Assembly (NCBI GenBank): GCA_030428835.1
Contig: JAUIEP010000001.1
Coordinates: 1-64,000 of the forward strand
DNA from: Gammaproteobacteria bacterium
GTDB lineage: Bacteria > Pseudomonadota > Gammaproteobacteria > Pseudomonadales > Halieaceae
DNA: 64,000 nt
Reading direction: 5' to 3'
The notes beneath the pieces were generated by a model that saw nothing but the letters and a program-made list of their open reading frames with translations, did not search any database and was not told the origin of the DNA. Below are positions 1 to 64,000 of this stretch, one piece after another. How positions within the stretch are numbered: position 1 is the stretch's first letter; each line of letters opens with the position of its first letter. Made by a program: the position numbers and the translations under genes.

Positions 1-156
1 AATTGATTTTAAAAGAATAAAAAAACAAAATACCACCAGTCTTGTACACCCGCTCATTCGGAATATTACGAGCTATTCCTCGTGCCGGTGCAACGTGACC
101 AGGCATGCGCCTCCACTTGCGGTCGCGAGGTCAATGTCGAAAAAGGGACTTTTCAA

Positions 157-513
157 ATGAAGGTGAAACAACCCGGTAGCGTCCTGCCTTTACTGTGCGT
201 GATTATCCTGATGCAGGGTTGCGCCTCGGCCAGTCCGTACAGGTACAACGGAAAGTACTACATGGTTGGCGATTCAAGTTGCGACAGGTTCAGCCGAAGA
301 ACCTCCAACACAATAAATTGTTTCGACTCAGACGGTAACCCCACGGGTTACAGAGAGGCGATGACCGATCAAGATATCCAGATGTACAATGCCCGGCAAG
401 CTCAGGCGGACCGTGATCTAAAAGAACAGCAACGGCAGAATGATAGGCAGGCTGATAGAAATCACGACAATTACTGCAGCATGATGCCCAAGGGCACCTA
501 CGGTTGTAATTAG
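157..513 (+). CDS. small predicted lipoprotein, unknown function
   Basis: A 118-residue protein. An N-terminal hydrophobic stretch (about residues 8-20) ends in a lipobox-like LMQGC with Cys22 as the likely lipidated residue, so it is probably membrane-anchored. The mature part carries several further cysteines (in SSCDRF, INCFD, NYCSM and at the end, YGCN) and a hydrophilic Q/D/R-rich segment near residues 80-105 that may be helical. I chose the ATG at 157 because it directly precedes the signal peptide; an in-frame ATG at 82 would put 25 residues before it. The gene is visibly less GC-rich than its neighbours, which may indicate transfer. I do not recognise the family and assign no function. 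Confidence 0.6.
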   Translation: MKVKQPGSVLPLLCVIILMQGCASASPYRYNGKYYMVGDSSCDRFSRRTSNTINCFDSDGNPTGYREAMTDQDIQMYNARQAQADRDLKEQQRQNDRQADRNHDNYCSMMPKGTYGCN

Positions 514-891
514 ACGTTTAAGTCCTCTGCCGGCTTCATCCAACGCCAATGCCTGATTAGCATCGAGCCCGGCGCTCATTGGCGCGAGCCAACACCCGCA
601 ATCGGCGTCTTCCGCCATCTCCGCGCGCACATCAGCTTCCCGGTTTTGCTCTTCGAAAGCGATGGCGCCCAGCCTGGCCCGGTCTTCGCCCCGGCCGGGC
701 TGAACGAACGTCGGCGTCTGCCGGGTGTTCGCCGGTCTCTATGGTTACCCGCGGTCGAGGCATCCGGGATGACGATGCCCGTCGCCCCCGGGGTCCGAAT
801 GCATCGACTATTGATCCAGCCCGGTGGTCAGCGCGCATAGGGTTGCTATGCTTGCGCTGGATAATCCTGTGTCAAGAAGGAAACAAGAGGC
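514..891. other. 378-base gap without a convincing gene
   Basis: Between the lipoprotein and the Lon-like protease gene. Short open frames exist on both strands, but they are arginine- and proline-rich and have no recognisable domain, as expected of chance frames in GC-rich DNA. The last 60 bases probably hold the promoter of the protease; an AAGAGG-type ribosome binding site lies just before its ATG. I see no RNA gene, terminator or repeat here. Confidence 0.5.
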
Positions 892-3315
892 ATGGCCGAT
901 AGCGACTCCCTGCCACCGCTGGAAGCGGCCCCCGCGCAGTCCGCGCTGCCCGTGGAGCGCCTGTACCGTCACTGCGAACCGGGGGAGCTGGCGTTCGAGA
1001 CGACCGCCGAGCTGGAACCGCTGGCGCGGCAGCCCGGGCAGGAGCGGGCGGTGGAGGCGCTCGGCTTCGGGCTGGCCATAGAACACGAGGGCTACAACCT
1101 CTACCTGATGGGCAGCAGCGGTGTGGGCAAGCGGGAGTTGTTGCAGGGCATACTGCGGGAGGCAGCGGCGCGGGGCGACGGCGCGATCTCGGACTGGTGC
1201 TACGTCAACAACTTCGAGGCGCCGGATCACCCCCTCGTGTTGCGCCTGCCCCGGGGCATGGGCTGCGAACTGCGTCGCGACATGGCCCGCGCGGTGGAGG
1301 ACCTCCTCGCAAGCCTGCCCGCGACTTTCCAGAGCGAGGAGTACCACTCGCGCGTGCAGGAGCTGGGTGAGGAATTCCAGGAGCAGAGTGAGTTCCAGCA
1401 GATCGCCGAACGCGCCGCGCAGCACGACATCGCGATGATCCAGACGCCCTCCGGTTACACGCTCGCGCCCACAAAAAATGGTGAGGTGATACCGCCCAAC
1501 GAATTCGAGGCGCTGCCCGAGGAGGAAAAGAAAGCGACGCTGGCGTTGATCGAGGAACTGAAAGGGGAACTCAAGGGCGTCGTCAGGCAGTTGCCGCGGC
1601 GACGGCGCGAGAGCATGGAACGCTTCCGCCAGCTCAACCGCGAGTTCAGCCAGCTCGCCATCGACCCGGTGTTTGCCGATCTCAAGCAGAAGTATGAGCA
1701 ACACGCCGATGTCGTCGCGTACCTGGAGGCGGCGCACCACGATGTACTGGAAGAGGCCGAGGCGTTTACCCAGGAGCGCGAGGAATCGGCGATTCCGGAG
1801 AACCTGAAGGAGCGGGCGCGGGAGTTCACGCGCTACGGCGTCAACGTCTTGGTGGACAACGCGGACCTGGAGACGGTCCCCATCGTGTACGAGGACAACC
1901 CGACCTTCGCCAACCTGCTCGGGCGCTCCGAGCACTTTGCGCGCATGGGTACGCTGCTGACGGATTTCAGCCTGATCAAGCCCGGCGCCCTGCACCGCGC
2001 CAACGGCGGCTACCTGTTGCTCGACGCCGACAAACTGCTGACCCAGCCTTTTGCGTGGACAGGACTCAAACGCGCACTCAAGGCGCGCGATATCCGCATC
2101 CAGTCGCCCGAGCAGTTCTTCAGCTTTGCCGCAACGGCGCAGTTGGAGCCCGAGCCCGTACCCCTGGACGTCAAGGTCCTGATGCTGGGCGACCGCTACC
2201 TGTTCCACCTGCTGCAGGAGTACGACCCGGAATTTGTGTCGCTCTTCAGAGTCACCGCGGACATGACCGAAGACGTGGACCGCACGCCCGAAAATACGGG
2301 GTTGTTTGCCCGCATGTTGCATTCGCTGTCGCAGGAATACGGGCTGCTCGCGCTGGACAGGAGCGCGGTCGCGAGGGTCATCGAGCACGCCGCGCGCAGG
2401 GTAGAGGACAGTACCCGGCTCAGCGTGCATCGCGGCCGGCTGCAGAGCCTGCTCACCGAGAGCGACTTCCTGGCGCGCCGGGCCGGCGCATCGAGCATCG
2501 CCGCCGGGCATGTCGACGCCGCCATCGAGGCGGCCGTGCACCGCCTCGACCAGCTCCGCGAGCGCTCCCAGGAGGGCATCCTGCGCGAGATCATGCTGGT
2601 CGCCACCGAGGGTACGGCGGTGGGGCAGGTCAATGGCCTCGCCGTCTACCTGCTCGGCGACTACGCGTTCGGCCGGCCGACACGTATCACGGCCACGGCG
2701 CGGCTCGGCGCCGGCAAGGTGCTCGACATCGAGCGCGAGGTCGATCTCGGCGGCAAGATCCACTCCAAGGCGGTCATGATCATCAGCGCGCTGCTGGCCG
2801 ACCGCTACGCGCGCAACCGGCCGCTACCCCTGTCCGCGAGCCTTGTTTTCGAGCAGTCCTACGGCGGCATCGAGGGAGACAGCGCCTCCGTTGCCGAACT
2901 GGTCGCGCTGGTTTCCGCGATAGCCGACATCCCCGTGCGCCAGGAACTCGCGGTAACCGGTTCCCTCAACCAGCACGGCACGGTGCAGGCCATCGGCGGG
3001 GTCAATGAGAAGGTCGAGGGGTTCTTCGATATCTGCAACGCGCGCGGGCTGAGCGGCAGCCAGGGCGTGGTGATCCCGGCGGCCAACGCCGTGCACCTCA
3101 TGCTGCGCAGGGATGTGCGCGACGCGGTCGCCGAGGGCCGTTTCCATGTCTACACCGCCGACGACATCGATCGGGCCCTGGAACTGCTTACCGGTTTCAG
3201 CGTGGCGTCGATCGACGCCCGCGTGTCCGCGCGCGTGGACGAGCTGCAGGCCCTGTCGCGCAGATTCTCCGGCAGGGGCGAAAGCGCCGGCCGTGGAGAC
3301 GACGGCGATGGCTGA
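892..3315 (+). CDS. Lon-like ATP-dependent protease (AAA_32/Lon_C type)
   Basis: An 807-residue Lon-related protease. A P-loop-like GSSGVGKR lies at residues 74-81; its usual Ser/Thr after the lysine is replaced by Arg, so nucleotide binding may be atypical. A charged helical insert follows (about 150-310, rich in Glu and Arg), then an AAA-type core. The C-terminal proteolytic domain has the Ser-Lys dyad: Ser664 in EGDSASVAE and Lys707 in GVNEKVEGF, 43 residues apart as in E. coli Lon. It therefore belongs to the Lon-homologue family that lacks the Lon N-terminal domain, and probably degrades cytosolic proteins; substrates are unknown. The ATG at 892 has a purine-rich RBS. The next gene overlaps its end by 8 bases, so the two are probably co-translated. 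Confidence 0.88.
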   Translation: MADSDSLPPLEAAPAQSALPVERLYRHCEPGELAFETTAELEPLARQPGQERAVEALGFGLAIEHEGYNLYLMGSSGVGKRELLQGILREAAARGDGAISDWCYVNNFEAPDHPLVLRLPRGMGCELRRDMARAVEDLLASLPATFQSEEYHSRVQELGEEFQEQSEFQQIAERAAQHDIAMIQTPSGYTLAPTKNGEVIPPNEFEALPEEEKKATLALIEELKGELKGVVRQLPRRRRESMERFRQLNREFSQLAIDPVFADLKQKYEQHADVVAYLEAAHHDVLEEAEAFTQEREESAIPENLKERAREFTRYGVNVLVDNADLETVPIVYEDNPTFANLLGRSEHFARMGTLLTDFSLIKPGALHRANGGYLLLDADKLLTQPFAWTGLKRALKARDIRIQSPEQFFSFAATAQLEPEPVPLDVKVLMLGDRYLFHLLQEYDPEFVSLFRVTADMTEDVDRTPENTGLFARMLHSLSQEYGLLALDRSAVARVIEHAARRVEDSTRLSVHRGRLQSLLTESDFLARRAGASSIAAGHVDAAIEAAVHRLDQLRERSQEGILREIMLVATEGTAVGQVNGLAVYLLGDYAFGRPTRITATARLGAGKVLDIEREVDLGGKIHSKAVMIISALLADRYARNRPLPLSASLVFEQSYGGIEGDSASVAELVALVSAIADIPVRQELAVTGSLNQHGTVQAIGGVNEKVEGFFDICNARGLSGSQGVVIPAANAVHLMLRRDVRDAVAEGRFHVYTADDIDRALELLTGFSVASIDARVSARVDELQALSRRFSGRGESAGRGDDGDG

Positions 3316-4072
3316 CCCCCCGGCCATCAAAACCATCGTGCTGCCGATCGATGCGCATGGGGTCAGCCGCGCGACGCTCGACATCCTGGTGCGCGTCGCG
3401 CGCCAGCTCGATTGCGCCCTGCTGGGCCTGTTCGTGGAGGACGCGCGACTGCAGCGGGTCGCGGACCTGCCCTTCGCCACGGAGGTTGTGCTCACCTCGG
3501 GCGGGGAGCGCAGGTTGCAACCGGAGCGCCTGCGCTCCCACTTCGGCAAGGTGAGTCGCGACACGCGTGCGGTGCTGGAACAACTGGCCGGCGACAACCG
3601 GGTGCAGCTCACCTGCGAGACCGCCAGCGGCGCGCGCCTGGGCGCGGTCCTGCAGCGCGCCGGCGGCGTCAATATCTTCCTGCCCGGGCGCGAGCGCTGG
3701 CCCGCCAGGCACACGCCGCGCATCCGCCGCCCCGCAATCCCGCGCCTGGGCGTGCTGCTCGGCGCGCCGGAGGAGGACCAGCGCCTGTTGTCGGTGGCGG
3801 GGACGCTGGTCGACGCTGGCCTGGTCGGTGTGGTGCACGTGTTGTCGCCCGGCGCGCTGGATGCGGAACGACGGGGCGCGATAGAGCGGCTCGGGCTGGC
3901 GGTGCGCGTGGTGCGGCTGGATGGCCTGGACCGGCAGGGCGTTACCGGACTTATACGGCGTTCCCCCTACGACCTGCAGGTCCTGCCGTTCTCCTGTGTG
4001 CAGGAAATCCCGCCGGCGCAACTGGAGAGTGCTCTCGACGCCTCGCGCGGGCAGGTGCTGGTCGTTACCTGA
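3308..4072 (+). CDS. universal-stress-protein-like protein
   Basis: A 254-residue protein whose N-terminal half (TIVLPIDAHGVSR, then a long helix and CALLGLFVED) follows the alpha/beta pattern of the UspA fold. The C-terminal half is a second, more diverged alpha/beta region ending in GQVLVVT. I see no clear ATP-binding GxxGxxxG(S/T) motif, so it may be a non-nucleotide-binding Usp relative. The ATG at 3308 lies inside the end of the Lon-like gene (8-base overlap), which argues for translational coupling and a shared role, perhaps as accessory factor to the protease; that role is inference. It ends 27 bases before the convergent alcohol dehydrogenase gene. Confidence 0.5.
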   Translation: MADPPAIKTIVLPIDAHGVSRATLDILVRVARQLDCALLGLFVEDARLQRVADLPFATEVVLTSGGERRLQPERLRSHFGKVSRDTRAVLEQLAGDNRVQLTCETASGARLGAVLQRAGGVNIFLPGRERWPARHTPRIRRPAIPRLGVLLGAPEEDQRLLSVAGTLVDAGLVGVVHVLSPGALDAERRGAIERLGLAVRVVRLDGLDRQGVTGLIRRSPYDLQVLPFSCVQEIPPAQLESALDASRGQVLVVT

Positions 4073-4099
4073 ACCCGGCGTTCGCGCTATCCGGCGGGG

Positions 4100-6241
4100 T
4101 TAGTTGCCCGCGGCCGCTTCACGCAGCTGTTTGCCCCGGTGTGCCTGCTGCACAACGTAGGAGCGGATCGCCTGCACCTCGTCCTTGCTCAGGTGCTCGG
4201 CAAACTTCGGCATGCCCTTGTTGGCCCTCGCGCCGCCATGCACGATGTCGCTCCAGCCCTGCTTGTCCCACAGGTAGGCAGTGCCGCGCAGGTCGGGAAT
4301 CAGCAGGCCCGAGACCGCGTTGAGCCCGTGACAGCCCATGCAGAAGTCCTGGAACTTGCGGTGGCCGATAGCGAGCGTCGCCTGGTCGGCGTTCAGCGGC
4401 GGCGGGTTGAAGACCACGGTCGGTCGCCAGTCGACGTCGGGCAGTGAGCCGTCGGCGCCGAGCTTGAAAGTGAGGATACGGCTCACGTTCGGCAGGCTCT
4501 CGCTCTGCACGTACTCCCCGAACACGAGTGCGAATGCGCCGCCCCAGCCGACGTTCACCGAGACGTACTGTTCACCGTCGACCTCGTAGGTTATCGGCGG
4601 GGCCACCACGCCGGTCTGCGTCGGGAAGTCCCACAGCACCTCGCCGCTGTCCGCCGCGTAGGCCACGAGCTTGCCGTCCGCAGTGCCCTGCAGCACGAGA
4701 TTGCCGGCGGTGGTCAGAGTGCCGCCGTTCCACGGGCCGCGGTGCTCCACCGCCCAGGCGGCCTCCTGCGTGGTGGGGTTCCAGGCCAGCAGGCGGCCCT
4801 GCATGAGGGCGCCGATGGCGTCGCGCTCGGCCTGGTCGTCCGGCAACCCGCCGATCACGCCGTCGGTGCCGATATTGCTGACACCGGGGTAGTACTTGAA
4901 TTCCGGCGGCTGGGCGTAGGCGGCGGGCATGTCCAGCACGGGGATGTACACGAGGCCGGTGTCCGGGTTGTAGGACATGGGGTGCCAGTTGTGGCCGCCC
5001 AGGTAGGAGGGCACCAGGGTGAAGGGGGCGTCCTTGTAGCGCGCCTCCGGCACCTCGACCGGGCGCCCCGTCGCCATGTCCACGTGGGTAGCCCAGTTGA
5101 GATTGATGTACTTGTCCGCCGACAGCAGCTCGCCGGTCGCCCGGTCCACGACGTAGAAGAAGCCGTTCTTCGGGGCCTGCATCAGCACCTTGCGCGTCCT
5201 GCCCTCGTGTTCGATGTCCGCGAGGATGATGTGCTGCGTGGCGGTGTAGTCCCAGGTTTCGCCCGGGGTGGTCTGGTAGTGCCACACGTACTCGCCGGTA
5301 TCGGGGCGCACCGCGACGATGCTGGACAGGAAGAGGTTATCGCCGCCGCCCGGCGAGCGTATTTCCTGGTTCCAGGGCGTGCCGTTGCCGACACCGAAGT
5401 AGAGCAGGTCCAGTTCCGGGTCGTAGGCCATGGAGTCCCACACGGTGCCGCCACCCCCGCCCAGCTTCCACCACTGCCCGTTCCAGGTCTCCGCGGCCAT
5501 GCGCATCGCGTCGTTTTCGAAGCCGAGCTCGGGATTGCCCGGCACCGTGTAGAACCGCCACACCAGTTCCCCGGTCTTCGCGTCGTAGGCGCTGAGATAG
5601 CCGCGCACGCCGAATTCGGCGCCGCCGTTGCCGATGAGGACCTTGCCCTTGACCACGCGCGGCGCGCCGGTAATGGTGTAGGGCAGCGTGGCGTCGAGGG
5701 TCTCCACCTCCCAGTTCACCTGCCCGGTCGCGGCGTCAAGGGCGACAAGTCGGCCGTCCAGCGTGCCCAGGAACAACTGCCCGCGCCACGCCGCCACCCC
5801 GCGGTTCACCACGTCGCAGCAGGTGTGCTCGGCCTTGGCCTTGGGCACCTTGGGATCGTAGCTCCACAACAGCCTGCCGGTGCGGGCATCCAGCGCGTGC
5901 ACGATACTCCAGGCGCCGGTGGTGTACATCACCCGGTCCACCACGAGCGAGGTCGACTCGATACCGCGCTTGGTCTGCAGGTCGAACGACCAGGCGAGCC
6001 CCAGCTCGTCGACATTGTCGTCGTTAATGCGCTGCAGCGGGCTGTAGCGCTGCTCGCTGTAGGTGCGGCCGTGGGTCATCCAGTTCCCCGGCTCCCGGTC
6101 GGCGCGCTCGATGCGCTTGCCGTCTACCTGCGCCTGGTCGCCTGCGCTCGCGGGGCGCTGGCCGGACTGGTTGCAGGCGGGCAGCGCCAGTACGGCTGCC
6201 GCCAGTAATACCGAGAGAGTGGGGAAGCTGAAGTGCCGCAT
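4100..6241 (-). CDS. PQQ-dependent quinohemoprotein alcohol dehydrogenase, lipoprotein type
   Basis: A 713-residue periplasmic dehydrogenase that should oxidise alcohols with pyrroloquinoline quinone and pass electrons through its own heme c. A signal peptide ends in LPAC (Cys23), so it is probably lipid-anchored. The beta-propeller shows the adjacent-cysteine pair at 141-142 (HTCCD), typical of PQQ alcohol dehydrogenases, and GGGDNLFLSS containing the likely catalytic Asp. The C-terminal cytochrome domain has CMGCH at about 634-638 and a candidate Met ligand at about 677 (KGMPKF). This is the type II quinohemoprotein layout. Substrate cannot be read from sequence. The start has a GGAGA site upstream. 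It lies 44 bases behind the luciferase-like gene and is probably co-transcribed. No PQQ biosynthesis gene is in the window. Confidence 0.9.
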   Translation of the reverse strand: MRHFSFPTLSVLLAAAVLALPACNQSGQRPASAGDQAQVDGKRIERADREPGNWMTHGRTYSEQRYSPLQRINDDNVDELGLAWSFDLQTKRGIESTSLVVDRVMYTTGAWSIVHALDARTGRLLWSYDPKVPKAKAEHTCCDVVNRGVAAWRGQLFLGTLDGRLVALDAATGQVNWEVETLDATLPYTITGAPRVVKGKVLIGNGGAEFGVRGYLSAYDAKTGELVWRFYTVPGNPELGFENDAMRMAAETWNGQWWKLGGGGGTVWDSMAYDPELDLLYFGVGNGTPWNQEIRSPGGGDNLFLSSIVAVRPDTGEYVWHYQTTPGETWDYTATQHIILADIEHEGRTRKVLMQAPKNGFFYVVDRATGELLSADKYINLNWATHVDMATGRPVEVPEARYKDAPFTLVPSYLGGHNWHPMSYNPDTGLVYIPVLDMPAAYAQPPEFKYYPGVSNIGTDGVIGGLPDDQAERDAIGALMQGRLLAWNPTTQEAAWAVEHRGPWNGGTLTTAGNLVLQGTADGKLVAYAADSGEVLWDFPTQTGVVAPPITYEVDGEQYVSVNVGWGGAFALVFGEYVQSESLPNVSRILTFKLGADGSLPDVDWRPTVVFNPPPLNADQATLAIGHRKFQDFCMGCHGLNAVSGLLIPDLRGTAYLWDKQGWSDIVHGGARANKGMPKFAEHLSKDEVQAIRSYVVQQAHRGKQLREAAAGN

Positions 6242-6285
6242 ACTGATTATTCTCCGTGGCGGGATATTATGCGGCTATTCTAGGC

Positions 6286-7302
6286 TTACAGTGCCAGTTC
6301 CGCCATCTCCCGCAGCAGGTTGATGTCGCCGCTGATCAACAGCGACGTGATAGGTGAGTTTTCCCAGTCGCCGAGCTTTTCCTTCACGCGGTCGCGCGGG
6401 CCGCAGAGCGAGATCTCGTCGGCGAACTGGTCCGGCACCGCCGCGATGGCCTGGTCGCGCTTGCCCTCGAAGAACAGTTGCTGGATTTGTTCGGCCTCGT
6501 CCGGGAAGCCCATGCGCGCCATGAGTTCCTTGTGGAAGTTGCGCTTGGCGGAACCCATACCGCCGATGTAGAAGCCGAGCATCGCCTTCACCGGGTAGAG
6601 GGCCTCCTCCATGTTGTCGTTGATGTTGACCATCACGGTCGGGCAGATCTCGAAGCCCGGCTTGGCGTCGACCAACTGGTCCGCGTACACGTCCTGGCGG
6701 TAGGGCGAGTAATACAGCGGCAGCCAGCCGTCCGCGATCTGCGCGGTCTGGGTCACGTTCTTCGGACCCTCGGCGCCGATGAAGATCGGCACATCGGCAC
6801 GCAGCGGGTGGGTGATCGGCTTGAGCGGCTTGCCCATGCCCCAGGAGCCCGCGCCCGTATAGGGCAGCGGGTAGAATTCGCCGTCGTTGGTCACCGGCGC
6901 TTCGCGGGCCAGCACCTTGCGGATGATCTCGACGTATTCGCGGGTGCGCGTCACCGGCTTGGCATAGGGCTGTCCGTACCAGCCTTCGACCACCTGGGGG
7001 CCGGACACGCCGAGACCGAGCACCATGCGGCCCCCCGACAGGTGATCGAGCGCCAGGGTCGCCATGGCGCAGGCGGTCGGGGTGCGCGCCGAGAGCTGGG
7101 CGACGGCCGTGCCGAGGCGGATCTTCCCGGTGTGGGCGCCGAGCCAGGCCAGCGGCGTGAAGACGTCATTCCCCCAGGACTCCGCGCACCAGACGGAGTC
7201 GAAGCCGAGTTTCTCGGCCTCCTGCGCCATTTCCACGTGGCTGTTTCCCGGGGGATACGCGCCCCAGTAGCCCAATTGCAGTCCCAGTGAGAGTTTTGCC
7301 AT
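6286..7302 (-). CDS. LLM-class (luciferase-like) flavin/F420-dependent oxidoreductase
   Basis: A 338-residue TIM-barrel oxidoreductase of the luciferase-like family. Family features include the opening KLSLGLQLGYWG strand, GFDSVWCAESWG, the HLSGGRMVLGLGVSGPQ segment and FIGAEGPKNV. It probably uses reduced F420 or FMN; the substrate is unknown. The ATG at 7302 is chosen because a near-ideal AAAGGAGG ribosome site sits at the right distance; an in-frame start 24 codons further upstream has no such support. It is the first gene of a two-gene minus-strand unit with the PQQ alcohol dehydrogenase, suggesting a joint role in oxidation of an alcohol or aldehyde. It diverges from moaC across about 160 bases. 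Confidence 0.8.
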   Translation of the reverse strand: MAKLSLGLQLGYWGAYPPGNSHVEMAQEAEKLGFDSVWCAESWGNDVFTPLAWLGAHTGKIRLGTAVAQLSARTPTACAMATLALDHLSGGRMVLGLGVSGPQVVEGWYGQPYAKPVTRTREYVEIIRKVLAREAPVTNDGEFYPLPYTGAGSWGMGKPLKPITHPLRADVPIFIGAEGPKNVTQTAQIADGWLPLYYSPYRQDVYADQLVDAKPGFEICPTVMVNINDNMEEALYPVKAMLGFYIGGMGSAKRNFHKELMARMGFPDEAEQIQQLFFEGKRDQAIAAVPDQFADEISLCGPRDRVKEKLGDWENSPITSLLISGDINLLREMAELAL

Positions 7303-7427
7303 CGTCAACGCCTCCTTTGCGGAACGCGATAGGGTACGCCATCGCCCGCTCGCGGTGATAGTCCACGCGGCCAATTTCCCTGACGGCAGCGCTCAGGGGC
7401 ATTTTCCTTCCAGCAGTGCTTTGGATA

Positions 7428-7454
7428 GACTGGCGGGGCAATAGCACGCCAGTC
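7428..7454 (+). promoter_or_regulatory. perfect 8-base inverted repeat in the moaC leader
   Basis: GACTGGCG at 7428-7435 and CGCCAGTC at 7447-7454 are exact reverse complements separated by 11 bases. The repeat ends 10 bases before the moaC ATG and abuts its weak GAAG ribosome site. As RNA it could form a hairpin limiting access to the RBS; as DNA it could be an operator. It does not match the long molybdenum-cofactor riboswitch as I know it. Confidence 0.5.
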
Positions 7455-7464
7455 GAAGAACCCC

Positions 7465-7947
7465 ATGAGCAAACTCACCCACCTGGATGATCAGGGCGCC
7501 GCCCACATGGTTGATGTCGGTGCCAAGGACGTCACCCGCCGCGAGGCCACGGCGACCGCCATCGTCTCCATGCAGCCCGCGACCATGGCGCTGCTTTCGG
7601 CCGGCGGGCACAAGAAGGGTGACGTACTCGCCGTGGCGAGGGTGGCCGGCATCCAGGCGGCCAAGAGGACAGCGGACCTGATTCCGCTGTGCCACCCCCT
7701 CATGCTCGACGCGGTGAGCGTCGACTTCGAGTTGCGGGTCGAGGCGAGCGAAGTGCTGGTGCGCGCCACCTGCGGCCTGGCGGGCAGGACGGGTGTGGAG
7801 ATGGAGGCGCTCACCGCCGCTTCAGTCGCCGCGCTGACGATCTACGACATGTGCAAGGCCGTTGACCGCGGCATGCAGATCGGCCCCGTGGGCCTGCAAC
7901 ACAAATCCGGCGGCAAGTCCGGCACCTGGCGGCGCGACGATGATTGA
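7465..7947 (+). CDS. moaC: cyclic pyranopterin monophosphate synthase MoaC
   Basis: A 160-residue protein of the usual MoaC length. With MoaA it converts GTP to cyclic pyranopterin monophosphate, the first stage of molybdenum cofactor synthesis in the cytoplasm. Conserved stretches are present: [28 protein letters not shown] and [19 protein letters not shown]. Lys51, Asp128 and Lys131 fall at the same numbers as the catalytic residues of the E. coli enzyme. It is the first gene of moaCDE, overlapping moaD by 8 bases. The leader has an inverted repeat close to the start codon. No moaA or moaB is in the window. Confidence 0.97.
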
Positions 7948-8194
7948 GGTCCTGTTCTTCGCCCAGGTGCGCGAGCGACTGGACTGCGCGTCACTCACGG
8001 TCGCGTTGCCCGAGTCCGGGCTGGACCTGGACGCCCTGCAGGCGCAGCTGATCGCCGAACACGGCGCCGACTGGGGTGACGTCCTCGGTCAGGACAACAT
8101 CATCCGGGCCGTGAACCAGACGGTGGCCCAGGGCAACCCCGCGCTACGGGACGGCGACGAGGTCGCCTTTTACCCCCCGGTAACGGGCGGATGA
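7940..8194 (+). CDS. moaD: molybdopterin synthase sulfur carrier subunit MoaD
   Basis: An 84-residue ubiquitin-like protein ending in PPVTGG. The terminal Gly-Gly is the site that is adenylated and thiocarboxylated so MoaD can deliver sulfur to precursor Z in the MoaD-MoaE complex. The sequence [13 protein letters not shown] is the typical first strand and helix, and [12 protein letters not shown] the typical end. The ATG at 7940 lies within the last codons of moaC, and its stop overlaps the moaE start by 4 bases, so the three genes are translationally coupled. Confidence 0.95.
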
Positions 8195-8652
8195 GCGAGC
8201 CGCGCCTGAGTGTCCGCGTCCAGGTCGAGGACTTCGATCCCGGCGCCCTGCAGGACAGCCTGCTGGCCGGCGCGGCGGGCGAGGGCGCGGTGGCGACATT
8301 CACCGGCTACGTACGGCGCAGCAACGAGGGCGAAAACATCGCCAGCATGCGCCTGGAGCATTACCCGGGCATGACGGAGAAGAGCATCGCCGGGATCATG
8401 GCCGAAGCGGCCGGGCGCTGGCCGCTGCTGGCGGCGGCTGTCGTGCACCGGGTCGGGCTGCTGGTGCCGGGCGAGCGTATTGTGTGGGTCGGCGTGTCGT
8501 CGGCCCACCGCGAGGCGGCATTCAGCGCCTGCGAGTTCGTGATGGATTACCTGAAGACGTCGGCGCCGTTCTGGAAGAAGGAAGTCGGACCGGGCGGTGA
8601 GCGCTGGGTCAGTGCCCGTGCGAGCGATGACGCGCGCGCGGGGCGCTGGTAG
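8191..8652 (+). CDS. moaE: molybdopterin synthase catalytic subunit MoaE
   Basis: A 153-residue catalytic subunit of molybdopterin synthase, which inserts two sulfurs into cyclic pyranopterin monophosphate. Recognisable are GAVATFTGYVR, LEHYPGMTE and the lysine-containing APFWKKE (Lys129/130), corresponding to the active-site lysine region of MoaE proteins. It starts with a 4-base ATGA overlap on moaD and closes the moaCDE operon. About 100 bases separate it from the following flavin reductase gene, which has its own ribosome site. Confidence 0.95.
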   Translation: MSEPRLSVRVQVEDFDPGALQDSLLAGAAGEGAVATFTGYVRRSNEGENIASMRLEHYPGMTEKSIAGIMAEAAGRWPLLAAAVVHRVGLLVPGERIVWVGVSSAHREAAFSACEFVMDYLKTSAPFWKKEVGPGGERWVSARASDDARAGRW

Positions 8653-8753
8653 GCCCACCCGGGGGGTAGCCCGATTGGGTGATGCGCGGATCGCGGGCCG
8701 TGCGCTCTAATGCGCAGTCCCATAATTACCTATAAATTGCAGGGGAGAAGAGG

Positions 8754-9230
8754 ATGAGTTTCGATGGGCGCGAACTGCGCAACGCCATGGGGCGATTCGC
8801 CACCGGGGTCTGCCTGATCACCACGGTGACGGAGGACGGCACAGCCATGGCGCTGACTGCCAATTCCTTTTCCTCCGTGTCCCTCGACCCGCCGCTGGTG
8901 CTGTGGAACCTGCAGGACAGCTCCGACGTCTACGACGTGTACGCCAGCCCGCGCTACTTCGCGATCAATGTGCTCGCCCTGCAGCAGCAGGAGTTGTCCA
9001 GCCAGTACGCGCGGAAGGGACAGCACGCGATCGAGCCCGCGCACTACCGCGACGGCAAGTTCGGCACCCCCATCATCCACGACGCGCTGGTCTCTTTCGA
9101 GTGCGAACTGGAGGCGACATACCCCGGCGGCGACCATCTCATCATCGTCGGCCGCATCGTCGACATGTCCGAGCACGCGGCGGGTGAACCCCTGTTGTTC
9201 TATGCGGGGGGGTATCGCGAACTGCGCTGA
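8754..9230 (+). CDS. flavin reductase family protein (FMN-binding split barrel)
   Basis: A 158-residue split-barrel flavin reductase. The start, ELRNAMGRFATGVCLITT, followed by ALTANSFSSVSLDPPLVLW, is the classic FMN-binding signature of HpaC-type NAD(P)H:flavin oxidoreductases, which supply reduced flavin to a partner monooxygenase. GGDHLIIVGRIV near the C-terminus is also conserved. No monooxygenase gene is adjacent, so the partner is unknown; the luciferase-like protein nearby is a possible but unproven client. The ATG follows a strong purine-rich RBS (GGGGAGAAGAGG), and the AT-rich bases before it may hold its promoter. Confidence 0.85.
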   Translation: MSFDGRELRNAMGRFATGVCLITTVTEDGTAMALTANSFSSVSLDPPLVLWNLQDSSDVYDVYASPRYFAINVLALQQQELSSQYARKGQHAIEPAHYRDGKFGTPIIHDALVSFECELEATYPGGDHLIIVGRIVDMSEHAAGEPLLFYAGGYRELR

Positions 9231-9301
9231 GCGCGGTCCGCTGTTTCCTTCCGCGCCACAGGCGATATACTGGCGCGCTTGGTTTTGAGGATGCGCACTG
9301 C

Positions 9302-9847
9302 ATGAAATTCTGCACCCGCTGTGGGAATGCCGTCAGCTTGAAAATCCCGGCGGGCGACGATCGCGAGCGGTTTGTCTGCGACAGTTGCGAGCTGATCCAC
9401 TACAGCAATCCGCGTGTCATCGTGGGCTGTGTACCTGTCTACCAGGGCAGGGTGCTGCTGTGCCTGCGCGCCATAGAGCCGCGCAAGAACTACTGGACGC
9501 TGCCCGCCGGCTTCATGGAAAACGGCGAGACGACCGTGCAGGGCGCCGCGCGCGAAACCTGGGAAGAGGCCCGGGCGAGGGTGAGCAACCTCGACCTGTA
9601 CCGGGTCTTCGACGTGCCGCATATCAGCCAGGTGTACATGTTCTATCGCTGCGATATCGACGATGGCGAGTTCGGTGTCGGCCCTGAGAGCCTGGAATCG
9701 GAACTCTACACCGAGGCGGAGATCCCCTGGGAACGAATCGCTTTCCCCGTGGTTACCGAGACGTTGAAAGCGTATTTCGCCGACGCGCCCCGCGGTGAGT
9801 TTCCCGTTGACGTCTCGGCCATCGACCTGGGTTCACTGCGGCGTTAA
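9302..9847 (+). CDS. Nudix hydrolase with N-terminal zinc ribbon
   Basis: A 181-residue protein with a zinc ribbon (Cys4, Cys7, Cys26, Cys29) followed by a Nudix domain. The Nudix box begins at GFMENGE and continues through REtWEE, but its usual final Gly is Arg (EEARA), a mild departure from consensus. The combination of ribbon and Nudix domain recalls NudC-like pyrophosphatases, though the protein is shorter. The likely substrate is a nucleoside diphosphate derivative such as a dinucleotide cofactor; the exact one cannot be told. A good terminator hairpin follows the stop codon. Confidence 0.85.
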   Translation: MKFCTRCGNAVSLKIPAGDDRERFVCDSCELIHYSNPRVIVGCVPVYQGRVLLCLRAIEPRKNYWTLPAGFMENGETTVQGAARETWEEARARVSNLDLYRVFDVPHISQVYMFYRCDIDDGEFGVGPESLESELYTEAEIPWERIAFPVVTETLKAYFADAPRGEFPVDVSAIDLGSLRR

Positions 9848-9855
9848 CCCGAGCG

Positions 9856-9883
9856 CCCGCGCCGGTGCGCGGGTCTTTGTCTT
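9856..9883 (+). terminator. probable intrinsic terminator after the Nudix gene
   Basis: CCCGCGC at 9856-9862 pairs with GCGCGGG at 9867-9873, giving a 7-base stem with a 4-base loop. It is followed by the T-rich TCTTTGTCTT. It would separate the Nudix transcript from the peroxiredoxin gene, whose RBS lies immediately downstream. Confidence 0.55.
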
Positions 9884-9903
9884 CACAAGGAGTAATCGAC
9901 ACC

Positions 9904-10380
9904 ATGGCATTTCCGAAAATCGGCAACATGGCCCCCGCCTTCACGTTGCAGGACCAGGACGGCAACAAGGTCAGCCTGAAAGACTTCAAGGGCAAGAAGA
10001 ACGTGGTGCTCTACTTCTACCCGAAGGCCATGACGCCGGGCTGTACCGTGCAGGCCTGCGGCATTCGCGACAGCAAGAAGGCGCTGGCGAAGCTTGATAC
10101 GGTGGTGCTGGGCGTGAGCCCCGACCCCGTCGCCCGCCTCGGCAAGTTCATCGAGAAACAGGACCTGAACTTCACGCTGTTGTCCGACGAGGACCACGCG
10201 GTCACGGAAAAATACGGCGCCTGGGGGCTGAAGAAGTTCATGGGGCGCGAGTTCATGGGCGTTTTGCGTACCACGTTTATCATCGGCAAGGACGGTCGCC
10301 TCAAGCACGTCATGGACAAGGTCAAGACCAAGAGCCATCACGACGATGTGCTGGCGCTCATCAAGGAGCTCGGTCTGTAA
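9904..10380 (+). CDS. bcp: thioredoxin-dependent thiol peroxidase (Bcp/PrxQ peroxiredoxin)
   Basis: A 158-residue atypical 2-Cys peroxiredoxin that reduces hydrogen peroxide and organic peroxides using thioredoxin. The peroxidatic Cys47 and resolving Cys52 are in TPGCTVQAC, the five-residue spacing of the BCP/PrxQ class. DFKGKKNVVLYFYPKAMTPG and the later TTFIIGKDGRLKHV match the fold. The ATG at 9904 has an AAGGAG site; upstream extension would run through the terminator hairpin. It is followed after 3 bases by the metallo-hydrolase, so the two form a unit. Confidence 0.93.
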   Translation: MAFPKIGNMAPAFTLQDQDGNKVSLKDFKGKKNVVLYFYPKAMTPGCTVQACGIRDSKKALAKLDTVVLGVSPDPVARLGKFIEKQDLNFTLLSDEDHAVTEKYGAWGLKKFMGREFMGVLRTTFIIGKDGRLKHVMDKVKTKSHHDDVLALIKELGL

Positions 10381-10383
10381 GGC

Positions 10384-11478
10384 GTGATCGAGTACCTCTT
10401 TCCAGACCTGCCCGAGGCAGGCGATGTCCGTGAGGTCAGCCCCGGCATCCTGTGGCTGCGCATGCCGTTGCCCATGCCCTCCCTGGACCACATCAATCTC
10501 TACCTGCTGGAGGATGCCGACGGCTGGTGGCTTGTCGATACGGGCATCGGCTTCGGCGATACGCAGGCCATCTGGGAGCGTGTGTTCGAGGAGCACCTGG
10601 GCGGCAAGCCCGTCAAGGCGGTTCTGTCCACGCACTACCATCCCGACCACACCGGTGTCGCGGGCTGGTTGTGCGAGCGCTGGCGCGTGCCGTTTTACAT
10701 GACCCAGGGCGAGTATTTCACCGGCATGACGTTCAGCCGCATGACGCAGGATGATTTCACCTGGGCGACCGACCAGTACTTCCAGCACTGCGGTTTCGAC
10801 GCCGGTCGTATCGCGGAGATCAAGTCGCGCTTCGGCGGCATGGGCGAGGTCATGCGGCCGCTGCCCACCGCCTACCGGCGGCTGGTGGACGGCACCCAGT
10901 TACGCATTAACGGCGTGAACTGGGAGGTCATGGTCGGCCGCGGACATTCGCCCGAGCACGCGTGCCTGTATTGCGCGGCGCACAACATCCTGGTCTCCGG
11001 CGACCAGGTGATCCCGCGCATTTCGTCCAATATCAGCGTCGGTGGTACGGAGCCGGAAGCGAACCCGCTGAAGGACTGGTTTGCCTCGCTCGAACGCTTC
11101 CTCGAGGAGTTGCCGGCCGACACGCTCGTGCTGCCGGCGCACAACGCGCCGTTCCACGGGCTGCATACGCGGCTGCGCTACCTGATCGATCACCACGAGG
11201 ATCACCTGCTCGCACTGGAGGAGGCCTGCCTCGAGGACGGGCGCACGGCGCTGGAACTGCTGCCCGTGATGTTCGACCGCGAACTGGACGAGCACAATCT
11301 CGGCCTGGCCCTGGGTGAGTGCCTTGCGCATCTCAATTACCTGCACCAGCGCGGCCAGGTGGCGCGGGAGGTGGACGGGCAGGGCGCCTATCGCTACCGC
11401 TCGGTGGATGAAACGCTGCCCCAGCGGCGCCGGGAGCGGCACTACGGCGCTCGCGGCGATGCGCCTATGCAGGTATAA
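10384..11478 (+). CDS. metallo-beta-lactamase fold hydrolase
   Basis: A 364-residue protein of the MBL fold. The metal-binding motif THYHPDHTG has His84, His86, Asp88 and His89. Later ligands are likely His in GRGHSPEH and in LVLPAHNAPFHG. The C-terminal region (about 270-364) is an added helical, winged-helix-like domain of the kind seen in LACTB2-type proteins, which suggests a hydrolase of thioesters or nucleic acids; the reaction is not known. It uses a GTG start 3 bases after the peroxiredoxin stop and is probably co-expressed with it. An AT-rich stretch follows the gene. Confidence 0.8.
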   Translation: MIEYLFPDLPEAGDVREVSPGILWLRMPLPMPSLDHINLYLLEDADGWWLVDTGIGFGDTQAIWERVFEEHLGGKPVKAVLSTHYHPDHTGVAGWLCERWRVPFYMTQGEYFTGMTFSRMTQDDFTWATDQYFQHCGFDAGRIAEIKSRFGGMGEVMRPLPTAYRRLVDGTQLRINGVNWEVMVGRGHSPEHACLYCAAHNILVSGDQVIPRISSNISVGGTEPEANPLKDWFASLERFLEELPADTLVLPAHNAPFHGLHTRLRYLIDHHEDHLLALEEACLEDGRTALELLPVMFDRELDEHNLGLALGECLAHLNYLHQRGQVAREVDGQGAYRYRSVDETLPQRRRERHYGARGDAPMQV

Positions 11479-11522
11479 AATATACTATTAAAACAAAGAG
11501 ATATAAGTTAAATAAAATGCTA

Positions 11523-11548
11523 GAACTAACTTCACTTTAAGTTCGTTC
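11523..11548. promoter_or_regulatory. inverted repeat in an AT-rich intergenic island
   Basis: GAACTAACTT at 11523-11532 and AAGTTCGTTC at 11539-11548 pair at 9 of 10 positions across a 6-base spacer. It lies in an AT-rich stretch (about 11467-11550) unlike the surrounding GC-rich DNA and about 120 bases before the GST-like gene. It may be an operator for a dimeric regulator; there is no T-run to make it an intrinsic terminator. Confidence 0.4.
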
Positions 11549-11668
11549 AGCTTCATTCTTCCCCCGCGGAAAAGCGCCGAACGGCGCCGCCGGATACCCG
11601 GGTTATCGACCGGGTGCCCGCGGTTCCCGGCAGCAATCTGGGGGGCGCATAGCAACCGTACCGATGGC

Positions 11669-12433
11669 ATGGACTACCTGACAGTTGAAGAGGCAATCGA
11701 GCGACCCGGCGTGCGGCTGGTGCTCACCGCGGGTGTGCCGGGCCCCTGGGGCGAGGCCGCCAAGTACATCCTCGACCACAAGCAGGTGGCATATGCGCCC
11801 GTCTACCAGGAAGGCGGCGGCGAGAACGCCGCGCTGAAGGCGTGGACCGGGCAGACCTCGGCCCCCGTTCTGGTTGTCGACGACTTGCCCCCCGTCAGCC
11901 ACTGGCTGGACCTTCTCATGACGGCGGAGCGTATAGCGCCGGAACCTGCGCTGCTGCCGGCCGCCGCCACAGAGCGGGCGGTCGCCCTCGGGTTGGCCGC
12001 CCTGATTGCCGGGGTCGACGGCTTCGGCTGGAACCGTCGCCTGCAGATGTTCGCGCCGCTGATGGCCATGGACGAGCCGCCGCCGGCGATCGTGCGGATG
12101 ATGGGCAAGTACGGCTGGTCGCGGGAGGCCCACGCGGCGGCCGGGGCCAGGCTCGTCGCTATCCTGGCGGAACTGGATCGTGTGCTGGCCGTGCAGGCTG
12201 CCGCCGGCAGCGACTACTTTGTCGGTAGCAGCGTGGGCGCGGTGGACCTGTACTGGGCGAGTTTCTCGGCGATGCTGAAGCCGCTGCCGCCGGAGCAGAA
12301 TCCCATGCCGGACTTCCTGCGCACCACCTACGCGACCATCGACGACAGCCTGGCGGCCGCGTTCACGCCGGCGCTCGAGGCACATCGCGACCGTGTCTTC
12401 GCGCGCCACATTACACTGCCACTGGACTTTTAA
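11669..12433 (+). CDS. glutathione S-transferase-like protein
   Basis: A 254-residue protein that looks like a GST relative. The N-terminal part (about 15-85) alternates strands and helices, with a thioredoxin-like SAPVLVVDDLPP where GSTs carry the cis-proline motif. The rest is helical, including DYFVGSSVGAVDLYWA, which resembles the conserved N-capping region of GST C-terminal domains. There is no obvious catalytic Cys or Ser at the first strand. Function is probably conjugation or isomerisation of a small molecule, but this is not certain. It is followed after 13 bases by a SnoaL-like gene. Confidence 0.6.
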   Translation: MDYLTVEEAIERPGVRLVLTAGVPGPWGEAAKYILDHKQVAYAPVYQEGGGENAALKAWTGQTSAPVLVVDDLPPVSHWLDLLMTAERIAPEPALLPAAATERAVALGLAALIAGVDGFGWNRRLQMFAPLMAMDEPPPAIVRMMGKYGWSREAHAAAGARLVAILAELDRVLAVQAAAGSDYFVGSSVGAVDLYWASFSAMLKPLPPEQNPMPDFLRTTYATIDDSLAAAFTPALEAHRDRVFARHITLPLDF

Positions 12434-12446
12434 AGGAGCGGGCTAT

Positions 12447-12896
12447 ATGAAAACCCTCGAGGAGCTATCCGACCGCCTGGAGATACAGGACCTGGTCTTT
12501 CACTACGCCGACCTGATCGACACGCGTCAGTTCGACCGACTGCGGGAGGACGTCTTCACCGCCGATGCGCACATCGACTACAGCGCGATGGGCGGCTCGG
12601 TGGGTGGGCTGGATGAGACGATTGCATTCCTCAAGGCCTCGGTGACCCCGGAGGTGTTTCCCAATCACCAGCACCTGAATGCGAATGTGCAGGTGCGGGT
12701 CGACGGCGATAGCGCGACGGGCCGCATCATGTGTTTCAACCCGATGGAGATGGCCGTCGAGGGTGGAACCCAGATGATGCTGCTCGGCCTGTGGTACATC
12801 GATGAGTACCGGCGCACGCCAGCGGGCTGGCGCATCTGCCGCCGCGAGGAAGAAAAAAGCTGGATATTCAATCCACCGGCGGGCCTTGCTATCTGA
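12447..12896 (+). CDS. SnoaL-like / NTF2-fold protein
   Basis: A 149-residue protein of the nuclear transport factor 2 fold. The N-terminal helix LSDRLEIQDLVFHYADLIDT followed by FDRLREDVFTADAHIDYSAM is typical of the SnoaL_4 group, which includes dehydratases, isomerases and ring-hydroxylating dioxygenase-like small subunits. The ATG at 12447 follows AAAGGAG. It shares a unit with the GST-like gene and converges with the MarR gene. A catabolic or detoxifying role is likely; no substrate can be given. Confidence 0.7.
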   Translation: MKTLEELSDRLEIQDLVFHYADLIDTRQFDRLREDVFTADAHIDYSAMGGSVGGLDETIAFLKASVTPEVFPNHQHLNANVQVRVDGDSATGRIMCFNPMEMAVEGGTQMMLLGLWYIDEYRRTPAGWRICRREEEKSWIFNPPAGLAI

Positions 12897-12914
12897 CGTT
12901 CCGCAGCGGCGTCG

Positions 12915-13418
12915 TCAGCCGGTGGGGTCGGCCCAGGATTCCGGCAGGTAGTCGAGCTCCAGCCGCCTGACCGCCTCGCGCAGGTCCGTCTCTAGCTGCT
13001 CCAGGCGCTCGGCGCCGATCTTCCTGGCGTAGTCAGCCCTGATTTCGGCGACCGCGGCAAGGCAGTCGGCGGCCAGCGCAATGCCGCGCTCCGTGAGCCT
13101 GATTTCCTTGGCGCGCTTGTCGCCCGCATCGATGTCCCGGGCGATGTAGCCCATGCGTTCGAGTTCCTTGAGCATCTTGCCCATGGCCTGTTGCGTGACC
13201 TGCGCGCGCTCCGCCAGCTCGGTGACCCGGACCGCTCCCATGCCGAGGTTGGCGAATACCGCGCTGTGTGAAGGCCGTATATCGGGATAGCCTCTCGCCT
13301 CCAGGGATTCCCAGATACGCCGTTCAAAATCCCGTGAAAACTCGCGCAGCAGGCGCGGCAGGTTGTTGGAAAGCCCGAAGGCGATTTCCTGGTTCCTCTC
13401 GGCGGCGCTCTTGTTCAC
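12915..13418 (-). CDS. MarR-family transcriptional regulator
   Basis: A 167-residue regulator with the MarR winged helix: VTELAERAQVTQQAMGKML is the recognition region and GYIARDIDAGDKRAKEI the wing. N- and C-terminal helices would form the dimer. I chose the GTG at 13418 because a GGAG site lies just upstream; a longer in-frame ATG at 13457 adds a Cys/Arg-rich stretch that looks non-coding. It is divergent from xthA and convergent with the GST/SnoaL pair, which it may control, possibly through the inverted repeat at 11523-11548; this link is inference. Confidence 0.85.
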   Translation of the reverse strand: MNKSAAERNQEIAFGLSNNLPRLLREFSRDFERRIWESLEARGYPDIRPSHSAVFANLGMGAVRVTELAERAQVTQQAMGKMLKELERMGYIARDIDAGDKRAKEIRLTERGIALAADCLAAVAEIRADYARKIGAERLEQLETDLREAVRRLELDYLPESWADPTG

Positions 13419-13566
13419 TCTACTCTCCGGACAACGGCAGATGCGGCAAACGCGCACTATTGTAGCGCGATGTGTGCGCCTTTCACATTCCGCCCGGGCT
13501 CGTCAGGCCGGATTGTGGGTGACGAGTTCGATCGGCTACACTGCGGCCTTTTTTCGGTGCGCGACC

Positions 13567-14349
13567 ATGGCGAAAATCATCACCTGCAACACCAACGGCA
13601 TCCGCGCGGCGGCCCGCAAGGGCTTCTTCGAGTGGCTCGCCCGGCAGGACGCGGATGTCGTGTGCATCCAGGAGACCAAGGCGCAGGTCGAGCAGCTCAC
13701 GGACCCGATCTTTTACCCCGAGGGTTACCACTGTTACTACAATGACGCGCAGAGGAAGGGCTACAGCGGCACCGCCCTGTACAGCCGCCTGCGGCCGCTC
13801 AAGGTGGTGGATGCGCTGGGCTGGGATCCCGCGGACGCGGAGGGGCGTTACCTGCAGGCGGACTACCGGGGCCTGAGTGTCATATCACTCTACATGCCGT
13901 CCGGTTCCAGTTCAGACGCGGCCCTGCAGAAGAAACTGGCCTTCATGGAGACCTTCCTGGAGCACCTGAAGGGACTGCGCCGCAAGCGGCGCGAATTCAT
14001 CATCTGCGCCGACTGGAATATCTGCCACCAGAACATCGACCTGAAGAACTGGCGCAGCAACCAGAAGAACTCCGGTTTCCTGCCCGAGGAGCGCGCGTGG
14101 CTTGACCGGTTGTACGACGAGGTGGGTTATGTCGACTCCTTCCGTGTGGTCAACCAGGAGGAGGAGCAGTACACCTGGTGGTCCAATCGCGGCCAGGCGT
14201 GGGCGAAGAACGTGGGATGGCGGCTGGACTACCAGGTCATCACCCCGAAATTGCAGCCCCTCGTGACGGACGCCTCGATCTACAAGGAGGAGCGCTTTTC
14301 GGACCACGCCCCGCAGATCATGGAGTACGACCTCGAGATCGCGGTCTGA
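13567..14349 (+). CDS. xthA: exodeoxyribonuclease III-type AP endonuclease
   Basis: A 260-residue member of the ExoIII/EEP family for base-excision repair of abasic DNA. Catalytic residues appear intact: Asn10 in NTNG, Glu36 in IQETK, Asp149 and Asn151 in ADWN, and Asp246-His247 in SDHAP. In overall sequence, for example GRYLQADY, RRKRREFI, LPEERAWLD and WRLDYQV, it also resembles the Crc branch known from Pseudomonas, whose members have lost the nuclease residues. Because the active site is present here, a nuclease is the better call. The ATG at 13567 begins the conserved first strand. Confidence 0.88.
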   Translation: MAKIITCNTNGIRAAARKGFFEWLARQDADVVCIQETKAQVEQLTDPIFYPEGYHCYYNDAQRKGYSGTALYSRLRPLKVVDALGWDPADAEGRYLQADYRGLSVISLYMPSGSSSDAALQKKLAFMETFLEHLKGLRRKRREFIICADWNICHQNIDLKNWRSNQKNSGFLPEERAWLDRLYDEVGYVDSFRVVNQEEEQYTWWSNRGQAWAKNVGWRLDYQVITPKLQPLVTDASIYKEERFSDHAPQIMEYDLEIAV

Positions 14350-14438
14350 CTCCCACGGGGAGCCGCGCGTTTGCCGGGAAACGGGAAAACAGGTACATTA
14401 GCCCGCGTTTTTACCGCCCAATCCTCGCAGGAACTGCA

Positions 14439-14774
14439 ATGAGCTTCTTTATCGCCAGTGCGCATGCCCAGGCGGCAGCGCCGCAAGGCGGCGAACCCCC
14501 ATGGGTCTTGCCCGCCATGATGATCGGCCTGTTCGTCTTCTTCTATTTCATTGCCATCCGGCCCCAGCGCAAGCGCCAGAAGGAACACGCCGAAATGGTG
14601 GCCTCCCTCGAGAAGGGCGCCGAGGTGGTCACCACCTCCGGCATCCTCGGCAAGGTGACGGCGCTGGACGACAACTACATGGTCCTGAACGTTGCCAACA
14701 ACGTCGAGATGAAGTTCCAGCGCATCCACGTCCACGCCGTCCTGCCCAAGGGCACACTGAAGTCCATCGGCTGA
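14439..14774 (+). CDS. yajC: Sec translocon accessory protein YajC
   Basis: A 111-residue inner-membrane protein associated with SecDF-YidC. One membrane segment (about 24-43, PAMMIGLFVFFYFIAI) is followed by the conserved RPQRKRQKEH and by GAEVVTTSGILGKVTALDD. The N-terminus, SFFIASAHAQAAA, is the usual short periplasmic leader of YajC proteins. In most bacteria yajC is next to tgt and secDF; here neither is present, and the next gene begins 2 bases after its stop, suggesting co-translation with a PLP enzyme. Confidence 0.95.
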   Translation: MSFFIASAHAQAAAPQGGEPPWVLPAMMIGLFVFFYFIAIRPQRKRQKEHAEMVASLEKGAEVVTTSGILGKVTALDDNYMVLNVANNVEMKFQRIHVHAVLPKGTLKSIG

Positions 14775-14776
14775 GG

Positions 14777-15775
14777 ATGGCGCTGGTCTACCCCCACAAG
14801 CTAGACCTGGCCCTCACGCCGACTCCCTTCCAGCTCCTGGGGCGCGCCACCGCCAAATGGGGCCGTGGCCACCGCCTCTGGGTCAAGCGCGACGACCTCA
14901 CCGGCTGCACGCTGTCGGGCAACAAGGTGCGCAAGCTCGAGTTCATCGCGGCACATGCCATCGATACCGGCTGCGATACCCTTATTACCTGCGGCGGCCT
15001 GCAGAGCAACCACTGTCGCGCGACGGCGCTCGCCGGGGCGCAGCTCGGTCTCAAGGTTCACCTGCTGCTGCGCGGCGCCGAGCCGGCGGAGTGGGAGGGC
15101 AACTTCCTGCTCGATCACCTGGCGGGCGCGGAAGTCAGTTGCTATCCGAAAAAGCAGTATGTCGCCGAAATAGGACAGTTGTTCGAGCAGTGGCAGGCGC
15201 ACTACGCCGCCGCGGGCCGCAAGGCGCTCGCCATACCCACCGGCGGCAGCGACGGGATCGGTGTCTGGGGCTACATAGCGGCCTGTGAGGAACTGCAAAG
15301 CGATTTTGCCGCGGCCGCGATCGAATCGGCGCACATCGTCACCGCCACGGGGTCGGGCGGCACCCAGGCGGGCCTGACCCTGGGCGCGGCGCTGCACGAC
15401 CTGCCCGCGACCGTCTGGGGTGTGAACGTCTGCGACGATGAGCAGTACTTCCTCGACAAGATCGCGTCGGATGCCGGGCAATGGCGGGAGCGCTATCCCG
15501 GTGTCCCCGGGGTCGATGTCGCCCCGCGCGTACTCGACGGCCATGTCGGTCCCGGCTACGCGGTGGCCACGCCGGAAATCTTCGAATTGATCGCCGACCT
15601 CGCTGCGCTGGAGGGGCTCGTCCTCGATCCCGTCTATACCGGCAAGGCCTTCGCCGGTATGCTCAAGGAACTGGCGGACGGGCGCTTCGAGGGCGTGCGC
15701 GATATCGTTTTTATACACACCGGCGGCGTGTTCGGGGTTTTCCCCCAGCGCGCCGGATTCCAACCCGGCCTCTAA
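14777..15775 (+). CDS. D-cysteine desulfhydrase / ACC deaminase family PLP enzyme
   Basis: A 332-residue fold-type II PLP enzyme. The PLP lysine is in CTLSGNKVRKLEF (about residue 50), with CGGLQSNHCRATA and the phosphate-binding glycine loop ATGSGGTQAG. These are shared by D-cysteine desulfhydrase, which makes pyruvate, sulfide and ammonia from D-cysteine, and by ACC deaminase. The family assignment is safe, the substrate is not; D-cysteine desulfhydrase is the more common function in gammaproteobacteria. It starts 2 bases after yajC and precedes an alanine/Na symporter by 30 bases. Confidence 0.85.
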   Translation: MALVYPHKLDLALTPTPFQLLGRATAKWGRGHRLWVKRDDLTGCTLSGNKVRKLEFIAAHAIDTGCDTLITCGGLQSNHCRATALAGAQLGLKVHLLLRGAEPAEWEGNFLLDHLAGAEVSCYPKKQYVAEIGQLFEQWQAHYAAAGRKALAIPTGGSDGIGVWGYIAACEELQSDFAAAAIESAHIVTATGSGGTQAGLTLGAALHDLPATVWGVNVCDDEQYFLDKIASDAGQWRERYPGVPGVDVAPRVLDGHVGPGYAVATPEIFELIADLAALEGLVLDPVYTGKAFAGMLKELADGRFEGVRDIVFIHTGGVFGVFPQRAGFQPGL

Positions 15776-15805
15776 GCGGCCGACAGCCGCAGACAGGGGC
15801 GGGGC

Positions 15806-17137
15806 ATGACGGAACTCATCCAAACGGTAAACAGCTGGGCCTGGGGCCCGGTGATGCTGGTGCTGCTGCTCGGCACGGGCCTGTACCTGAGCCTTGGCCT
15901 GCGTTTCGCGACCGTGCGGCGCATCCCGACCGCGTTCGGCCTGTTGCTGCGCGGCAAGGGCGAGTCGGGGCAGGGTGATATCGCACCGTTCAGTGCGCTC
16001 ATGACATCACTCTCGGCCACCATCGGCACCGGCAATATCGCCGGCGTTGCCACGGCCATTGCCATGGGCGGCCCCGGGGCCCTGTTCTGGATGTGGGTCA
16101 CCGCCCTCGTCGGCATGGCCACCAAGTACGCGGAGGCCGTGCTCGCCGTGACGTTCCGCGAGCGCGATGCCAAAGGCGCCTACTCCGGCGGTCCCATGTA
16201 CTACATCCGCAACGGCCTGGGCAAGCGCTGGCATTTCCTCGCCTACGCCTTCGCCCTGTTCGGCGCGCTGGCGGGCTTCGGGCTGGCCAACACCGTGCAG
16301 TCCAACTCGGTTTCCCAGGTGCTGAACACCGAGTTCGGTGTCGCGCCGATCGTTACGGGCCTGGTGCTCATGGCGCTGGTGGCCAGCGTCATACTCGGCG
16401 GCGTCAAGCGCATTGCCAGGGTGGCGTCCTACCTCGTTCCGTTCATGGCGGTCAGCTACGTCCTGATCGGCCTCGCTGTCATTCTGATGAACATCGGCGA
16501 GGTGCCGCGCGCGGTCGGCGTCATCGTGGAAGCGGCGTTTACACCGACCGCCGCGACTGGCGGCTTTGCCGGTGCCACGGTGCTGATGGCGCTGCGCTTC
16601 GGTGTTGCACGCGGCATCTTCTCCAATGAGGCGGGCCTCGGGAGTGCGCCGATCGCGCATGCCGCCGCGCGCACGAACGAACCGGTGCAGCAGGGCATGA
16701 TCGCGATGCTCGGCACGTTCATCGACACGCTCGTGGTCTGCTCCATTACCGGCCTGGTCATCGTGATCACCGGCGCCTGGACGAGCGGCATGAGCGGTGC
16801 CGACCTGACCGCCACGGCGTTCCAGAGCGTGATCCCCGGCGGGCAGTACGTCATCGCCATCGGGCTGTGCCTGTTCGCCTTCACCACCATGATCGGCTGG
16901 TCGTTCTACGGCGAGCGCTGCGTGGTCTTCCTGGTGGGCACGCGGGGCGTACTGCCGTTTCGTTTGCTCTGGGTCATGGCCGTACCGGTGGGTACGCTGG
17001 TACAACTGGAACTGGTGTGGCTGATTGCCGACACGCTGAATGCGTTCATGGCCATACCGAACCTGGTCGCGCTGGTGCTGCTCGGTCCGCTGGTATTCCG
17101 CGTGACGCGCGCGTACTTCGCCAGGGAGACCGGCTGA
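15806..17137 (+). CDS. sodium:alanine symporter family protein (AGCS)
   Basis: A 443-residue inner-membrane transporter with about ten or more hydrophobic segments. Family signatures are GGPMYYIRNGLGKRW, TATIGTGNIAGVATAI-type glycine-rich helix 1-2 and GLGSAPIAHAAART. AGCS proteins import alanine or glycine with sodium (some proton). It follows a D-amino-acid PLP enzyme gene, which fits amino-acid uptake and breakdown. The start has a GGGGCGGGG run rather than a clean RBS. Confidence 0.93.
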   Translation: MTELIQTVNSWAWGPVMLVLLLGTGLYLSLGLRFATVRRIPTAFGLLLRGKGESGQGDIAPFSALMTSLSATIGTGNIAGVATAIAMGGPGALFWMWVTALVGMATKYAEAVLAVTFRERDAKGAYSGGPMYYIRNGLGKRWHFLAYAFALFGALAGFGLANTVQSNSVSQVLNTEFGVAPIVTGLVLMALVASVILGGVKRIARVASYLVPFMAVSYVLIGLAVILMNIGEVPRAVGVIVEAAFTPTAATGGFAGATVLMALRFGVARGIFSNEAGLGSAPIAHAAARTNEPVQQGMIAMLGTFIDTLVVCSITGLVIVITGAWTSGMSGADLTATAFQSVIPGGQYVIAIGLCLFAFTTMIGWSFYGERCVVFLVGTRGVLPFRLLWVMAVPVGTLVQLELVWLIADTLNAFMAIPNLVALVLLGPLVFRVTRAYFARETG

Positions 17138-17175
17138 GCGCGTGAAGAACCCTGTGGGAATTCGGGAGTAAGTCA

Positions 17176-19323
17176 TTGAGCAACGTCCTGGGCACGGTCG
17201 AGGAGGCCGTGGAACGCACCATCGCGGCCGTTGGCCCCCGCATCGTGCTCGGCACGCCGCTCGGCCTGGGTAAGCCGGTGCAGCTTATCAATGCGTTCTA
17301 TCGCCGCGTCGAGTCAGACCCCGGCCTGAGTCTCGAGATCAACACGGCGCTCTCGCTGGATGTCCCGCGGCCGTCCGCCGGCGTCGAGGCGAGCCTGGCG
17401 GGTCCGATCATGGAGCGCATCTTCGGCGACTACGAGGCCCTCGCCTACGTGGAACCGCTCAGGAAGGGCACGCTGCCGCCCAACATCACCGTCTCGGAGT
17501 TCTACCTCAAGGCGGGCTCCATGAAGGGCAACCCGGTCGCGCAGCAACACTACGTGTCCAGCAACTATACTCACATCGTGCGCGACATGATCGCGCGCGG
17601 CATCAATGTACTGGCGCAGATGGTCGCGGCCCGGGAGACGGACGAGGGCCTCAAGCTCAGCCTGTCCTGCAACACCGACCTCACGCTCGAGTTCCTCGAC
17701 CACGAGGCGCGCCGCGAGCGCCCGATCAAGATCGTGGGCCAGGTGCATGCCGACCTGCCGTACATGAAACTGGACGCCGAGATTCCGGCGTCGAGTTTTG
17801 ATCTTGTCGTCGATAATCGCGACTACGACCGGCGCATTTTCGCCGTACCGAATGCGGCCGTTCCCCTGCGCGACTACGCCGCGGCGCTGCACGCCAGCAG
17901 CCTGATACGGGACGGCGGCACGCTGCAGATCGGTATAGGGGCGCTCGGCGACGCGGTCGCCCACGCCTGCATACTCCGCCACCGGGATAACGCGGCCTAC
18001 CGCGCGTTGCTGTCGGGTCTCGGGGCGACACCCTCCTCGCGGGACGAGGAGCGCGGCACGTTCCGCCAGGGGCTGTATGTGTCCACCGAGATGTTCGTCA
18101 ACGGCATGATGCACCTGATCGAGCAGGGCGTGGTCAAGCGCAAGGTCTACGATGACCTCGTCATCCAGCGCGGCATCAACAGCGGCGCGATCGATCACTA
18201 CGTCGACCTCGAGATGTACGACTACCTGTCCGCCGAGGGCTTCCTGCCCGCCGTGCTGGACCCCGCCGCCCTCGAGCGACTGAAGCACTGGGGCCTGGTC
18301 GACGACAGTGTGCGCCTCGCCGGCAACACGCTGGTTGTCGCGGGCCGTGAACTGGCCAACGATCTCACGCAGCCCGCCGTGCGCGGCGCGCTGTTGCGCC
18401 AGGTCGAGGGGCGCGAGTTGCGCCAGGGCAGGGTGCTGCACGGGGGGTTCTACCTCGGCCCGCGGGATTTTTACGACAAGCTGCGCAACCTCGACGAGCG
18501 CGGCCTGGCCGAGATCTGCATGACCGGCGTCGCCCGCACGAACCAGTTGTTGCTGGACTACCCACTGTACAGCGCGCAGCGCCGCGACGCGCGCTTCATC
18601 AATACCGGCATGATGGTCACGTTGAGCGGTGCCGTCGCGTCGGACGCGCTCGAGGACGGCACGGCCATCAGCGGGGTGGGCGGGCAGTACAACTTTGTCG
18701 CCATGGCGCACGACCTGCCGGGCGCGCGCTCGGTGCTGTGCATCCGCGCAACCCGCGGCGAGGGGGAGGACGCGAAGTCCAATATCGTGCCGTTTTACGG
18801 GCACATCACCATTCCCAAGCATCTCAGGGATGTCGTGGTCACCGAATACGGTGTGGCGGACCTGCGCGGCCAGGACGACGCGACCGTGATCAAGCGTCTC
18901 GTGAACATCGCCGACAGCCGGTTCCAGGACGAACTGCTGGCCTTCGCGAAAAAGCACGGCAAGGTGGAGGCGGGGTACGTTGTGCCGAAGTCGGCGCGCA
19001 ACAATACACCCGAGCGCCTGCAGGCGGCGCTGGGCGAGGCGGTGCGCGCCGGCGTGCTGCCCGATTATCCCTTCGGCACGGAGCTGACCGAGCGCGAACA
19101 GGTCCTGGCCGCGAGCCTGCGCCACGTGAAGTCGCTCAGCGCGTCACCGGCGGATTTTATCGGCGCGTCTTTCCGGGCGCTGCTGCACCATGCCGACGAT
19201 GCCGCCGCACAGCCGTTCCTCGAACGCATACAGCTAGAGCACCCCGGCACCACGCGCGAGTTCCTGATACAGCAGCTGCTGTTGCTCGACCTCGAGGAGC
19301 GCGGCCTGCTCAAGGTCAACTGA
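17176..19323 (+). CDS. acetyl-CoA hydrolase/transferase family protein, long form
   Basis: A 715-residue family-I-type CoA transferase or hydrolase. The N-terminal domain includes LQIGIGALGDA (CoA loop), and the likely catalytic Glu305 is in STEMFVNGMMHL. The C-terminal domain has GVGGQYNFV and RGEGEDAKSN followed by TEYGVADLRG, shared with 4-hydroxybutyrate CoA-transferases and acetyl-CoA hydrolases. It is about 150 residues longer at the C-terminus than the usual ~430-550-residue forms (helical tail from about 560). It would move CoA between acyl groups; partners are unknown. It starts with TTG after GGGAGTAAG. The AGCS gene is 38 bases upstream. Confidence 0.8.
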   Translation: MSNVLGTVEEAVERTIAAVGPRIVLGTPLGLGKPVQLINAFYRRVESDPGLSLEINTALSLDVPRPSAGVEASLAGPIMERIFGDYEALAYVEPLRKGTLPPNITVSEFYLKAGSMKGNPVAQQHYVSSNYTHIVRDMIARGINVLAQMVAARETDEGLKLSLSCNTDLTLEFLDHEARRERPIKIVGQVHADLPYMKLDAEIPASSFDLVVDNRDYDRRIFAVPNAAVPLRDYAAALHASSLIRDGGTLQIGIGALGDAVAHACILRHRDNAAYRALLSGLGATPSSRDEERGTFRQGLYVSTEMFVNGMMHLIEQGVVKRKVYDDLVIQRGINSGAIDHYVDLEMYDYLSAEGFLPAVLDPAALERLKHWGLVDDSVRLAGNTLVVAGRELANDLTQPAVRGALLRQVEGRELRQGRVLHGGFYLGPRDFYDKLRNLDERGLAEICMTGVARTNQLLLDYPLYSAQRRDARFINTGMMVTLSGAVASDALEDGTAISGVGGQYNFVAMAHDLPGARSVLCIRATRGEGEDAKSNIVPFYGHITIPKHLRDVVVTEYGVADLRGQDDATVIKRLVNIADSRFQDELLAFAKKHGKVEAGYVVPKSARNNTPERLQAALGEAVRAGVLPDYPFGTELTEREQVLAASLRHVKSLSASPADFIGASFRALLHHADDAAAQPFLERIQLEHPGTTREFLIQQLLLLDLEERGLLKVN

Positions 19324-19396
19324 GACCTGCGCGCCGAGGCGACAGGTCGTCGCGGCACCGCTGGAGCGCCGGCCGGGCAGTGGTTATGCTAGCCCT

Positions 19397-20299
19397 ATGC
19401 CTGTGGAATTGACCGACAAGCTCGTTATCGCGATCTCCTCCCGCGCGCTGTTCAACCTGGATGCCAGTCACCAGGTCTACGAGAGCCAGGGACTGGAGGC
19501 CTATTCCGATTACCAGATCGCGCGCGAGGAAGAACCGCTCGAACCGGGGGAGGCGTTCCCCATGGTGCAGAAGCTCCTGCGCCTGAATGACCGGCTCGGG
19601 GACAGTGGCGGCGTCGAGGTCGTGCTGCTGTCGCGCAACAGCGCCGACACCGGCCTGCGGGTGTTCAACTCCATCCAGCACTACGGCCTCGACATCAGCC
19701 GCGCCGCATTCTGCGGCGGCGAGAGTCCCTGGCGCTACATCCAGGCGTTCGGCTGCCACCTGTTTCTCTCCAGCGAGGCGGATGATGTGCGCAACGCGCT
19801 CGATTCGGGGGTCGCGGCCGCGACGCTCGTGTCCAACCGCGGCGGGGCCCAGAGCGCGACCGACCAGCTGCGCTTCGCGTTCGACGGCGACGCGGTGCTG
19901 TTCTCCGATGAGGCGGAACGGGTGTTCAAGCGCGAGGGGCTCGAGGCCTTCAGCGCGAGCGAACGCGCCGCGGCGCGCGAGCCGCTCGGCGGCGGCCCTT
20001 TCAAGCCGTTCCTTTCGGCCCTGCACCAGTTGCAGCAGGCGTTCCCGCCCTCGGAGGCACCTATTCGCACCGCCCTCGTTACCGCGCGTTCCGCGCCCGC
20101 CCACGAGCGGGTGATTCGCACGCTGCGGGCCTGGAACATCCGAATCGACGAGTCGATCTTCCTGGGCGGCCTCGACAAGACCGACTTCCTGCGGGCCTAC
20201 CAGGCGGACGTCTTCTTCGACGACCAGCGCAGCCACTGCGAATCCGCCGCGGGCCACATCGCCACGGGGCACGTTCCCCACGGGGTCGCCAACTCCTGA
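19397..20299 (+). CDS. 5'-nucleotidase (cytosolic NT5C1-like)
   Basis: A 300-residue protein of the 5'-nucleotidase family related to eukaryotic cytosolic 5'-nucleotidase I. The opening KLVIAISSRALFNLD, then VVLLSRNSADTGLRVFNSI, AFCGGESPWRYI and LFLSSEADDV follow this family closely. FDGDAVLFSDEAE contains the aspartate-rich motif, and VFFDDQRSHCE the final one. It should dephosphorylate nucleoside monophosphates in the cytoplasm. It stands alone between the CoA transferase and cysB. The ATG at 19397 lacks a strong RBS. Confidence 0.85.
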   Translation: MPVELTDKLVIAISSRALFNLDASHQVYESQGLEAYSDYQIAREEEPLEPGEAFPMVQKLLRLNDRLGDSGGVEVVLLSRNSADTGLRVFNSIQHYGLDISRAAFCGGESPWRYIQAFGCHLFLSSEADDVRNALDSGVAAATLVSNRGGAQSATDQLRFAFDGDAVLFSDEAERVFKREGLEAFSASERAAAREPLGGGPFKPFLSALHQLQQAFPPSEAPIRTALVTARSAPAHERVIRTLRAWNIRIDESIFLGGLDKTDFLRAYQADVFFDDQRSHCESAAGHIATGHVPHGVANS

Positions 20300-20304
20300 T
20301 CGGG

Positions 20305-20334
20305 CGGGAGTGTCCCGGGCGCTTTATTCCTTTT
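20305..20334 (+). terminator. possible terminator after the 5'-nucleotidase gene
   Basis: CGGGA at 20305-20309 pairs with TCCCG at 20313-20317 around a 3-base loop. A T-rich stretch (CTTTATTCCTTTTG) follows after a few bases. The stem is short, so this is a weak call. Confidence 0.3.
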
Positions 20335-20338
20335 GTGC

Positions 20339-20368
20339 TTGGCAATTCAGCTATTTAATGGCTATTCT
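20339..20368 (+). promoter_or_regulatory. candidate sigma-70 promoter of cysB
   Basis: TTGGCA at 20339-20344 (5 of 6 to the -35 consensus) and TATTCT at 20363-20368 (4 of 6 to -10) are 18 bases apart, in an AT-rich stretch about 50 bases before the cysB ATG. CysB proteins often repress their own gene, so an operator may overlap it. Confidence 0.4.
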
Positions 20369-20387
20369 TCATAAGAGGAAGCGGTAA

Positions 20388-21395
<1,008 letters not shown>

Positions 21396-21471
21396 CCGCC
21401 CGAGGGGCTTGTGTCGCCAACCCATGGGTGTTTAGATGGGCGCGCCTTTCAACACCAATGGAGACGTCGAC

Positions 21472-22089
21472 GTGGAACTGGCCTGCCTGGATCTGGAGGG
21501 AGTCCTCGTACCGGAAATATGGATAGCGTTTGCGGAGCGCACCGGTATCGAGGAACTCAAGGCCACAACCCGCGACATCCCCGATTACAACGTACTGATG
21601 CGGCAGCGGTTGGAAATCCTCGCCGCGAACAACCTGACTATCAACGACATCCAGGAAGTGATCGCCACGCTCGCACCGCTGCCCGGCGCGCGCGAATTCA
21701 TCGACTGGCTGCGCGAGCGCTTCCAGGTGATCATCCTGTCGGATACCTTCTACGAGTTCTCGCAACCGCTGATGCGGCAGTTGGGCTGGCCGACGCTTTT
21801 CTGTCACCGGCTCGTCACCGACGCAGCCGGCAAGGTCATCGACTACAAGCTGCGCCAGGAGGACCCCAAGCGCGCCTCGGTCAGGGCGCTGCACAGCCTC
21901 AACTACCGGGTGCTGGCGGCGGGCGACTCCTACAACGACACGACCATGTTGTCCGAGGCCGATGTCGGCTTCCTGATCCACGCGCCGCAGAACGTGATCG
22001 ACGAGTTCCCGCAGTTCAGGGCCGTGGACACGCTTGACGAGTTGCGCGGGGCCTTTGCCGAGGCGAGCGAGCGCGACATCGCACTGTAG
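21472..22089 (+). CDS. thrH: phosphoserine phosphatase / homoserine phosphotransferase ThrH
   Basis: A 205-residue HAD-family enzyme that removes phosphate from phosphoserine and can pass it to homoserine. Motif I is CLDLEGVLVPEIW, with Asp7 and the Glu9 typical of ThrH in place of the usual second Asp. ILSDTFYEF is motif II, DPKRASV holds the motif III Lys, and AAGDSYNDTTML is motif IV. I chose the GTG at 21472: a GGAG lies 8 bases before it, and the protein then matches known ThrH in length and first residues. An upstream in-frame ATG (21436) adds 12 unrelated residues. It converges with pabB. Confidence 0.93.
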   Translation: MELACLDLEGVLVPEIWIAFAERTGIEELKATTRDIPDYNVLMRQRLEILAANNLTINDIQEVIATLAPLPGAREFIDWLRERFQVIILSDTFYEFSQPLMRQLGWPTLFCHRLVTDAAGKVIDYKLRQEDPKRASVRALHSLNYRVLAAGDSYNDTTMLSEADVGFLIHAPQNVIDEFPQFRAVDTLDELRGAFAEASERDIAL

Positions 22090-22107
22090 TCGCGAAGCCG
22101 GCTACAG
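22084..22107. repeat. hairpin spanning both stop codons of thrH and pabB
   Basis: CTGTAGTCG at 22084-22092 pairs with CGGCTACAG at 22099-22107 (nine pairs, one a G-T wobble) around a 6-base loop. The TAG of thrH (22087-22089) and the reversed TAG of pabB (22102-22104) both sit in the stem. No T-run follows on either strand, so it is not a standard terminator but may protect both 3' ends or pause transcription. Confidence 0.45.
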
Positions 22108-23454
22108 TTCCTCCAGCGCCGCCAGCAGTTTGCCCACCTTGTCGTGGGTCTCCTGGTACTCGTTGCGCCACTCTGAATCCGCCACAATCCCGCCGCCGCC
22201 CCAGCAGTGCAGCTCGCCGCCACTCGCCAGCAGCGTGCGAATGGCGATGTTGCTGTCCATACGCCCGTCCGCGCTGACATAGAGTACCGAGCCGCAGTAC
22301 ACCTCGCGGGGGTGCCGTTCGAGTTCGCGAATGATCTGCATGGCGCGCCGCTTCGGCGCGCCCGTGATCGAACCGCCCGGGAAGCTGTCGCGCAGCAGGT
22401 CGAAGGCCGAGCGGCCGGCGTCCAGTTCGCCGCTGATCGTGCTGACCAGGTGGTGCACCGTGGGGAAGCTCTGCACCTCGAAGAGGCGGTCGACGTAAAT
22501 ACTGCCCGGTTTGCAGTTGCGCCCGAGGTCGTTGCGCAGCAGGTCCACGATCATCAGGTTTTCCGCGCGGTCTTTCGCCGAGGCGCGCAGTTCCTGTGCG
22601 GCGCGCCTGTCGGCCGCTGCATCCGAGTACCGCGGGCGCGTGCCCTTGATCGGCGACGTCTCGACGTGGTGACCGTGCAGGGAAAGGAAGCGCTCCGGTG
22701 ACAGGCTGAGCACGGCGGTACCGTGCTCGTCCTCCAGGTAAGCGGAGAAGGGCGCCGCGGCAACGGCGCGCAGCGCGCGATAGGCGTGCCAGGGATCGCC
22801 CTCGAAACGGCTGCTGAAGCGCTGCGCCAGGTTGACCTGGTAACAGTCACCGGCGTGGATGTAGTCCTGGATACGTTCGAAGGCGGCGCGGTATTCGTCC
22901 GGGTCGATACCGGCGGCGAAGGCGCTCGCCAGGCGGAAGGGCTTGCCCCGGTCCCGCACCGGCAGGCGCAGGCGCCTCTGCAGGTCGGCGCGGGTCGCGG
23001 CGCTCACGCCCGGCTGGCAGACGAGCACGGCGCGCTGCAGCAGGTGGTCCTGCACCACGCACCAGTCGTAGACCCGCAGGTCCGCCAGCGGTTGTTGCCC
23101 TGTGTCGGGCGTGATCCCCTGCAGCGCCATGCCGCAGCCGTAGCCTAGTTGTCCCAGGAGTCCGCCGCAGAACGGCAGGTCCGGGTAGGCGCCCTGGATG
23201 TCCTGGAAATAATCCCGGTGGAGGGCGTCCCACTCGCGGAACAGGGCACGGGCGTGCGCCTCGCTCGTGCCGCGGTCCAGGGACGGCAGCGACAGCTCCG
23301 CCGGCAGTGCGCTCAGGATGTCGTAGCGGCCGCCCGCCGCGTGCGGGTGGGCGGAATCGAGAAACGCGGGGAAGGGCAGGTCCCGCAGGCGCTCGAACAG
23401 TTCGCAACTGTCCGGGCAGTAGGGGAGGTCCTCAAGATGGAGGGATTTCTTCAT
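22102..23454 (-). CDS. pabB: aminodeoxychorismate synthase component I PabB
   Basis: A 450-residue chorismate-utilising enzyme that aminates chorismate to aminodeoxychorismate for folate synthesis, using ammonia from PabA. Lys270 in PIKGTRPR is the covalent-catalysis lysine that separates PabB from anthranilate synthase (Ala there). DLLRNDLGR and PGGSITGAPKRRAM are the usual C-terminal motifs. I start at the ATG at 23454 (MKKSLHLEDLPY); a longer frame reaches 23523 but adds a Gly/Arg-rich stretch. No pabA or pabC is adjacent. It diverges from the carboxyltransferase gene. Confidence 0.93.
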   Translation of the reverse strand: MKKSLHLEDLPYCPDSCELFERLRDLPFPAFLDSAHPHAAGGRYDILSALPAELSLPSLDRGTSEAHARALFREWDALHRDYFQDIQGAYPDLPFCGGLLGQLGYGCGMALQGITPDTGQQPLADLRVYDWCVVQDHLLQRAVLVCQPGVSAATRADLQRRLRLPVRDRGKPFRLASAFAAGIDPDEYRAAFERIQDYIHAGDCYQVNLAQRFSSRFEGDPWHAYRALRAVAAAPFSAYLEDEHGTAVLSLSPERFLSLHGHHVETSPIKGTRPRYSDAAADRRAAQELRASAKDRAENLMIVDLLRNDLGRNCKPGSIYVDRLFEVQSFPTVHHLVSTISGELDAGRSAFDLLRDSFPGGSITGAPKRRAMQIIRELERHPREVYCGSVLYVSADGRMDSNIAIRTLLASGGELHCWGGGGIVADSEWRNEYQETHDKVGKLLAALEEL

Positions 23455-23625
23455 GCGCTCACGGGCCGCCACGGGTCCGCCGGGCCGCCGGCCGCCGCGC
23501 CCCGGGGTGAGTTTTTGAACCATCGCCGACCGTTGTCCAGAAACCGAAAAACATGATGTTTACAGTGCTTATCTGCGTTGAACTAGCCCTTAAATGCACT
23601 GAATTGGGTCGAACTGTTGGGTCTG

Positions 23626-23660
23626 GTCAAATTGACTTTGGGGGGCTATGGCATTAATGT
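23626..23660 (+). promoter_or_regulatory. candidate promoter with palindrome before the carboxylase cluster
   Basis: TTGACT at 23632-23637 (5 of 6 to -35) is 17 bases from TAATGT at 23655-23660 (weak -10). The exact palindrome GTCAA-A-TTGAC at 23626-23636 overlaps the -35 box, a common place for a repressor site. The region between pabB and the carboxyltransferase gene (about 330 bases from 23455) holds no convincing gene. Confidence 0.3.
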
Positions 23661-23786
23661 AGCTCGCCACCTCTTGGCCGGCTTGCATGCTAAGCCCGCC
23701 AGCCATGACTTGCAACCGGCCTGCCGCATACCGGGGCTGAGTTGGCCCGCCACCGGCCCAGCGGGGCCGCCCTTGGATCAAGGACA

Positions 23787-25520
23787 ATGACAAAAAAGAA
23801 CAGCAGTACTGTGAGCGCGTCGCTGGAGAACCCTTTTGCCGAAAAAGAGGACCTCCAGTTCAAGGTGCCCGGCCAGATCGCGACGCGCCCGGGCCTCTAC
23901 GAGGAGGCGCTGAAAGAGGGCTGGGAACTGCAGCAGAAGCCGTACATCACCGCCGGCGTGAAGAGCATCCAGCGCCAGCACCAGAAAAACCGCATGACCA
24001 TCTGGGAGCGCATCCGTTACCTGGCGGACGGCGAACCCACTTTCCTCTACCAGAACTGGGGGCCCAACCTCGACGGCGCCTCCCTGGTGACCGCCATCAT
24101 CAAGGTGAACGGCCGCGACGTCGCGCTCTACGGACACGACTTCACGGTGCGTGCCGGCTCCATGGACGCCACCAACGGCGAGAAGCTCGCCCGCCTGTTT
24201 GAACTGGCAGCGCGGCAGCGGATCCCCGTCGTGGGCATCAACGACTCGGCCGGCGCCTTCATTCCCGCCGGCGTCGGAGGCCTCGATGGCTACGCCGAGG
24301 CATTCGCGGCACTGCGCAAGATCTCCGGCGTGGTGCCGAGCATCATGTGCATGTTCGGCTTCAATGCGGGCGGTGGTTCCTACCTGCCGCGGCAGGGCAG
24401 CTTCCTGATCCAGCCGAACGAAACGTTCTTCGGCCTGACCGGCCCCGGTGTGGTGAAGTCGGTGCTCGGCGAGGACATCACCCCCGACGAACTCGGCGGC
24501 CCCGGCGTGCACAGCCAGTCGGGCGTGACGGACTTCGTGGTGCGGGACGAGGTGGCGGCGCTGCGCAAGGTGCGGGCGCTGTTGAACTACCTGCCCAGCT
24601 ACAACGGGGAACTGGCGCCCTACCAGCCGAGCTCGGACCCCGTGGACCGCAAGACCTGGGACATCGATATCCTGCTGAAGAAGGCCTTCAACTCGCCCAC
24701 CGGATTCAACACGCCCATCGATGTGACGATCATCATCCAGCAGCTGTGTGACCACGGCGACTACCTGGAAGTACAGCCCGACCGCGCGCGCAACACCGTG
24801 ACCGCGCTGGGCCGTATCGGCGGCAACGTGGTGGGCTTCGTGGCGAACAACTCCGCCGTTGCCTCCGGCCAGATCGACATCGACGCGGCCTACAAGAATG
24901 CGCGCTTCATCCGCTTCTGCAACCTGTACAACATCCCCGTCATGTTCCTCGAGGACACGACAGGCTTCCTGCCCGGCCGGGAACAGGAGCACGGCGGCAT
25001 CGTGCAGGCGGGCAGGGCCATGCTCGACGCGATCGTGGACCTGCGCACCCCGCGCTTCCTGGTGCTGGTGCGCAACGCTTTCGGGGGCGCGTACGCCGCG
25101 TTCAACAGCATCCCGGTGGGCGCCGACTTCGTGGTGGCGCTGCCCACCACGCGCCTCGCGGTAATGGGCCCGGCCGGCGTCGAATACGTGTACAAGGACG
25201 AATTGCGCAAGATTCGCGGTTCGGTGAAGGACAGGATCGAGGCCGAGACCAGCGCCCAGGTCGACGCCGGGCTGTCGCAGAAAAAGGCCGAGGAGGCCGC
25301 GCGGCAACTGGTCGGCGACTGGGTGAAAGCCGAGGAGGCCAGCCTGGCAAAACGTTACGAGCATGAGCTGATGAACCCGAAAGAGGCGTTGAGCCTCGGC
25401 TCGATCTCGCAAATCGTGATGCCCTCGGAGCTGCGCCAGGTGCTCGCCGAGAACCTCGCCTTTTACCTGCGTCACTACACCCCGGCGCCGCTGCAATCCG
25501 TGCAGCGCGAATTCCACTAA
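23787..25520 (+). CDS. pccB: acyl-CoA (propionyl-CoA) carboxylase carboxyltransferase subunit
   Basis: A 577-residue carboxyltransferase that moves CO2 from carboxybiotin to an acyl-CoA, probably propionyl-CoA since methylmalonyl-CoA mutase follows in the same operon. The two crotonase-like halves carry [14 protein letters not shown] and [12 protein letters not shown] (N-domain) and [18 protein letters not shown] with [11 protein letters not shown] (C-domain). It is longer than typical PccB (about 510), with an N-terminal extension of about 50 residues. The ATG at 23787 follows AAGGA. The biotin protein gene begins 26 bases after its stop. Confidence 0.88.
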
Positions 25521-25546
25521 GCCGCATCGGACAGGAGAAGTCCCGC

Positions 25547-28360
25547 GTGTCCAACGAATACTACCTGAACAACCCGCTCATCCACCGCGATCGCCGACTC
25601 GGTAACGCCGACGCGCACTGGATCAGCCAGTTCTCCTGCGAGCATATCCGCCCGCTGATCATCTGCCGCGGCCCGATCCGCAAGGAGGCGATGGATGTCT
25701 TCAGGGAGATGGGTATCAGCCATTTCGGCATCCTGCTCTCCGAGAAGGATTCCATCGTCTACCGCCACGCGCTCGCGCCGGAGCTGCGCTCCCTGACCAA
25801 TCCCGAGCACGTGCACCGTGTGCCCGATTACACCGGGGCCAACAAGGAGGAGCGCGAGGAGCGGATCCAGCAGATCATCAACATCGCGCAGGACAACGAT
25901 TACAACGCGATTTTCGCCGGTTACGGCTTCATGGCGGAAGACGAAACCATGGTCGCCGCCATGGAAGACGCGGGGCTCAACTTCATCGGCCCGTGCTCGC
26001 GGACGGTGCACGACGCCGGCCTGAAGGACGAGGCCAAGCGAACCGCGCTCAAGTGCGGTGTCTCTGTAACGCCGGGCATCGACAACGGTACCGCACTGAC
26101 GCTGCTCGCCAAGCATCCCGACGTGGCGGCTCTCAAGGCGCTGGCGAAGAAACACGACCTGCGCGTGGAGGGCGACCTCGACGACGCGGACACCAGCCTG
26201 GAGGACAAGGCCGACTGGGTGCTGGCGGCGTCCTACGACAAGGGCATCGACCTGTACACGGTCGACGAACTGGCCGCGACCCTGACCGGGGCCGTCAAGC
26301 GCATGATGGCCGAGTACCCGGAAAACCGGGTGCGTCTCAAGGCCATCAGCGGTGGCGGCGGCAAGGGCCAGCGCATCATGGGTATCGGGCAGGCCGAGCG
26401 CACGCCGGAACTCGTGCGCGAAATTCTCAACGAGGTGAAGACCACGGGCGTCGGCGACAACAAGAACGTCCTCGTGGAACTCAACATCGAGACGACGCGC
26501 CACCAGGAGATCCAGGTGATCGGCAACGGCCAGTGGTGCATGACGCTGGGCGGCCGCGACTGCTCGCTGCAGATGCACGAGCAGAAACTGCTGGAGGTCT
26601 CGGTAACGGTCGAATCGCTGGAGAAGGCCATCACCCAGGCGGAGCGGGCCGGGCAGGCGGAGGAGGCGCGCGTGTTGCGGCAGGACCTCGCCACGCTGAT
26701 CGCCATGGAACAACAGGCGGAAAAATTCGGCGCCGCGGTGGGCCTGGACTCCGTGTCGACCTTCGAATGCATTGTGGACCGCGACAAGCACTTCTTCATG
26801 GAGATGAACACGCGCATCCAGGTCGAGCACCGCGTGACCGAGCTGTGCTACGCCCTCAAGTTCTCCAACCCGGACAAGCCCGGTGAGTCCTTCGTGGTCG
26901 AGTCGCTCGTCGAGGCCATGGTACTGCTCGCCGCGCACGGCGATAAGCTGCCGCGGCCCGAGCGGGTCGTGCGCGAAAACGACAGCGTGGAAGCGCGCCT
27001 GAATGCCACCAACCTCGCATTGCAGCCCCACGCGGGCGGCGTGATCGAGGCGTGGTCCGACGCCTGCGAGGGTGAAATCCGCGACGACCAGGGCATCAGC
27101 CTGCACAACCCTGACACCGACGTGTTCATGAAATACACCCTCGCGGGAGCATACGATTCCAACATCGCGCTGTTGCTGACGGTGGGTGCCACGCGCCTGG
27201 AGACCTACCAGAATATGGCGGAGATCATCCGCCAGACGCGTATGCGCGGCAAGGACCTGGCGACCAATCTCGAGTTCCACTACGGGCTGGTGAACTGGTT
27301 CATCGGCCAGACGGTGAACGCGCGGCCCACCACCCGCTTCATCGTGCCGTACCTCACGGCGGTGGGTGAACTGAAGCAGCGTGCGAACGCCATCGACCTC
27401 GAGTATGCGTACCAGCAGATCTGCGGGCAGGTCCTGGCGGGCGCCGAGGGCAGTGCCCGGGATGCGCTGGCGCAGACGCTGCAGCTCAAGGAGTCGCTCC
27501 TGCTGCGCCCGCTGGAGCGCCTGCTCGAGGAGCCTCACTTCCTCAGCGGCTGGCTCAGTATCAACCGCGACTGTTACACGATGATCGACGGCAAGATCAG
27601 CTGGAACGAGAATCCCATCGAGTTGCTGGCGGATACCTACCATTACCTGAACATGGACTACATACCGGGTGACAAGCCCCCGGCCGCGTCCATGATCTGG
27701 GATCACGACAACGAGATCCTGCAGGACGCGCTCGCTTTCTACGACGAGTTGAACAACAGGCTGGCTGCGCAGGACTGGGTCGAGCTGTGTGACCTGCTGA
27801 GCGACGAGAAACCACCCAGGGGAATCCGGGCGGGACTCTGGAAGCAGATCCGCGGTGCGCATCTGGGCTTCCAGGCCGGTGTGGATATCCTGGCCGCGCT
27901 GCCCTCGATCGCTGAATTCACTGGTTTCTACGACCTGGCGGTCAACCCCGACCTCACGCTGCACATTCCCGAACGCCTCACGCAGAGCGAGCTGCAGGAC
28001 GCCATGGCGAAAGTGCTGGTACCACCGCCCGTGGCCAATTCCGACGAAATCCTGGCGGAGAGCGGCGGCATGTTCTACTCGCGGGAAACACCGGCGCACG
28101 ACAGGTACGTGCAGGCCGGCGATCACTTCGAGGCGGGTGATCCGCTGTTCATCATCGAGGTGATGAAGATGTTCAACAAAGTCTATGCACCGTTCGCCGG
28201 TACGGTGAAGGAGGTGCTCGTGGACACGGACGGCATGATCATTTCGAAGGGCCAGCCGATCTTCAAGATCGAGCCGGACGAGATCGTGGTGGAGGAGTCG
28301 CCCGACGAGGTCGCCGCCCGGCGCCGCGCGGCCACGCAAGAATTCCTGCAGCAGCTGTAA
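25547..28360 (+). CDS. pccA: biotin carboxylase / biotin carrier fusion, 937 residues (probable PccA)
   Basis: An ATP-grasp biotin carboxylase fused to a biotin carrier domain. The glycine-rich ATP loop GGGGKG is at 269-274, the carboxylase signature EMNTRIQVEHRVTE starts at Glu419, and the biotinyl lysine is Lys874 in IIEVMKMFN. It is much longer than typical PccA (about 660-680): there is an extra segment before the ATP loop (about 190-250), a large central region (about 500-830), and a 30-residue charged tail after the carrier domain. With the preceding carboxyltransferase it should form propionyl-CoA carboxylase; another acyl-CoA is possible. It has a GTG start after CAGGAGAAG. Confidence 0.85.
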   Translation: MSNEYYLNNPLIHRDRRLGNADAHWISQFSCEHIRPLIICRGPIRKEAMDVFREMGISHFGILLSEKDSIVYRHALAPELRSLTNPEHVHRVPDYTGANKEEREERIQQIINIAQDNDYNAIFAGYGFMAEDETMVAAMEDAGLNFIGPCSRTVHDAGLKDEAKRTALKCGVSVTPGIDNGTALTLLAKHPDVAALKALAKKHDLRVEGDLDDADTSLEDKADWVLAASYDKGIDLYTVDELAATLTGAVKRMMAEYPENRVRLKAISGGGGKGQRIMGIGQAERTPELVREILNEVKTTGVGDNKNVLVELNIETTRHQEIQVIGNGQWCMTLGGRDCSLQMHEQKLLEVSVTVESLEKAITQAERAGQAEEARVLRQDLATLIAMEQQAEKFGAAVGLDSVSTFECIVDRDKHFFMEMNTRIQVEHRVTELCYALKFSNPDKPGESFVVESLVEAMVLLAAHGDKLPRPERVVRENDSVEARLNATNLALQPHAGGVIEAWSDACEGEIRDDQGISLHNPDTDVFMKYTLAGAYDSNIALLLTVGATRLETYQNMAEIIRQTRMRGKDLATNLEFHYGLVNWFIGQTVNARPTTRFIVPYLTAVGELKQRANAIDLEYAYQQICGQVLAGAEGSARDALAQTLQLKESLLLRPLERLLEEPHFLSGWLSINRDCYTMIDGKISWNENPIELLADTYHYLNMDYIPGDKPPAASMIWDHDNEILQDALAFYDELNNRLAAQDWVELCDLLSDEKPPRGIRAGLWKQIRGAHLGFQAGVDILAALPSIAEFTGFYDLAVNPDLTLHIPERLTQSELQDAMAKVLVPPPVANSDEILAESGGMFYSRETPAHDRYVQAGDHFEAGDPLFIIEVMKMFNKVYAPFAGTVKEVLVDTDGMIISKGQPIFKIEPDEIVVEESPDEVAARRRAATQEFLQQL

Positions 28361-28372
28361 CAAGGATATCCC

Positions 28373-30529
28373 ATGAGTGACAAGATCTATGACAAGTCCG
28401 CCGCAACCCCGGACGCCTGGGCGGAACTGGCCGGCAAGCAGCTGAAAGGCCGCAGCCCGGACGAGCTGACCTGGCAGACTCCCGAGGATATCCCGGTAAA
28501 GGCGCTGTATACGGCGGCCGACACGCAGGGGCTCGAGTACACCGACACCATGCCCGGCATGTCGCCCTATATTCGCGGTCCGCAGGCAACGATGTATGCC
28601 GGTCGTCCCTGGACCATCCGCCAGTACGCGGGATTCTCCACCGCGGAGGAGTCGAACGCCTTCTACCGCAAGGCCCTCGCGGCCGGCGGCCAGGGTATTT
28701 CCGTGGCCTTCGACCTCGCGACGCACCGCGGCTATGACTCCGACCACCCGCGGGTCACCGGCGATGTCGGCAAGGCCGGCGTCGCGATCGACTCGGTGGA
28801 GGACATGAAGATCCTGTTCGACGGCATCCCACTCGACCAGGTCTCGGTATCCATGACCATGAACGGCGCCGTCTTGCCGGTCCTCGCGGGCTACATCGTC
28901 GCCGCCGAGGAACAGGGCGTCAGCCAGGAGCAACTCGCGGGCACCATCCAGAACGACATCCTGAAAGAGTTCATGGTGCGCAATACCTACATCTACCCAC
29001 CCGCCCCGAGCATGAAGATCATCGGCGACATCATCGCCTTCTGTTCCGCCAACATGCCGCGCTTCAACACGATCTCGATCTCCGGCTACCACATACAGGA
29101 AGCCGGTGCGAACGCCGCGCTGGAACTCGCTTACACGCTTGCCGACGGCAAGGAGTACATCCGCACCGCTATCGCCGCGGGCCTCGATATCGACGACTTC
29201 GCGCCGCGCCTGTCGTTCTTCTGGGGCATCGGCATGAACTTCTACATGGAGATTGCGAAGATGCGCGCCGCGCGCCTGTTGTGGGCGCGCATCGTGGGTG
29301 AATTCAACCCGGCGAACCCGAAGAGTTCGATGCTGCGGACCCACAGCCAGACCTCGGGCTGGTCCCTCACCGCGCAGGACCCGTACAACAACGTCGTGCG
29401 CACGACCATCGAAGCCATGGCGGCCGTGTTCGGCGGCACCCAGTCGCTGCACACGAACGCGCTCGACGAGGCGATCGCGTTGCCGACGGAGTTCTCCGCG
29501 CGTATTGCGCGCAATACGCAGCTCATCATCCAGGAGGAGACCGGTATCACCAAGGTGGTCGATCCCTGGGGCGGTTCCTACCTGATGGAGAATCTCACGC
29601 AGGACATCGCCGACAAGGCCTGGGAGCTGATCCAGGAGGTCGAGGACGCGGGCGGCATGGCCAAAGCCATCGAGACCGGTATGCCCAAGCTGCGCATCGA
29701 GGAGGCCGCCGCGCGCAAGCAGGCGCGTATCGATCGCGGTGACGACATTATCGTGGGCGTCAATAAGTACCGGACGGATGCCGAGGACGAGATGGATATC
29801 CTCGAAATCGACAACGAGGCCGTGCGCAAGGCGCAGGTCGAGCGCCTCGCGAGTATTCGCGCAGGGCGGGACGAGGCTGCGGTAGAGGCTATACTCGAGG
29901 AGATTTACCAGTGCGCGGTAAGCGGTGAGGGCAACCTGCTCGAGCTCAGCGTTGAGGCGACGCGCCGCCGCGCCACCGTCGGGGAGATTTCTTTCGCCAT
30001 GGAACGAGAGTTCGGCCGCTTCAATGCCCAGGCGCAGACCGTGTCCGGTGTGTACGGCAGTGCCTTCGCACAGGACGAGGACTGGCAGTCCATCGCGGCC
30101 GACATCGAAGCGTTCGTCGACAAGCACGGCCGCCGGCCGCGCATGTTGGTGTGCAAGATGGGCCAGGACGGCCACGACCGCGGCGCCAAGGTGGTTGCGA
30201 CGGCCTTCGCCGACGTCGGTTTCGATATCGACCTGTCGCCCATGTTCTCCACGCCGGAGGAAGTCGCCCGGCAGGCCATCGAGAACGACGTGCACGTGGT
30301 GGGCGCGTCCTCCCTGGCGGCGGGGCACAAGACCCTCGTGCCGCAGCTCGTCGAGGAACTGAAGAAACAGGGCGCCGGGGATATCGTCGTCATAGCCGGC
30401 GGCGTGATACCGAAGCAGGACTACGAACACCTCTACGCCGCCGGCGTAAAATGCATTTTCGGGCCCGGTACGCCGATTCCCGTCAGCGCTCGCGAGGTGC
30501 TGGACGCCATCGGTGCAGCCCAATCCTGA
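28373..30529 (+). CDS. scpA: methylmalonyl-CoA mutase, single-chain form
   Basis: A 718-residue B12 enzyme that interconverts methylmalonyl-CoA and succinyl-CoA. The TIM barrel has [20 protein letters not shown] and [19 protein letters not shown] near the start, and the C-terminal cobalamin domain has His601 in [10 protein letters not shown] as lower cobalt ligand. The first ~50 residues (Asp/Trp-rich) are the extension usual in this class. It follows the biotin protein by 12 bases with an AAGGA site, and is followed by a MeaB chaperone. No methylmalonyl-CoA epimerase gene is nearby, although one is normally needed between carboxylase and mutase. Confidence 0.95.
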
Positions 30530-30572
30530 GTCGCGGCCGCGCATGCCCGGCCCACGGTATGGCTAGAGTGCC

Positions 30573-31535
30573 GTGACGTCTGTCGTCGATGTTGACCTGC
30601 TGAAGGCGGGAAACCGCCGGGCCCTGGCCAAGGCCATCACGCTTGTCGAGAGCAAGCTCGACGCACACCGTGAGCAGGCGCAGGCCGTCCTCGAGTCGGT
30701 CCTGCCGGAGACCGGCAACAGCATCCGCATCGGTATCACGGGCGTGCCGGGTGTCGGCAAATCCACCTTTATCGAAGCGTTCGGGCTGCACCTCATTGCG
30801 CAGGGCAAGCGCGTCGCGGTGCTCGCCGTTGACCCCAGTTCGCCGATCGCGGGAGGCTCCATCCTGGGCGACAAGACGCGGATGGAAGAGCTGTCGCGCA
30901 GGGAGGAGGCCTTCATCCGGCCCTCGCCGTCCGAGGGCGCGCTGGGCGGTGTGGCGCAGAAAACGCGCGAGACGATGTTGCTGTGCGAGGCCGCGGGTTA
31001 TGACGTCATACTCGTCGAGACGGTCGGTGTGGGCCAGTCGGAGTTCCAGGTCGCCGGCATGGTGGACTTTTTCATGGTGCTCATGCTGCCGGGCGGTGGC
31101 GACGAACTGCAGGGCATCAAGAAGGGGATCATGGAACTCGCCGACGCGCTGGTGATCAACAAGGCGGACGGCGAGAGCGAGTCACTGGCCACCATGACCC
31201 AGCGCCAGTACACGAGCGCCATGAACCTGTTGCGCCATACGACGTTCTGGACACCGCGTGTGCTCACGTGTTCCGCGCTCAATAACGTGCGAATCGACAG
31301 CGTCTGGGGCATGGTCGTGGACTACTACCTGCAGTCGGAGAAGGAGGGTGCCTTCAGTCACAAGCGCGCCCAGCAGAACCGCGACTGGATGCACCAGCTT
31401 ATTCGCGAAATGCAGCTTCTGAAACTGACCCGTAACGATGCGGTGCGCAAACTGCTCCCCGAGCTCGAACGCCAGGTGCAGGAGCGCAAAATCACGGCCT
31501 ACGCCGCCGCGCGGCAGGTCATGTCCCATCTCTAG
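30573..31535 (+). CDS. meaB: MeaB-type G-protein chaperone of methylmalonyl-CoA mutase
   Basis: A 320-residue P-loop GTPase. Walker A is GVPGVGKST (57-65), followed by [20 protein letters not shown] (switch region), ETVGVGQSE (Walker B) and VINKADG (base recognition, NKAD). MeaB proteins load and protect the B12 cofactor of the adjacent mutase. It has a GTG start 43 bases after the mutase gene. The C-terminal region with [15 protein letters not shown] is the usual dimerisation arm. A second, more diverged MeaB lies with the other mutase in this cluster. Confidence 0.93.
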
Positions 31536-31549
31536 CGGTAGCGCCGATC

Positions 31550-31873
31550 ATGCGATTCTTTCCGTTGGAAAAGCTGATCAACCTGCACGATGGCTACACC
31601 GCGCAATTCAGGATCGACCACCTGCAGCTGCTGCTGTTCCAGCGCGCGGGAGAGTTGCACCTGATCGAGGCCACGTGCCCGCATCGCGGCCATTCCCTCG
31701 GCGTGGGCGATATCCGCGACGGCGTGATCCGCTGCGCGCAGCACGGCTACCAGTTCGCTGTCGACGACGGCCGCCTGCTGCTGGCGACCGAGGAAGCCTG
31801 CCGCGGGCTGCGCACTTTCCCTATCGTCTACGAGGGCAACGAGGTCGGCATCCTGCTGGATGACGGCCCCTGA
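31550..31873 (+). CDS. Rieske [2Fe-2S] ferredoxin-like protein
   Basis: A 107-residue single-domain Rieske protein. Cluster ligands are Cys43 and His45 in CPHRGH and Cys62 and His65 in CAQHG, the standard C-x-H ... C-x-x-H pattern. It should carry one electron, as partner of an oxygenase or reductase that is not visible here. It begins 14 bases after meaB and is the last plus-strand gene of the carboxylase/mutase unit, converging on the lyase gene. Its place in a B12-enzyme operon hints at a role in reactivating oxidised cobalamin, but this is speculation. Confidence 0.88.
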   Translation: MRFFPLEKLINLHDGYTAQFRIDHLQLLLFQRAGELHLIEATCPHRGHSLGVGDIRDGVIRCAQHGYQFAVDDGRLLLATEEACRGLRTFPIVYEGNEVGILLDDGP

Positions 31874-31910
31874 GCCTGCGGCCTGCGCGGGGTTCCCGGA
31901 GGCGTTACCG

Positions 31911-32963
31911 TCAGTCGGCCTTGTACAACTCCCGGTAGTCGGGGTCCTTGCCCGCGATCATCTCGGCCAGTTCCACCATCACGCGGCACTGCTTCCAGGA
32001 TGCGTCGTCCTGCATCTTCCCGTCCACCATCACGGCGCCGGAACCGTCGGGTAGCGCCGCCAGCACCCGGCGCGCCCAGGCGACCTCGTCCGGCGGCGGG
32101 CTGAACACGCGTTTGGCGATGTCGATCTGGCTGGGGTGCAGTGACCATGCGCCCACGCAGCCCATGAGGAAGGCGTTGCGGAACTGGTCCTCGCAGCCGA
32201 CCGGGTCGTCGATCGCGCCGAACGGGCCGTAGAAGGGCAGGGCACCCACGGCGACGCAGGCGTCGACCATGCGGGCCATGGTGTAGTGCCACAGGTCCTG
32301 CTGGTGCGTCTCGCGGGGCCCCTCGGGGTTGTCGGGAGCCGGGTCGTCCCGCACGAGGTAGCCTGGGTGGCCGCCGCCGATACGCGTGGTTTTCATGCGC
32401 CGCGACGCCGCGAGGTCCGCGGGTCCCAGGCTCATGCCCTGGATGCGCGGGCTCGCGTTGGCGATCTCCTCGACGTTGGCCACGCCCAGCGCGGTCTCGA
32501 GCAGGCAGTGCAGCTGGATGGGGCGCGTGAGGCCGGCGCGGGCCTCGAGCTGCGCCAGGAGCTGGTCGGCGTAGTGGATATCCCAGGCGCCCTGGATCTT
32601 CGGCAGCATGATGACGTCCACCTTGTCTCCCGCGCGGGTGACGATCTGCGTAATGTCGTCCAGGAACCACGGGCTGTCGAGGCTGTTGACCCGCGTCCAG
32701 AGCTGGGTATCGCCGAAGTCGGTCTTGTTCGCGATGTCGATGAACCCCTCCCGCGCGGCCTCCTTGTTGTCGATCGCGATGGCGTCCTCGAGGTTGCCGA
32801 GGATGATATCGACCCGGGCGGCGATGGCGGGGACCTTCTCCGCCATCTTGGGATTGCTCGGGTCGAAGAAGTGGATCATGCGCGAGGGACGCACGGGGAT
32901 CTCCCGCAGGGGTTCCGGTGCGCCCAGTGCGAGGGGGCGGAAAAAGTCTTTCGGGCTGCGCAT
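31911..32963 (-). CDS. mcl1: CitE-like L-malyl-CoA/beta-methylmalyl-CoA lyase
   Basis: A 350-residue TIM-barrel CoA lyase. It should split beta-methylmalyl-CoA into glyoxylate and propionyl-CoA and may also act on malyl-Co[18 protein letters not shown] is the acidic metal and CoA region, [15 protein letters not shown] has the conserved Glu, and [17 protein letters not shown] closely follows the malyl-CoA lyase pattern. [15 protein letters not shown] is the usual C-terminal motif. It has a good AGGAGAAC site 18 bases after the second meaB. It is the last gene of the minus-strand operon, consistent with the final step of the ethylmalonyl-CoA route. Confidence 0.85.
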
Positions 32964-32981
32964 GGTGTTCTCCTGGAGTGA

Positions 32982-33962
32982 CTATTGGTCCTGTTGCAGG
33001 GCGTTTGTGATCTCGGCGCACAGGGCGCGGTACTCGCTCAGCGGGTCGGCTGTTTTCGCATTCAGTCGGGCCAGCAGCGCCTCACTGCCGCCCAGCCTGT
33101 CGAGGCCGCGCTGGCCGAAGTCCGCCAGCAGGCGTTTCTCGAGCCAGTGCGCCTGGTGCCGCCGCCTTCGTGCCTCGAGGTCCGGCGCGATCTGCTCGCG
33201 GTGGGCGGCAAACGCATCGGCCAGCGCCTCGATGCCCTCGCCGCGACTCGCGCTGGCGAGCAGCACGGGAATGTCCCAGCCGCCATCGGCGTGTTCGCCC
33301 GCCAGCGCGCCGAGCAGCTCGCTGTGTGCGCGCCGCGCGGTTTCACCCATGTCCGACTTGTTCACCACCAGGACATGGGGTACCTCGAGTATACCGGCCT
33401 TCAGGAACTGGATGCTGTCGCCCGAGCCCGGTTGCGCGACAAAACAGGTCGTGTCGGCGCTGTGCGCGATGTCGATCTCGCGCTGGCCGACGCCGACGGT
33501 CTCGATCAGCACGACATCGTTGGCGGCGAGCATGGCGATGCTCATCGGCCAGACTTCCGCGCTCAACCCGCCGAATTCGCCGCGGCTCGACAGCGAGCGG
33601 ATGAAGACGCCGTCGTCGGCGGGGTCGACCTGCATGCGCAGGCGGTCCCCGAGCAGGGCGCCGCCGGTGACGGGACTCGAGGGGTCGACCGCGAGGACAC
33701 CGACGCGCAGGCCGCGCCGCCGCCACGTCGCGATCAGGGCGGAGCTCAGCGTGGATTTGCCGACCCCGGGCGGCCCCGTGATGCCGATGAGGTGGCCGCG
33801 CGACAATACGCCGTCGGCGAGCAGGGCGGCCAGTAGCGCGCCGGATCGTTCGATCGCCGCGGAACGCTGGTCATCGAGTTGGTTGAGCGCCTCGGCGAGT
33901 GCGCCGCGCTCACCTGCCAATAATCGTTGCGCCAGTGTGGCCGGCGCGGTGTCAGGCGGCAC
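32982..33962 (-). CDS. meaB: second MeaB-family GTPase, partner of the ethylmalonyl-CoA mutase
   Basis: A 326-residue P-loop GTPase. Walker A is GPPGVGKST (63-71). [20 protein letters not shown] and ETVGVGQRE are the switch and Walker B regions, and VVNKSDMG holds NKSD. It is clearly a MeaB/ArgK family member, but distinct from the one at 30573. The GTG start lies 11 bases inside the end of the mutase gene, so the chaperone and its likely client are made together. Having one MeaB per mutase suggests client specificity. Confidence 0.92.
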   Translation of the reverse strand: MPPDTAPATLAQRLLAGERGALAEALNQLDDQRSAAIERSGALLAALLADGVLSRGHLIGITGPPGVGKSTLSSALIATWRRRGLRVGVLAVDPSSPVTGGALLGDRLRMQVDPADDGVFIRSLSSRGEFGGLSAEVWPMSIAMLAANDVVLIETVGVGQREIDIAHSADTTCFVAQPGSGDSIQFLKAGILEVPHVLVVNKSDMGETARRAHSELLGALAGEHADGGWDIPVLLASASRGEGIEALADAFAAHREQIAPDLEARRRRHQAHWLEKRLLADFGQRGLDRLGGSEALLARLNAKTADPLSEYRALCAEITNALQQDQ

Positions 33963-35952
33963 TGTCCAGACCGTGGCTGTCGCGGATAATCTCCACCATG
34001 CGCGCCATGATCGTGTTCATGTCGATATCCTTGGGCGTGAACACGTCGGCGACACCGCGCTTGCGCAGGACCTGCTCGTCCTCCTGCGGGATGATGCCGC
34101 CAACGACGAGCGGTAAGTGCCCGAGGCCGAGCTGCTCCAACTCACAGTAGATATCCTCGACCAGCTCCATGTGGCTGCCGGACAGCACGGAAAGTCCGAT
34201 GAGATGGACGCCTTCCTCCTGCGCCGCCCTGGCGATCTGTGCGGGGGTCAGGCGAATGCCCTCGTAGACCACTTCAAAGCCCGCGTCGCGAGCTTTTACC
34301 GCGATTTGCTCGGCGCCGTTGCTGTGGCCGTCCAGGCCCGGCTTGCCGATGAGCAGGCGCAGCGGGCGACCGACGGCCTCGCCGGTCGCGTGTACGCGCT
34401 CGCGCACGGCGGCGAGTGCGTCGCCGGAGCCGCCCGCCTTGCCCGAGAAGTCGACCCCGGTGGGTGCGCGGTACTCGCCGAAGACATCCCGCAGGACCTG
34501 GCTCCACTCTCCGGTGGTCACGCCGGCCCTCGCGCACGCGATGGAGGCGGGCATGATGTTGGTGCTCCCCGTGGCGGCGGCGCGCAGGTCGGCCAGCGCC
34601 GCGTCTACTTCACCCTGGTTGCGCTGGGCGCGAAAGCGTTCGAGCGCGGCGACCTGTTCGCGCTCCGCGCCCTCGTCCACCTTGAGGATGCCGGAATCGT
34701 CCTCCGAGGTGAGCGGCGAGTCCGCGGTCTGTTTGAAGCAGTTGACGCCGACAATCTGCAGGTCGCCGTTCTCGATGGCGCGAATGCGCGCGGTGTGGCT
34801 CTGCACCAGTTCGCGTTTCACGTGCCCGTTATCGATGCAGGCGACCATGCCCCCGAGGTCCTCGATACGCGCCATTTCCTCGCGGGCCCCGTCGATCAGC
34901 GACTGCACCTTGGCCTCTACCACCGGCGAGCCGTCGAGCAGGTCGCCGTACTCCAACAGATCCGTTTCAAACGCGAGCACCTGCTGCATGCGCAGGGCCC
35001 ACTGCTGATCCCAGGGGCGCGGCAGTCCCAGGGCCTCGTTCCAGGCGGGTAACTGGATCGCGCGCGCCCGCGCGCCCCTGGACAGCGTGACGCCCAGCAT
35101 CTCCAGCACGATGCGCTGCACGTTGTTCTCCGGTTGCGACTCGGTCAGTCCGAGCGAATTGACCTGTACCCCGTAGCGGAAACGTCGCAGCTTGGGGTTC
35201 TGCACGCCGTAGCGCCGCGCGGTGATCTCGTCCCACATGCGCACGAAGGCGCGCAGCTTGCACGTCTCCTCCACAAACCGGATGCCGGCATTGACGAAGA
35301 AGGAGATGCGCCCGACAACCTCCTCGAAGCGCTCCTCCCCGACCTGCCCCGAGTCGCGCACCGCGTCGAGGATCTCGATGGCGGTCGAGAGGGCGTACGC
35401 CAGTTCCTGGGTGGGGGTCGCCCCCGCCTCCTGCAGGTGGTAGGAACAGACGTTCGTCGGGTTCCACTTCGGGATATTGTCGACGGTGTAGGCGATGAGA
35501 TCCGTGGTCAGGCGCACGGAGGGTTCCGGCGGGAAAATATAGGTGCCGCGGGACAGGTACTCCTTGAGGACGTCGTTCTGCGTCGTGCCCTGCAGCGCGG
35601 ATGGGTCCGCGCCCTGTTTCTCGGCGACGGCGATGTACAGGGCCAGCAGCCACGGCGCCGTTGCGTTGATGGTCATCGAGGTGTTCATGCGGTCCAGGGG
35701 GATCTGGTCGAACAGGATCGCCATGTCGCCGATATGGTCGATGGGCACGCCGACCTTGCCGACTTCGCCCCGGGCGAGCGGGTGGTCCGAGTCGTAACCG
35801 GTCTGCGTGGGGAGGTCGAAGGCCACGGAGAGCCCCGTCTGGCCCTTGGACAGGTTCGTGCGGTAGAGCTCGTTCGAGGCCCGGGCGGAGGAGTGCCCGG
35901 AATAGGTGCGCATCAGCCAGGGGCGATCGCGCTCGGTGCCTTGCTCACTCAC
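33952..35952 (-). CDS. ecm: ethylmalonyl-CoA mutase (MeaA type)
   Basis: A 666-residue B12 mutase expected to convert ethylmalonyl-CoA to methylsuccinyl-CoA. It begins DRPWLMRTYSGHSSARASN and GQTGLSVAFDLPTQTGYDSD, which are hallmarks of Ecm/MeaA and differ from the methylmalonyl-CoA mutase at 28373 ([10 protein letters not shown] there). NVCSYHLQEAGATP and GRISFFVNAGIRFVEE also follow Ecm. The C-terminal cobalamin domain has His543 in GLDGHSNGAE. The start is GTG at 35952, with AAGGAG upstream and a 4-base GTGA overlap with the hydratase stop. Isobutyryl-CoA mutase is less likely: its large subunit normally lacks a fused B12 domain. Confidence 0.9.
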   Translation of the reverse strand: MSEQGTERDRPWLMRTYSGHSSARASNELYRTNLSKGQTGLSVAFDLPTQTGYDSDHPLARGEVGKVGVPIDHIGDMAILFDQIPLDRMNTSMTINATAPWLLALYIAVAEKQGADPSALQGTTQNDVLKEYLSRGTYIFPPEPSVRLTTDLIAYTVDNIPKWNPTNVCSYHLQEAGATPTQELAYALSTAIEILDAVRDSGQVGEERFEEVVGRISFFVNAGIRFVEETCKLRAFVRMWDEITARRYGVQNPKLRRFRYGVQVNSLGLTESQPENNVQRIVLEMLGVTLSRGARARAIQLPAWNEALGLPRPWDQQWALRMQQVLAFETDLLEYGDLLDGSPVVEAKVQSLIDGAREEMARIEDLGGMVACIDNGHVKRELVQSHTARIRAIENGDLQIVGVNCFKQTADSPLTSEDDSGILKVDEGAEREQVAALERFRAQRNQGEVDAALADLRAAATGSTNIMPASIACARAGVTTGEWSQVLRDVFGEYRAPTGVDFSGKAGGSGDALAAVRERVHATGEAVGRPLRLLIGKPGLDGHSNGAEQIAVKARDAGFEVVYEGIRLTPAQIARAAQEEGVHLIGLSVLSGSHMELVEDIYCELEQLGLGHLPLVVGGIIPQEDEQVLRKRGVADVFTPKDIDMNTIMARMVEIIRDSHGLDSAA

Positions 35953-37136
35953 GGCTGGCTCCTTGCATGCGGTGCTTTGCGGATGAGGAGGCGGCGCTCG
36001 ATCTCGAAGATCTTGTCGCCGATCTTGTCCTTGCCGAGACCGCGCTTGCTGTCTTCCTTGAGGAAAAGGTCGGCGCCGTGCCGCTCCAGCGCCTCGCGGG
36101 CGCTGATATTCTTGACGCCCACGAGTTGCATCGTAACGATGCCGCAGCCGGGCGTTTCTTCGGGCTCCTCGGTCGCCAGGATGCGCGTGAGCGCGCCCAC
36201 GGTGTCGCCGGCGAACGCGGGCTGCGTGTGGTAGCCCTCGGTGAAGCCCAGCTCCCACACGGCGTGCTCGGTGACGTCGCGGCTGGCCAGCCCGTCCAGC
36301 CAGGCGAATACCAGGCCGCCGTAGACGATGGGTTCGCCGCTCATCTTCCCGGACAGTCCGCTGGAGTAGACGCGGTCGAAGTGCAGCGGGTGGCTGTTGC
36401 CGACGAGGTAGGTGAGCGCCATGTGCTCCTCGGTGATCGTCCGGCCGTTGCTGTGCACGATGATCTGGCCCGGCGCGAAGTCCTCGAAATAGGTGTTGGG
36501 TCCGGTGAGGCCGACGAAGGCATCGCTGGGCGAGTAGGGCAGCTCCAGGGTGGGTGACGCCTCGCCCGGAAAGGTGCCGTTGAACGCCGGTGCCGGGGTT
36601 GTCGGGAGGCGCTCGCCGCGCCAGCCGACGAAGATCTTGCGCTCGTATTGCAGCACCACGCGGTCATCCTGGTTCACTCCCACCGTACGGATCCGCGCGA
36701 TCCCGGGTTTGTCGGGACCGCGGTCCTTGCGTTCGAGTACTTGCGTGAACGCGCGCAGCGTGTCGCCGGGGTAGACCGGCGCGAGGAACTGCACCTGGTA
36801 GTAGCCGAGGTTGGCGATGGCCTTTTCCGAATCGTTCTGTACTCCCAGCGAGAGGGTGACATTGAACACCATCTGCGGGCTGGCGAGCAGGTCGCTGAAC
36901 CCGTGCGCGACCGCGTAGTCGCGGTTCAGGTAGAGCGGGTTGGCCTGCATGTAGGTGCGGGCGAAGTTGAGCATGTTGCCGCGGGTGAAGGTGTACCCGC
37001 GGGGGTGCTCGAATACCTGCCCGGGGTCGAGTTCGTCGAGGTAGCGGCCGTACTGCGGGAAGCTTGCGCGCTCGACGTCGATTGCGGCGTCGGGAGCGAG
37101 TTCCCGCTGTGCCGACAGTGGCAGGCGGATGCTCAT
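35949..37136 (-). CDS. mch: mesaconyl-CoA hydratase, double MaoC domain
   Basis: A 395-residue protein with two hot-dog folds. The first half has ANLGYYQVQFLAPVYPGDTL, the second HPLHFDRVYSSGLSGKMSG, IVYGGLVFAWLDGLASR and PAFAGDTVGAL. This double-MaoC plan with both GDT motifs is that of mesaconyl-CoA hydratase, which forms beta-methylmalyl-CoA from mesaconyl-CoA. It is somewhat longer than the alphaproteobacterial enzyme (about 345) by an N-terminal ~40-residue extension and a basic tail. It overlaps the genes on both sides by 4 bases. Another enoyl-CoA hydratase role is possible, but its place between the dehydrogenase and Ecm supports this call. Confidence 0.83.
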   Translation of the reverse strand: MSIRLPLSAQRELAPDAAIDVERASFPQYGRYLDELDPGQVFEHPRGYTFTRGNMLNFARTYMQANPLYLNRDYAVAHGFSDLLASPQMVFNVTLSLGVQNDSEKAIANLGYYQVQFLAPVYPGDTLRAFTQVLERKDRGPDKPGIARIRTVGVNQDDRVVLQYERKIFVGWRGERLPTTPAPAFNGTFPGEASPTLELPYSPSDAFVGLTGPNTYFEDFAPGQIIVHSNGRTITEEHMALTYLVGNSHPLHFDRVYSSGLSGKMSGEPIVYGGLVFAWLDGLASRDVTEHAVWELGFTEGYHTQPAFAGDTVGALTRILATEEPEETPGCGIVTMQLVGVKNISAREALERHGADLFLKEDSKRGLGKDKIGDKIFEIERRLLIRKAPHARSQP

Positions 37137-38812
37137 GCGGCCTGCTCGACGAGTGCGCGGGTAATGACCTTCAGCGCCAGTGTCTCCTCCGCGCCTTCAA
37201 AGATCGACAAGACGCGGGCGTCGACGAAATAGCGGCTGACCGGTGTCTCTTCGGCGTAACCCATGCCGCCGTGGATCTGCAGGGCCTCGCGGGTGAACCA
37301 CTCCGCTGTGCGGCTGGCGAAGAGTTTCGCCGCACTGGCCTCCATGTCGCCCGCCCCCGTGTCCATCAACGCGGCCACGTCGTAGGTGATATGGCGACAG
37401 GCCAGCAGTACGGCGGCCATCTTCGCCAGCTTCACGCGCGTCAGTTGATACTCGCCGATAGCCTGGCCGAAAACGACGCGCTCCTTGGCGTAGGAAATGG
37501 AGCGCTCGAAGGCGGCGCGCATCACGCCGACCGCGCGGGCGGCCGTCTGGATGCGACCGCCGGCGAAGCCCGCCATGGCCGCGTAGAAGCCCTTGCCCTC
37601 GCCGTCCGGGCCGCCCAGCAGGTTCTCGGCGGGCACGAAGAAGTCATCGAAAAACAATTCGAACGAGTGCATCCCGCGATAGCCGAGCGTCGCGATGGCG
37701 CGCCCTGTCAGCTTGCCCTTGTCCTGCTTCACCTCGAAGGCGTGCCCCCCCGTCGAGGGCTTCTCGACCAGGAACATCGACAGCCCCTTGTGCGCGGGAC
37801 GGGCGTCGGCGTCCGTGCGCGCCAGCACCATGAGCACGCCGGCCTTGCCGCCGAAGGTGCACCAGGTCTTGGCGCCGTTAAGGAGGTAGCCGCCCTCCGT
37901 CGCGGTGGCCTTCAGGCTCACGCCGGCCACGTCGGAGCCGTAGTTGGGCTCCGTTACCGCCACCGCGCACAGTGGCTCGCCCACGGCCAGTTGCGGCAGC
38001 CAGTGCTGCTTCTGTTCCTCGCTGCCACCCTTGAGCAGCGCCCGGGCGAGGATTTCGGGCCGGGTGATGAGGCTGCCGGCCGCACCCAGCGAACCGCGCG
38101 ACAGCTCCTCTGTCACCACGATCATGCCGAGGGTGTCTTCCTCGTCGTTCTCCTGCAGGCCGCCGTAGCTCTCCGGAATCGACAGGCCGAACAGTCCCAT
38201 TTCCTTGAGCGGCTCGATGATTTCGTCGGGTATGTCGAGATCCTCGCGGTGCACGGACTCGGCGAGTGGCGCCACGACCGAGTCCGCGAAACGGCGGAAG
38301 GTGGCGCGCATCATGCTGTGGTGTTCACCGAGCAGGTCGGGACCCAGGTCGCCGTCGCGTTGCAGCACGGCGTCGCCCAGTGCGCCCATGTGCTGTGCCG
38401 CCAGGTTGCGGGCGAGGAATGTCGCGGCGGCCGGTGCGTCGGACACGCCGTCGATGTCTGCCCGGTCCAGGCCGTAATCCGCGGGTCGAGCGCGCAACCG
38501 CGCCAGCGTGTTGTTGACCGCCTCCGCGGTGAACAACGCCGCCAACTCTGTCACCAGGTCGTCGCGGGAGGTCTCAACGAGCCTGCGTGCGTGCTGCAGG
38601 AAAAAACGCGCCGCCGTGCACTCCGCCCAGGACAGCGACAATTCGTAGGAAACCAGCTGCCGCGCATCGAGGCGCGCGGCCGATACCTTGCCGTCTGTTG
38701 TGCAGGATGACTTCAGTGCTGAAAAGGCCTTGTCCAGCAGGGCGCTGGTGGTGGCGAGCAGCGTGTCCGCGTTGTCGAGCAGCTGCCCGTCACCCGTTGA
38801 GAGGTCAGTCAT
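37133..38812 (-). CDS. mcd: methylsuccinyl-CoA dehydrogenase (acyl-CoA dehydrogenase with N-terminal extension)
   Basis: A 559-residue acyl-CoA dehydrogenase expected to oxidise methylsuccinyl-CoA to mesaconyl-CoA with FAD. The catalytic core starts near residue 165 (MMRATFRRFADSVVAPLAE), with AVTEPNYGSDVAG, WCTFGGKA and the C-terminal QIHGGMGYAEE and IFEGAEE. The extra ~165 helical residues at the N-terminus are characteristic of methylsuccinyl-CoA dehydrogenase. It is the first gene of the minus-strand operon and overlaps the hydratase start by 4 bases (ATGA). The leader of the operon contains spaced repeats that may bind a regulator. Confidence 0.87.
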   Translation of the reverse strand: MTDLSTGDGQLLDNADTLLATTSALLDKAFSALKSSCTTDGKVSAARLDARQLVSYELSLSWAECTAARFFLQHARRLVETSRDDLVTELAALFTAEAVNNTLARLRARPADYGLDRADIDGVSDAPAAATFLARNLAAQHMGALGDAVLQRDGDLGPDLLGEHHSMMRATFRRFADSVVAPLAESVHREDLDIPDEIIEPLKEMGLFGLSIPESYGGLQENDEEDTLGMIVVTEELSRGSLGAAGSLITRPEILARALLKGGSEEQKQHWLPQLAVGEPLCAVAVTEPNYGSDVAGVSLKATATEGGYLLNGAKTWCTFGGKAGVLMVLARTDADARPAHKGLSMFLVEKPSTGGHAFEVKQDKGKLTGRAIATLGYRGMHSFELFFDDFFVPAENLLGGPDGEGKGFYAAMAGFAGGRIQTAARAVGVMRAAFERSISYAKERVVFGQAIGEYQLTRVKLAKMAAVLLACRHITYDVAALMDTGAGDMEASAAKLFASRTAEWFTREALQIHGGMGYAEETPVSRYFVDARVLSIFEGAEETLALKVITRALVEQAA

Positions 38813-38928
38813 TAGTGCTTACCGCCTGTGTTGGTCTGCGCGCCCGTAGCCGGTCGGCTGGGCGCGCAATCGGTTTAACGATTCAAACCGGAAATTTTAA
38901 GGCTTACCCCCGCCGGAGACAACCAAGG

Positions 38929-38978
38929 GCGGTCACGAAACCCGTTAATCCCGGTCATTGATGCTGTTAATAGCGGTC
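38929..38978. promoter_or_regulatory. three phased repeats between mcd and the CitE-like gene
   Basis: GTTAATCCCGGTC at 38944-38956 and GTTAATAGCGGTC at 38966-38978 agree at 11 of 13 positions. A third partial copy, GCGGTC, ends at 38934. The three (G/C)CGGTC ends are exactly 22 bases apart (38934, 38956, 38978), about two turns of the helix. They lie in the 243-base region from which both the mcd operon and the CitE-like gene diverge, so a shared regulator site is plausible. The region otherwise has no gene. Confidence 0.5.
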
Positions 38979-39055
38979 GCCTTGCCCGTGCGTCGGCCGC
39001 TTCTGTATGCTTGCGGTCCCCACATTCGCAGGTTTTTTTCTGAGGTAGACACCAC

Positions 39056-39928
39056 ATGGACATACGACCCCGTCGCTCGCTGTTGTACATGCCCGGCTCC
39101 AATGCCCGGGCCCTGGAGAAGGCGCGCAGCCTGCCCGCGGACGGCCTGATCCTCGACATGGAGGATTCGGTCGCGCCGGACGCCAAGCAGACGGCGCGCG
39201 AGCAGATCGGCGCCGCCATCGGGGAGGGTGGCTACGGTCACCGTGAACTGATGGTGCGGGTCAATGCGCTGGCCACCCAGTGGGGCGGCGACGATATCGC
39301 CGCTGTCGCATCGTGGCAGCAGGCGCCCGACGCGCTGCTGATACCCAAGATCGACACGGCGGAGGATGTCCGCGAGGCCGTCGCCGCGTGTGACGCCGCG
39401 GGCATCCCCGGTACGGTTGCGATCTGGATCATGACCGAGACGCCGGCCTGCATACTCAACATCGCCTCAGTGGCTGCGGCGCACCCGCGCCTGCGGGGGA
39501 TGGTCATGGGCACCTCCGACCTCTCGAAAGACACGCGCGTGCGCCACACGCGCGACCGTCTCGGGTTTATCACGGCACTCAACCTGTGCGTGTACGCCGC
39601 GCGCGCCAACGGCCTGGATATCATCGACGGCGTGCAGCTCGACCTCGAGGACGAGGAACTCCTGCGCTACTCCTGCGAGCAGGGCCGCGACCTCGGGTTC
39701 GACGGCAAGAGTCTGATTCACCCGAAGCAGGTGGCCGCCGCCAACGAGGTCTTCGCCCCCAGCGAGGCGGAGATCACCGCCGCCCGCGAGATCATCGCGG
39801 GATTCGAGGCCGCCAAGGCGGAGGGCAAGGGCGTGGTGGTCGTCAACGGCCGCCTCGTCGAAAACCTGCATGTGGAGGAAGCGGGGCGGCAGCTCGCGCT
39901 CGCCGAGGCCATCGCTGCCCTCGGATAA
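39056..39928 (+). CDS. mcl2: CitE-like protein, probable (S)-malyl-CoA thioesterase
   Basis: A 290-residue CitE-family protein. RRSLLYMPGSNARALEKAR, LILDMEDSVAPDAK and RVNALATQWG match the first strands, MTETPACILN has the conserved Glu, and GMVMGTSDLSKDTR precedes SLIHPKQVAAANE. It is shorter than the lyase at 31911 and nearer to the Mcl2 group, which hydrolyses malyl-CoA to malate and CoA at the end of the ethylmalonyl-CoA pathway. A citrate-lyase beta or other CitE lyase role is possible; there is no citrate lyase alpha or gamma gene here. It diverges from the mcd operon and has a GAGGT site. Confidence 0.78.
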   Translation: MDIRPRRSLLYMPGSNARALEKARSLPADGLILDMEDSVAPDAKQTAREQIGAAIGEGGYGHRELMVRVNALATQWGGDDIAAVASWQQAPDALLIPKIDTAEDVREAVAACDAAGIPGTVAIWIMTETPACILNIASVAAAHPRLRGMVMGTSDLSKDTRVRHTRDRLGFITALNLCVYAARANGLDIIDGVQLDLEDEELLRYSCEQGRDLGFDGKSLIHPKQVAAANEVFAPSEAEITAAREIIAGFEAAKAEGKGVVVVNGRLVENLHVEEAGRQLALAEAIAALG

Positions 39929-39943
39929 TCGCGCGGCGTCGAG

Positions 39944-40418
39944 TCAGATGTGGAGCGAGCGCAACTCCACGTCGCGCGTGGCGTGGCGCCACAGGTCCTC
40001 GAACAGGTCCGCGTGGCGCTGCGCTGACGCCCGCGAGTCCGGTTCGTAGAAGGCGTGCTCCTCGCTGCCGCCGGGTCGGTACAACACGCCGTCCCGGTCC
40101 CGGATCACGATGGTTTCCCCGCGCCAGTCCGGGTGTTCGGGCAGCTTCCGCAGTTCCACCTTGCTCGGCGTGCGCCGGGACAGTTGCAGCAGCCGGTGGC
40201 CGCGACCGACGATGTGCCGGGCGTCCTGCAGCAGTATGCGGATTTTGGTCTGCCGGCTGTCCCTGGCGAGCGCGGCGATCGCGCCCGCCAGCTCCTCGTT
40301 GTCGAACACCGCGTGGTCAAGCGTGGGACTCAGGATGCAGAGGTAGCGCGCGGCAGACCGGGCCAGTGCAACGCAGTATTCGTCGAAAGGGTGGGGATAG
40401 GTTATCCCCGTTGTGAAC

Positions 40419-40432
<14 letters not shown>
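39944..40432 (-). CDS. conserved protein of unknown function, RoxA neighbour (DUF7931-like)
   Basis: A 162-residue protein. The central part, ARYLCILSPTLDHAVFDN, then IRILLQDARHIVGRGHRLL and RDRDGVLYRPGG, gives an alpha/beta pattern with some likeness to phospholipase D-type domains, but no HKD motif is present. Similar small proteins sit next to acetyltransferase or cupin genes in Pseudomonas; I recall the DUF7931 label for them with only moderate certainty. The ATG at 40432 lies 14 bases inside the roxA gene, so it is translationally coupled to it. No function is assigned. Confidence 0.5.
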
Positions 40433-43601
<3,169 letters not shown>

Positions 43602-43605
<4 letters not shown>

Positions 43606-44699
43606 GCTCCTGCTCTCTCGATGATGCCGCCGCCCAGGCAGCGTTCTCCCGTATAGAACACGACCGACTGCCCCGGCGTTACCGCGCGCTGCGGGTCGGC
43701 GAAATCCACCTGGTACCGCCCGGCCGCGAGACGGGACAGGCGGCATGCCTGGTCGGCCTGGCGGTAGCGGATCTTCGCTGCCAGGGCCGCCGGCAGCGGC
43801 GGCTCCTCGCCGGCGACCCAGTGCACGCCCGTGGCGATGAGCTGCGACCGGAACAACGCGGGATGGTCATTGCCCTGCGCCACGAGCAACACGTTGCGCT
43901 CGATGTCTTTGTCCACGACATACCACGGCAGTTCCGCGTGTTCGGCCAGACCGCCGATGCCCAGGCCCTGGCGCTGGCCAATGGTGTGGTACATCAGTCC
44001 CTGGTGCCTTCCCAGCAACTCGCCGTCGACGCTGTGTATCTCGCCGGGCTGTGCGGGCAGGTACTGCTTGAGAAAGTCGCTGAAGCGGCGCTCCCCGATA
44101 AAGCAGATCCCGGTGGAGTCTTTCTTGCGCGCGGTGACGAACGCCTGCGCCTCGGCGATGGCGCGCACCTCGGGCTTGTCGATCTCGCCGATGGGGAAGA
44201 GGGTCCGTGCGAGTTCCTCGCAACCGACGGCGTGCAGGAAGTAGGACTGGTCCTTGTTGCCGTCGCGGCCCTTGAGCAAGGTCGTTTTGCCGGCAGCGCT
44301 GCCGCGCCGGGCGTAGTGCCCGGTCGCGATGCAGTCCGCCCCGAGCAACAGCGCGTAGTCCAGGAAGGCGCGAAACTTGATCTCGCGATTGCACAGGATG
44401 TCCGGGTTGGGCGTCCGTCCCGCCCGGTACTCCCCGAGGAAGTGCTCGAAGACGTTGTCCCAGTACTCCGCGGCGAAGTTGGCGCCGTGGAGGGGGATAC
44501 CGAGGCGGTCCGCGACTGCCTGGGCGTCCGCCAGGTCTTCCTTTGCCGTGCAGTACTCGGTGCCGTCGTCCTCCTCCCAGTTCTTCATGAACAGGCCCTC
44601 CACCCGGTAACCCTGCTCGCGCAGCAGGTAGGCGGTCACGGAGGAGTCGACACCGCCGGACATGCCGACGATGACTTTGGTGGCGGAATTCAGGCTCAC
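43602..44699 (-). CDS. mnmA: tRNA 2-thiouridine synthase MnmA
   Basis: A 365-residue tRNA-specific 2-thiouridylase that thiolates U34 of tRNA Lys, Glu and Gln. The PP-loop GMSGGVDSS is near residue 13-21. The catalytic cysteines are in [11 protein letters not shown] and [12 protein letters not shown], and [10 protein letters not shown] is typical. The GTG start overlaps the nudJ stop by 4 bases (GTGA), and its own stop overlaps the hflD TTG. Confidence 0.97.
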
Positions 44700-45148
44700 G
44701 ATGCGTGTATCACGTCCAGTGGATAGCGCAGGCCCCGGCGCTGGCGTTCTATGACGTCGAGTACCAGTGGGCTGCGCAGTTTATCAGAGATGGCCAGTAT
44801 TTCCCCGTGGGACAGCCAGTGCACGGCGTGTATATCGGGGTCGATGCTCGCGTTCTCAACCGGCGCCAGCGCCTCTGCCAGGAAGGTCGTGCGCAGGTAT
44901 GTCGCGCTTGCGTCGGGCAGCGTGTAGAGGCCCAGGCCCAGGACGGCCGTCAGGCGCACGTGCCAGCCGGTCTCTTCCAGGACCTCACGCAGCGCCGCCT
45001 CCGGCAGTGTCTCGCCCGGGTCAAGGTGGCCCGCGGGCTGGTTGAAGACCAGGCGGCCACTTCGCTTGTCGCGCTCCTCCACCATCAGGTAGCGGCCGTC
45101 CCGCTCCACCACGCAGGCGACGGTGACATGGGTGTCCCACGCGGCCAT
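44696..45148 (-). CDS. nudJ: Nudix phosphatase NudJ
   Basis: A 150-residue Nudix hydrolase. The box starts GHLDPGE and runs to REVLEETGW, matching the consensus in full. The preceding FNQPAG and the position next to mnmA, as in E. coli, identify it as NudJ, which hydrolyses nucleoside di- and triphosphates and thiamine pyrimidine pyrophosphates. The ATG at 45148 lies 2 bases after the rluE stop, so the two are translationally linked. Confidence 0.9.
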
Positions 45149-45150
45149 TG

Positions 45151-45714
45151 TTAACGCCCTGCCCGCTGCGGGAGGTGGACCGTCTCCTCGCAGTATTCGC
45201 CGGGCGCGAGGTCTCCGAGCGACCAGTCGCCCACCCGTGTGCGCACCAGTCGCAGCGTGGGCAGGTTCACCGCCGCCGTCATGCGCCGCACCTGGCGGTT
45301 GCGCCCCTCGCGAATCGCGATTTCCAGCCAGCTGTCGGGGACCGACTTGCGCGCGCGGACCGGGGGGTCCCGCGGCCACAATGCGGGCGCGTCCACGGCG
45401 CGGACCCGGGCGGGCAGGGTGGCTCCATCTTTGAGTGTGACGCCCGCCGCGAGGCGCTCCAGCGCTTCGACTGAAACCTCGCCCTCGACCTGCACCAGGT
45501 AGGTCTTCCACATCTTCTGCGCCGGGTTGGCGATGCGCTGCTGCAGGCGCCCGTCATCCGTCAGCAACAACAGCCCTTCAGAGTCGTAATCCAGCCGCCC
45601 GGCCGCACGAAAATGGGGCAGGCTGAAGTAGTCCGCGAGAGTGGCCCTGCCGTCCGGGTCGGTAAACTGGCTGAGGACGCGAAAAGGCTTGTTGAACAGG
45701 ATGATCCGGGGCAT
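45151..45714 (-). CDS. rluE: 23S rRNA pseudouridine synthase RluE
   Basis: A 187-residue pseudouridine synthase of the RsuA family. The catalytic Asp is in GRLDYDSEGLLLLTDDG. EIAIREGRNRQVRRM is the usual C-terminal motif. It has no N-terminal S4 domain, as is usual for RluE, which modifies U2457 of 23S rRNA. The ATG at 45714 begins PRIILFNKPF; longer frames run into the icd promoter region. It is the first gene of the minus-strand block and diverges from icd. Confidence 0.93.
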   Translation of the reverse strand: MPRIILFNKPFRVLSQFTDPDGRATLADYFSLPHFRAAGRLDYDSEGLLLLTDDGRLQQRIANPAQKMWKTYLVQVEGEVSVEALERLAAGVTLKDGATLPARVRAVDAPALWPRDPPVRARKSVPDSWLEIAIREGRNRQVRRMTAAVNLPTLRLVRTRVGDWSLGDLAPGEYCEETVHLPQRAGR

Positions 45715-45866
45715 CAGAAAGTCGCGGCTAGTACAAAAAAATTCCTGTCTTCCAAGCAGTTGAGCGGGTGCCCGTGCTACAATGTGCGCCGCATTTCTCC
45801 GGACAACCCTGTCCCGGAAACCGGGCTTACCCGGGCCAGCCACACCCATCTGAAACGGAGTACATT

Positions 45867-47120
45867 ATGGGCTACAAGCATATTCAGGTGCCTTCCGAAG
45901 GTGACAAGATTACCGTCAACGAAGACCACAGCCTGAACGTCCCTGACACCCCCATTATCCCCTATATCGAGGGTGACGGCATCGGGGTGGACATCAGCCC
46001 GGTCATGATCAACGTTGTCGATGCCGCGGTCCAGAAGGCCTACGGCGGCAAGCGGAAGGTTTCCTGGATGGAGATCTACACCGGCGAAAAAGCGGCCGAA
46101 CTGTACGACGGCGACTGGTTTCCCGAGGAGACCCTGGACGCCATCAAGGCTTACTCGGTCGCGATCAAGGGCCCGCTGACGACCCCGGTGGGCGGCGGTT
46201 TCCGCTCGCTGAATGTGGCCCTGCGCCAGGAGCTCGACCTGTACACCTGCCTGCGCCCGGTGCGCTGGTTCGAGGGTGTGCCGTCACCGGTGCGCAACCC
46301 GGGCGACTGCAACATGGTTATCTTCCGCGAGAACTCCGAGGACATCTACGCCGGCATCGAATACCAGGCCGACTCCCCCGAGGCGAAAAAAGTCGTCGAC
46401 TTCCTCATCAAGGAGATGGGCGCCACCAAGATACGCTTCCCGCAACACGTCGGCATCGGCATCAAGCCGGTGTCGGAAGAAGGCACCAAGCGCCTCGTAC
46501 GCAAGGCCATCCAGTACGCCATCGACCAGGACCTGCCCTCCGTCACGCTGGTGCACAAGGGCAACATCATGAAGTTCACCGAGGGCGCATTCCGCGACTG
46601 GGGGTACGAACTTGCCCAGCAGGAGTTCGGCGGCGAGCTGCTCGACGGCGGGCCGTGGGTCTCCATCAAGAATCCCAGGAACGGCAATGAGATCATCGTG
46701 AAGGATGTGATCGCCGACGCCATGCTGCAGCAGATACTGACCCGCCCGAAAGAATACAGCGTGGTCGCCACCCTGAACCTGAACGGCGACTACCTGTCCG
46801 ATGCCCTGGCGGCGCAGGTCGGCGGCATCGGGATCGCGCCGGGCGCGAACCTGTCGGACACGATCGCCCTGTTTGAGGCCACCCACGGCACGGCGCCCAA
46901 GTACGCCGGCCAGGACAAGGTGAACCCGGGCTCCCTGATTCTGTCTGCCGAAATGATGCTGCGCCACCTCGGCTGGAACGAGGCCGCGGACCTCATCATC
47001 GACGGCATGAACGGCGCTATCCAGGCCGGTACCGTGACCTACGACTTCGAGCGGCTTATGGAGGGCGCGACCCTCCTGAGCTGTTCAGAATTTGGCCAGG
47101 CCATCATCGATTCGATGTAA
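45867..47120 (+). CDS. icd: NADP-dependent isocitrate dehydrogenase
   Basis: A 417-residue TCA-cycle enzyme of the E. coli type. [32 protein letters not shown] and the C-terminal [21 protein letters not shown] are diagnostic. Ser114 in [10 protein letters not shown] corresponds to the serine phosphorylated by AceK in E. coli, so regulation by phosphorylation is possible if aceK exists. An AACGGAG site precedes the ATG. The gene ends in a strong terminator and is not linked to clpS. Confidence 0.97.
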
Positions 47121-47139
47121 AACGGGCAAACTACCGGAA

Positions 47140-47169
47140 GGGGTCTGCGGCGACGCGGCCCCTTTTTTT
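47140..47169 (+). terminator. strong intrinsic terminator of icd
   Basis: A 10-base stem, GGGGTCTGCG (47140-47149 region) pairing with CGCGGCCCC up to 47162 with two wobble pairs, is closed by a GCGA tetraloop and followed by seven Ts (47163-47169). It lies about 20 bases after the icd stop codon. Confidence 0.85.
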
Positions 47170-47281
47170 GTGCCCGGCAAAGGGTAATTGCCGTGCAAAT
47201 CCCGCGGGATAACAATCTGTCAGCCGCCTTTCGACGTACCTCACAGCCTGCAGGGATGTGCGTTCTGTCAACTTTTCCAAG

Positions 47282-47300
47282 CGAGTAAAACTCGTATAAT
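47282..47300 (+). promoter_or_regulatory. clpS promoter -10 with adjoining palindrome
   Basis: TATAAT at 47295-47300 is a perfect -10 box, 76 bases before the clpS ATG. A consensus -35 is not visible (best CTTTTC near 47272). Directly upstream, CGAGT (47282-47286) and ACTCG (47290-47294) form an exact inverted repeat around AAA, filling the spacer. A weak -35 with a palindrome in the spacer is typical of regulated promoters. Confidence 0.5.
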
Positions 47301-47376
47301 GTTAAGCAATAGCTACTACTTTCGCGGTAACGGGACGCAAGGCGTGGAACTGGTCAAACGGGGCATCGATTGGCGC

Positions 47377-47700
47377 ATGAGCCGGGAACAGGAGGATTCC
47401 ACGGGCGGTCTCGCCCTGGAAGAGTCCAAGCCCGAGGTCAAGCGGCCGCCCCTGTTCAAGGTCGTATTGATAAACGACGACTACACCCCCATGGAGTTCG
47501 TTGTGGAAGTGCTCCAGATTTTCTTCCGCATGAATCGCGAGCAGGCGACCCATGTCATGCTCACAGTGCACACCCAGGGCAAAGGTGTGTGCGGTATATT
47601 CACCCGCGACATCGCAGAAACTAAGGCCGCGCAGGTAAACCAGTACGCCCGGGAACACGAGCATCCGCTGCTGTGTGAAATCGAAGCGTCGGAGGGATAG
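47377..47700 (+). CDS. clpS: ATP-dependent Clp protease adaptor ClpS
   Basis: A 107-residue N-recognin that binds proteins with N-terminal Leu, Phe, Tyr or Trp and hands them to Clp[21 protein letters not shown] holds the binding-pocket residues (NDD...), and [20 protein letters not shown] the rest of the fold. I use the ATG at 47377, which gives the E. coli length; upstream frame would extend into the promoter. clpA follows after 17 bases. Confidence 0.96.
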
Positions 47701-47717
47701 AGTCGAGGAGCTCTGAT

Positions 47718-50000
47718 ATGTTGAGCAAGGACCTGGAACAAACACTGAACGACGCATTCCGCGGTGCGCGCGCCAAGCGCCACGAGTTCATGACCGTGGA
47801 ACACTTGTTGCTGGCTCTGCTCGACAACAACGATGCCATTCGTGTCCTCAAGGCCTGCGGTGCCGACATCGGCAGCCTGCGCGGCGACCTCATCGAATTT
47901 GTCGATGCCACCACACCGCTGATTCCGGAGGAAGAAGACGAGCGCGATACACAGCCGACACTGGGGTTCCAGCGTGTGTTGCAACGTGCCGTCTTCCACG
48001 TGCAGTCATCGGGCAAGAGTGAAGTCACGGGCGCTAACGTGCTCGTGGCGATTTTCAGCGAACAGGAGAGCCAGGCGGTCTTCTTCCTCAAGACCCAGAG
48101 CGTCAGCCGTCTCGACGTCGTGAATTACATGACCCACGGGATATCGAAGGTCGCGGGCGACGCCGAGGCGCCGGAGCCCGGCCCGATGTCGGGCGAGGAG
48201 GCCCCGCAGGAGGACGGTGAGAGCAATCCACTCGAAAGCTTCGCGACCAACCTCAACGCCGAAGCCGCTGCCGGCAACATCGACCCCCTGATCGGTCGCC
48301 TGGATGAAGTGGAGCGTGTGGCGCAGATCCTCACGCGCCGGCGCAAGAACAACCCGCTGCTGGTGGGTGAGTCCGGCGTGGGCAAGACCGCGATCATAGA
48401 AGGCCTGGCCAAGAAGATCGTGGACGGCGAGGTCCCCGACGTGCTCCTCGACAGCGTCGTGTACTCCCTCGACCTGGGTTCGTTGCTGGCCGGTACCAAG
48501 TACAGGGGCGACTTCGAAAAGCGCCTGAAAGGCCTGCTCGCGGAGTTGAAAAAGCGCACCAATGCGATCCTTTTCATCGACGAGGTGCACACCATTATCG
48601 GCGCCGGCGCCGCCTCGGGCGGTGTCATGGATGCCAGCAATTTGCTGAAGCCCATGCTCAGCTCGGGCAAGTTGCGCTGCATCGGCTCGACGACCTTCCA
48701 CGAGTACCGCGGCATATTTGACAAGGACAAGGCCCTCAGCCGCCGCTTCCAGAAGATCGATGTGCTGGAGCCCAGCGTTGAAGACGCCTACAAGATCCTC
48801 AAGGGCCTGAAGTCGCGCTTCGAAGAGCACCACGGGCTGCGTTACACGGACAGGGCGCTGCGCGTTGCCACCAATCTCTCTTCGCGCTACATCAATGACC
48901 GCTTCCTGCCGGACAAGGCGATCGACGTGATCGACGAGGCGGGGGCGTTCCAGCAACTGCAGCCGCCGTCGAAGCGCAAGAAGGTGATCGGTGTCGGCGA
49001 CATAGAATCCGTGGTTGCCAAGATCGCGCGGATCCCGCCGAAAACCGTCAGCACCGACGACAAGGAAACCCTCGCCAGGCTGGAATCCAACCTGCAGATG
49101 GTGGTGTTCGGACAGGATGCGGCCATCAGCAGCCTGGCGACCTCGATCAAGCTGGCCCGGGCGGGCCTGCGCGAGGGCGAGAAACCCATCGGGTCTTTCC
49201 TCCTCGCGGGCCCGACCGGTGTCGGCAAGACGGAAGTCACCCGCCAGCTCGCACAGTTGCTCGGACTGGAGTTGATACGGTTCGATATGTCGGAGTACAT
49301 GGAACGGCACACGGTGTCGCGCCTCATCGGTGCTCCGCCGGGTTATGTCGGTTTCGACCAGGGCGGCCTGTTGACCGATGCTGTTACCAAGCATCCGCAC
49401 GCCGTGGTGCTGCTCGACGAGATCGAGAAGGCCCATCCGGAAGTATTCAACCTGCTGCTGCAGGTCATGGATCACGGCACGCTCACCGATAACAACGGTC
49501 GCAAGGCGGATTTCCGCAACGTGATTCTCGTGATGACGACGAACGCGGGCGCGCAGAGCATCAGCAGGCGCTCCATCGGTTTTACACTGCAGGATCACAC
49601 CTCCGACGCCATGGAGGCGATCAACAAGATGTTTACGCCGGAATTTCGCAACCGCCTCGACAGCGTTGTGCAGTTCCAGCCGCTGGGCGAAGACGTGATA
49701 CTGACCGTCGTCGACAAGTTCCTCACGAAACTGCAGGGCCAGCTGGATGAGAAGCGCGTGATGATCGACGTCGACGAGGACGCGCGACTGTGGCTCGTGG
49801 AGAAGGGTTACGACATCCACATGGGCGCCAGGCCCATGGAGCGCATCATCCAGGAGCACATCAAGAAGCCGCTGGCGGAGCTGGTGTTGTTCGGTGAGCT
49901 CGCACAATCAGGCGGTACCGCGCTGGTGCGGCTGAACCGTGCGGAGGACAAGCTGGATGTGACGGTGGAGGAGAAGGTGGCCGAACTCGAGGAGAGCTGA
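47718..50000 (+). CDS. clpA: ClpA, AAA+ unfoldase of ClpAP
   Basis: A 760-residue two-ring unfoldase. The N-domain (1-150) binds ClpS. Walker A of the first ring is GESGVGKT (217-224), of the second GPTGVGKT (498-505). RRSIGF at about 620 is the ClpP-docking loop (IGF variant of IGL). LFIDEVHTIIGAG and LLDEIEKAHP are the Walker B motifs. With ClpP it degrades N-degron and other substrates in the cytoplasm. It has a GAGGAG site; its stop is only 6 bases from the end of convergent infA. Confidence 0.97.
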   Translation: MLSKDLEQTLNDAFRGARAKRHEFMTVEHLLLALLDNNDAIRVLKACGADIGSLRGDLIEFVDATTPLIPEEEDERDTQPTLGFQRVLQRAVFHVQSSGKSEVTGANVLVAIFSEQESQAVFFLKTQSVSRLDVVNYMTHGISKVAGDAEAPEPGPMSGEEAPQEDGESNPLESFATNLNAEAAAGNIDPLIGRLDEVERVAQILTRRRKNNPLLVGESGVGKTAIIEGLAKKIVDGEVPDVLLDSVVYSLDLGSLLAGTKYRGDFEKRLKGLLAELKKRTNAILFIDEVHTIIGAGAASGGVMDASNLLKPMLSSGKLRCIGSTTFHEYRGIFDKDKALSRRFQKIDVLEPSVEDAYKILKGLKSRFEEHHGLRYTDRALRVATNLSSRYINDRFLPDKAIDVIDEAGAFQQLQPPSKRKKVIGVGDIESVVAKIARIPPKTVSTDDKETLARLESNLQMVVFGQDAAISSLATSIKLARAGLREGEKPIGSFLLAGPTGVGKTEVTRQLAQLLGLELIRFDMSEYMERHTVSRLIGAPPGYVGFDQGGLLTDAVTKHPHAVVLLDEIEKAHPEVFNLLLQVMDHGTLTDNNGRKADFRNVILVMTTNAGAQSISRRSIGFTLQDHTSDAMEAINKMFTPEFRNRLDSVVQFQPLGEDVILTVVDKFLTKLQGQLDEKRVMIDVDEDARLWLVEKGYDIHMGARPMERIIQEHIKKPLAELVLFGELAQSGGTALVRLNRAEDKLDVTVEEKVAELEES

Positions 50001-50006
50001 GTTGGC

Positions 50007-50225
50007 CTAGCGTTCGCGGTAGGTGATGCGGCCCTTGCTCAGGTCGTACGGAGTGAGTTCTACCCGCACCTTGTCGCCGGTCAGGATGCGAATGTAGTTC
50101 TTGCGCATTTTGCCGGAAATATGGGCTGTAACGACATGCCCGTTCTCCAGCTGTACGCGGAAAGTGGTGTTCGGCAGCGTGTCGATCACCTCACCTTCCA
50201 TTTCAATCTGGTCTTCTTTTGCCAT
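50007..50225 (-). CDS. infA: translation initiation factor IF-1
   Basis: A 72-residue OB-fold protein of standard IF-1 length. [34 protein letters not shown] and [13 protein letters not shown] are near-identical to E. coli IF-1. It binds the ribosomal A site during initiation. It is the last gene of the minus-strand group trxB-aat-bpt-infA but has 96 bases upstream with a hairpin, so it may have its own promoter. Confidence 0.98.
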
Positions 50226-50296
50226 CAGGCGGCGGTCCTCATTTTCAAGAGGGCCGCATTTTGCCTCATTCGCAGCGTCGGTGCCAGCGGAATGTC

Positions 50297-50312
50297 GGGC
50301 GAAAAGTCGCCC
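50297..50312. repeat. 6-base hairpin between bpt and infA
   Basis: GGGCGA at 50297-50302 and TCGCCC at 50307-50312 are exact reverse complements with a 4-base loop. It lies between the bpt stop and the infA start on the minus strand. No T-run follows on either side, so attenuation or RNA processing is as likely as termination. Confidence 0.35.
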
Positions 50313-50321
50313 CGAAAAAGC

Positions 50322-51032
50322 CTAGAGAAGGGTGGTCCAGCGGCTGTTCATGTAGATTTCCAGCGGCCGGTATTCGGACTTGTAGGCCATTTTGCGGCAG
50401 TCGCGAATCCAGTACCCCAGGTAGAGGTAGTCCAGCCCCATCTCCGCCGCCTTGGCCGCCTGCCACTGGATGGCATAGCCGCCGAGGCTGCGCTTTTCGG
50501 CGCCGGGTTCGAAAAAGGTGTAGATCGCCGACAGCCCGTCCTCGAGTTCATCGACCACCGCGATCGCGATCAGCTCGCCCCGATCGTAGAAGCGGTAGTA
50601 GCGCGTGCACTCCCACACACTGTTGAGGAATGCCTGGTACTGCTCGCGGTCGGGCGGGTACATGTCGCCGTCCGCGTGGCGTTCGCAGATGTACCGCTGG
50701 TATAACTCGAACGCTTCGTCGTCGAGGATGTCGGTCGTGGCCACAACGATCAGGTCGCGGTTGCGCTGCCAGACGCGCCGCTGGCCGCGGCTCGGTTTGA
50801 ACTGCTGCACCGGGATGCGTGCGGGGATACAGGCGTTACACTGGCTGCAGTGCGGGCGGTAGACGTGGTTGCCGCTGCGGCGGAAGCCCAGTACGGACAA
50901 CTTGCTGTACAGCGACTTGTCCATGTTCTGGCGGGGATCGACGAAAAGGGTGGTCGCCTCCTGTTCGCGCAGGTAGCTGCAGCTGTGCGGGTAGGTGGTG
51001 TACACCTTCAGGTCCCGGAGGGATGAAGTCAA
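50322..51032 (-). CDS. bpt: aspartate/glutamate leucyltransferase Bpt (Ate family)
   Basis: A 236-residue aminoacyl-tRNA-protein transferase. YPHSCSYLREQEATTLF and YRPHCSQCNACIPARIPV hold the conserved cysteines, and YLGYWIRDCRKMAYKSEYRP is near the end. In gammaproteobacteria, Bpt attaches leucine to N-terminal Asp or Glu, making ClpS substrates. The start is TTG at 51032, overlapping the aat stop as TTGA, with GGAG 6 bases upstream; longer frames would lie inside aat. Confidence 0.92.
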   Translation of the reverse strand: MTSSLRDLKVYTTYPHSCSYLREQEATTLFVDPRQNMDKSLYSKLSVLGFRRSGNHVYRPHCSQCNACIPARIPVQQFKPSRGQRRVWQRNRDLIVVATTDILDDEAFELYQRYICERHADGDMYPPDREQYQAFLNSVWECTRYYRFYDRGELIAIAVVDELEDGLSAIYTFFEPGAEKRSLGGYAIQWQAAKAAEMGLDYLYLGYWIRDCRKMAYKSEYRPLEIYMNSRWTTLL

Positions 51033-51741
51033 AGCAGCGCTCCACAGCCGGTACTGAGGCGCCAGATACCGGCGTTTGTCTCTTCTTCCACAGTTTGCGC
51101 AAGACACCGCTCGAAGTCCAGCCTGCTAATGCAGCGAGCGCCCAGGGAGTTGAGGTGGTCGCTTTCCACCTGGCAATCGATAAGCCGGATGCCGCCGCGC
51201 TGGGCAATATTTACAAGCGCTACCAGCGCTACCTTGGACGCATCCGCGACCCGGCTGAACATCGACTCGCCGAAAAACGCGCGACCGATACAGACGCCGT
51301 ACAGCCCGCCCACCAGGTGGTCTTCGCGGTCGAAGACCTCGATCGAGTGGGCGTATCCCAGGGTGTGCAGCGCCTTGTAGGCCGTGATCATCGCATCGCC
51401 AATCCAGGTGCCCAGGCCGTCGCCGCGCAGGCTGGCGCAGCCTTCCAGGACCGCGTCAAAGCGGCTGTCGGCGCGGACGTGGAAACAGTCCGAGCGCAGG
51501 GTTCGCCTGAGTGTGCGCGAGATGTGCAGTTCGTCCGGGAACAACACTGACCGGGGATCCGGGGTCCACCACAGGATGGGCTGTGGCTCCTCGTACCAGG
51601 GAAAAATGCCCAGGCGGTAGGCCGCGAGCAGGCGCTGCGGCGAGAGATCACCGCCCACCGCGAGCAGTCCGTTTGGTTCCTCCAGCGCCTCGCCGGTCGG
51701 CGGGAAGGTCAGGTCCTCATCCAGGCGCGCGATGGCGCGCA

Positions 51742-51742
<1 letters not shown>
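51029..51742 (-). CDS. aat: leucyl/phenylalanyl-tRNA-protein transferase Aat
   Basis: A 237-residue GNAT-fold transferase that adds Leu or Phe to N-terminal Lys or Arg. FPPTGEALEEPNGLLAVGGD, YRLGIFPWYEEPQPILWW and VGGLYGVCIGRAFFGESMFS are hallmarks. The GTG start shares one base with the trxB stop (TAGTG). With bpt, clpS and clpA it forms a complete set of N-degron components within 5 kb. Confidence 0.97.
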
Positions 51743-52809
<1,067 letters not shown>

Positions 52810-52880
52810 CTATGGTACTTTAAAGGCCATCCCGCGACAAAGATAACTATATTTCGAGCTATTCGATTTAAGTCTTTGAA

Positions 52881-52886
52881 TATAAT
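52881..52886 (+). promoter_or_regulatory. candidate -10 box upstream of ftsK
   Basis: A perfect TATAAT in a markedly AT-rich stretch (about 52840-52910) between trxB and ftsK, 82 bases before the ftsK ATG. No good -35 is visible at the expected spacing (GCTATT at 52858-52863), so an activator may be needed. Confidence 0.4.
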
Positions 52887-52967
52887 TAAAAAGAATTGCA
52901 CAATTATTAACCGCCATGGGTCGTGTAACCGGGCATTCCGAGGGGCCGCAACCGGCCCTGGAGAGCG

Positions 52968-55292
52968 ATGAAAGCCGCCTCTGACAGTGGTCCAGCCAAC
53001 AGCGTCCTCAGTGCCAGGTTGCGGGAGGGCGCCTTCATCGGCGTCACGGCCGTCTGCCTCTACCTGCTCATGGCCCTGGTCACGTATTCCACGGGTGATC
53101 CGGGCTGGTCCGGCACCGGCAACAGTACGAGCATCAGCAACCTGGGAGGACCGACCGGCGCCTGGCTCGCGGATGTCTTCTTTTCCCTCGTCGGTTATGC
53201 CGCCTACCTGTTCCCGCTCATGTTGGCCTACCGTGCCGTGATCATCCTGCTGGAGCGGCACGAGGACAGGGGGTTCGACTGGTTGACGTTCGGCATCCGC
53301 ACGTTGGGCCTCGTGCTGGTGATGGTGGCCGGAACCTCGCTGGCAGCGCTCAACGACGCCGGCACCTCGCCCTTGCCGCAGGGCATGGGCGGCATTCTGG
53401 GCCAGGCGATCGGCGGCGCGTTTACCGTCGCTTTCAGTGATGTGGGCTCGCGCCTTATCCTGCTCGCGATCTTCCTGTTTGGCATGACGATCTTTACGGA
53501 CCTGAGCTGGCTGCGCGTGATGGAGCAGCTCGGCGCCCTGAGCATCCGCGCATTCACCGCGGTGCGGGAGTGGGGGCTCACGAGTTACGAGCGTTTCCTC
53601 GACCGGCGCAAGCGCGAAAGGGCCATCGAGGAGCGCAAGGTTCAGATCACGGAGCACGTCGAAAAGGAGAAGAAACGCACGCCGCCCAAGATCAAGCCGC
53701 TGAAACCGCCGGCCGAGAAGAGTGATCGCGTGGAGCGGGAGAAGCAGCAACCGCTGTTCGACGCGCCCGTCACCGGCGAACTGCCGCACCTCGACCTGCT
53801 CGATGTCGAGCGCAAGGACCCGAGCCTGGGCTACTCCAAGGAGGCACTTGAGGCCCTGTCCAAGGTATTGGAACTCAAGCTCAAGGACTTCGGCGTTACC
53901 GCCGAGGTCACGGCCGTCTACCCGGGCCCGGTGATCACGCGCTTTGAACTGCAGCCCGCGCCGGGCGTCAAGGTGTCGCGTATCTCCAACCTCGCCAAGG
54001 ACCTCGCGCGCTCCCTGGCGGTTATCAGCGTGCGCGTCGTCGAGGTGATTCCCGGTAAGTCTGTCGTGGGCATCGAGATCCCCAACGAACACCGCGAGAT
54101 CGTGAACTTCCGCGAGGTCCTGTCGTCGCAGGCCTTCGAGCAGTCCCGGTCGCCGCTGACGCTGGCGCTCGGCCACGACATCTCGGGGCAACCCGTGGTC
54201 GCCGACCTGGCCAAGATGCCGCACCTCTTGGTCGCCGGCACCACCGGCTCGGGCAAGTCGGTGGGCGTGAACGCGATGCTGCTGAGTCTGCTGTACAAGT
54301 CCGGGCCGCAGGACGTGCGCTTCATCCTGGTCGACCCGAAGATGCTGGAGCTGTCGGTTTACGACGGCATTCCGCACCTGCTGACGCCGGTCATCACCGA
54401 CATGAAGGACGCGGCCAACGGCCTGCGCTGGTGCGTGGCCGAGATGGAGCGGCGCTACAAGCTGATGGCCGCCCTGGGCGTGCGCAACCTCGCGGGGTAC
54501 AACCGCAAGGTACAGGACGCCCACAAGGCCGGTACGCCGATTCCCGACCCGCTGTGGACCCCGGACCCGATCTTTGCCGAGACCGACGAGGGGCAGGTCG
54601 CCCCGGATCTCGAAGTGCTGCCCAGCATCGTCGTGGTCATCGACGAATTCGCCGACATGATGATGATCGTGGGCAAGAAGGTCGAACAGCTCATCGCCCG
54701 TATTGCACAGAAGGCGCGAGCCGCCGGCATCCACCTGATACTGGCCACCCAGCGGCCCTCCGTCGACGTGATCACCGGTCTGATCAAGGCCAACGTACCG
54801 ACGCGCATTGCCTTCCAGGTGTCCTCCAAGGTCGACTCGCGGACCATCCTCGACCAGGGCGGCGCCGAGCAGCTCCTGGGGCACGGCGACATGCTTTACC
54901 TGCCCCCGGGCAGCGGCGTGCCGACGCGCGTGCACGGCGCATTCTGCAGCGATGACGAGGTTCACCGCGTCGTTGCGGACTGGAAGAAGCGCGGCGAGCC
55001 CGCGTACATCGACGGCCTGCTCGACGAGGGCAGCGGCACCGCGGTGACACCGCAGGAACTCCAGGCGGAATCATCTGACGAAGATGAAGAGAGCGATGCG
55101 CTGTACGACGAGGCAGTGCACTATGTCACCAAGAGCAGGCGAGCGTCCATCTCATCTGTACAGCGCAAGCTGCGCATCGGCTACAACCGCGCGGCACGGC
55201 TGATCGAGACCATGGAGGCCGCCGGTGTGGTATCGGAAATGGGCAGCAACGGCCAACGCGAGGTGCTCGCACCGCCGCCGCCCGAGGACTAG
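52968..55292 (+). CDS. ftsK: DNA translocase FtsK
   Basis: A 774-residue divisome protein that pumps DNA and brings XerCD to dif at cell division. Four or so membrane segments occupy about 20-185, followed by a short charged linker (about 200-265; much shorter than in E. coli). The motor has Walker A GTTGSGKS at 424-431, [18 protein letters not shown] and [12 protein letters not shown] (Walker B). The C-terminal gamma winged helix, with [20 protein letters not shown], reads KOPS sequences. lolA begins 1 base after its stop. Confidence 0.97.
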
Positions 55293-55293
55293 T

Positions 55294-55905
55294 TTGAAAC
55301 ACCTGAATTTTTGCCTGTGCCTGCTGCTCCTGCTGGCAACACCCGCGAGCGCGGGTGACGCGCTGGACGAGCTGCTCGTCGCGCTCGAACCGTTCGCGCG
55401 GCTCAGCGGTGCTTTCACGCAGGAGCAGTACGATGACCGCGGCACATCGCTTGGCCGGAGCAGCGGGACTTTCCGGCTCCTGCGGCCCGATTATTTCGCC
55501 TGGGATATTGCGGCTCCCGACAGCCAGCTGGTGATTGCCGGGCCCCAATTCCTGTGGCACCACGACCGCGATCTCGCCACTGTCACCCGGCGGCGGCTCG
55601 ATTCCTCTGCCAGCATCACGCCATTGGAAATTCTCGCCGCTGATCGCGAGGCCATTGCGCGACGCCTGACGGTGAGCCGCGAGGAGGGCGGTTTCCTGCT
55701 CGAGCCGGTCCCGGGCGAGGACGTGGGCTTCAGCCGGTTGCGACTGCGCTTCACCGGAGATCTGGTATCCGGGATGGAGGTGCTCGACAACCTCGGCCAG
55801 CGCCTGGTGATCGAGTTTTCCTCCCTCGATCTTGCGCCGGACCTGACGGAGGCGGACTTTGCTTTCGTGCCACCGCCGGGCGCCGACCTGTTTTACCATG
55901 ACTGA
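55294..55905 (+). CDS. lolA: outer-membrane lipoprotein carrier protein LolA
   Basis: A 203-residue periplasmic protein that carries lipoproteins from LolCDE to LolB. A signal peptide (about 1-20, ending TPASA) is followed by the LolA pattern: [28 protein letters not shown] and [13 protein letters not shown]. The start is TTG at 55294 with a GAGGA site, directly after the ftsK stop; no ATG is placed to give a proper signal peptide. The 3' end overlaps rarA by 8 bases. Confidence 0.93.
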
Positions 55906-57208
55906 GGACCTGTTCGGCGCGCCGGAAGACGCATACGCGCCGCTGGCCGCCCGGACACGCCCGACCACTCTCGACGGCTACGCGGGGCAGGCGCATCTGC
56001 TGGCGCCCGGCAGGCCGCTGCGCGAGGCTATCGACGCCGGCACGCTGCACTCCATGATCCTGTGGGGGCCGCCGGGGGTGGGCAAGACCACCCTGGCCCG
56101 TATCGCTGCGGAGGCGGCCGATGCCCGGTTCCTGCAGGTGTCGGCTGTGCTCAGTGGCGTCAAGGAAATCCGCGCTGCTATCGACCAGGCGCAGCAGGCG
56201 CGCGCCTCGGGTACCCGCACGGTGCTGTTCGTGGACGAGGCGCATCGCTTCAACAAGGCGCAACAGGATGCCTTCCTGCCCTATGTCGAGGACGGCACAC
56301 TGACCTTCATCGGCGCCACGACCGAGAACCCCGCCTTTGAACTGAACAATGCGCTGCTGTCGCGCGCGCGAGTCTACAAACTGCGGCCCTTGGCCGGCGG
56401 AGAACTGCTGGAGGTCCTGACACGCGCCATCGCGCGGCTGGAGGGGGTGACTGCCGGGGAGGGCGTACTGGCCGCGCTCGCCGGACAGGCCGATGGCGAC
56501 GCGCGGCGCGCGCTCAACGTACTCGAACTGGCGGCCGACATGGCCCGTGACGGCGTCATCACGACAGAGGTACTGGCGGAAGTGTCCCAGTCCTCGCTGC
56601 GTCGGTTTGACAAGGGCGGCGATGATTTCTACGACCAGATCAGCGCCCTGCACAAGGCCGTGCGGGGTTCCTCCCCGGATGGCGCGCTGTACTGGTTCTG
56701 TCGCATGCTGGACGGGGGTTGCGATCCGCTGTACATCGCCCGGCGCGTGGTGCGCATGGCCAGCGAGGATATCGGCAACGCCGACCCGCGCGCGCTCGGC
56801 ATCGCGCTGGAGGCATGGCAGGTGCAGGAGCGGCTCGGCAGCCCGGAGGGTGAACTGGCGATCGCCCAGGCCGTCCTGTATCTCGCCAGTGCGCCGAAGA
56901 GCAATGCCGCTTACACGGCGTTCAAGGCGGCGATGGCCGACGTGGAGGCCGGGGCCAGCGAAGAGGTGCCGCTGCACCTGCGCAACGCTCCCACCGCGCT
57001 CGCCAAGTCCATGGAGCACGGCGCCGACTACCGTTATGCCCACGACGAGGAGGGTGCCTACGCCGCCGGCGAGAGCTATTTTCCGGAAGGCCTGAAGGAC
57101 CGTCAGTACTATTTCCCGGTGGAGCGCGGCCTCGAACAGAAAATCGCCGAGAAGCTGCGTTACCTGCGCGAGCGGGACAAAACCAGTACAATACGCCGCT
57201 ACGATTAG
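55898..57208 (+). CDS. rarA: replication-associated recombination protein A (RarA/MgsA)
   Basis: A 436-residue AAA+ clamp-loader-like ATPase acting at stalled replication forks. Walker A is GPPGVGKTT, Walker [21 protein letters not shown], and [18 protein letters not shown] is the sensor 1 region. The C-terminal tetramerisation domain ends [18 protein letters not shown]. It starts within the last codons of lolA, part of the ftsK-lolA-rarA-crcB-serS-cysG run. Confidence 0.96.
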
Positions 57209-57225
57209 GTCCCGACGGCCCCCGC

Positions 57226-57603
57226 ATGAAATACCTGTTGTTCGTTGCCCTGGGTGGCGCTACCGGTGCGTTGTCGCGTCACTGGTTGGCCAACTGGGTG
57301 CACGGCTTGTGGGAGGGCAGGGTGCCGCTGGGCACGCTGCTTGTGAATGGGGTGGGGTCCTTCGCCATCGGTATCGTGTACGTGGTGTTGATGGAAAAGG
57401 CGCTGCTGCATTCGGACTGGCGCGGCGTGCTGATGGTGGGTTTCCTCGGCGCGTTCACCACGTTTTCCACGTATTCACTGGAGACAGTACGGCTGGTGGA
57501 AACGGGGCATACGCTGACGGCGCTGGGCTACATGTTCGGCAGCGCCGCGTTGTGCGTCGCGGCGGCGGCGGCGGCGATGGCAATGACCCGCGCATTGCTC
57601 TAG
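57226..57603 (+). CDS. crcB: fluoride ion channel CrcB (Fluc)
   Basis: A 125-residue membrane protein with four hydrophobic segments, exporting fluoride as an antiparallel dimer. GGATGALSRHWLANW, GTLLVNGVGSFAIG and GFLGAFTTFSTYSLE are the conserved pore and sodium-site motifs. It lies between rarA and serS, 17 bases after rarA. No fluoride riboswitch is recognisable in that short gap. Confidence 0.94.
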   Translation: MKYLLFVALGGATGALSRHWLANWVHGLWEGRVPLGTLLVNGVGSFAIGIVYVVLMEKALLHSDWRGVLMVGFLGAFTTFSTYSLETVRLVETGHTLTALGYMFGSAALCVAAAAAAMAMTRALL

Positions 57604-57665
57604 GTCCGGCGCCAGGCTTAGCGCAGTGCACAACTGAAAACTGCTTCTCCGGCAGTGATGAGTGA

Positions 57666-58978
<1,313 letters not shown>

Positions 58979-58979
<1 letters not shown>

Positions 58980-60367
58980 TGGACTACCTGCCGGTCAGCC
59001 TCAAGCTCACCGGGAAACGTGTACTGCTCGTAGGCGCTGGCGCGGTCGCCACTCGCAAGGCGCGCCTGCTGTTGCGCGCGGGGGCGGTCCTGTACGTGGT
59101 GGCGCCGCACATGGAAGACAGCCTGCGTGCGCTCCTGAGCGATGACTGTCGCTGGCGCGCGGGAGAGTACCGCTCGGAAGATCTCGACGGCGTCAGCATC
59201 GTGGTGGCCGCCACCGCGTCGGTTGCGGTTAATCGCGCGGTCTCGGCGGATGCGCAGCACCGGGCGCTCCCGGTCAATGTCGTCGACGCGCCCGAGCTTT
59301 GCACGTTCATCTTCCCCGCCATCGTCGATCGCGATCCGATCCTTGTCAGTGTCTCCAGCGGCGGGCGCAGCCCCGTGTTGACGCGCATTCTCAGGCGCAG
59401 GATCGAGTCCATGATACCGGGCGCCTACGGGCGCCTCGGCGCGTTCGCCGGTAATCTGCGCGACCGCGTCAAGGGCAGCATCGCGGACCCCTCCCGGCGG
59501 CGACGGTTCTGGGAACAGGTACTGGAGGGCGCCGTCGCGGAGCAGGTCATGGCAGGCCGCGAGGATGCGGCGCTGCACATGGTCGAGGAGCTGCTCGAAG
59601 GTGAGGCGGCGGCGCAGGGCGAAGTTTGCCTGGTCGGCGCGGGTCCCGGCGACCCTGATCTGCTCACGTTCAAGGCCGCGCGCCTGCTGCAGGGCGCGGA
59701 TGTCGTGTTGTACGACGCGCTGGTCTCCGATGAGGTCATCGATATGGCGCGCCGCGATGCACAGCGCATCTACGTGGGGAAGCGTCGCGCCGACCACACG
59801 CTGCCCCAGGACGAGATCAACAAGTTGCTGCTGGATCTTGCCCGATCGGGCAAGCGAGTCGTGCGGTTGAAGGGCGGCGACCCGTTTATCTTTGGCCGCG
59901 GCGGTGAGGAGATCGAGCTGCTGGCGCGCGAGGGCATCCCGTTCCAGGTGGTGCCCGGCATCACTGCCGCGAGCGGTGCCGCCTGTTACGCCGGCATCCC
60001 GCTGACTCACCGCGACCACGCGCAGTCCGTGCGCTTCGTGGCGGGCTACCTGAAGGGCGACCGGGTGGAGCACGACTGGTCGCTATTACAGAACCCGGCG
60101 GAAACGCTCGTCTTCTACATGGGGTTGGTCGGCCTGCCGGTCATCTGCGAGCAGTTGGTCAGTCACGGCCGCTCGCCGGATACACCGGTGGCCCTGGTCG
60201 AGCGGGCCACTTCGAGCAGGCAGCGCGTGCTTACCGGCACGCTGGCAACAATGGTGGAGGTGGTCGCCGCCGCCGGACCGGAGGCTCCTACGATTATCAT
60301 CGTTGGCGACGTCGTGCGCTTGCACGCGGAGCTGGCATGGTTCGGTGCAGCGCCCGGGCGAGAGTAG
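58979..60367 (+). CDS. cysG: siroheme synthase CysG
   Basis: A 462-residue fusion. The N-terminal part (1-about 210) is precorrin-2 dehydrogenase/ferrochelatase, with the NAD loop [17 protein letters not shown]. The C-terminal part is uroporphyrinogen III methyltransferase, beginning [19 protein letters not shown] at residue 219, with [16 protein letters not shown] and [20 protein letters not shown]. It makes siroheme for sulfite and nitrite reductases, which fits cysB elsewhere in the window. Precorrin-2 could also feed cobalamin synthesis. Confidence 0.96.
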
Positions 60368-60370
60368 CGC

Positions 60371-62494
60371 CTAGCGTTCGCCGCCCGACAGGACGTCCTG
60401 GTCGGTCCCGGCATTGCGCGCCGCGAAGCGGCGCTCCTTGATCAGCAGCAGGTCGACGAGGATATTGCCGGCCTCGAGCAGCAGCACATCGTCCCCGGTG
60501 TCTTCGTCTTCCTCGTGGGCGAGCTCGGGTTCCTCCTCCTCGGCCTCTTCCTCCAGCGCTGTCAGCAGCGGCTCTCCCTTCGCCTTGCGACGCTTGTTCT
60601 CAATGTCGAGTGCGCGTTTTTCCTGGTTTTCACGCAGGGCGATACGCGCTGAGGCATTGAGGGGCAGGGCGGTGATTTCGCGCGACTCCGCAGCCAGCGC
60701 GACCTGGTCTTCGAGGTAGATGTAGTCCGGGTTGCGTGCGCTGCGTTCCTGGAACAGTGCCGTCACCGTCGGCAGTACGCTGCTGAGGTCGTTGTAGCGG
60801 CGGTGGCGCACGGGGTTTATCTGGTCCCAGTTGAGCGCGTGCTCCAGGGAGCTTTCGCCCACTTCCTCTGTATCGAACAGGGCGGGGAACTCTATGTCGG
60901 GCACCACGCCGCGGTGTTGCGTGCTCTCGCCGGAAATACGGTAGAACTTGCTCTCGGTAATTTTGAGCTGACCTTCTTCCAGCGGGATGAGGGTCTGTAC
61001 GGTACCCTTGCCGAAGGAGCGGTCACCGACCACGATGCCGCGCTCGTAGTCCTGTATGGCACCGGCGAAAATCTCCGAGGCAGAGGCGCTCAAGCGGTTT
61101 ATCAGCACCACCAACGGACCGTCATAGTAGGGGCCCTTCAGCCGCTTGCCGTCTCGCCAGACCTTGCGGGAAGAGTGACGTATCTGCACCGTGGGGCCGT
61201 ACTCGATGAACAGCCCGGTGAGTTCATTCGCCTCCTGCAGGGAGCCGCCGCCGTTATTGCGCAGGTCGACGACGATGCCCTGGACATCCTCACCCTGCAG
61301 CTCGTCGAGCAGCTTCTTCACGTCACGGGTGGTGGACTTGTAATCCTTTTCACCGCGCCGCATGGCGTCAAAGTCGATGTAGAACGCCGGGATGTCGATC
61401 ACGCCGACCTTGATCGTCTCGTCGCCGTTCTTGACCTCGAGCACTTTCTTCTGTGCGGCCTGTTCTTCCAGTTTCACCTTGTTGCGCTCGATGGTGATGA
61501 TCTTGTGTGTGTCCAGCGTCTTGGCGCTGGCGGGGATCACGTCAAGGCGAACGAGGGTGCCCTTGGGGCCACGTATGAGTTCCACCACCTCGTCAAGACG
61601 CCAGCCGATGACGTCGACCATCTCGCCGTCATCGCCCTGGCCCACGGCCACAATGCGATCCGAGGGCTGCAGCTCACCCTGTTTGTCGGCGGGGCCGCTG
61701 GGTACCAGGCGGGTAACCTTGGTGTGCTCGTCCTCTGTCTGCAGGACCGCCCCGATGCCCTCCAGCGACAGGCTCATGTTGATATTGAAATTCTCCGAGC
61801 GGCGCGGTGAGAAGTAGTTGGTGTGGGGGTCGTACAGGGCGGTCAGTGCGTTGGCATACAACTGGAACACGTCCTGTTCATTGTACTGGGACAGGCGCGC
61901 GAGCTGGCTGCGGTAGCGCTTTTCCAGCGTCGGCACGATTTCCTCTTCCGGTTTTTCAGCCAGGCGCAGTCGCAGCACGTCGTTCTTCAATTGCTTGCGC
62001 CAGCGGTCGTCCAGCTCCGCCTTGTCCTTTGCCCAGTCCCGGTCGTCGGCATCGATGATGAAGCTCTCGTCGCGGTTGAAGTCGAGCTTTGCCACGGTGT
62101 CGGGCAGCGTTTCCAGCAGGCTGGTCAGGCGCGATTCCATGCTCTGGTAGTAGCGGTTGAAAATGGCAAACCCGGCCTCGAGATTGCCCTTGCGCAACTG
62201 GTCGTCCATCACGGTGCGGTAACGCTGGAACTCCTCGATATCCTTGCGCGTAAACAGCATGCGCGTGCGGTCCAGGCTGTCGAGGTAGGCATCCAGGTGT
62301 TGTGCGGACAGTTTGTCGTCGTAGGTGAGCTTGGCGTAGTGGCGCTCTTCCAGCTGCTCGACCAGTTGCGCGATCGTCTCGCGCTGTCCCGCAGTGGATT
62401 CAAAGGGGGGGTGGGTCGGGGCCGCAATCGCGGTGCTGAGCAGGACAGCGGCGGCAAGCCCCGCCAGCGGATGCAGTAGCGCTCTAATGTTCAA
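60371..62494 (-). CDS. prc: tail-specific (carboxy-terminal processing) protease Prc
   Basis: A 707-residue periplasmic serine protease. A signal peptide (1-about 24) precedes a helical N-domain, a PDZ domain (about 230-320, GIGAVLQTEDEHTKVTRLVP) and the S41 domain. The dyad is Ser471 in SASASEIF and Lys496 in FGKGTVQ, 25 residues apart as in E. coli Prc. It trims lipoproteins and cell-wall enzymes. An acidic run near the C-terminus (TALEEEAEEEEPELAHEED) stands out. It converges with cysG, stop to stop over 3 bases. Confidence 0.95.
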   Translation of the reverse strand: MNIRALLHPLAGLAAAVLLSTAIAAPTHPPFESTAGQRETIAQLVEQLEERHYAKLTYDDKLSAQHLDAYLDSLDRTRMLFTRKDIEEFQRYRTVMDDQLRKGNLEAGFAIFNRYYQSMESRLTSLLETLPDTVAKLDFNRDESFIIDADDRDWAKDKAELDDRWRKQLKNDVLRLRLAEKPEEEIVPTLEKRYRSQLARLSQYNEQDVFQLYANALTALYDPHTNYFSPRRSENFNINMSLSLEGIGAVLQTEDEHTKVTRLVPSGPADKQGELQPSDRIVAVGQGDDGEMVDVIGWRLDEVVELIRGPKGTLVRLDVIPASAKTLDTHKIITIERNKVKLEEQAAQKKVLEVKNGDETIKVGVIDIPAFYIDFDAMRRGEKDYKSTTRDVKKLLDELQGEDVQGIVVDLRNNGGGSLQEANELTGLFIEYGPTVQIRHSSRKVWRDGKRLKGPYYDGPLVVLINRLSASASEIFAGAIQDYERGIVVGDRSFGKGTVQTLIPLEEGQLKITESKFYRISGESTQHRGVVPDIEFPALFDTEEVGESSLEHALNWDQINPVRHRRYNDLSSVLPTVTALFQERSARNPDYIYLEDQVALAAESREITALPLNASARIALRENQEKRALDIENKRRKAKGEPLLTALEEEAEEEEPELAHEEDEDTGDDVLLLEAGNILVDLLLIKERRFAARNAGTDQDVLSGGER

Positions 62495-62875
62495 GTTTCA
62501 CCTGCTCCGCCGTGGCCAGCGCAGGCCGGTACGGCGGTCTCATCTATGATCCTGCACTATGGAGTCTAGCCCCGTGGCAAAGTTCTGCGCAAGGCGGCGG
62601 CGCGGTGCAAGTCCGACGCAACCGGGACCGGTTCCCGCTGCGAAAAAGCAGCATCTATTGTAAGTATAACAACCACTTAGGAAGTATAGGTCACTCGCTT
62701 TGTCAAAAACACCCCGAAATCGTGGCGGTGGTCACACCCCGGCCAGGCCGTTGTGGGTCGACCGCGCGCCCGGCGCCGCCCGCGACTGGCCAGGGCGAGG
62801 CATTATTGACATACTTTCTGCCAATAAAGTTCCGGTCTTAATCCCACCCCGGCATTCGAATTGGAGAGAACTGGC
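62495..62875. other. 381-base intergenic region between prc and the beta-oxidation gene
   Basis: No convincing gene is visible. It includes GCTGC (62637-62641) and GCAGC (62648-62652), an exact inverted repeat around GAAAAA, in a run that also has GGGACCGGTTCCC. An AT-rich patch (about 62653-62705) and TTGACA at 62806-62811, a consensus -35, suggest promoters, but no -10 sits at 16-18 bases from it. Both divergent genes must be driven from here. Confidence 0.45.
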
Positions 62876-64000
62876 GTGATTGCATTGACGGACAAGGTCA
62901 CCTACAGCGTGGAGGACGGCGTCGCCGTGCTCACAGTCGATAACCCCCCGGTAAACGCCCTCAGCCAGGGCGTGCGCCAGGGTATCAAGGACGGGGTGGA
63001 GCGCGCCCTGGAGGACCCCGCCGTGGCGGCCGTCCTGCTGCACTGCGCGGGGCGCACATTCATCGCCGGCGCGGACATCACCGAGTTCGCCTCTGTCCCG
63101 CAGGGCCCCGATTTTCACGCGGTACTCGCGGTGATGGAAAATGCGCGCAAGCCGATTGTTGCCGCTATCCACGGTACGGCGCTGGGCGGCGGCCTGGAAA
63201 CCGCGCTGTGTTGCCACTACCGCGTGGCCGTGGAGGATGCCCGCTTCGGCCTGCCCGAGGTGAACCTCGGGTTGTTACCGGGTGCGGGCGGGACGCAGCG
63301 CCTGCCGCGCCTGGTCGGGGTGGAGAAGGCCGTTGACATGGTCGTGTCCGGCAATCCGATCCGGGCTGCTGAGGCGCTTGAGTTGGGGCTCATCGACGCG
63401 CTTGTCACCGGCGACCTGCGCGCCCAGGCACTGGCGTTTGCGAGGGATGCGGCGGCGCGCGGCGAGTTGCCGCGCGTACGCGACAGGCAGGACAAGCTCG
63501 CCGTGGAGCCCGGCTACTTCGACCAGGTGCGCGCGGCGATCGCGCGCAAGACCCGGGGCTTCCTCGCGCCCGAACTGAACATTCAGTGCATCGAGGCCGC
63601 GGTGAGCCAACCTTTCGACGAGGGCCTCGCCACGGAAGCGAAACTGTTCCGGCAGGCACTTGCGAGTCCCGAGTCCGCGGCGCAGCAATACTTCTTTTTC
63701 GCGGAGCGCCAGGCCGCCAAGGTGCCGGGGCTGCCGAAGGATACACCGGAGCGGCCGATCAACAGGGTCGGCATCATCGGGGCGGGAACCATGGGTGGCG
63801 GTATCGCCATGAATATGGCCAACGCCGGTATTCCCGTTACCGTCGTGGAGATGAGCGACGCGGCGCTGCAGCGGGGCCTGGGCGTCGTGCGCAAGAACTA
63901 CGAAAACACCGCGCGCAAGGGCCGCATCTCCGAGGGGGATGTCCAGGCGCGGATGGATCTGTTCACCGGCTCACTGGATCTTGCAGACCTTGCCGACTGC
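62876..64000 (+). CDS. 3-hydroxyacyl-CoA dehydrogenase/enoyl-CoA hydratase (FadB/FadJ-like), cut by window edge
   Basis: The first 375 codons of a multifunctional beta-oxidation enzyme, open to the right edge. The N-terminal crotonase domain (1-about 190) has GRTFIAGADITEF, HGTALGGGLETALCCHYRVA and FGLPEVNLGLLPGAGGTQRL (oxyanion hole and catalytic Glu region). The NAD-binding domain of 3-hydroxyacyl-CoA dehydrogenase starts near residue 295 with VGIIGAGTMGGGIAMNMANA. The GTG at 62876 follows TTGGAGAGAA. The gene is probably about 2.1 kb in full. It hydrates and oxidises enoyl-CoAs, for example to feed acetyl- and propionyl-CoA into the pathways seen upstream. Confidence 0.9.
   Translation, partial: MIALTDKVTYSVEDGVAVLTVDNPPVNALSQGVRQGIKDGVERALEDPAVAAVLLHCAGRTFIAGADITEFASVPQGPDFHAVLAVMENARKPIVAAIHGTALGGGLETALCCHYRVAVEDARFGLPEVNLGLLPGAGGTQRLPRLVGVEKAVDMVVSGNPIRAAEALELGLIDALVTGDLRAQALAFARDAAARGELPRVRDRQDKLAVEPGYFDQVRAAIARKTRGFLAPELNIQCIEAAVSQPFDEGLATEAKLFRQALASPESAAQQYFFFAERQAAKVPGLPKDTPERPINRVGIIGAGTMGGGIAMNMANAGIPVTVVEMSDAALQRGLGVVRKNYENTARKGRISEGDVQARMDLFTGSLDLADLADC

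Follow-up and report, generated by a model that had tools for sequence, protein, structure and literature searches.

The ethylmalonyl-CoA (EMC) pathway is known from Rhodobacter, Methylorubrum, Paracoccus, and Streptomyces, where crotonyl-CoA carboxylase/reductase (Ccr) provides entry at the crotonyl-CoA step. A departure from this scheme is on record for Rhodospirillum rubrum, which can do without ccr on butyrate but requires nearly all of the other EMC enzymes; the propionyl-CoA carboxylase (PCC) of this organism displayed 32.2 µmol/h/mg with butyryl-CoA vs 358 µmol/h/mg with propionyl-CoA (excerpted text of PMC7238569). Among the literature matches listed, no paper on the EMC pathway in Halieaceae was found.

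The window analyzed here is a stretch of 64,000 nucleotides from a Halieaceae (Halioglobus-like) genome. All ten genes that a preliminary description had assigned to 23787-39928 were confirmed in place by NCBIfam, Pfam, and PDB matches, with a corrected start for the ethylmalonyl-CoA mutase Ecm (Table 1). A five-gene operon, mcd-mch-ecm-meaB-mcl, and a divergent malyl-CoA-thioesterase-like gene (together, the cassette) adjoin an acyl-CoA carboxylase/methylmalonyl-CoA mutase (MCM) block. Overlaps of 4 bp between mcd and mch and between mch and ecm indicate a tight operon, and the second meaB shares 11 bp with the end of ecm. Scanning the locus for promoters and terminators gave results near chance, as for the sigma-70-like match in the mcd/mcl2 intergenic region, since one was found and 0.5 were expected. 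NCBIfam and Pfam scans detected no ethylmalonyl-/methylmalonyl-CoA epimerase among the ten locus genes and no CoA-transferase, CoA-ligase, transporter, or MmgE/PrpD protein among the cassette genes. Beyond pabB, at 17176-19323, the window also encodes a protein of 715 aa whose C-terminal domain is of the CoA-hydrolase/transferase type.

Table 1. Features of the locus, with positions in the window.
Feature	Coordinates	Strand	Evidence or remark
CT, carboxyltransferase subunit of the core acyl-CoA (propionyl-CoA type) carboxylase, 577 aa	23787..25520	+	Pfam PF01039, 362.8 bits
CT stretch 1, residues 174-178	24306..24320	+	T174A in every positive; K178R in 75%
CT stretch 2, residues 438-444, directly after Ala437	25098..25118	+	altered with the cassette
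BC, divergent biotin carboxylase and biotin carrier subunit, 937 aa	25547..28360	+	Pfam biotin carboxylase pieces, Biotin_lipoyl
MCM, methylmalonyl-CoA mutase	28373..30529	+	NF006944, 1289.4 bits (cut-off 876); MCM group in tree
MeaB GTPase, MCM-side	30573..31535	+	NF006958, 480.1 bits (cut-off 329)
Mcl, putative malyl-CoA/beta-methylmalyl-CoA lyase	31911..32963	-	nearest PDB 4l7z, 4e-149
Second MeaB, cassette member	32982..33962	-	TIGR00750, 244.2 bits (cut-off 240.75)
Ecm, ethylmalonyl-CoA mutase, 666 aa, GTG start	33952..35952	-	diagnostic positions and tree
Mch, putative double-MaoC mesaconyl-CoA hydratase	35949..37136	-	Pfam PF19315 MC_hydratase, 67.5 bits (cut-off 26.5)
Mcd, methylsuccinyl-CoA dehydrogenase with N-terminal extension	37133..38812	-	PDB 8ciw, 1.5e-174, 54% identity
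Divergent mcd/mcl2 intergenic region	38813..39055		one weak sigma-70-like match, - strand, 38922-38894
Mcl2, CitE-like, (3S)-malyl-CoA-thioesterase-like	39056..39928	+	homology
Right flank: DUF7931, roxA/JmjC, purB	39944..43192	-	order compared with cassette-negative loci

The 768-aa open reading frame of the cassette mutase is overcalled at the start, and the protein that aligns to other Ecms begins at the GTG at 35952. It carries the Ecm state at 81 of 89 diagnostic positions, the MCM state at four, and another residue at four, and is 63-65% identical to four reference Ecm rows. In the tree, it falls inside the Ecm group (support 100/99), apart from MCM and the other mutases. Judged by sequence, the cassette mutase is thus a true Ecm, distinct from MCM, and the Ecm-type assignment made earlier stands; the tree and the diagnostic columns ruled out a methylmalonyl-, isobutyryl-, or hydroxyisobutyryl-CoA mutase. 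The conserved substrate-site Arg was dropped as an argument for Ecm because other mutase rows carry it as well.

We give about equal weight for and against the proposal that carboxylation of butyryl-CoA by the adjacent biotin enzyme feeds the Ecm cassette alongside the glyoxylate bypass. Fatty acids, butyrate, or polyhydroxybutyrate would supply butyryl-CoA, which would undergo ATP-dependent carboxylation to ethylmalonyl-CoA, replacing the Ccr/crotonyl-CoA step, with the adjacent core carboxylase and its altered acyl-CoA pocket as the most likely catalyst. Ecm, assisted by its own MeaB, would convert ethylmalonyl-CoA to methylsuccinyl-CoA, which Mcd would oxidize to mesaconyl-CoA and Mch would convert to beta-methylmalyl-CoA. 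Cleavage by Mcl would then yield glyoxylate and propionyl-CoA; Mcl and Mcl2 would combine glyoxylate with acetyl-CoA to malate, and the neighboring carboxylase and MCM would carry propionyl-CoA to succinyl-CoA. The steps from ethylmalonyl-CoA onward are inferred from homology and gene order, and the carboxylation is where the route is least certain. Since ethylmalonyl-CoA would come from butyryl-CoA and not through Ccr, C4 acyl units would enter the C4-acid pool alongside the bypass.

An isocitrate lyase is encoded in the genome (NF005074, 1072.7 bits, cut-off 446), although it scores below the cut-off of another model, TIGR01346; 23 of the 24 Ecm-positive family genomes encode one. The cassette is therefore no substitute for the glyoxylate bypass, and the earlier suggestion that carbon is assimilated without it is not supported. 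Because these marine gammaproteobacteria combine a post-Ccr module with isocitrate lyase, the pathway would have another use or another entrance.

Within the family, the cassette is patchy, with Ecm in 24 of 140 genomes, and the Ecm-positive Halieaceae form a single clade in the tree. At 12 of 13 cassette-negative loci, the MCM-side MeaB is followed by the right flank, uninterrupted by any cassette gene. Since relatives lack the cassette at this site and all carriers belong to a single clade, the simplest reading is that it was gained once within the family and then inherited. The preliminary description had raised the possibility of transfer, which has partial support from these observations, but a recent arrival in this genome was rejected, as purB and roxA lie beside the cassette at 13 of the 15 named loci with 72-78% Mcd identity (the available sequence is too short at the two others to show them). 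In other gammaproteobacterial families, ecm lies beside mcd in nine genomes, eight of them without Ccr; ecm is present in 9 of 13 outside genomes, and the remaining 4 of 13 have this Mcd type and no ecm in the fetched stretch. Two genomes counted as positive, G219 and G223, have contigs that break off within the cassette (mcl is seen in each, with meaB2 in addition in G219), and cassette-positive G142 has no mch, mcl, or mcl2 in the fetched stretch. G222, which has a positive-type CT, was assigned to neither group and left out of the counts.

Patchiness and the presence of isocitrate lyase, which already covers C2 assimilation, would also fit a role in metabolite repair. Here, the cassette would clear ethylmalonyl-CoA made mistakenly from butyryl-CoA, oxidizing it to glyoxylate and propionyl-CoA with no net assimilation. 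A PCC side activity on butyryl-CoA has been reported (excerpts of PMC7238569), and mammals possess the decarboxylase ECHDC1 for ethylmalonyl-CoA repair (excerpts of PMC6717113 and PMC8473548). Six genes, including a dedicated MeaB and a lyase, would however be a costly solution, and the altered carboxylase pocket suggests a wanted product, though it could also mean raised promiscuity. On this evidence, we regard repair as unlikely.

Mcd is closest to PDB 8ciw (585 bits, vs 296 bits for 6es9), and its N-terminal extension aligns to both; we take 8ciw to come from Pseudomonas migulae and 6es9 to be the Paracoccus Mcd. In the tree, it belongs to a sister clade of the classical EMC pathway Mcd. 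The three substrate arginines and catalytic Glu of the Paracoccus enzyme (Arg252, Arg376, Arg421, and Glu535) are retained, whereas methyl-pocket residues differ, with Ala285 and Phe287 replaced by Val and Glu380 by Ser, which weighs against the proposed route. Mcl is nearest to 4l7z (500 bits, vs 229 bits for 4l9y), presumably the Chloroflexus and Rhodobacter lyases, respectively, and the closest solved structure to Mch is 4e3e (130 bits), which we assume to be the Chloroflexus Mch. Mcl and Mcl2 reach no NCBIfam cut-off. Homology makes Mch a putative mesaconyl-C1-CoA hydratase, and Mcl and Mcl2 a putative malyl-CoA/beta-methylmalyl-CoA lyase and malyl-CoA thioesterase. The roles of the Paracoccus Mcd residues are given in excerpts of PMC5798300, whose residue numbers agree with our assignment of 6es9, and the excerpted PMC10521660 mentions P. 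migulae in connection with a different part of a synthetic cycle.

On four plasmids, Mcd relatives adjoin CoA-transferase, racemase, MaoC hydratase, or CitE-type lyase genes, and no mutase is annotated near them. Such neighborhoods, the outside genomes with Mcd and no ecm, and the use of methylsuccinate by Pseudomonas itaconate clusters (excerpted text of PMC12290011) would suit degradation of methylsuccinate, ethylmalonate, or branched dicarboxylates, imported or derived from isoprenoid alkanes. The CoA-transferase-type domain encoded at 17176-19323 could be added to this list, but that gene lies 12.6 kb away, and the cassette itself provides neither CoA activation nor transport functions of the kinds scanned for. 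Moreover, Ecm would be needless for methylsuccinyl-CoA, yet it sits in the operon and recurs in the family and outside genomes counted above, which leaves dicarboxylate degradation distinctly improbable.

Returning to carboxylation of butyryl-CoA, the CT/BC enzyme is a core feature of the family. Of the 140 family genomes, 131 have a CT match with an E value of 1e-150 or lower, which rules out the carboxylase as an EMC-specific gain, and in the loci compared across the family CT/BC adjoins MCM and MeaB. The earlier assignment as a two-subunit propionyl-CoA carboxylase survives as far as the carboxyltransferase and biotin carboxylase domains are present, but the proteins are divergent and reach no curated NCBIfam cut-off; BC found no match at E 1e-60 in a plasmid collection. 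The acyl-CoA specificity position of PCCs, Asp422 of ScPccB (role described in excerpts of PMC7835884), corresponds to Ala437 here and in all 16 CT rows compared, the Asp being absent.

Comparison of genomes with and without Ecm localized further differences. Of the positions invariant in Ecm-negative genomes (290 in CT, 318 in BC, 373 in MCM, and 114 in MeaB), three are replaced in every Ecm-positive row, all of them in CT (174, 441, and 442) and none in the other proteins. Among the 70 genomes with CT, BC, and MCM (54 negative and 16 positive; threshold set at 60% of positives), seven CT positions (174, 178, 438, 439, 441, 442, and 444) are invariant in the negatives and altered in at least 75% of the positives; no such change occurs among 327 positions of BC or 373 of MCM. 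The seven changes are confined to two short stretches near acyl-pocket residues. Residue 174 lies five positions beyond Tyr169, the aligned counterpart of Tyr143 in PCC chain 6ybp, and CT positions separating ten other clades or genera never fall in either stretch. A carboxylase that differs near its substrate pocket in cassette-bearing relatives suggests a different way into the pathway.

Several observations limit how far this association can be taken. Because the Ecm-positive Halieaceae are one clade, cassette and pocket change amount to one coincidence in time, not a repeated one. G054, a cassette-bearing genome of another family without Ccr and the sole outside genome compared, agrees at three of the seven positions, with the Ecm-positive state at 438, 439, and 441 and the Ecm-negative state at 174, 178, 442, and 444; Ser at 441 is also found in the ordinary PCC 6ybp, so that this state may be ancestral. 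The genome further contains up to four additional acyl-CoA carboxylase CT genes, which could act on butyryl-CoA. The pocket change might accordingly be unconnected with the cassette, reflecting drift or another substrate, with ethylmalonyl-CoA supplied by a different carboxylase. Against this stand the grouping of all seven changes into two stretches, of which one immediately follows the specificity position, and the lack of anything equivalent in BC, MCM, or the ten control clades, and we consider this combination of an unconnected change and another carboxylase very unlikely. The fuller proposal, in which one clade of Halieaceae retuned its core carboxylase in two pocket stretches to make ethylmalonyl-CoA from butyryl-CoA and, with the gained Ecm-Mcd-Mch-Mcl cassette, acquired a natural Ccr-independent ethylmalonyl-CoA route beside the glyoxylate bypass, is tentative and somewhat short of an even chance.

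The preliminary description had named a genome without ccr as grounds for rejecting its reading, and the search gave that outcome: the best match to the Ccr model in the 99.98% complete assembly scores 76.5 bits vs a cut-off of 378.55, and 0 of 140 family genomes exceed the cut-off. The model passes in 1 of 14 control genomes and in a related genome, G011 (565 bits), where ccr lies beside the same genes, and an overlooked Ccr was rejected on these results. Although the module is the post-Ccr part of the EMC pathway and G011 offers a precedent, a complete classical pathway, with Ccr overlooked or replaced by a distant medium-chain reductase, is highly improbable given these searches and the isocitrate lyase.

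If the proposed route is correct, the locus would encode a biotin-dependent butyryl-CoA carboxylase for which nature supplies before-and-after sequences, making it directly testable. It would also mean, from the reaction scheme, that cells growing on fatty acids or storage polymer fix two CO2 for each butyryl unit, and it would offer a useful component to those synthetic CO2-fixing cycles that currently rely on Ccr.

Compared with known systems, the locus resembles the Chloroflexus 3-hydroxypropionate bicycle in its closest solved Mcl (4l7z) and Mch (4e3e) structures. To our knowledge, Ecm and Mcd are no part of that bicycle. As an indirect probe for a propionyl-CoA-synthase-like protein, a related reductase model gave no match at E 1e-30 in this genome; its matches in 48 of 140 family genomes lie mostly inside very long frames. 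The itaconate/methylsuccinate clusters of Pseudomonas and Cupriavidus share a methylsuccinyl-CoA dehydrogenase, a hydratase, and a CitE-type lyase with the cassette; unlike it, they contain a CoA-transferase and an MmgE/PrpD protein and act on C4-CoA esters, and the word "mutase" is absent from the text of both papers (PMC12290011 and PMC9875883). With the EMC pathway, the locus shares the Ecm group, the Mcd N-terminal extension, the functions predicted by homology for Mch, Mcl, and Mcl2, and a carboxylase and MCM beside the cassette. It differs in the lack of Ccr, the presence of isocitrate lyase, an Mcd from the sister clade, an Mcl nearest to 4l7z, and the gathering of the genes in one compact locus. 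R. rubrum on butyrate has the downstream EMC enzymes in common with this system, and PCC was proposed there as the source of ethylmalonyl-CoA; that organism nevertheless has Ccr, requires it on acetate, and is without isocitrate lyase (excerpted text of PMC7238569), whereas in the present case Ccr falls below the cut-off throughout the family genomes and the carboxylase pocket is altered.

All genes claimed in the preliminary description are present by family membership in sequence: two subunits of an acyl-CoA carboxylase (CT, carboxyltransferase; BC, biotin carboxylase/carrier), methylmalonyl-CoA mutase (MCM), its GTPase MeaB, methylsuccinyl-CoA dehydrogenase (Mcd), mesaconyl-CoA hydratase (Mch), ethylmalonyl-CoA mutase (Ecm), a second MeaB, malyl-CoA/beta-methylmalyl-CoA lyase (Mcl), and Mcl2. 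Within the cassette operon there are 4-bp overlaps at mcd/mch and at mch/ecm and an 11-bp overlap at ecm/meaB2, and 18 bp separate meaB2 from mcl. G+C content is 0.635-0.650 at 24-32 kb versus 0.664-0.691 at 32-40 kb. The assembly totals 5.23 Mb (completeness 99.98%, contamination 3.06%); the window covers the opening 64 kb of one of its contigs, 128.5 kb long. The closest named loci are from Halioglobus and Halieaceae.

Features of the carboxylase and cassette region
Feature	Position	Strand	Remark
Carboxylase/mutase block	23787-31535	+	CT (577 aa), BC (937 aa), MCM, MeaB
BC subunit	25547-28360	+	937 aa; unusual: biotin carboxylase domain seemingly interrupted by insertions (Pfam); ~250 aa ahead of the carrier domain match no Pfam family
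Cassette operon mcd-mch-ecm-meaB2-mcl	38812 down to 31911	-	
mcl2	39056-39928	+	CitE/malyl-CoA-thioesterase-like; divergent from mcd
Rieske [2Fe-2S] protein	31550-31873	+	107 aa; between MCM-side MeaB and mcl; Pfam PF00355, 43.1 bits
Acetyl-CoA hydrolase/transferase-domain protein	17176-19323	+	715 aa; domain C-terminal (PF13336); weak similarity to butyryl-CoA:acetate CoA-transferase models

The ecm open frame of 768 aa is overlong at its start, the homologous protein comprising 666 aa. Four Ecm references (Ruegeria meaA, which lies two genes from ccrA, and those of Paracoccus, Methylobacterium, and Streptomyces) and five MCMs yielded 89 alignment columns invariant within and different between the sets; the protein encoded here matches the Ecm set in 81 of these columns and the MCM set in 4, and differs from both in the remaining 4. 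The mutase tree, from which a partial Ecm sequence (L182) was omitted, recovers two separate groups, one uniting all 15 Ecm rows (100/99) and one uniting the five MCMs (100/100), so that the protein is predicted to be an Ecm-type mutase, as first proposed. The gammaproteobacterial Ecm group adjoins Streptomyces with weak support (86/74). A third B12-dependent mutase in the same genome (L129/L199, contig 165) is divergent and distant from MCM and Ecm alike.

Mcd shares 54% identity with PDB 8ciw and 41% with the Paracoccus enzyme (6es9). It falls in a 23-row clade that comprises gammaproteobacterial sequences, 8ciw, and four sequences from plasmids (two of Betaproteobacteria, one of an unknown host, one of Sphingobium); the sister group consists of three alphaproteobacterial rows, 6es9 among them. 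With residue roles taken from the available part of PMC5798300, Mcd keeps the three substrate-carboxylate-binding arginines and the catalytic glutamate, and in the methyl pocket Ala285 and Phe287 are replaced by Val and Glu380 by Ser. Other rows of the clade, including a copy beside ccr in genome G011, carry Ser at the position of Glu380 and Val or Ile at those of Ala285 and Phe287. Mch scores above the Pfam mesaconyl-CoA hydratase cut-off and is only 28-36% identical to plasmid homologues (best 30 of 194), and Mcl is closest to PDB 4l7z, which we take to be a Chloroflexus enzyme. At the plasmid loci (L162-L165), the neighbors of the Mcd-clade dehydrogenases are genes for a CoA-transferase, a racemase, or a MaoC or CitE-type protein, and the nearby annotation includes no mutase; these clusters possibly serve substituted succinates.

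The preliminary description had proposed searching the genome for ccr, the gene of crotonyl-CoA carboxylase/reductase (Ccr), the usual entry enzyme of the ethylmalonyl-CoA (EMC) pathway. None passes in this 99.98% complete assembly (best model score 76.5 bits, below cut-off), nor in any of 140 family genomes; one of 14 control genomes does have a passing hit to the same model. Among 13 other-family genomes with this Mcd, ecm lies beside mcd in nine and in none of the fetched stretches of the other four; Ccr is absent from eight of the nine (two of these <90% complete) and passes in one of the 13, G011 (81% complete), with ccr ~2 kb from mcd and a DUF6986 gene between. There (L182, 1-7523), ecm-mch-mcd, the DUF6986 gene, and ccr are contiguous, the sole genome found with an above-cut-off Ccr alongside these genes; a DUF6986 gene also precedes mcd at two further loci (L030, L033). 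Ccr-like reductase domains occur at L131-L135 and in 43 further family genomes, none in the window's genus, mostly within ~1,800-aa frames that, from length and domain, are probably propionyl-CoA synthase. The suggestion that carbon is assimilated without the glyoxylate bypass is not supported: contig 277 encodes a 535-aa isocitrate lyase (NF005074, 1072.7 bits versus a cut-off of 446; under the cut-off of TIGR01346), with matches in 127 of 140 family genomes and 23 of 24 Ecm-positive ones. The available part of PMC10100682 reports a glyoxylate cycle for six Halieaceae isolates.

Ecm occurs in 24 of 140 family genomes. Of these, 15 belong to the window's genus, which has 18 genomes in the set, and the count includes the present genome. 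The carboxylase locus was fetched from 15 genomes scored Ecm-negative; two (G219, G223) were rejected as negatives, since a contig of each ends within cassette genes. Twelve of the remaining 13 have DUF7931, roxA, and/or purB after the MCM-side MeaB and carry no cassette gene in the interval, although up to ~5.5 kb of other sequence can be present there; in the thirteenth (G225) the far flank lies outside the fetched stretch. In two positive loci compared with these, the cassette sits between MeaB and the same neighbors. A BC+MCM tree of 70 genomes places the 16 positive rows in one clade (SH-aLRT 99), outside which falls G136, despite a genus label common to four positive genomes (one of them in the tree). 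All six cassette genes recur in families f32 (G031) and f13, with different surroundings. The empty negative loci, the single positive clade, and the joint occurrence elsewhere argue that the cassette behaves as a unit, most simply gained once in Halieaceae. The transfer suspected earlier is thus partly supported, as a gain within the family that would predate this genome. One cassette-positive stretch (L053, genome G142) carries mcd, ecm, and meaB2 only, lacking mch, mcl, and mcl2; that genome has no isocitrate lyase match either.

The adjoining carboxylase differs between genomes with and without the cassette. CT belongs to the family core, with a match in 131 of 140 genomes and in 28 of 28 genera. 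The position of Asp422 in ScPccB influences acyl-CoA preference in propionyl-CoA carboxylases (PCCs), according to the available part of PMC7835884, and CT Ala437 aligns with it. Positive and negative rows numbered 25 and 60 for CT, 17 and 57 for BC, 16 and 54 for MCM, and 11 and 45 for MeaB, with 290, 318, 373, and 114 positions, respectively, invariant in negatives. Only three of these differ from the negative state throughout the positive rows, and all three belong to CT: T174A, N441S/G, and Y442F/H/I/V. For three random sites among all invariant sites, the probability of all lying in CT is 0.018. When CT, BC, and MCM are compared over one matched set of 70 genomes (16 positive, 54 negative; change threshold 60%), seven negative-invariant CT positions (174, 178, 438, 439, 441, 442, 444) are altered in 75-100% of positives, versus 0 of 327 in BC and 0 of 373 in MCM. 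CT 253 and 439 also separate the groups in the matched set and neither does in the full set, where one negative genome (G134) has Phe at 439.

The changed stretches adjoin CT residues 437 and 169, the latter aligned with a residue that differs, together with Asp407, between chains 6ybp and 6ybq, which we take to be an engineered variant. This location adds to the case from the probability above, its weight qualified by the 437 loop having been inspected first, prompted by literature. Separators as such are not rare: in several of ten comparison clades or genera (3 to 15 CT rows apiece), BC, MCM, or MeaB have more of them than CT does. In none of the ten does a CT separator fall inside the two stretches. 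The positive-clade stem measures 0.11 in the CT tree versus 0.037 in the BC+MCM tree, against 0.22 versus 0.19 for genus g82 and 0.28 versus 0.28 for g72, a comparison affected by the trees' different rows and models.

Genome G054 belongs to a different family and carries the cassette without a Ccr. Its carboxylase block lies on a different contig from the cassette, with a CT 73% identical to the window's and matching left neighbors (5'-nucleotidase, LysR, HAD, pabB). This CT agrees with the positives at 438, 439, and 441 and with the negatives at 442 and 444, and it also keeps T174 and K178. Because the PCC 6ybp likewise has Ser at 441, the loop state of G054 may be ancestral, and this genome would lend weak support to the CT change tracking the cassette.

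From the observed gene presence and order, family membership, and co-variation, we infer a route in which the adjacent carboxylase would convert butyryl-CoA, CO2, and ATP to ethylmalonyl-CoA, followed by epimerization. Ecm, Mcd, Mch, and Mcl would then yield glyoxylate and propionyl-CoA, the carboxylase and MCM would take propionyl-CoA to succinyl-CoA, and Mcl with Mcl2 would form malate from glyoxylate and acetyl-CoA. A role in metabolite repair, which we consider unlikely, would comprise identical reactions, and sequence cannot separate the two.

The cassette enzymes are of known kinds. Among the matches listed in open-licence literature, we found no description of a Ccr-less EMC module in isocitrate-lyase-bearing gammaproteobacteria or of a carboxylase pocket co-varying with such a module. 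The precedent for the proposed carboxylase-initiated route is the Ccr-independent butyrate use of Rhodospirillum rubrum: in the available part of PMC7238569, ccr is dispensable on butyrate and nearly all other EMC enzymes are required, the dispensability being attributed to PCC side activity on butyryl-CoA.
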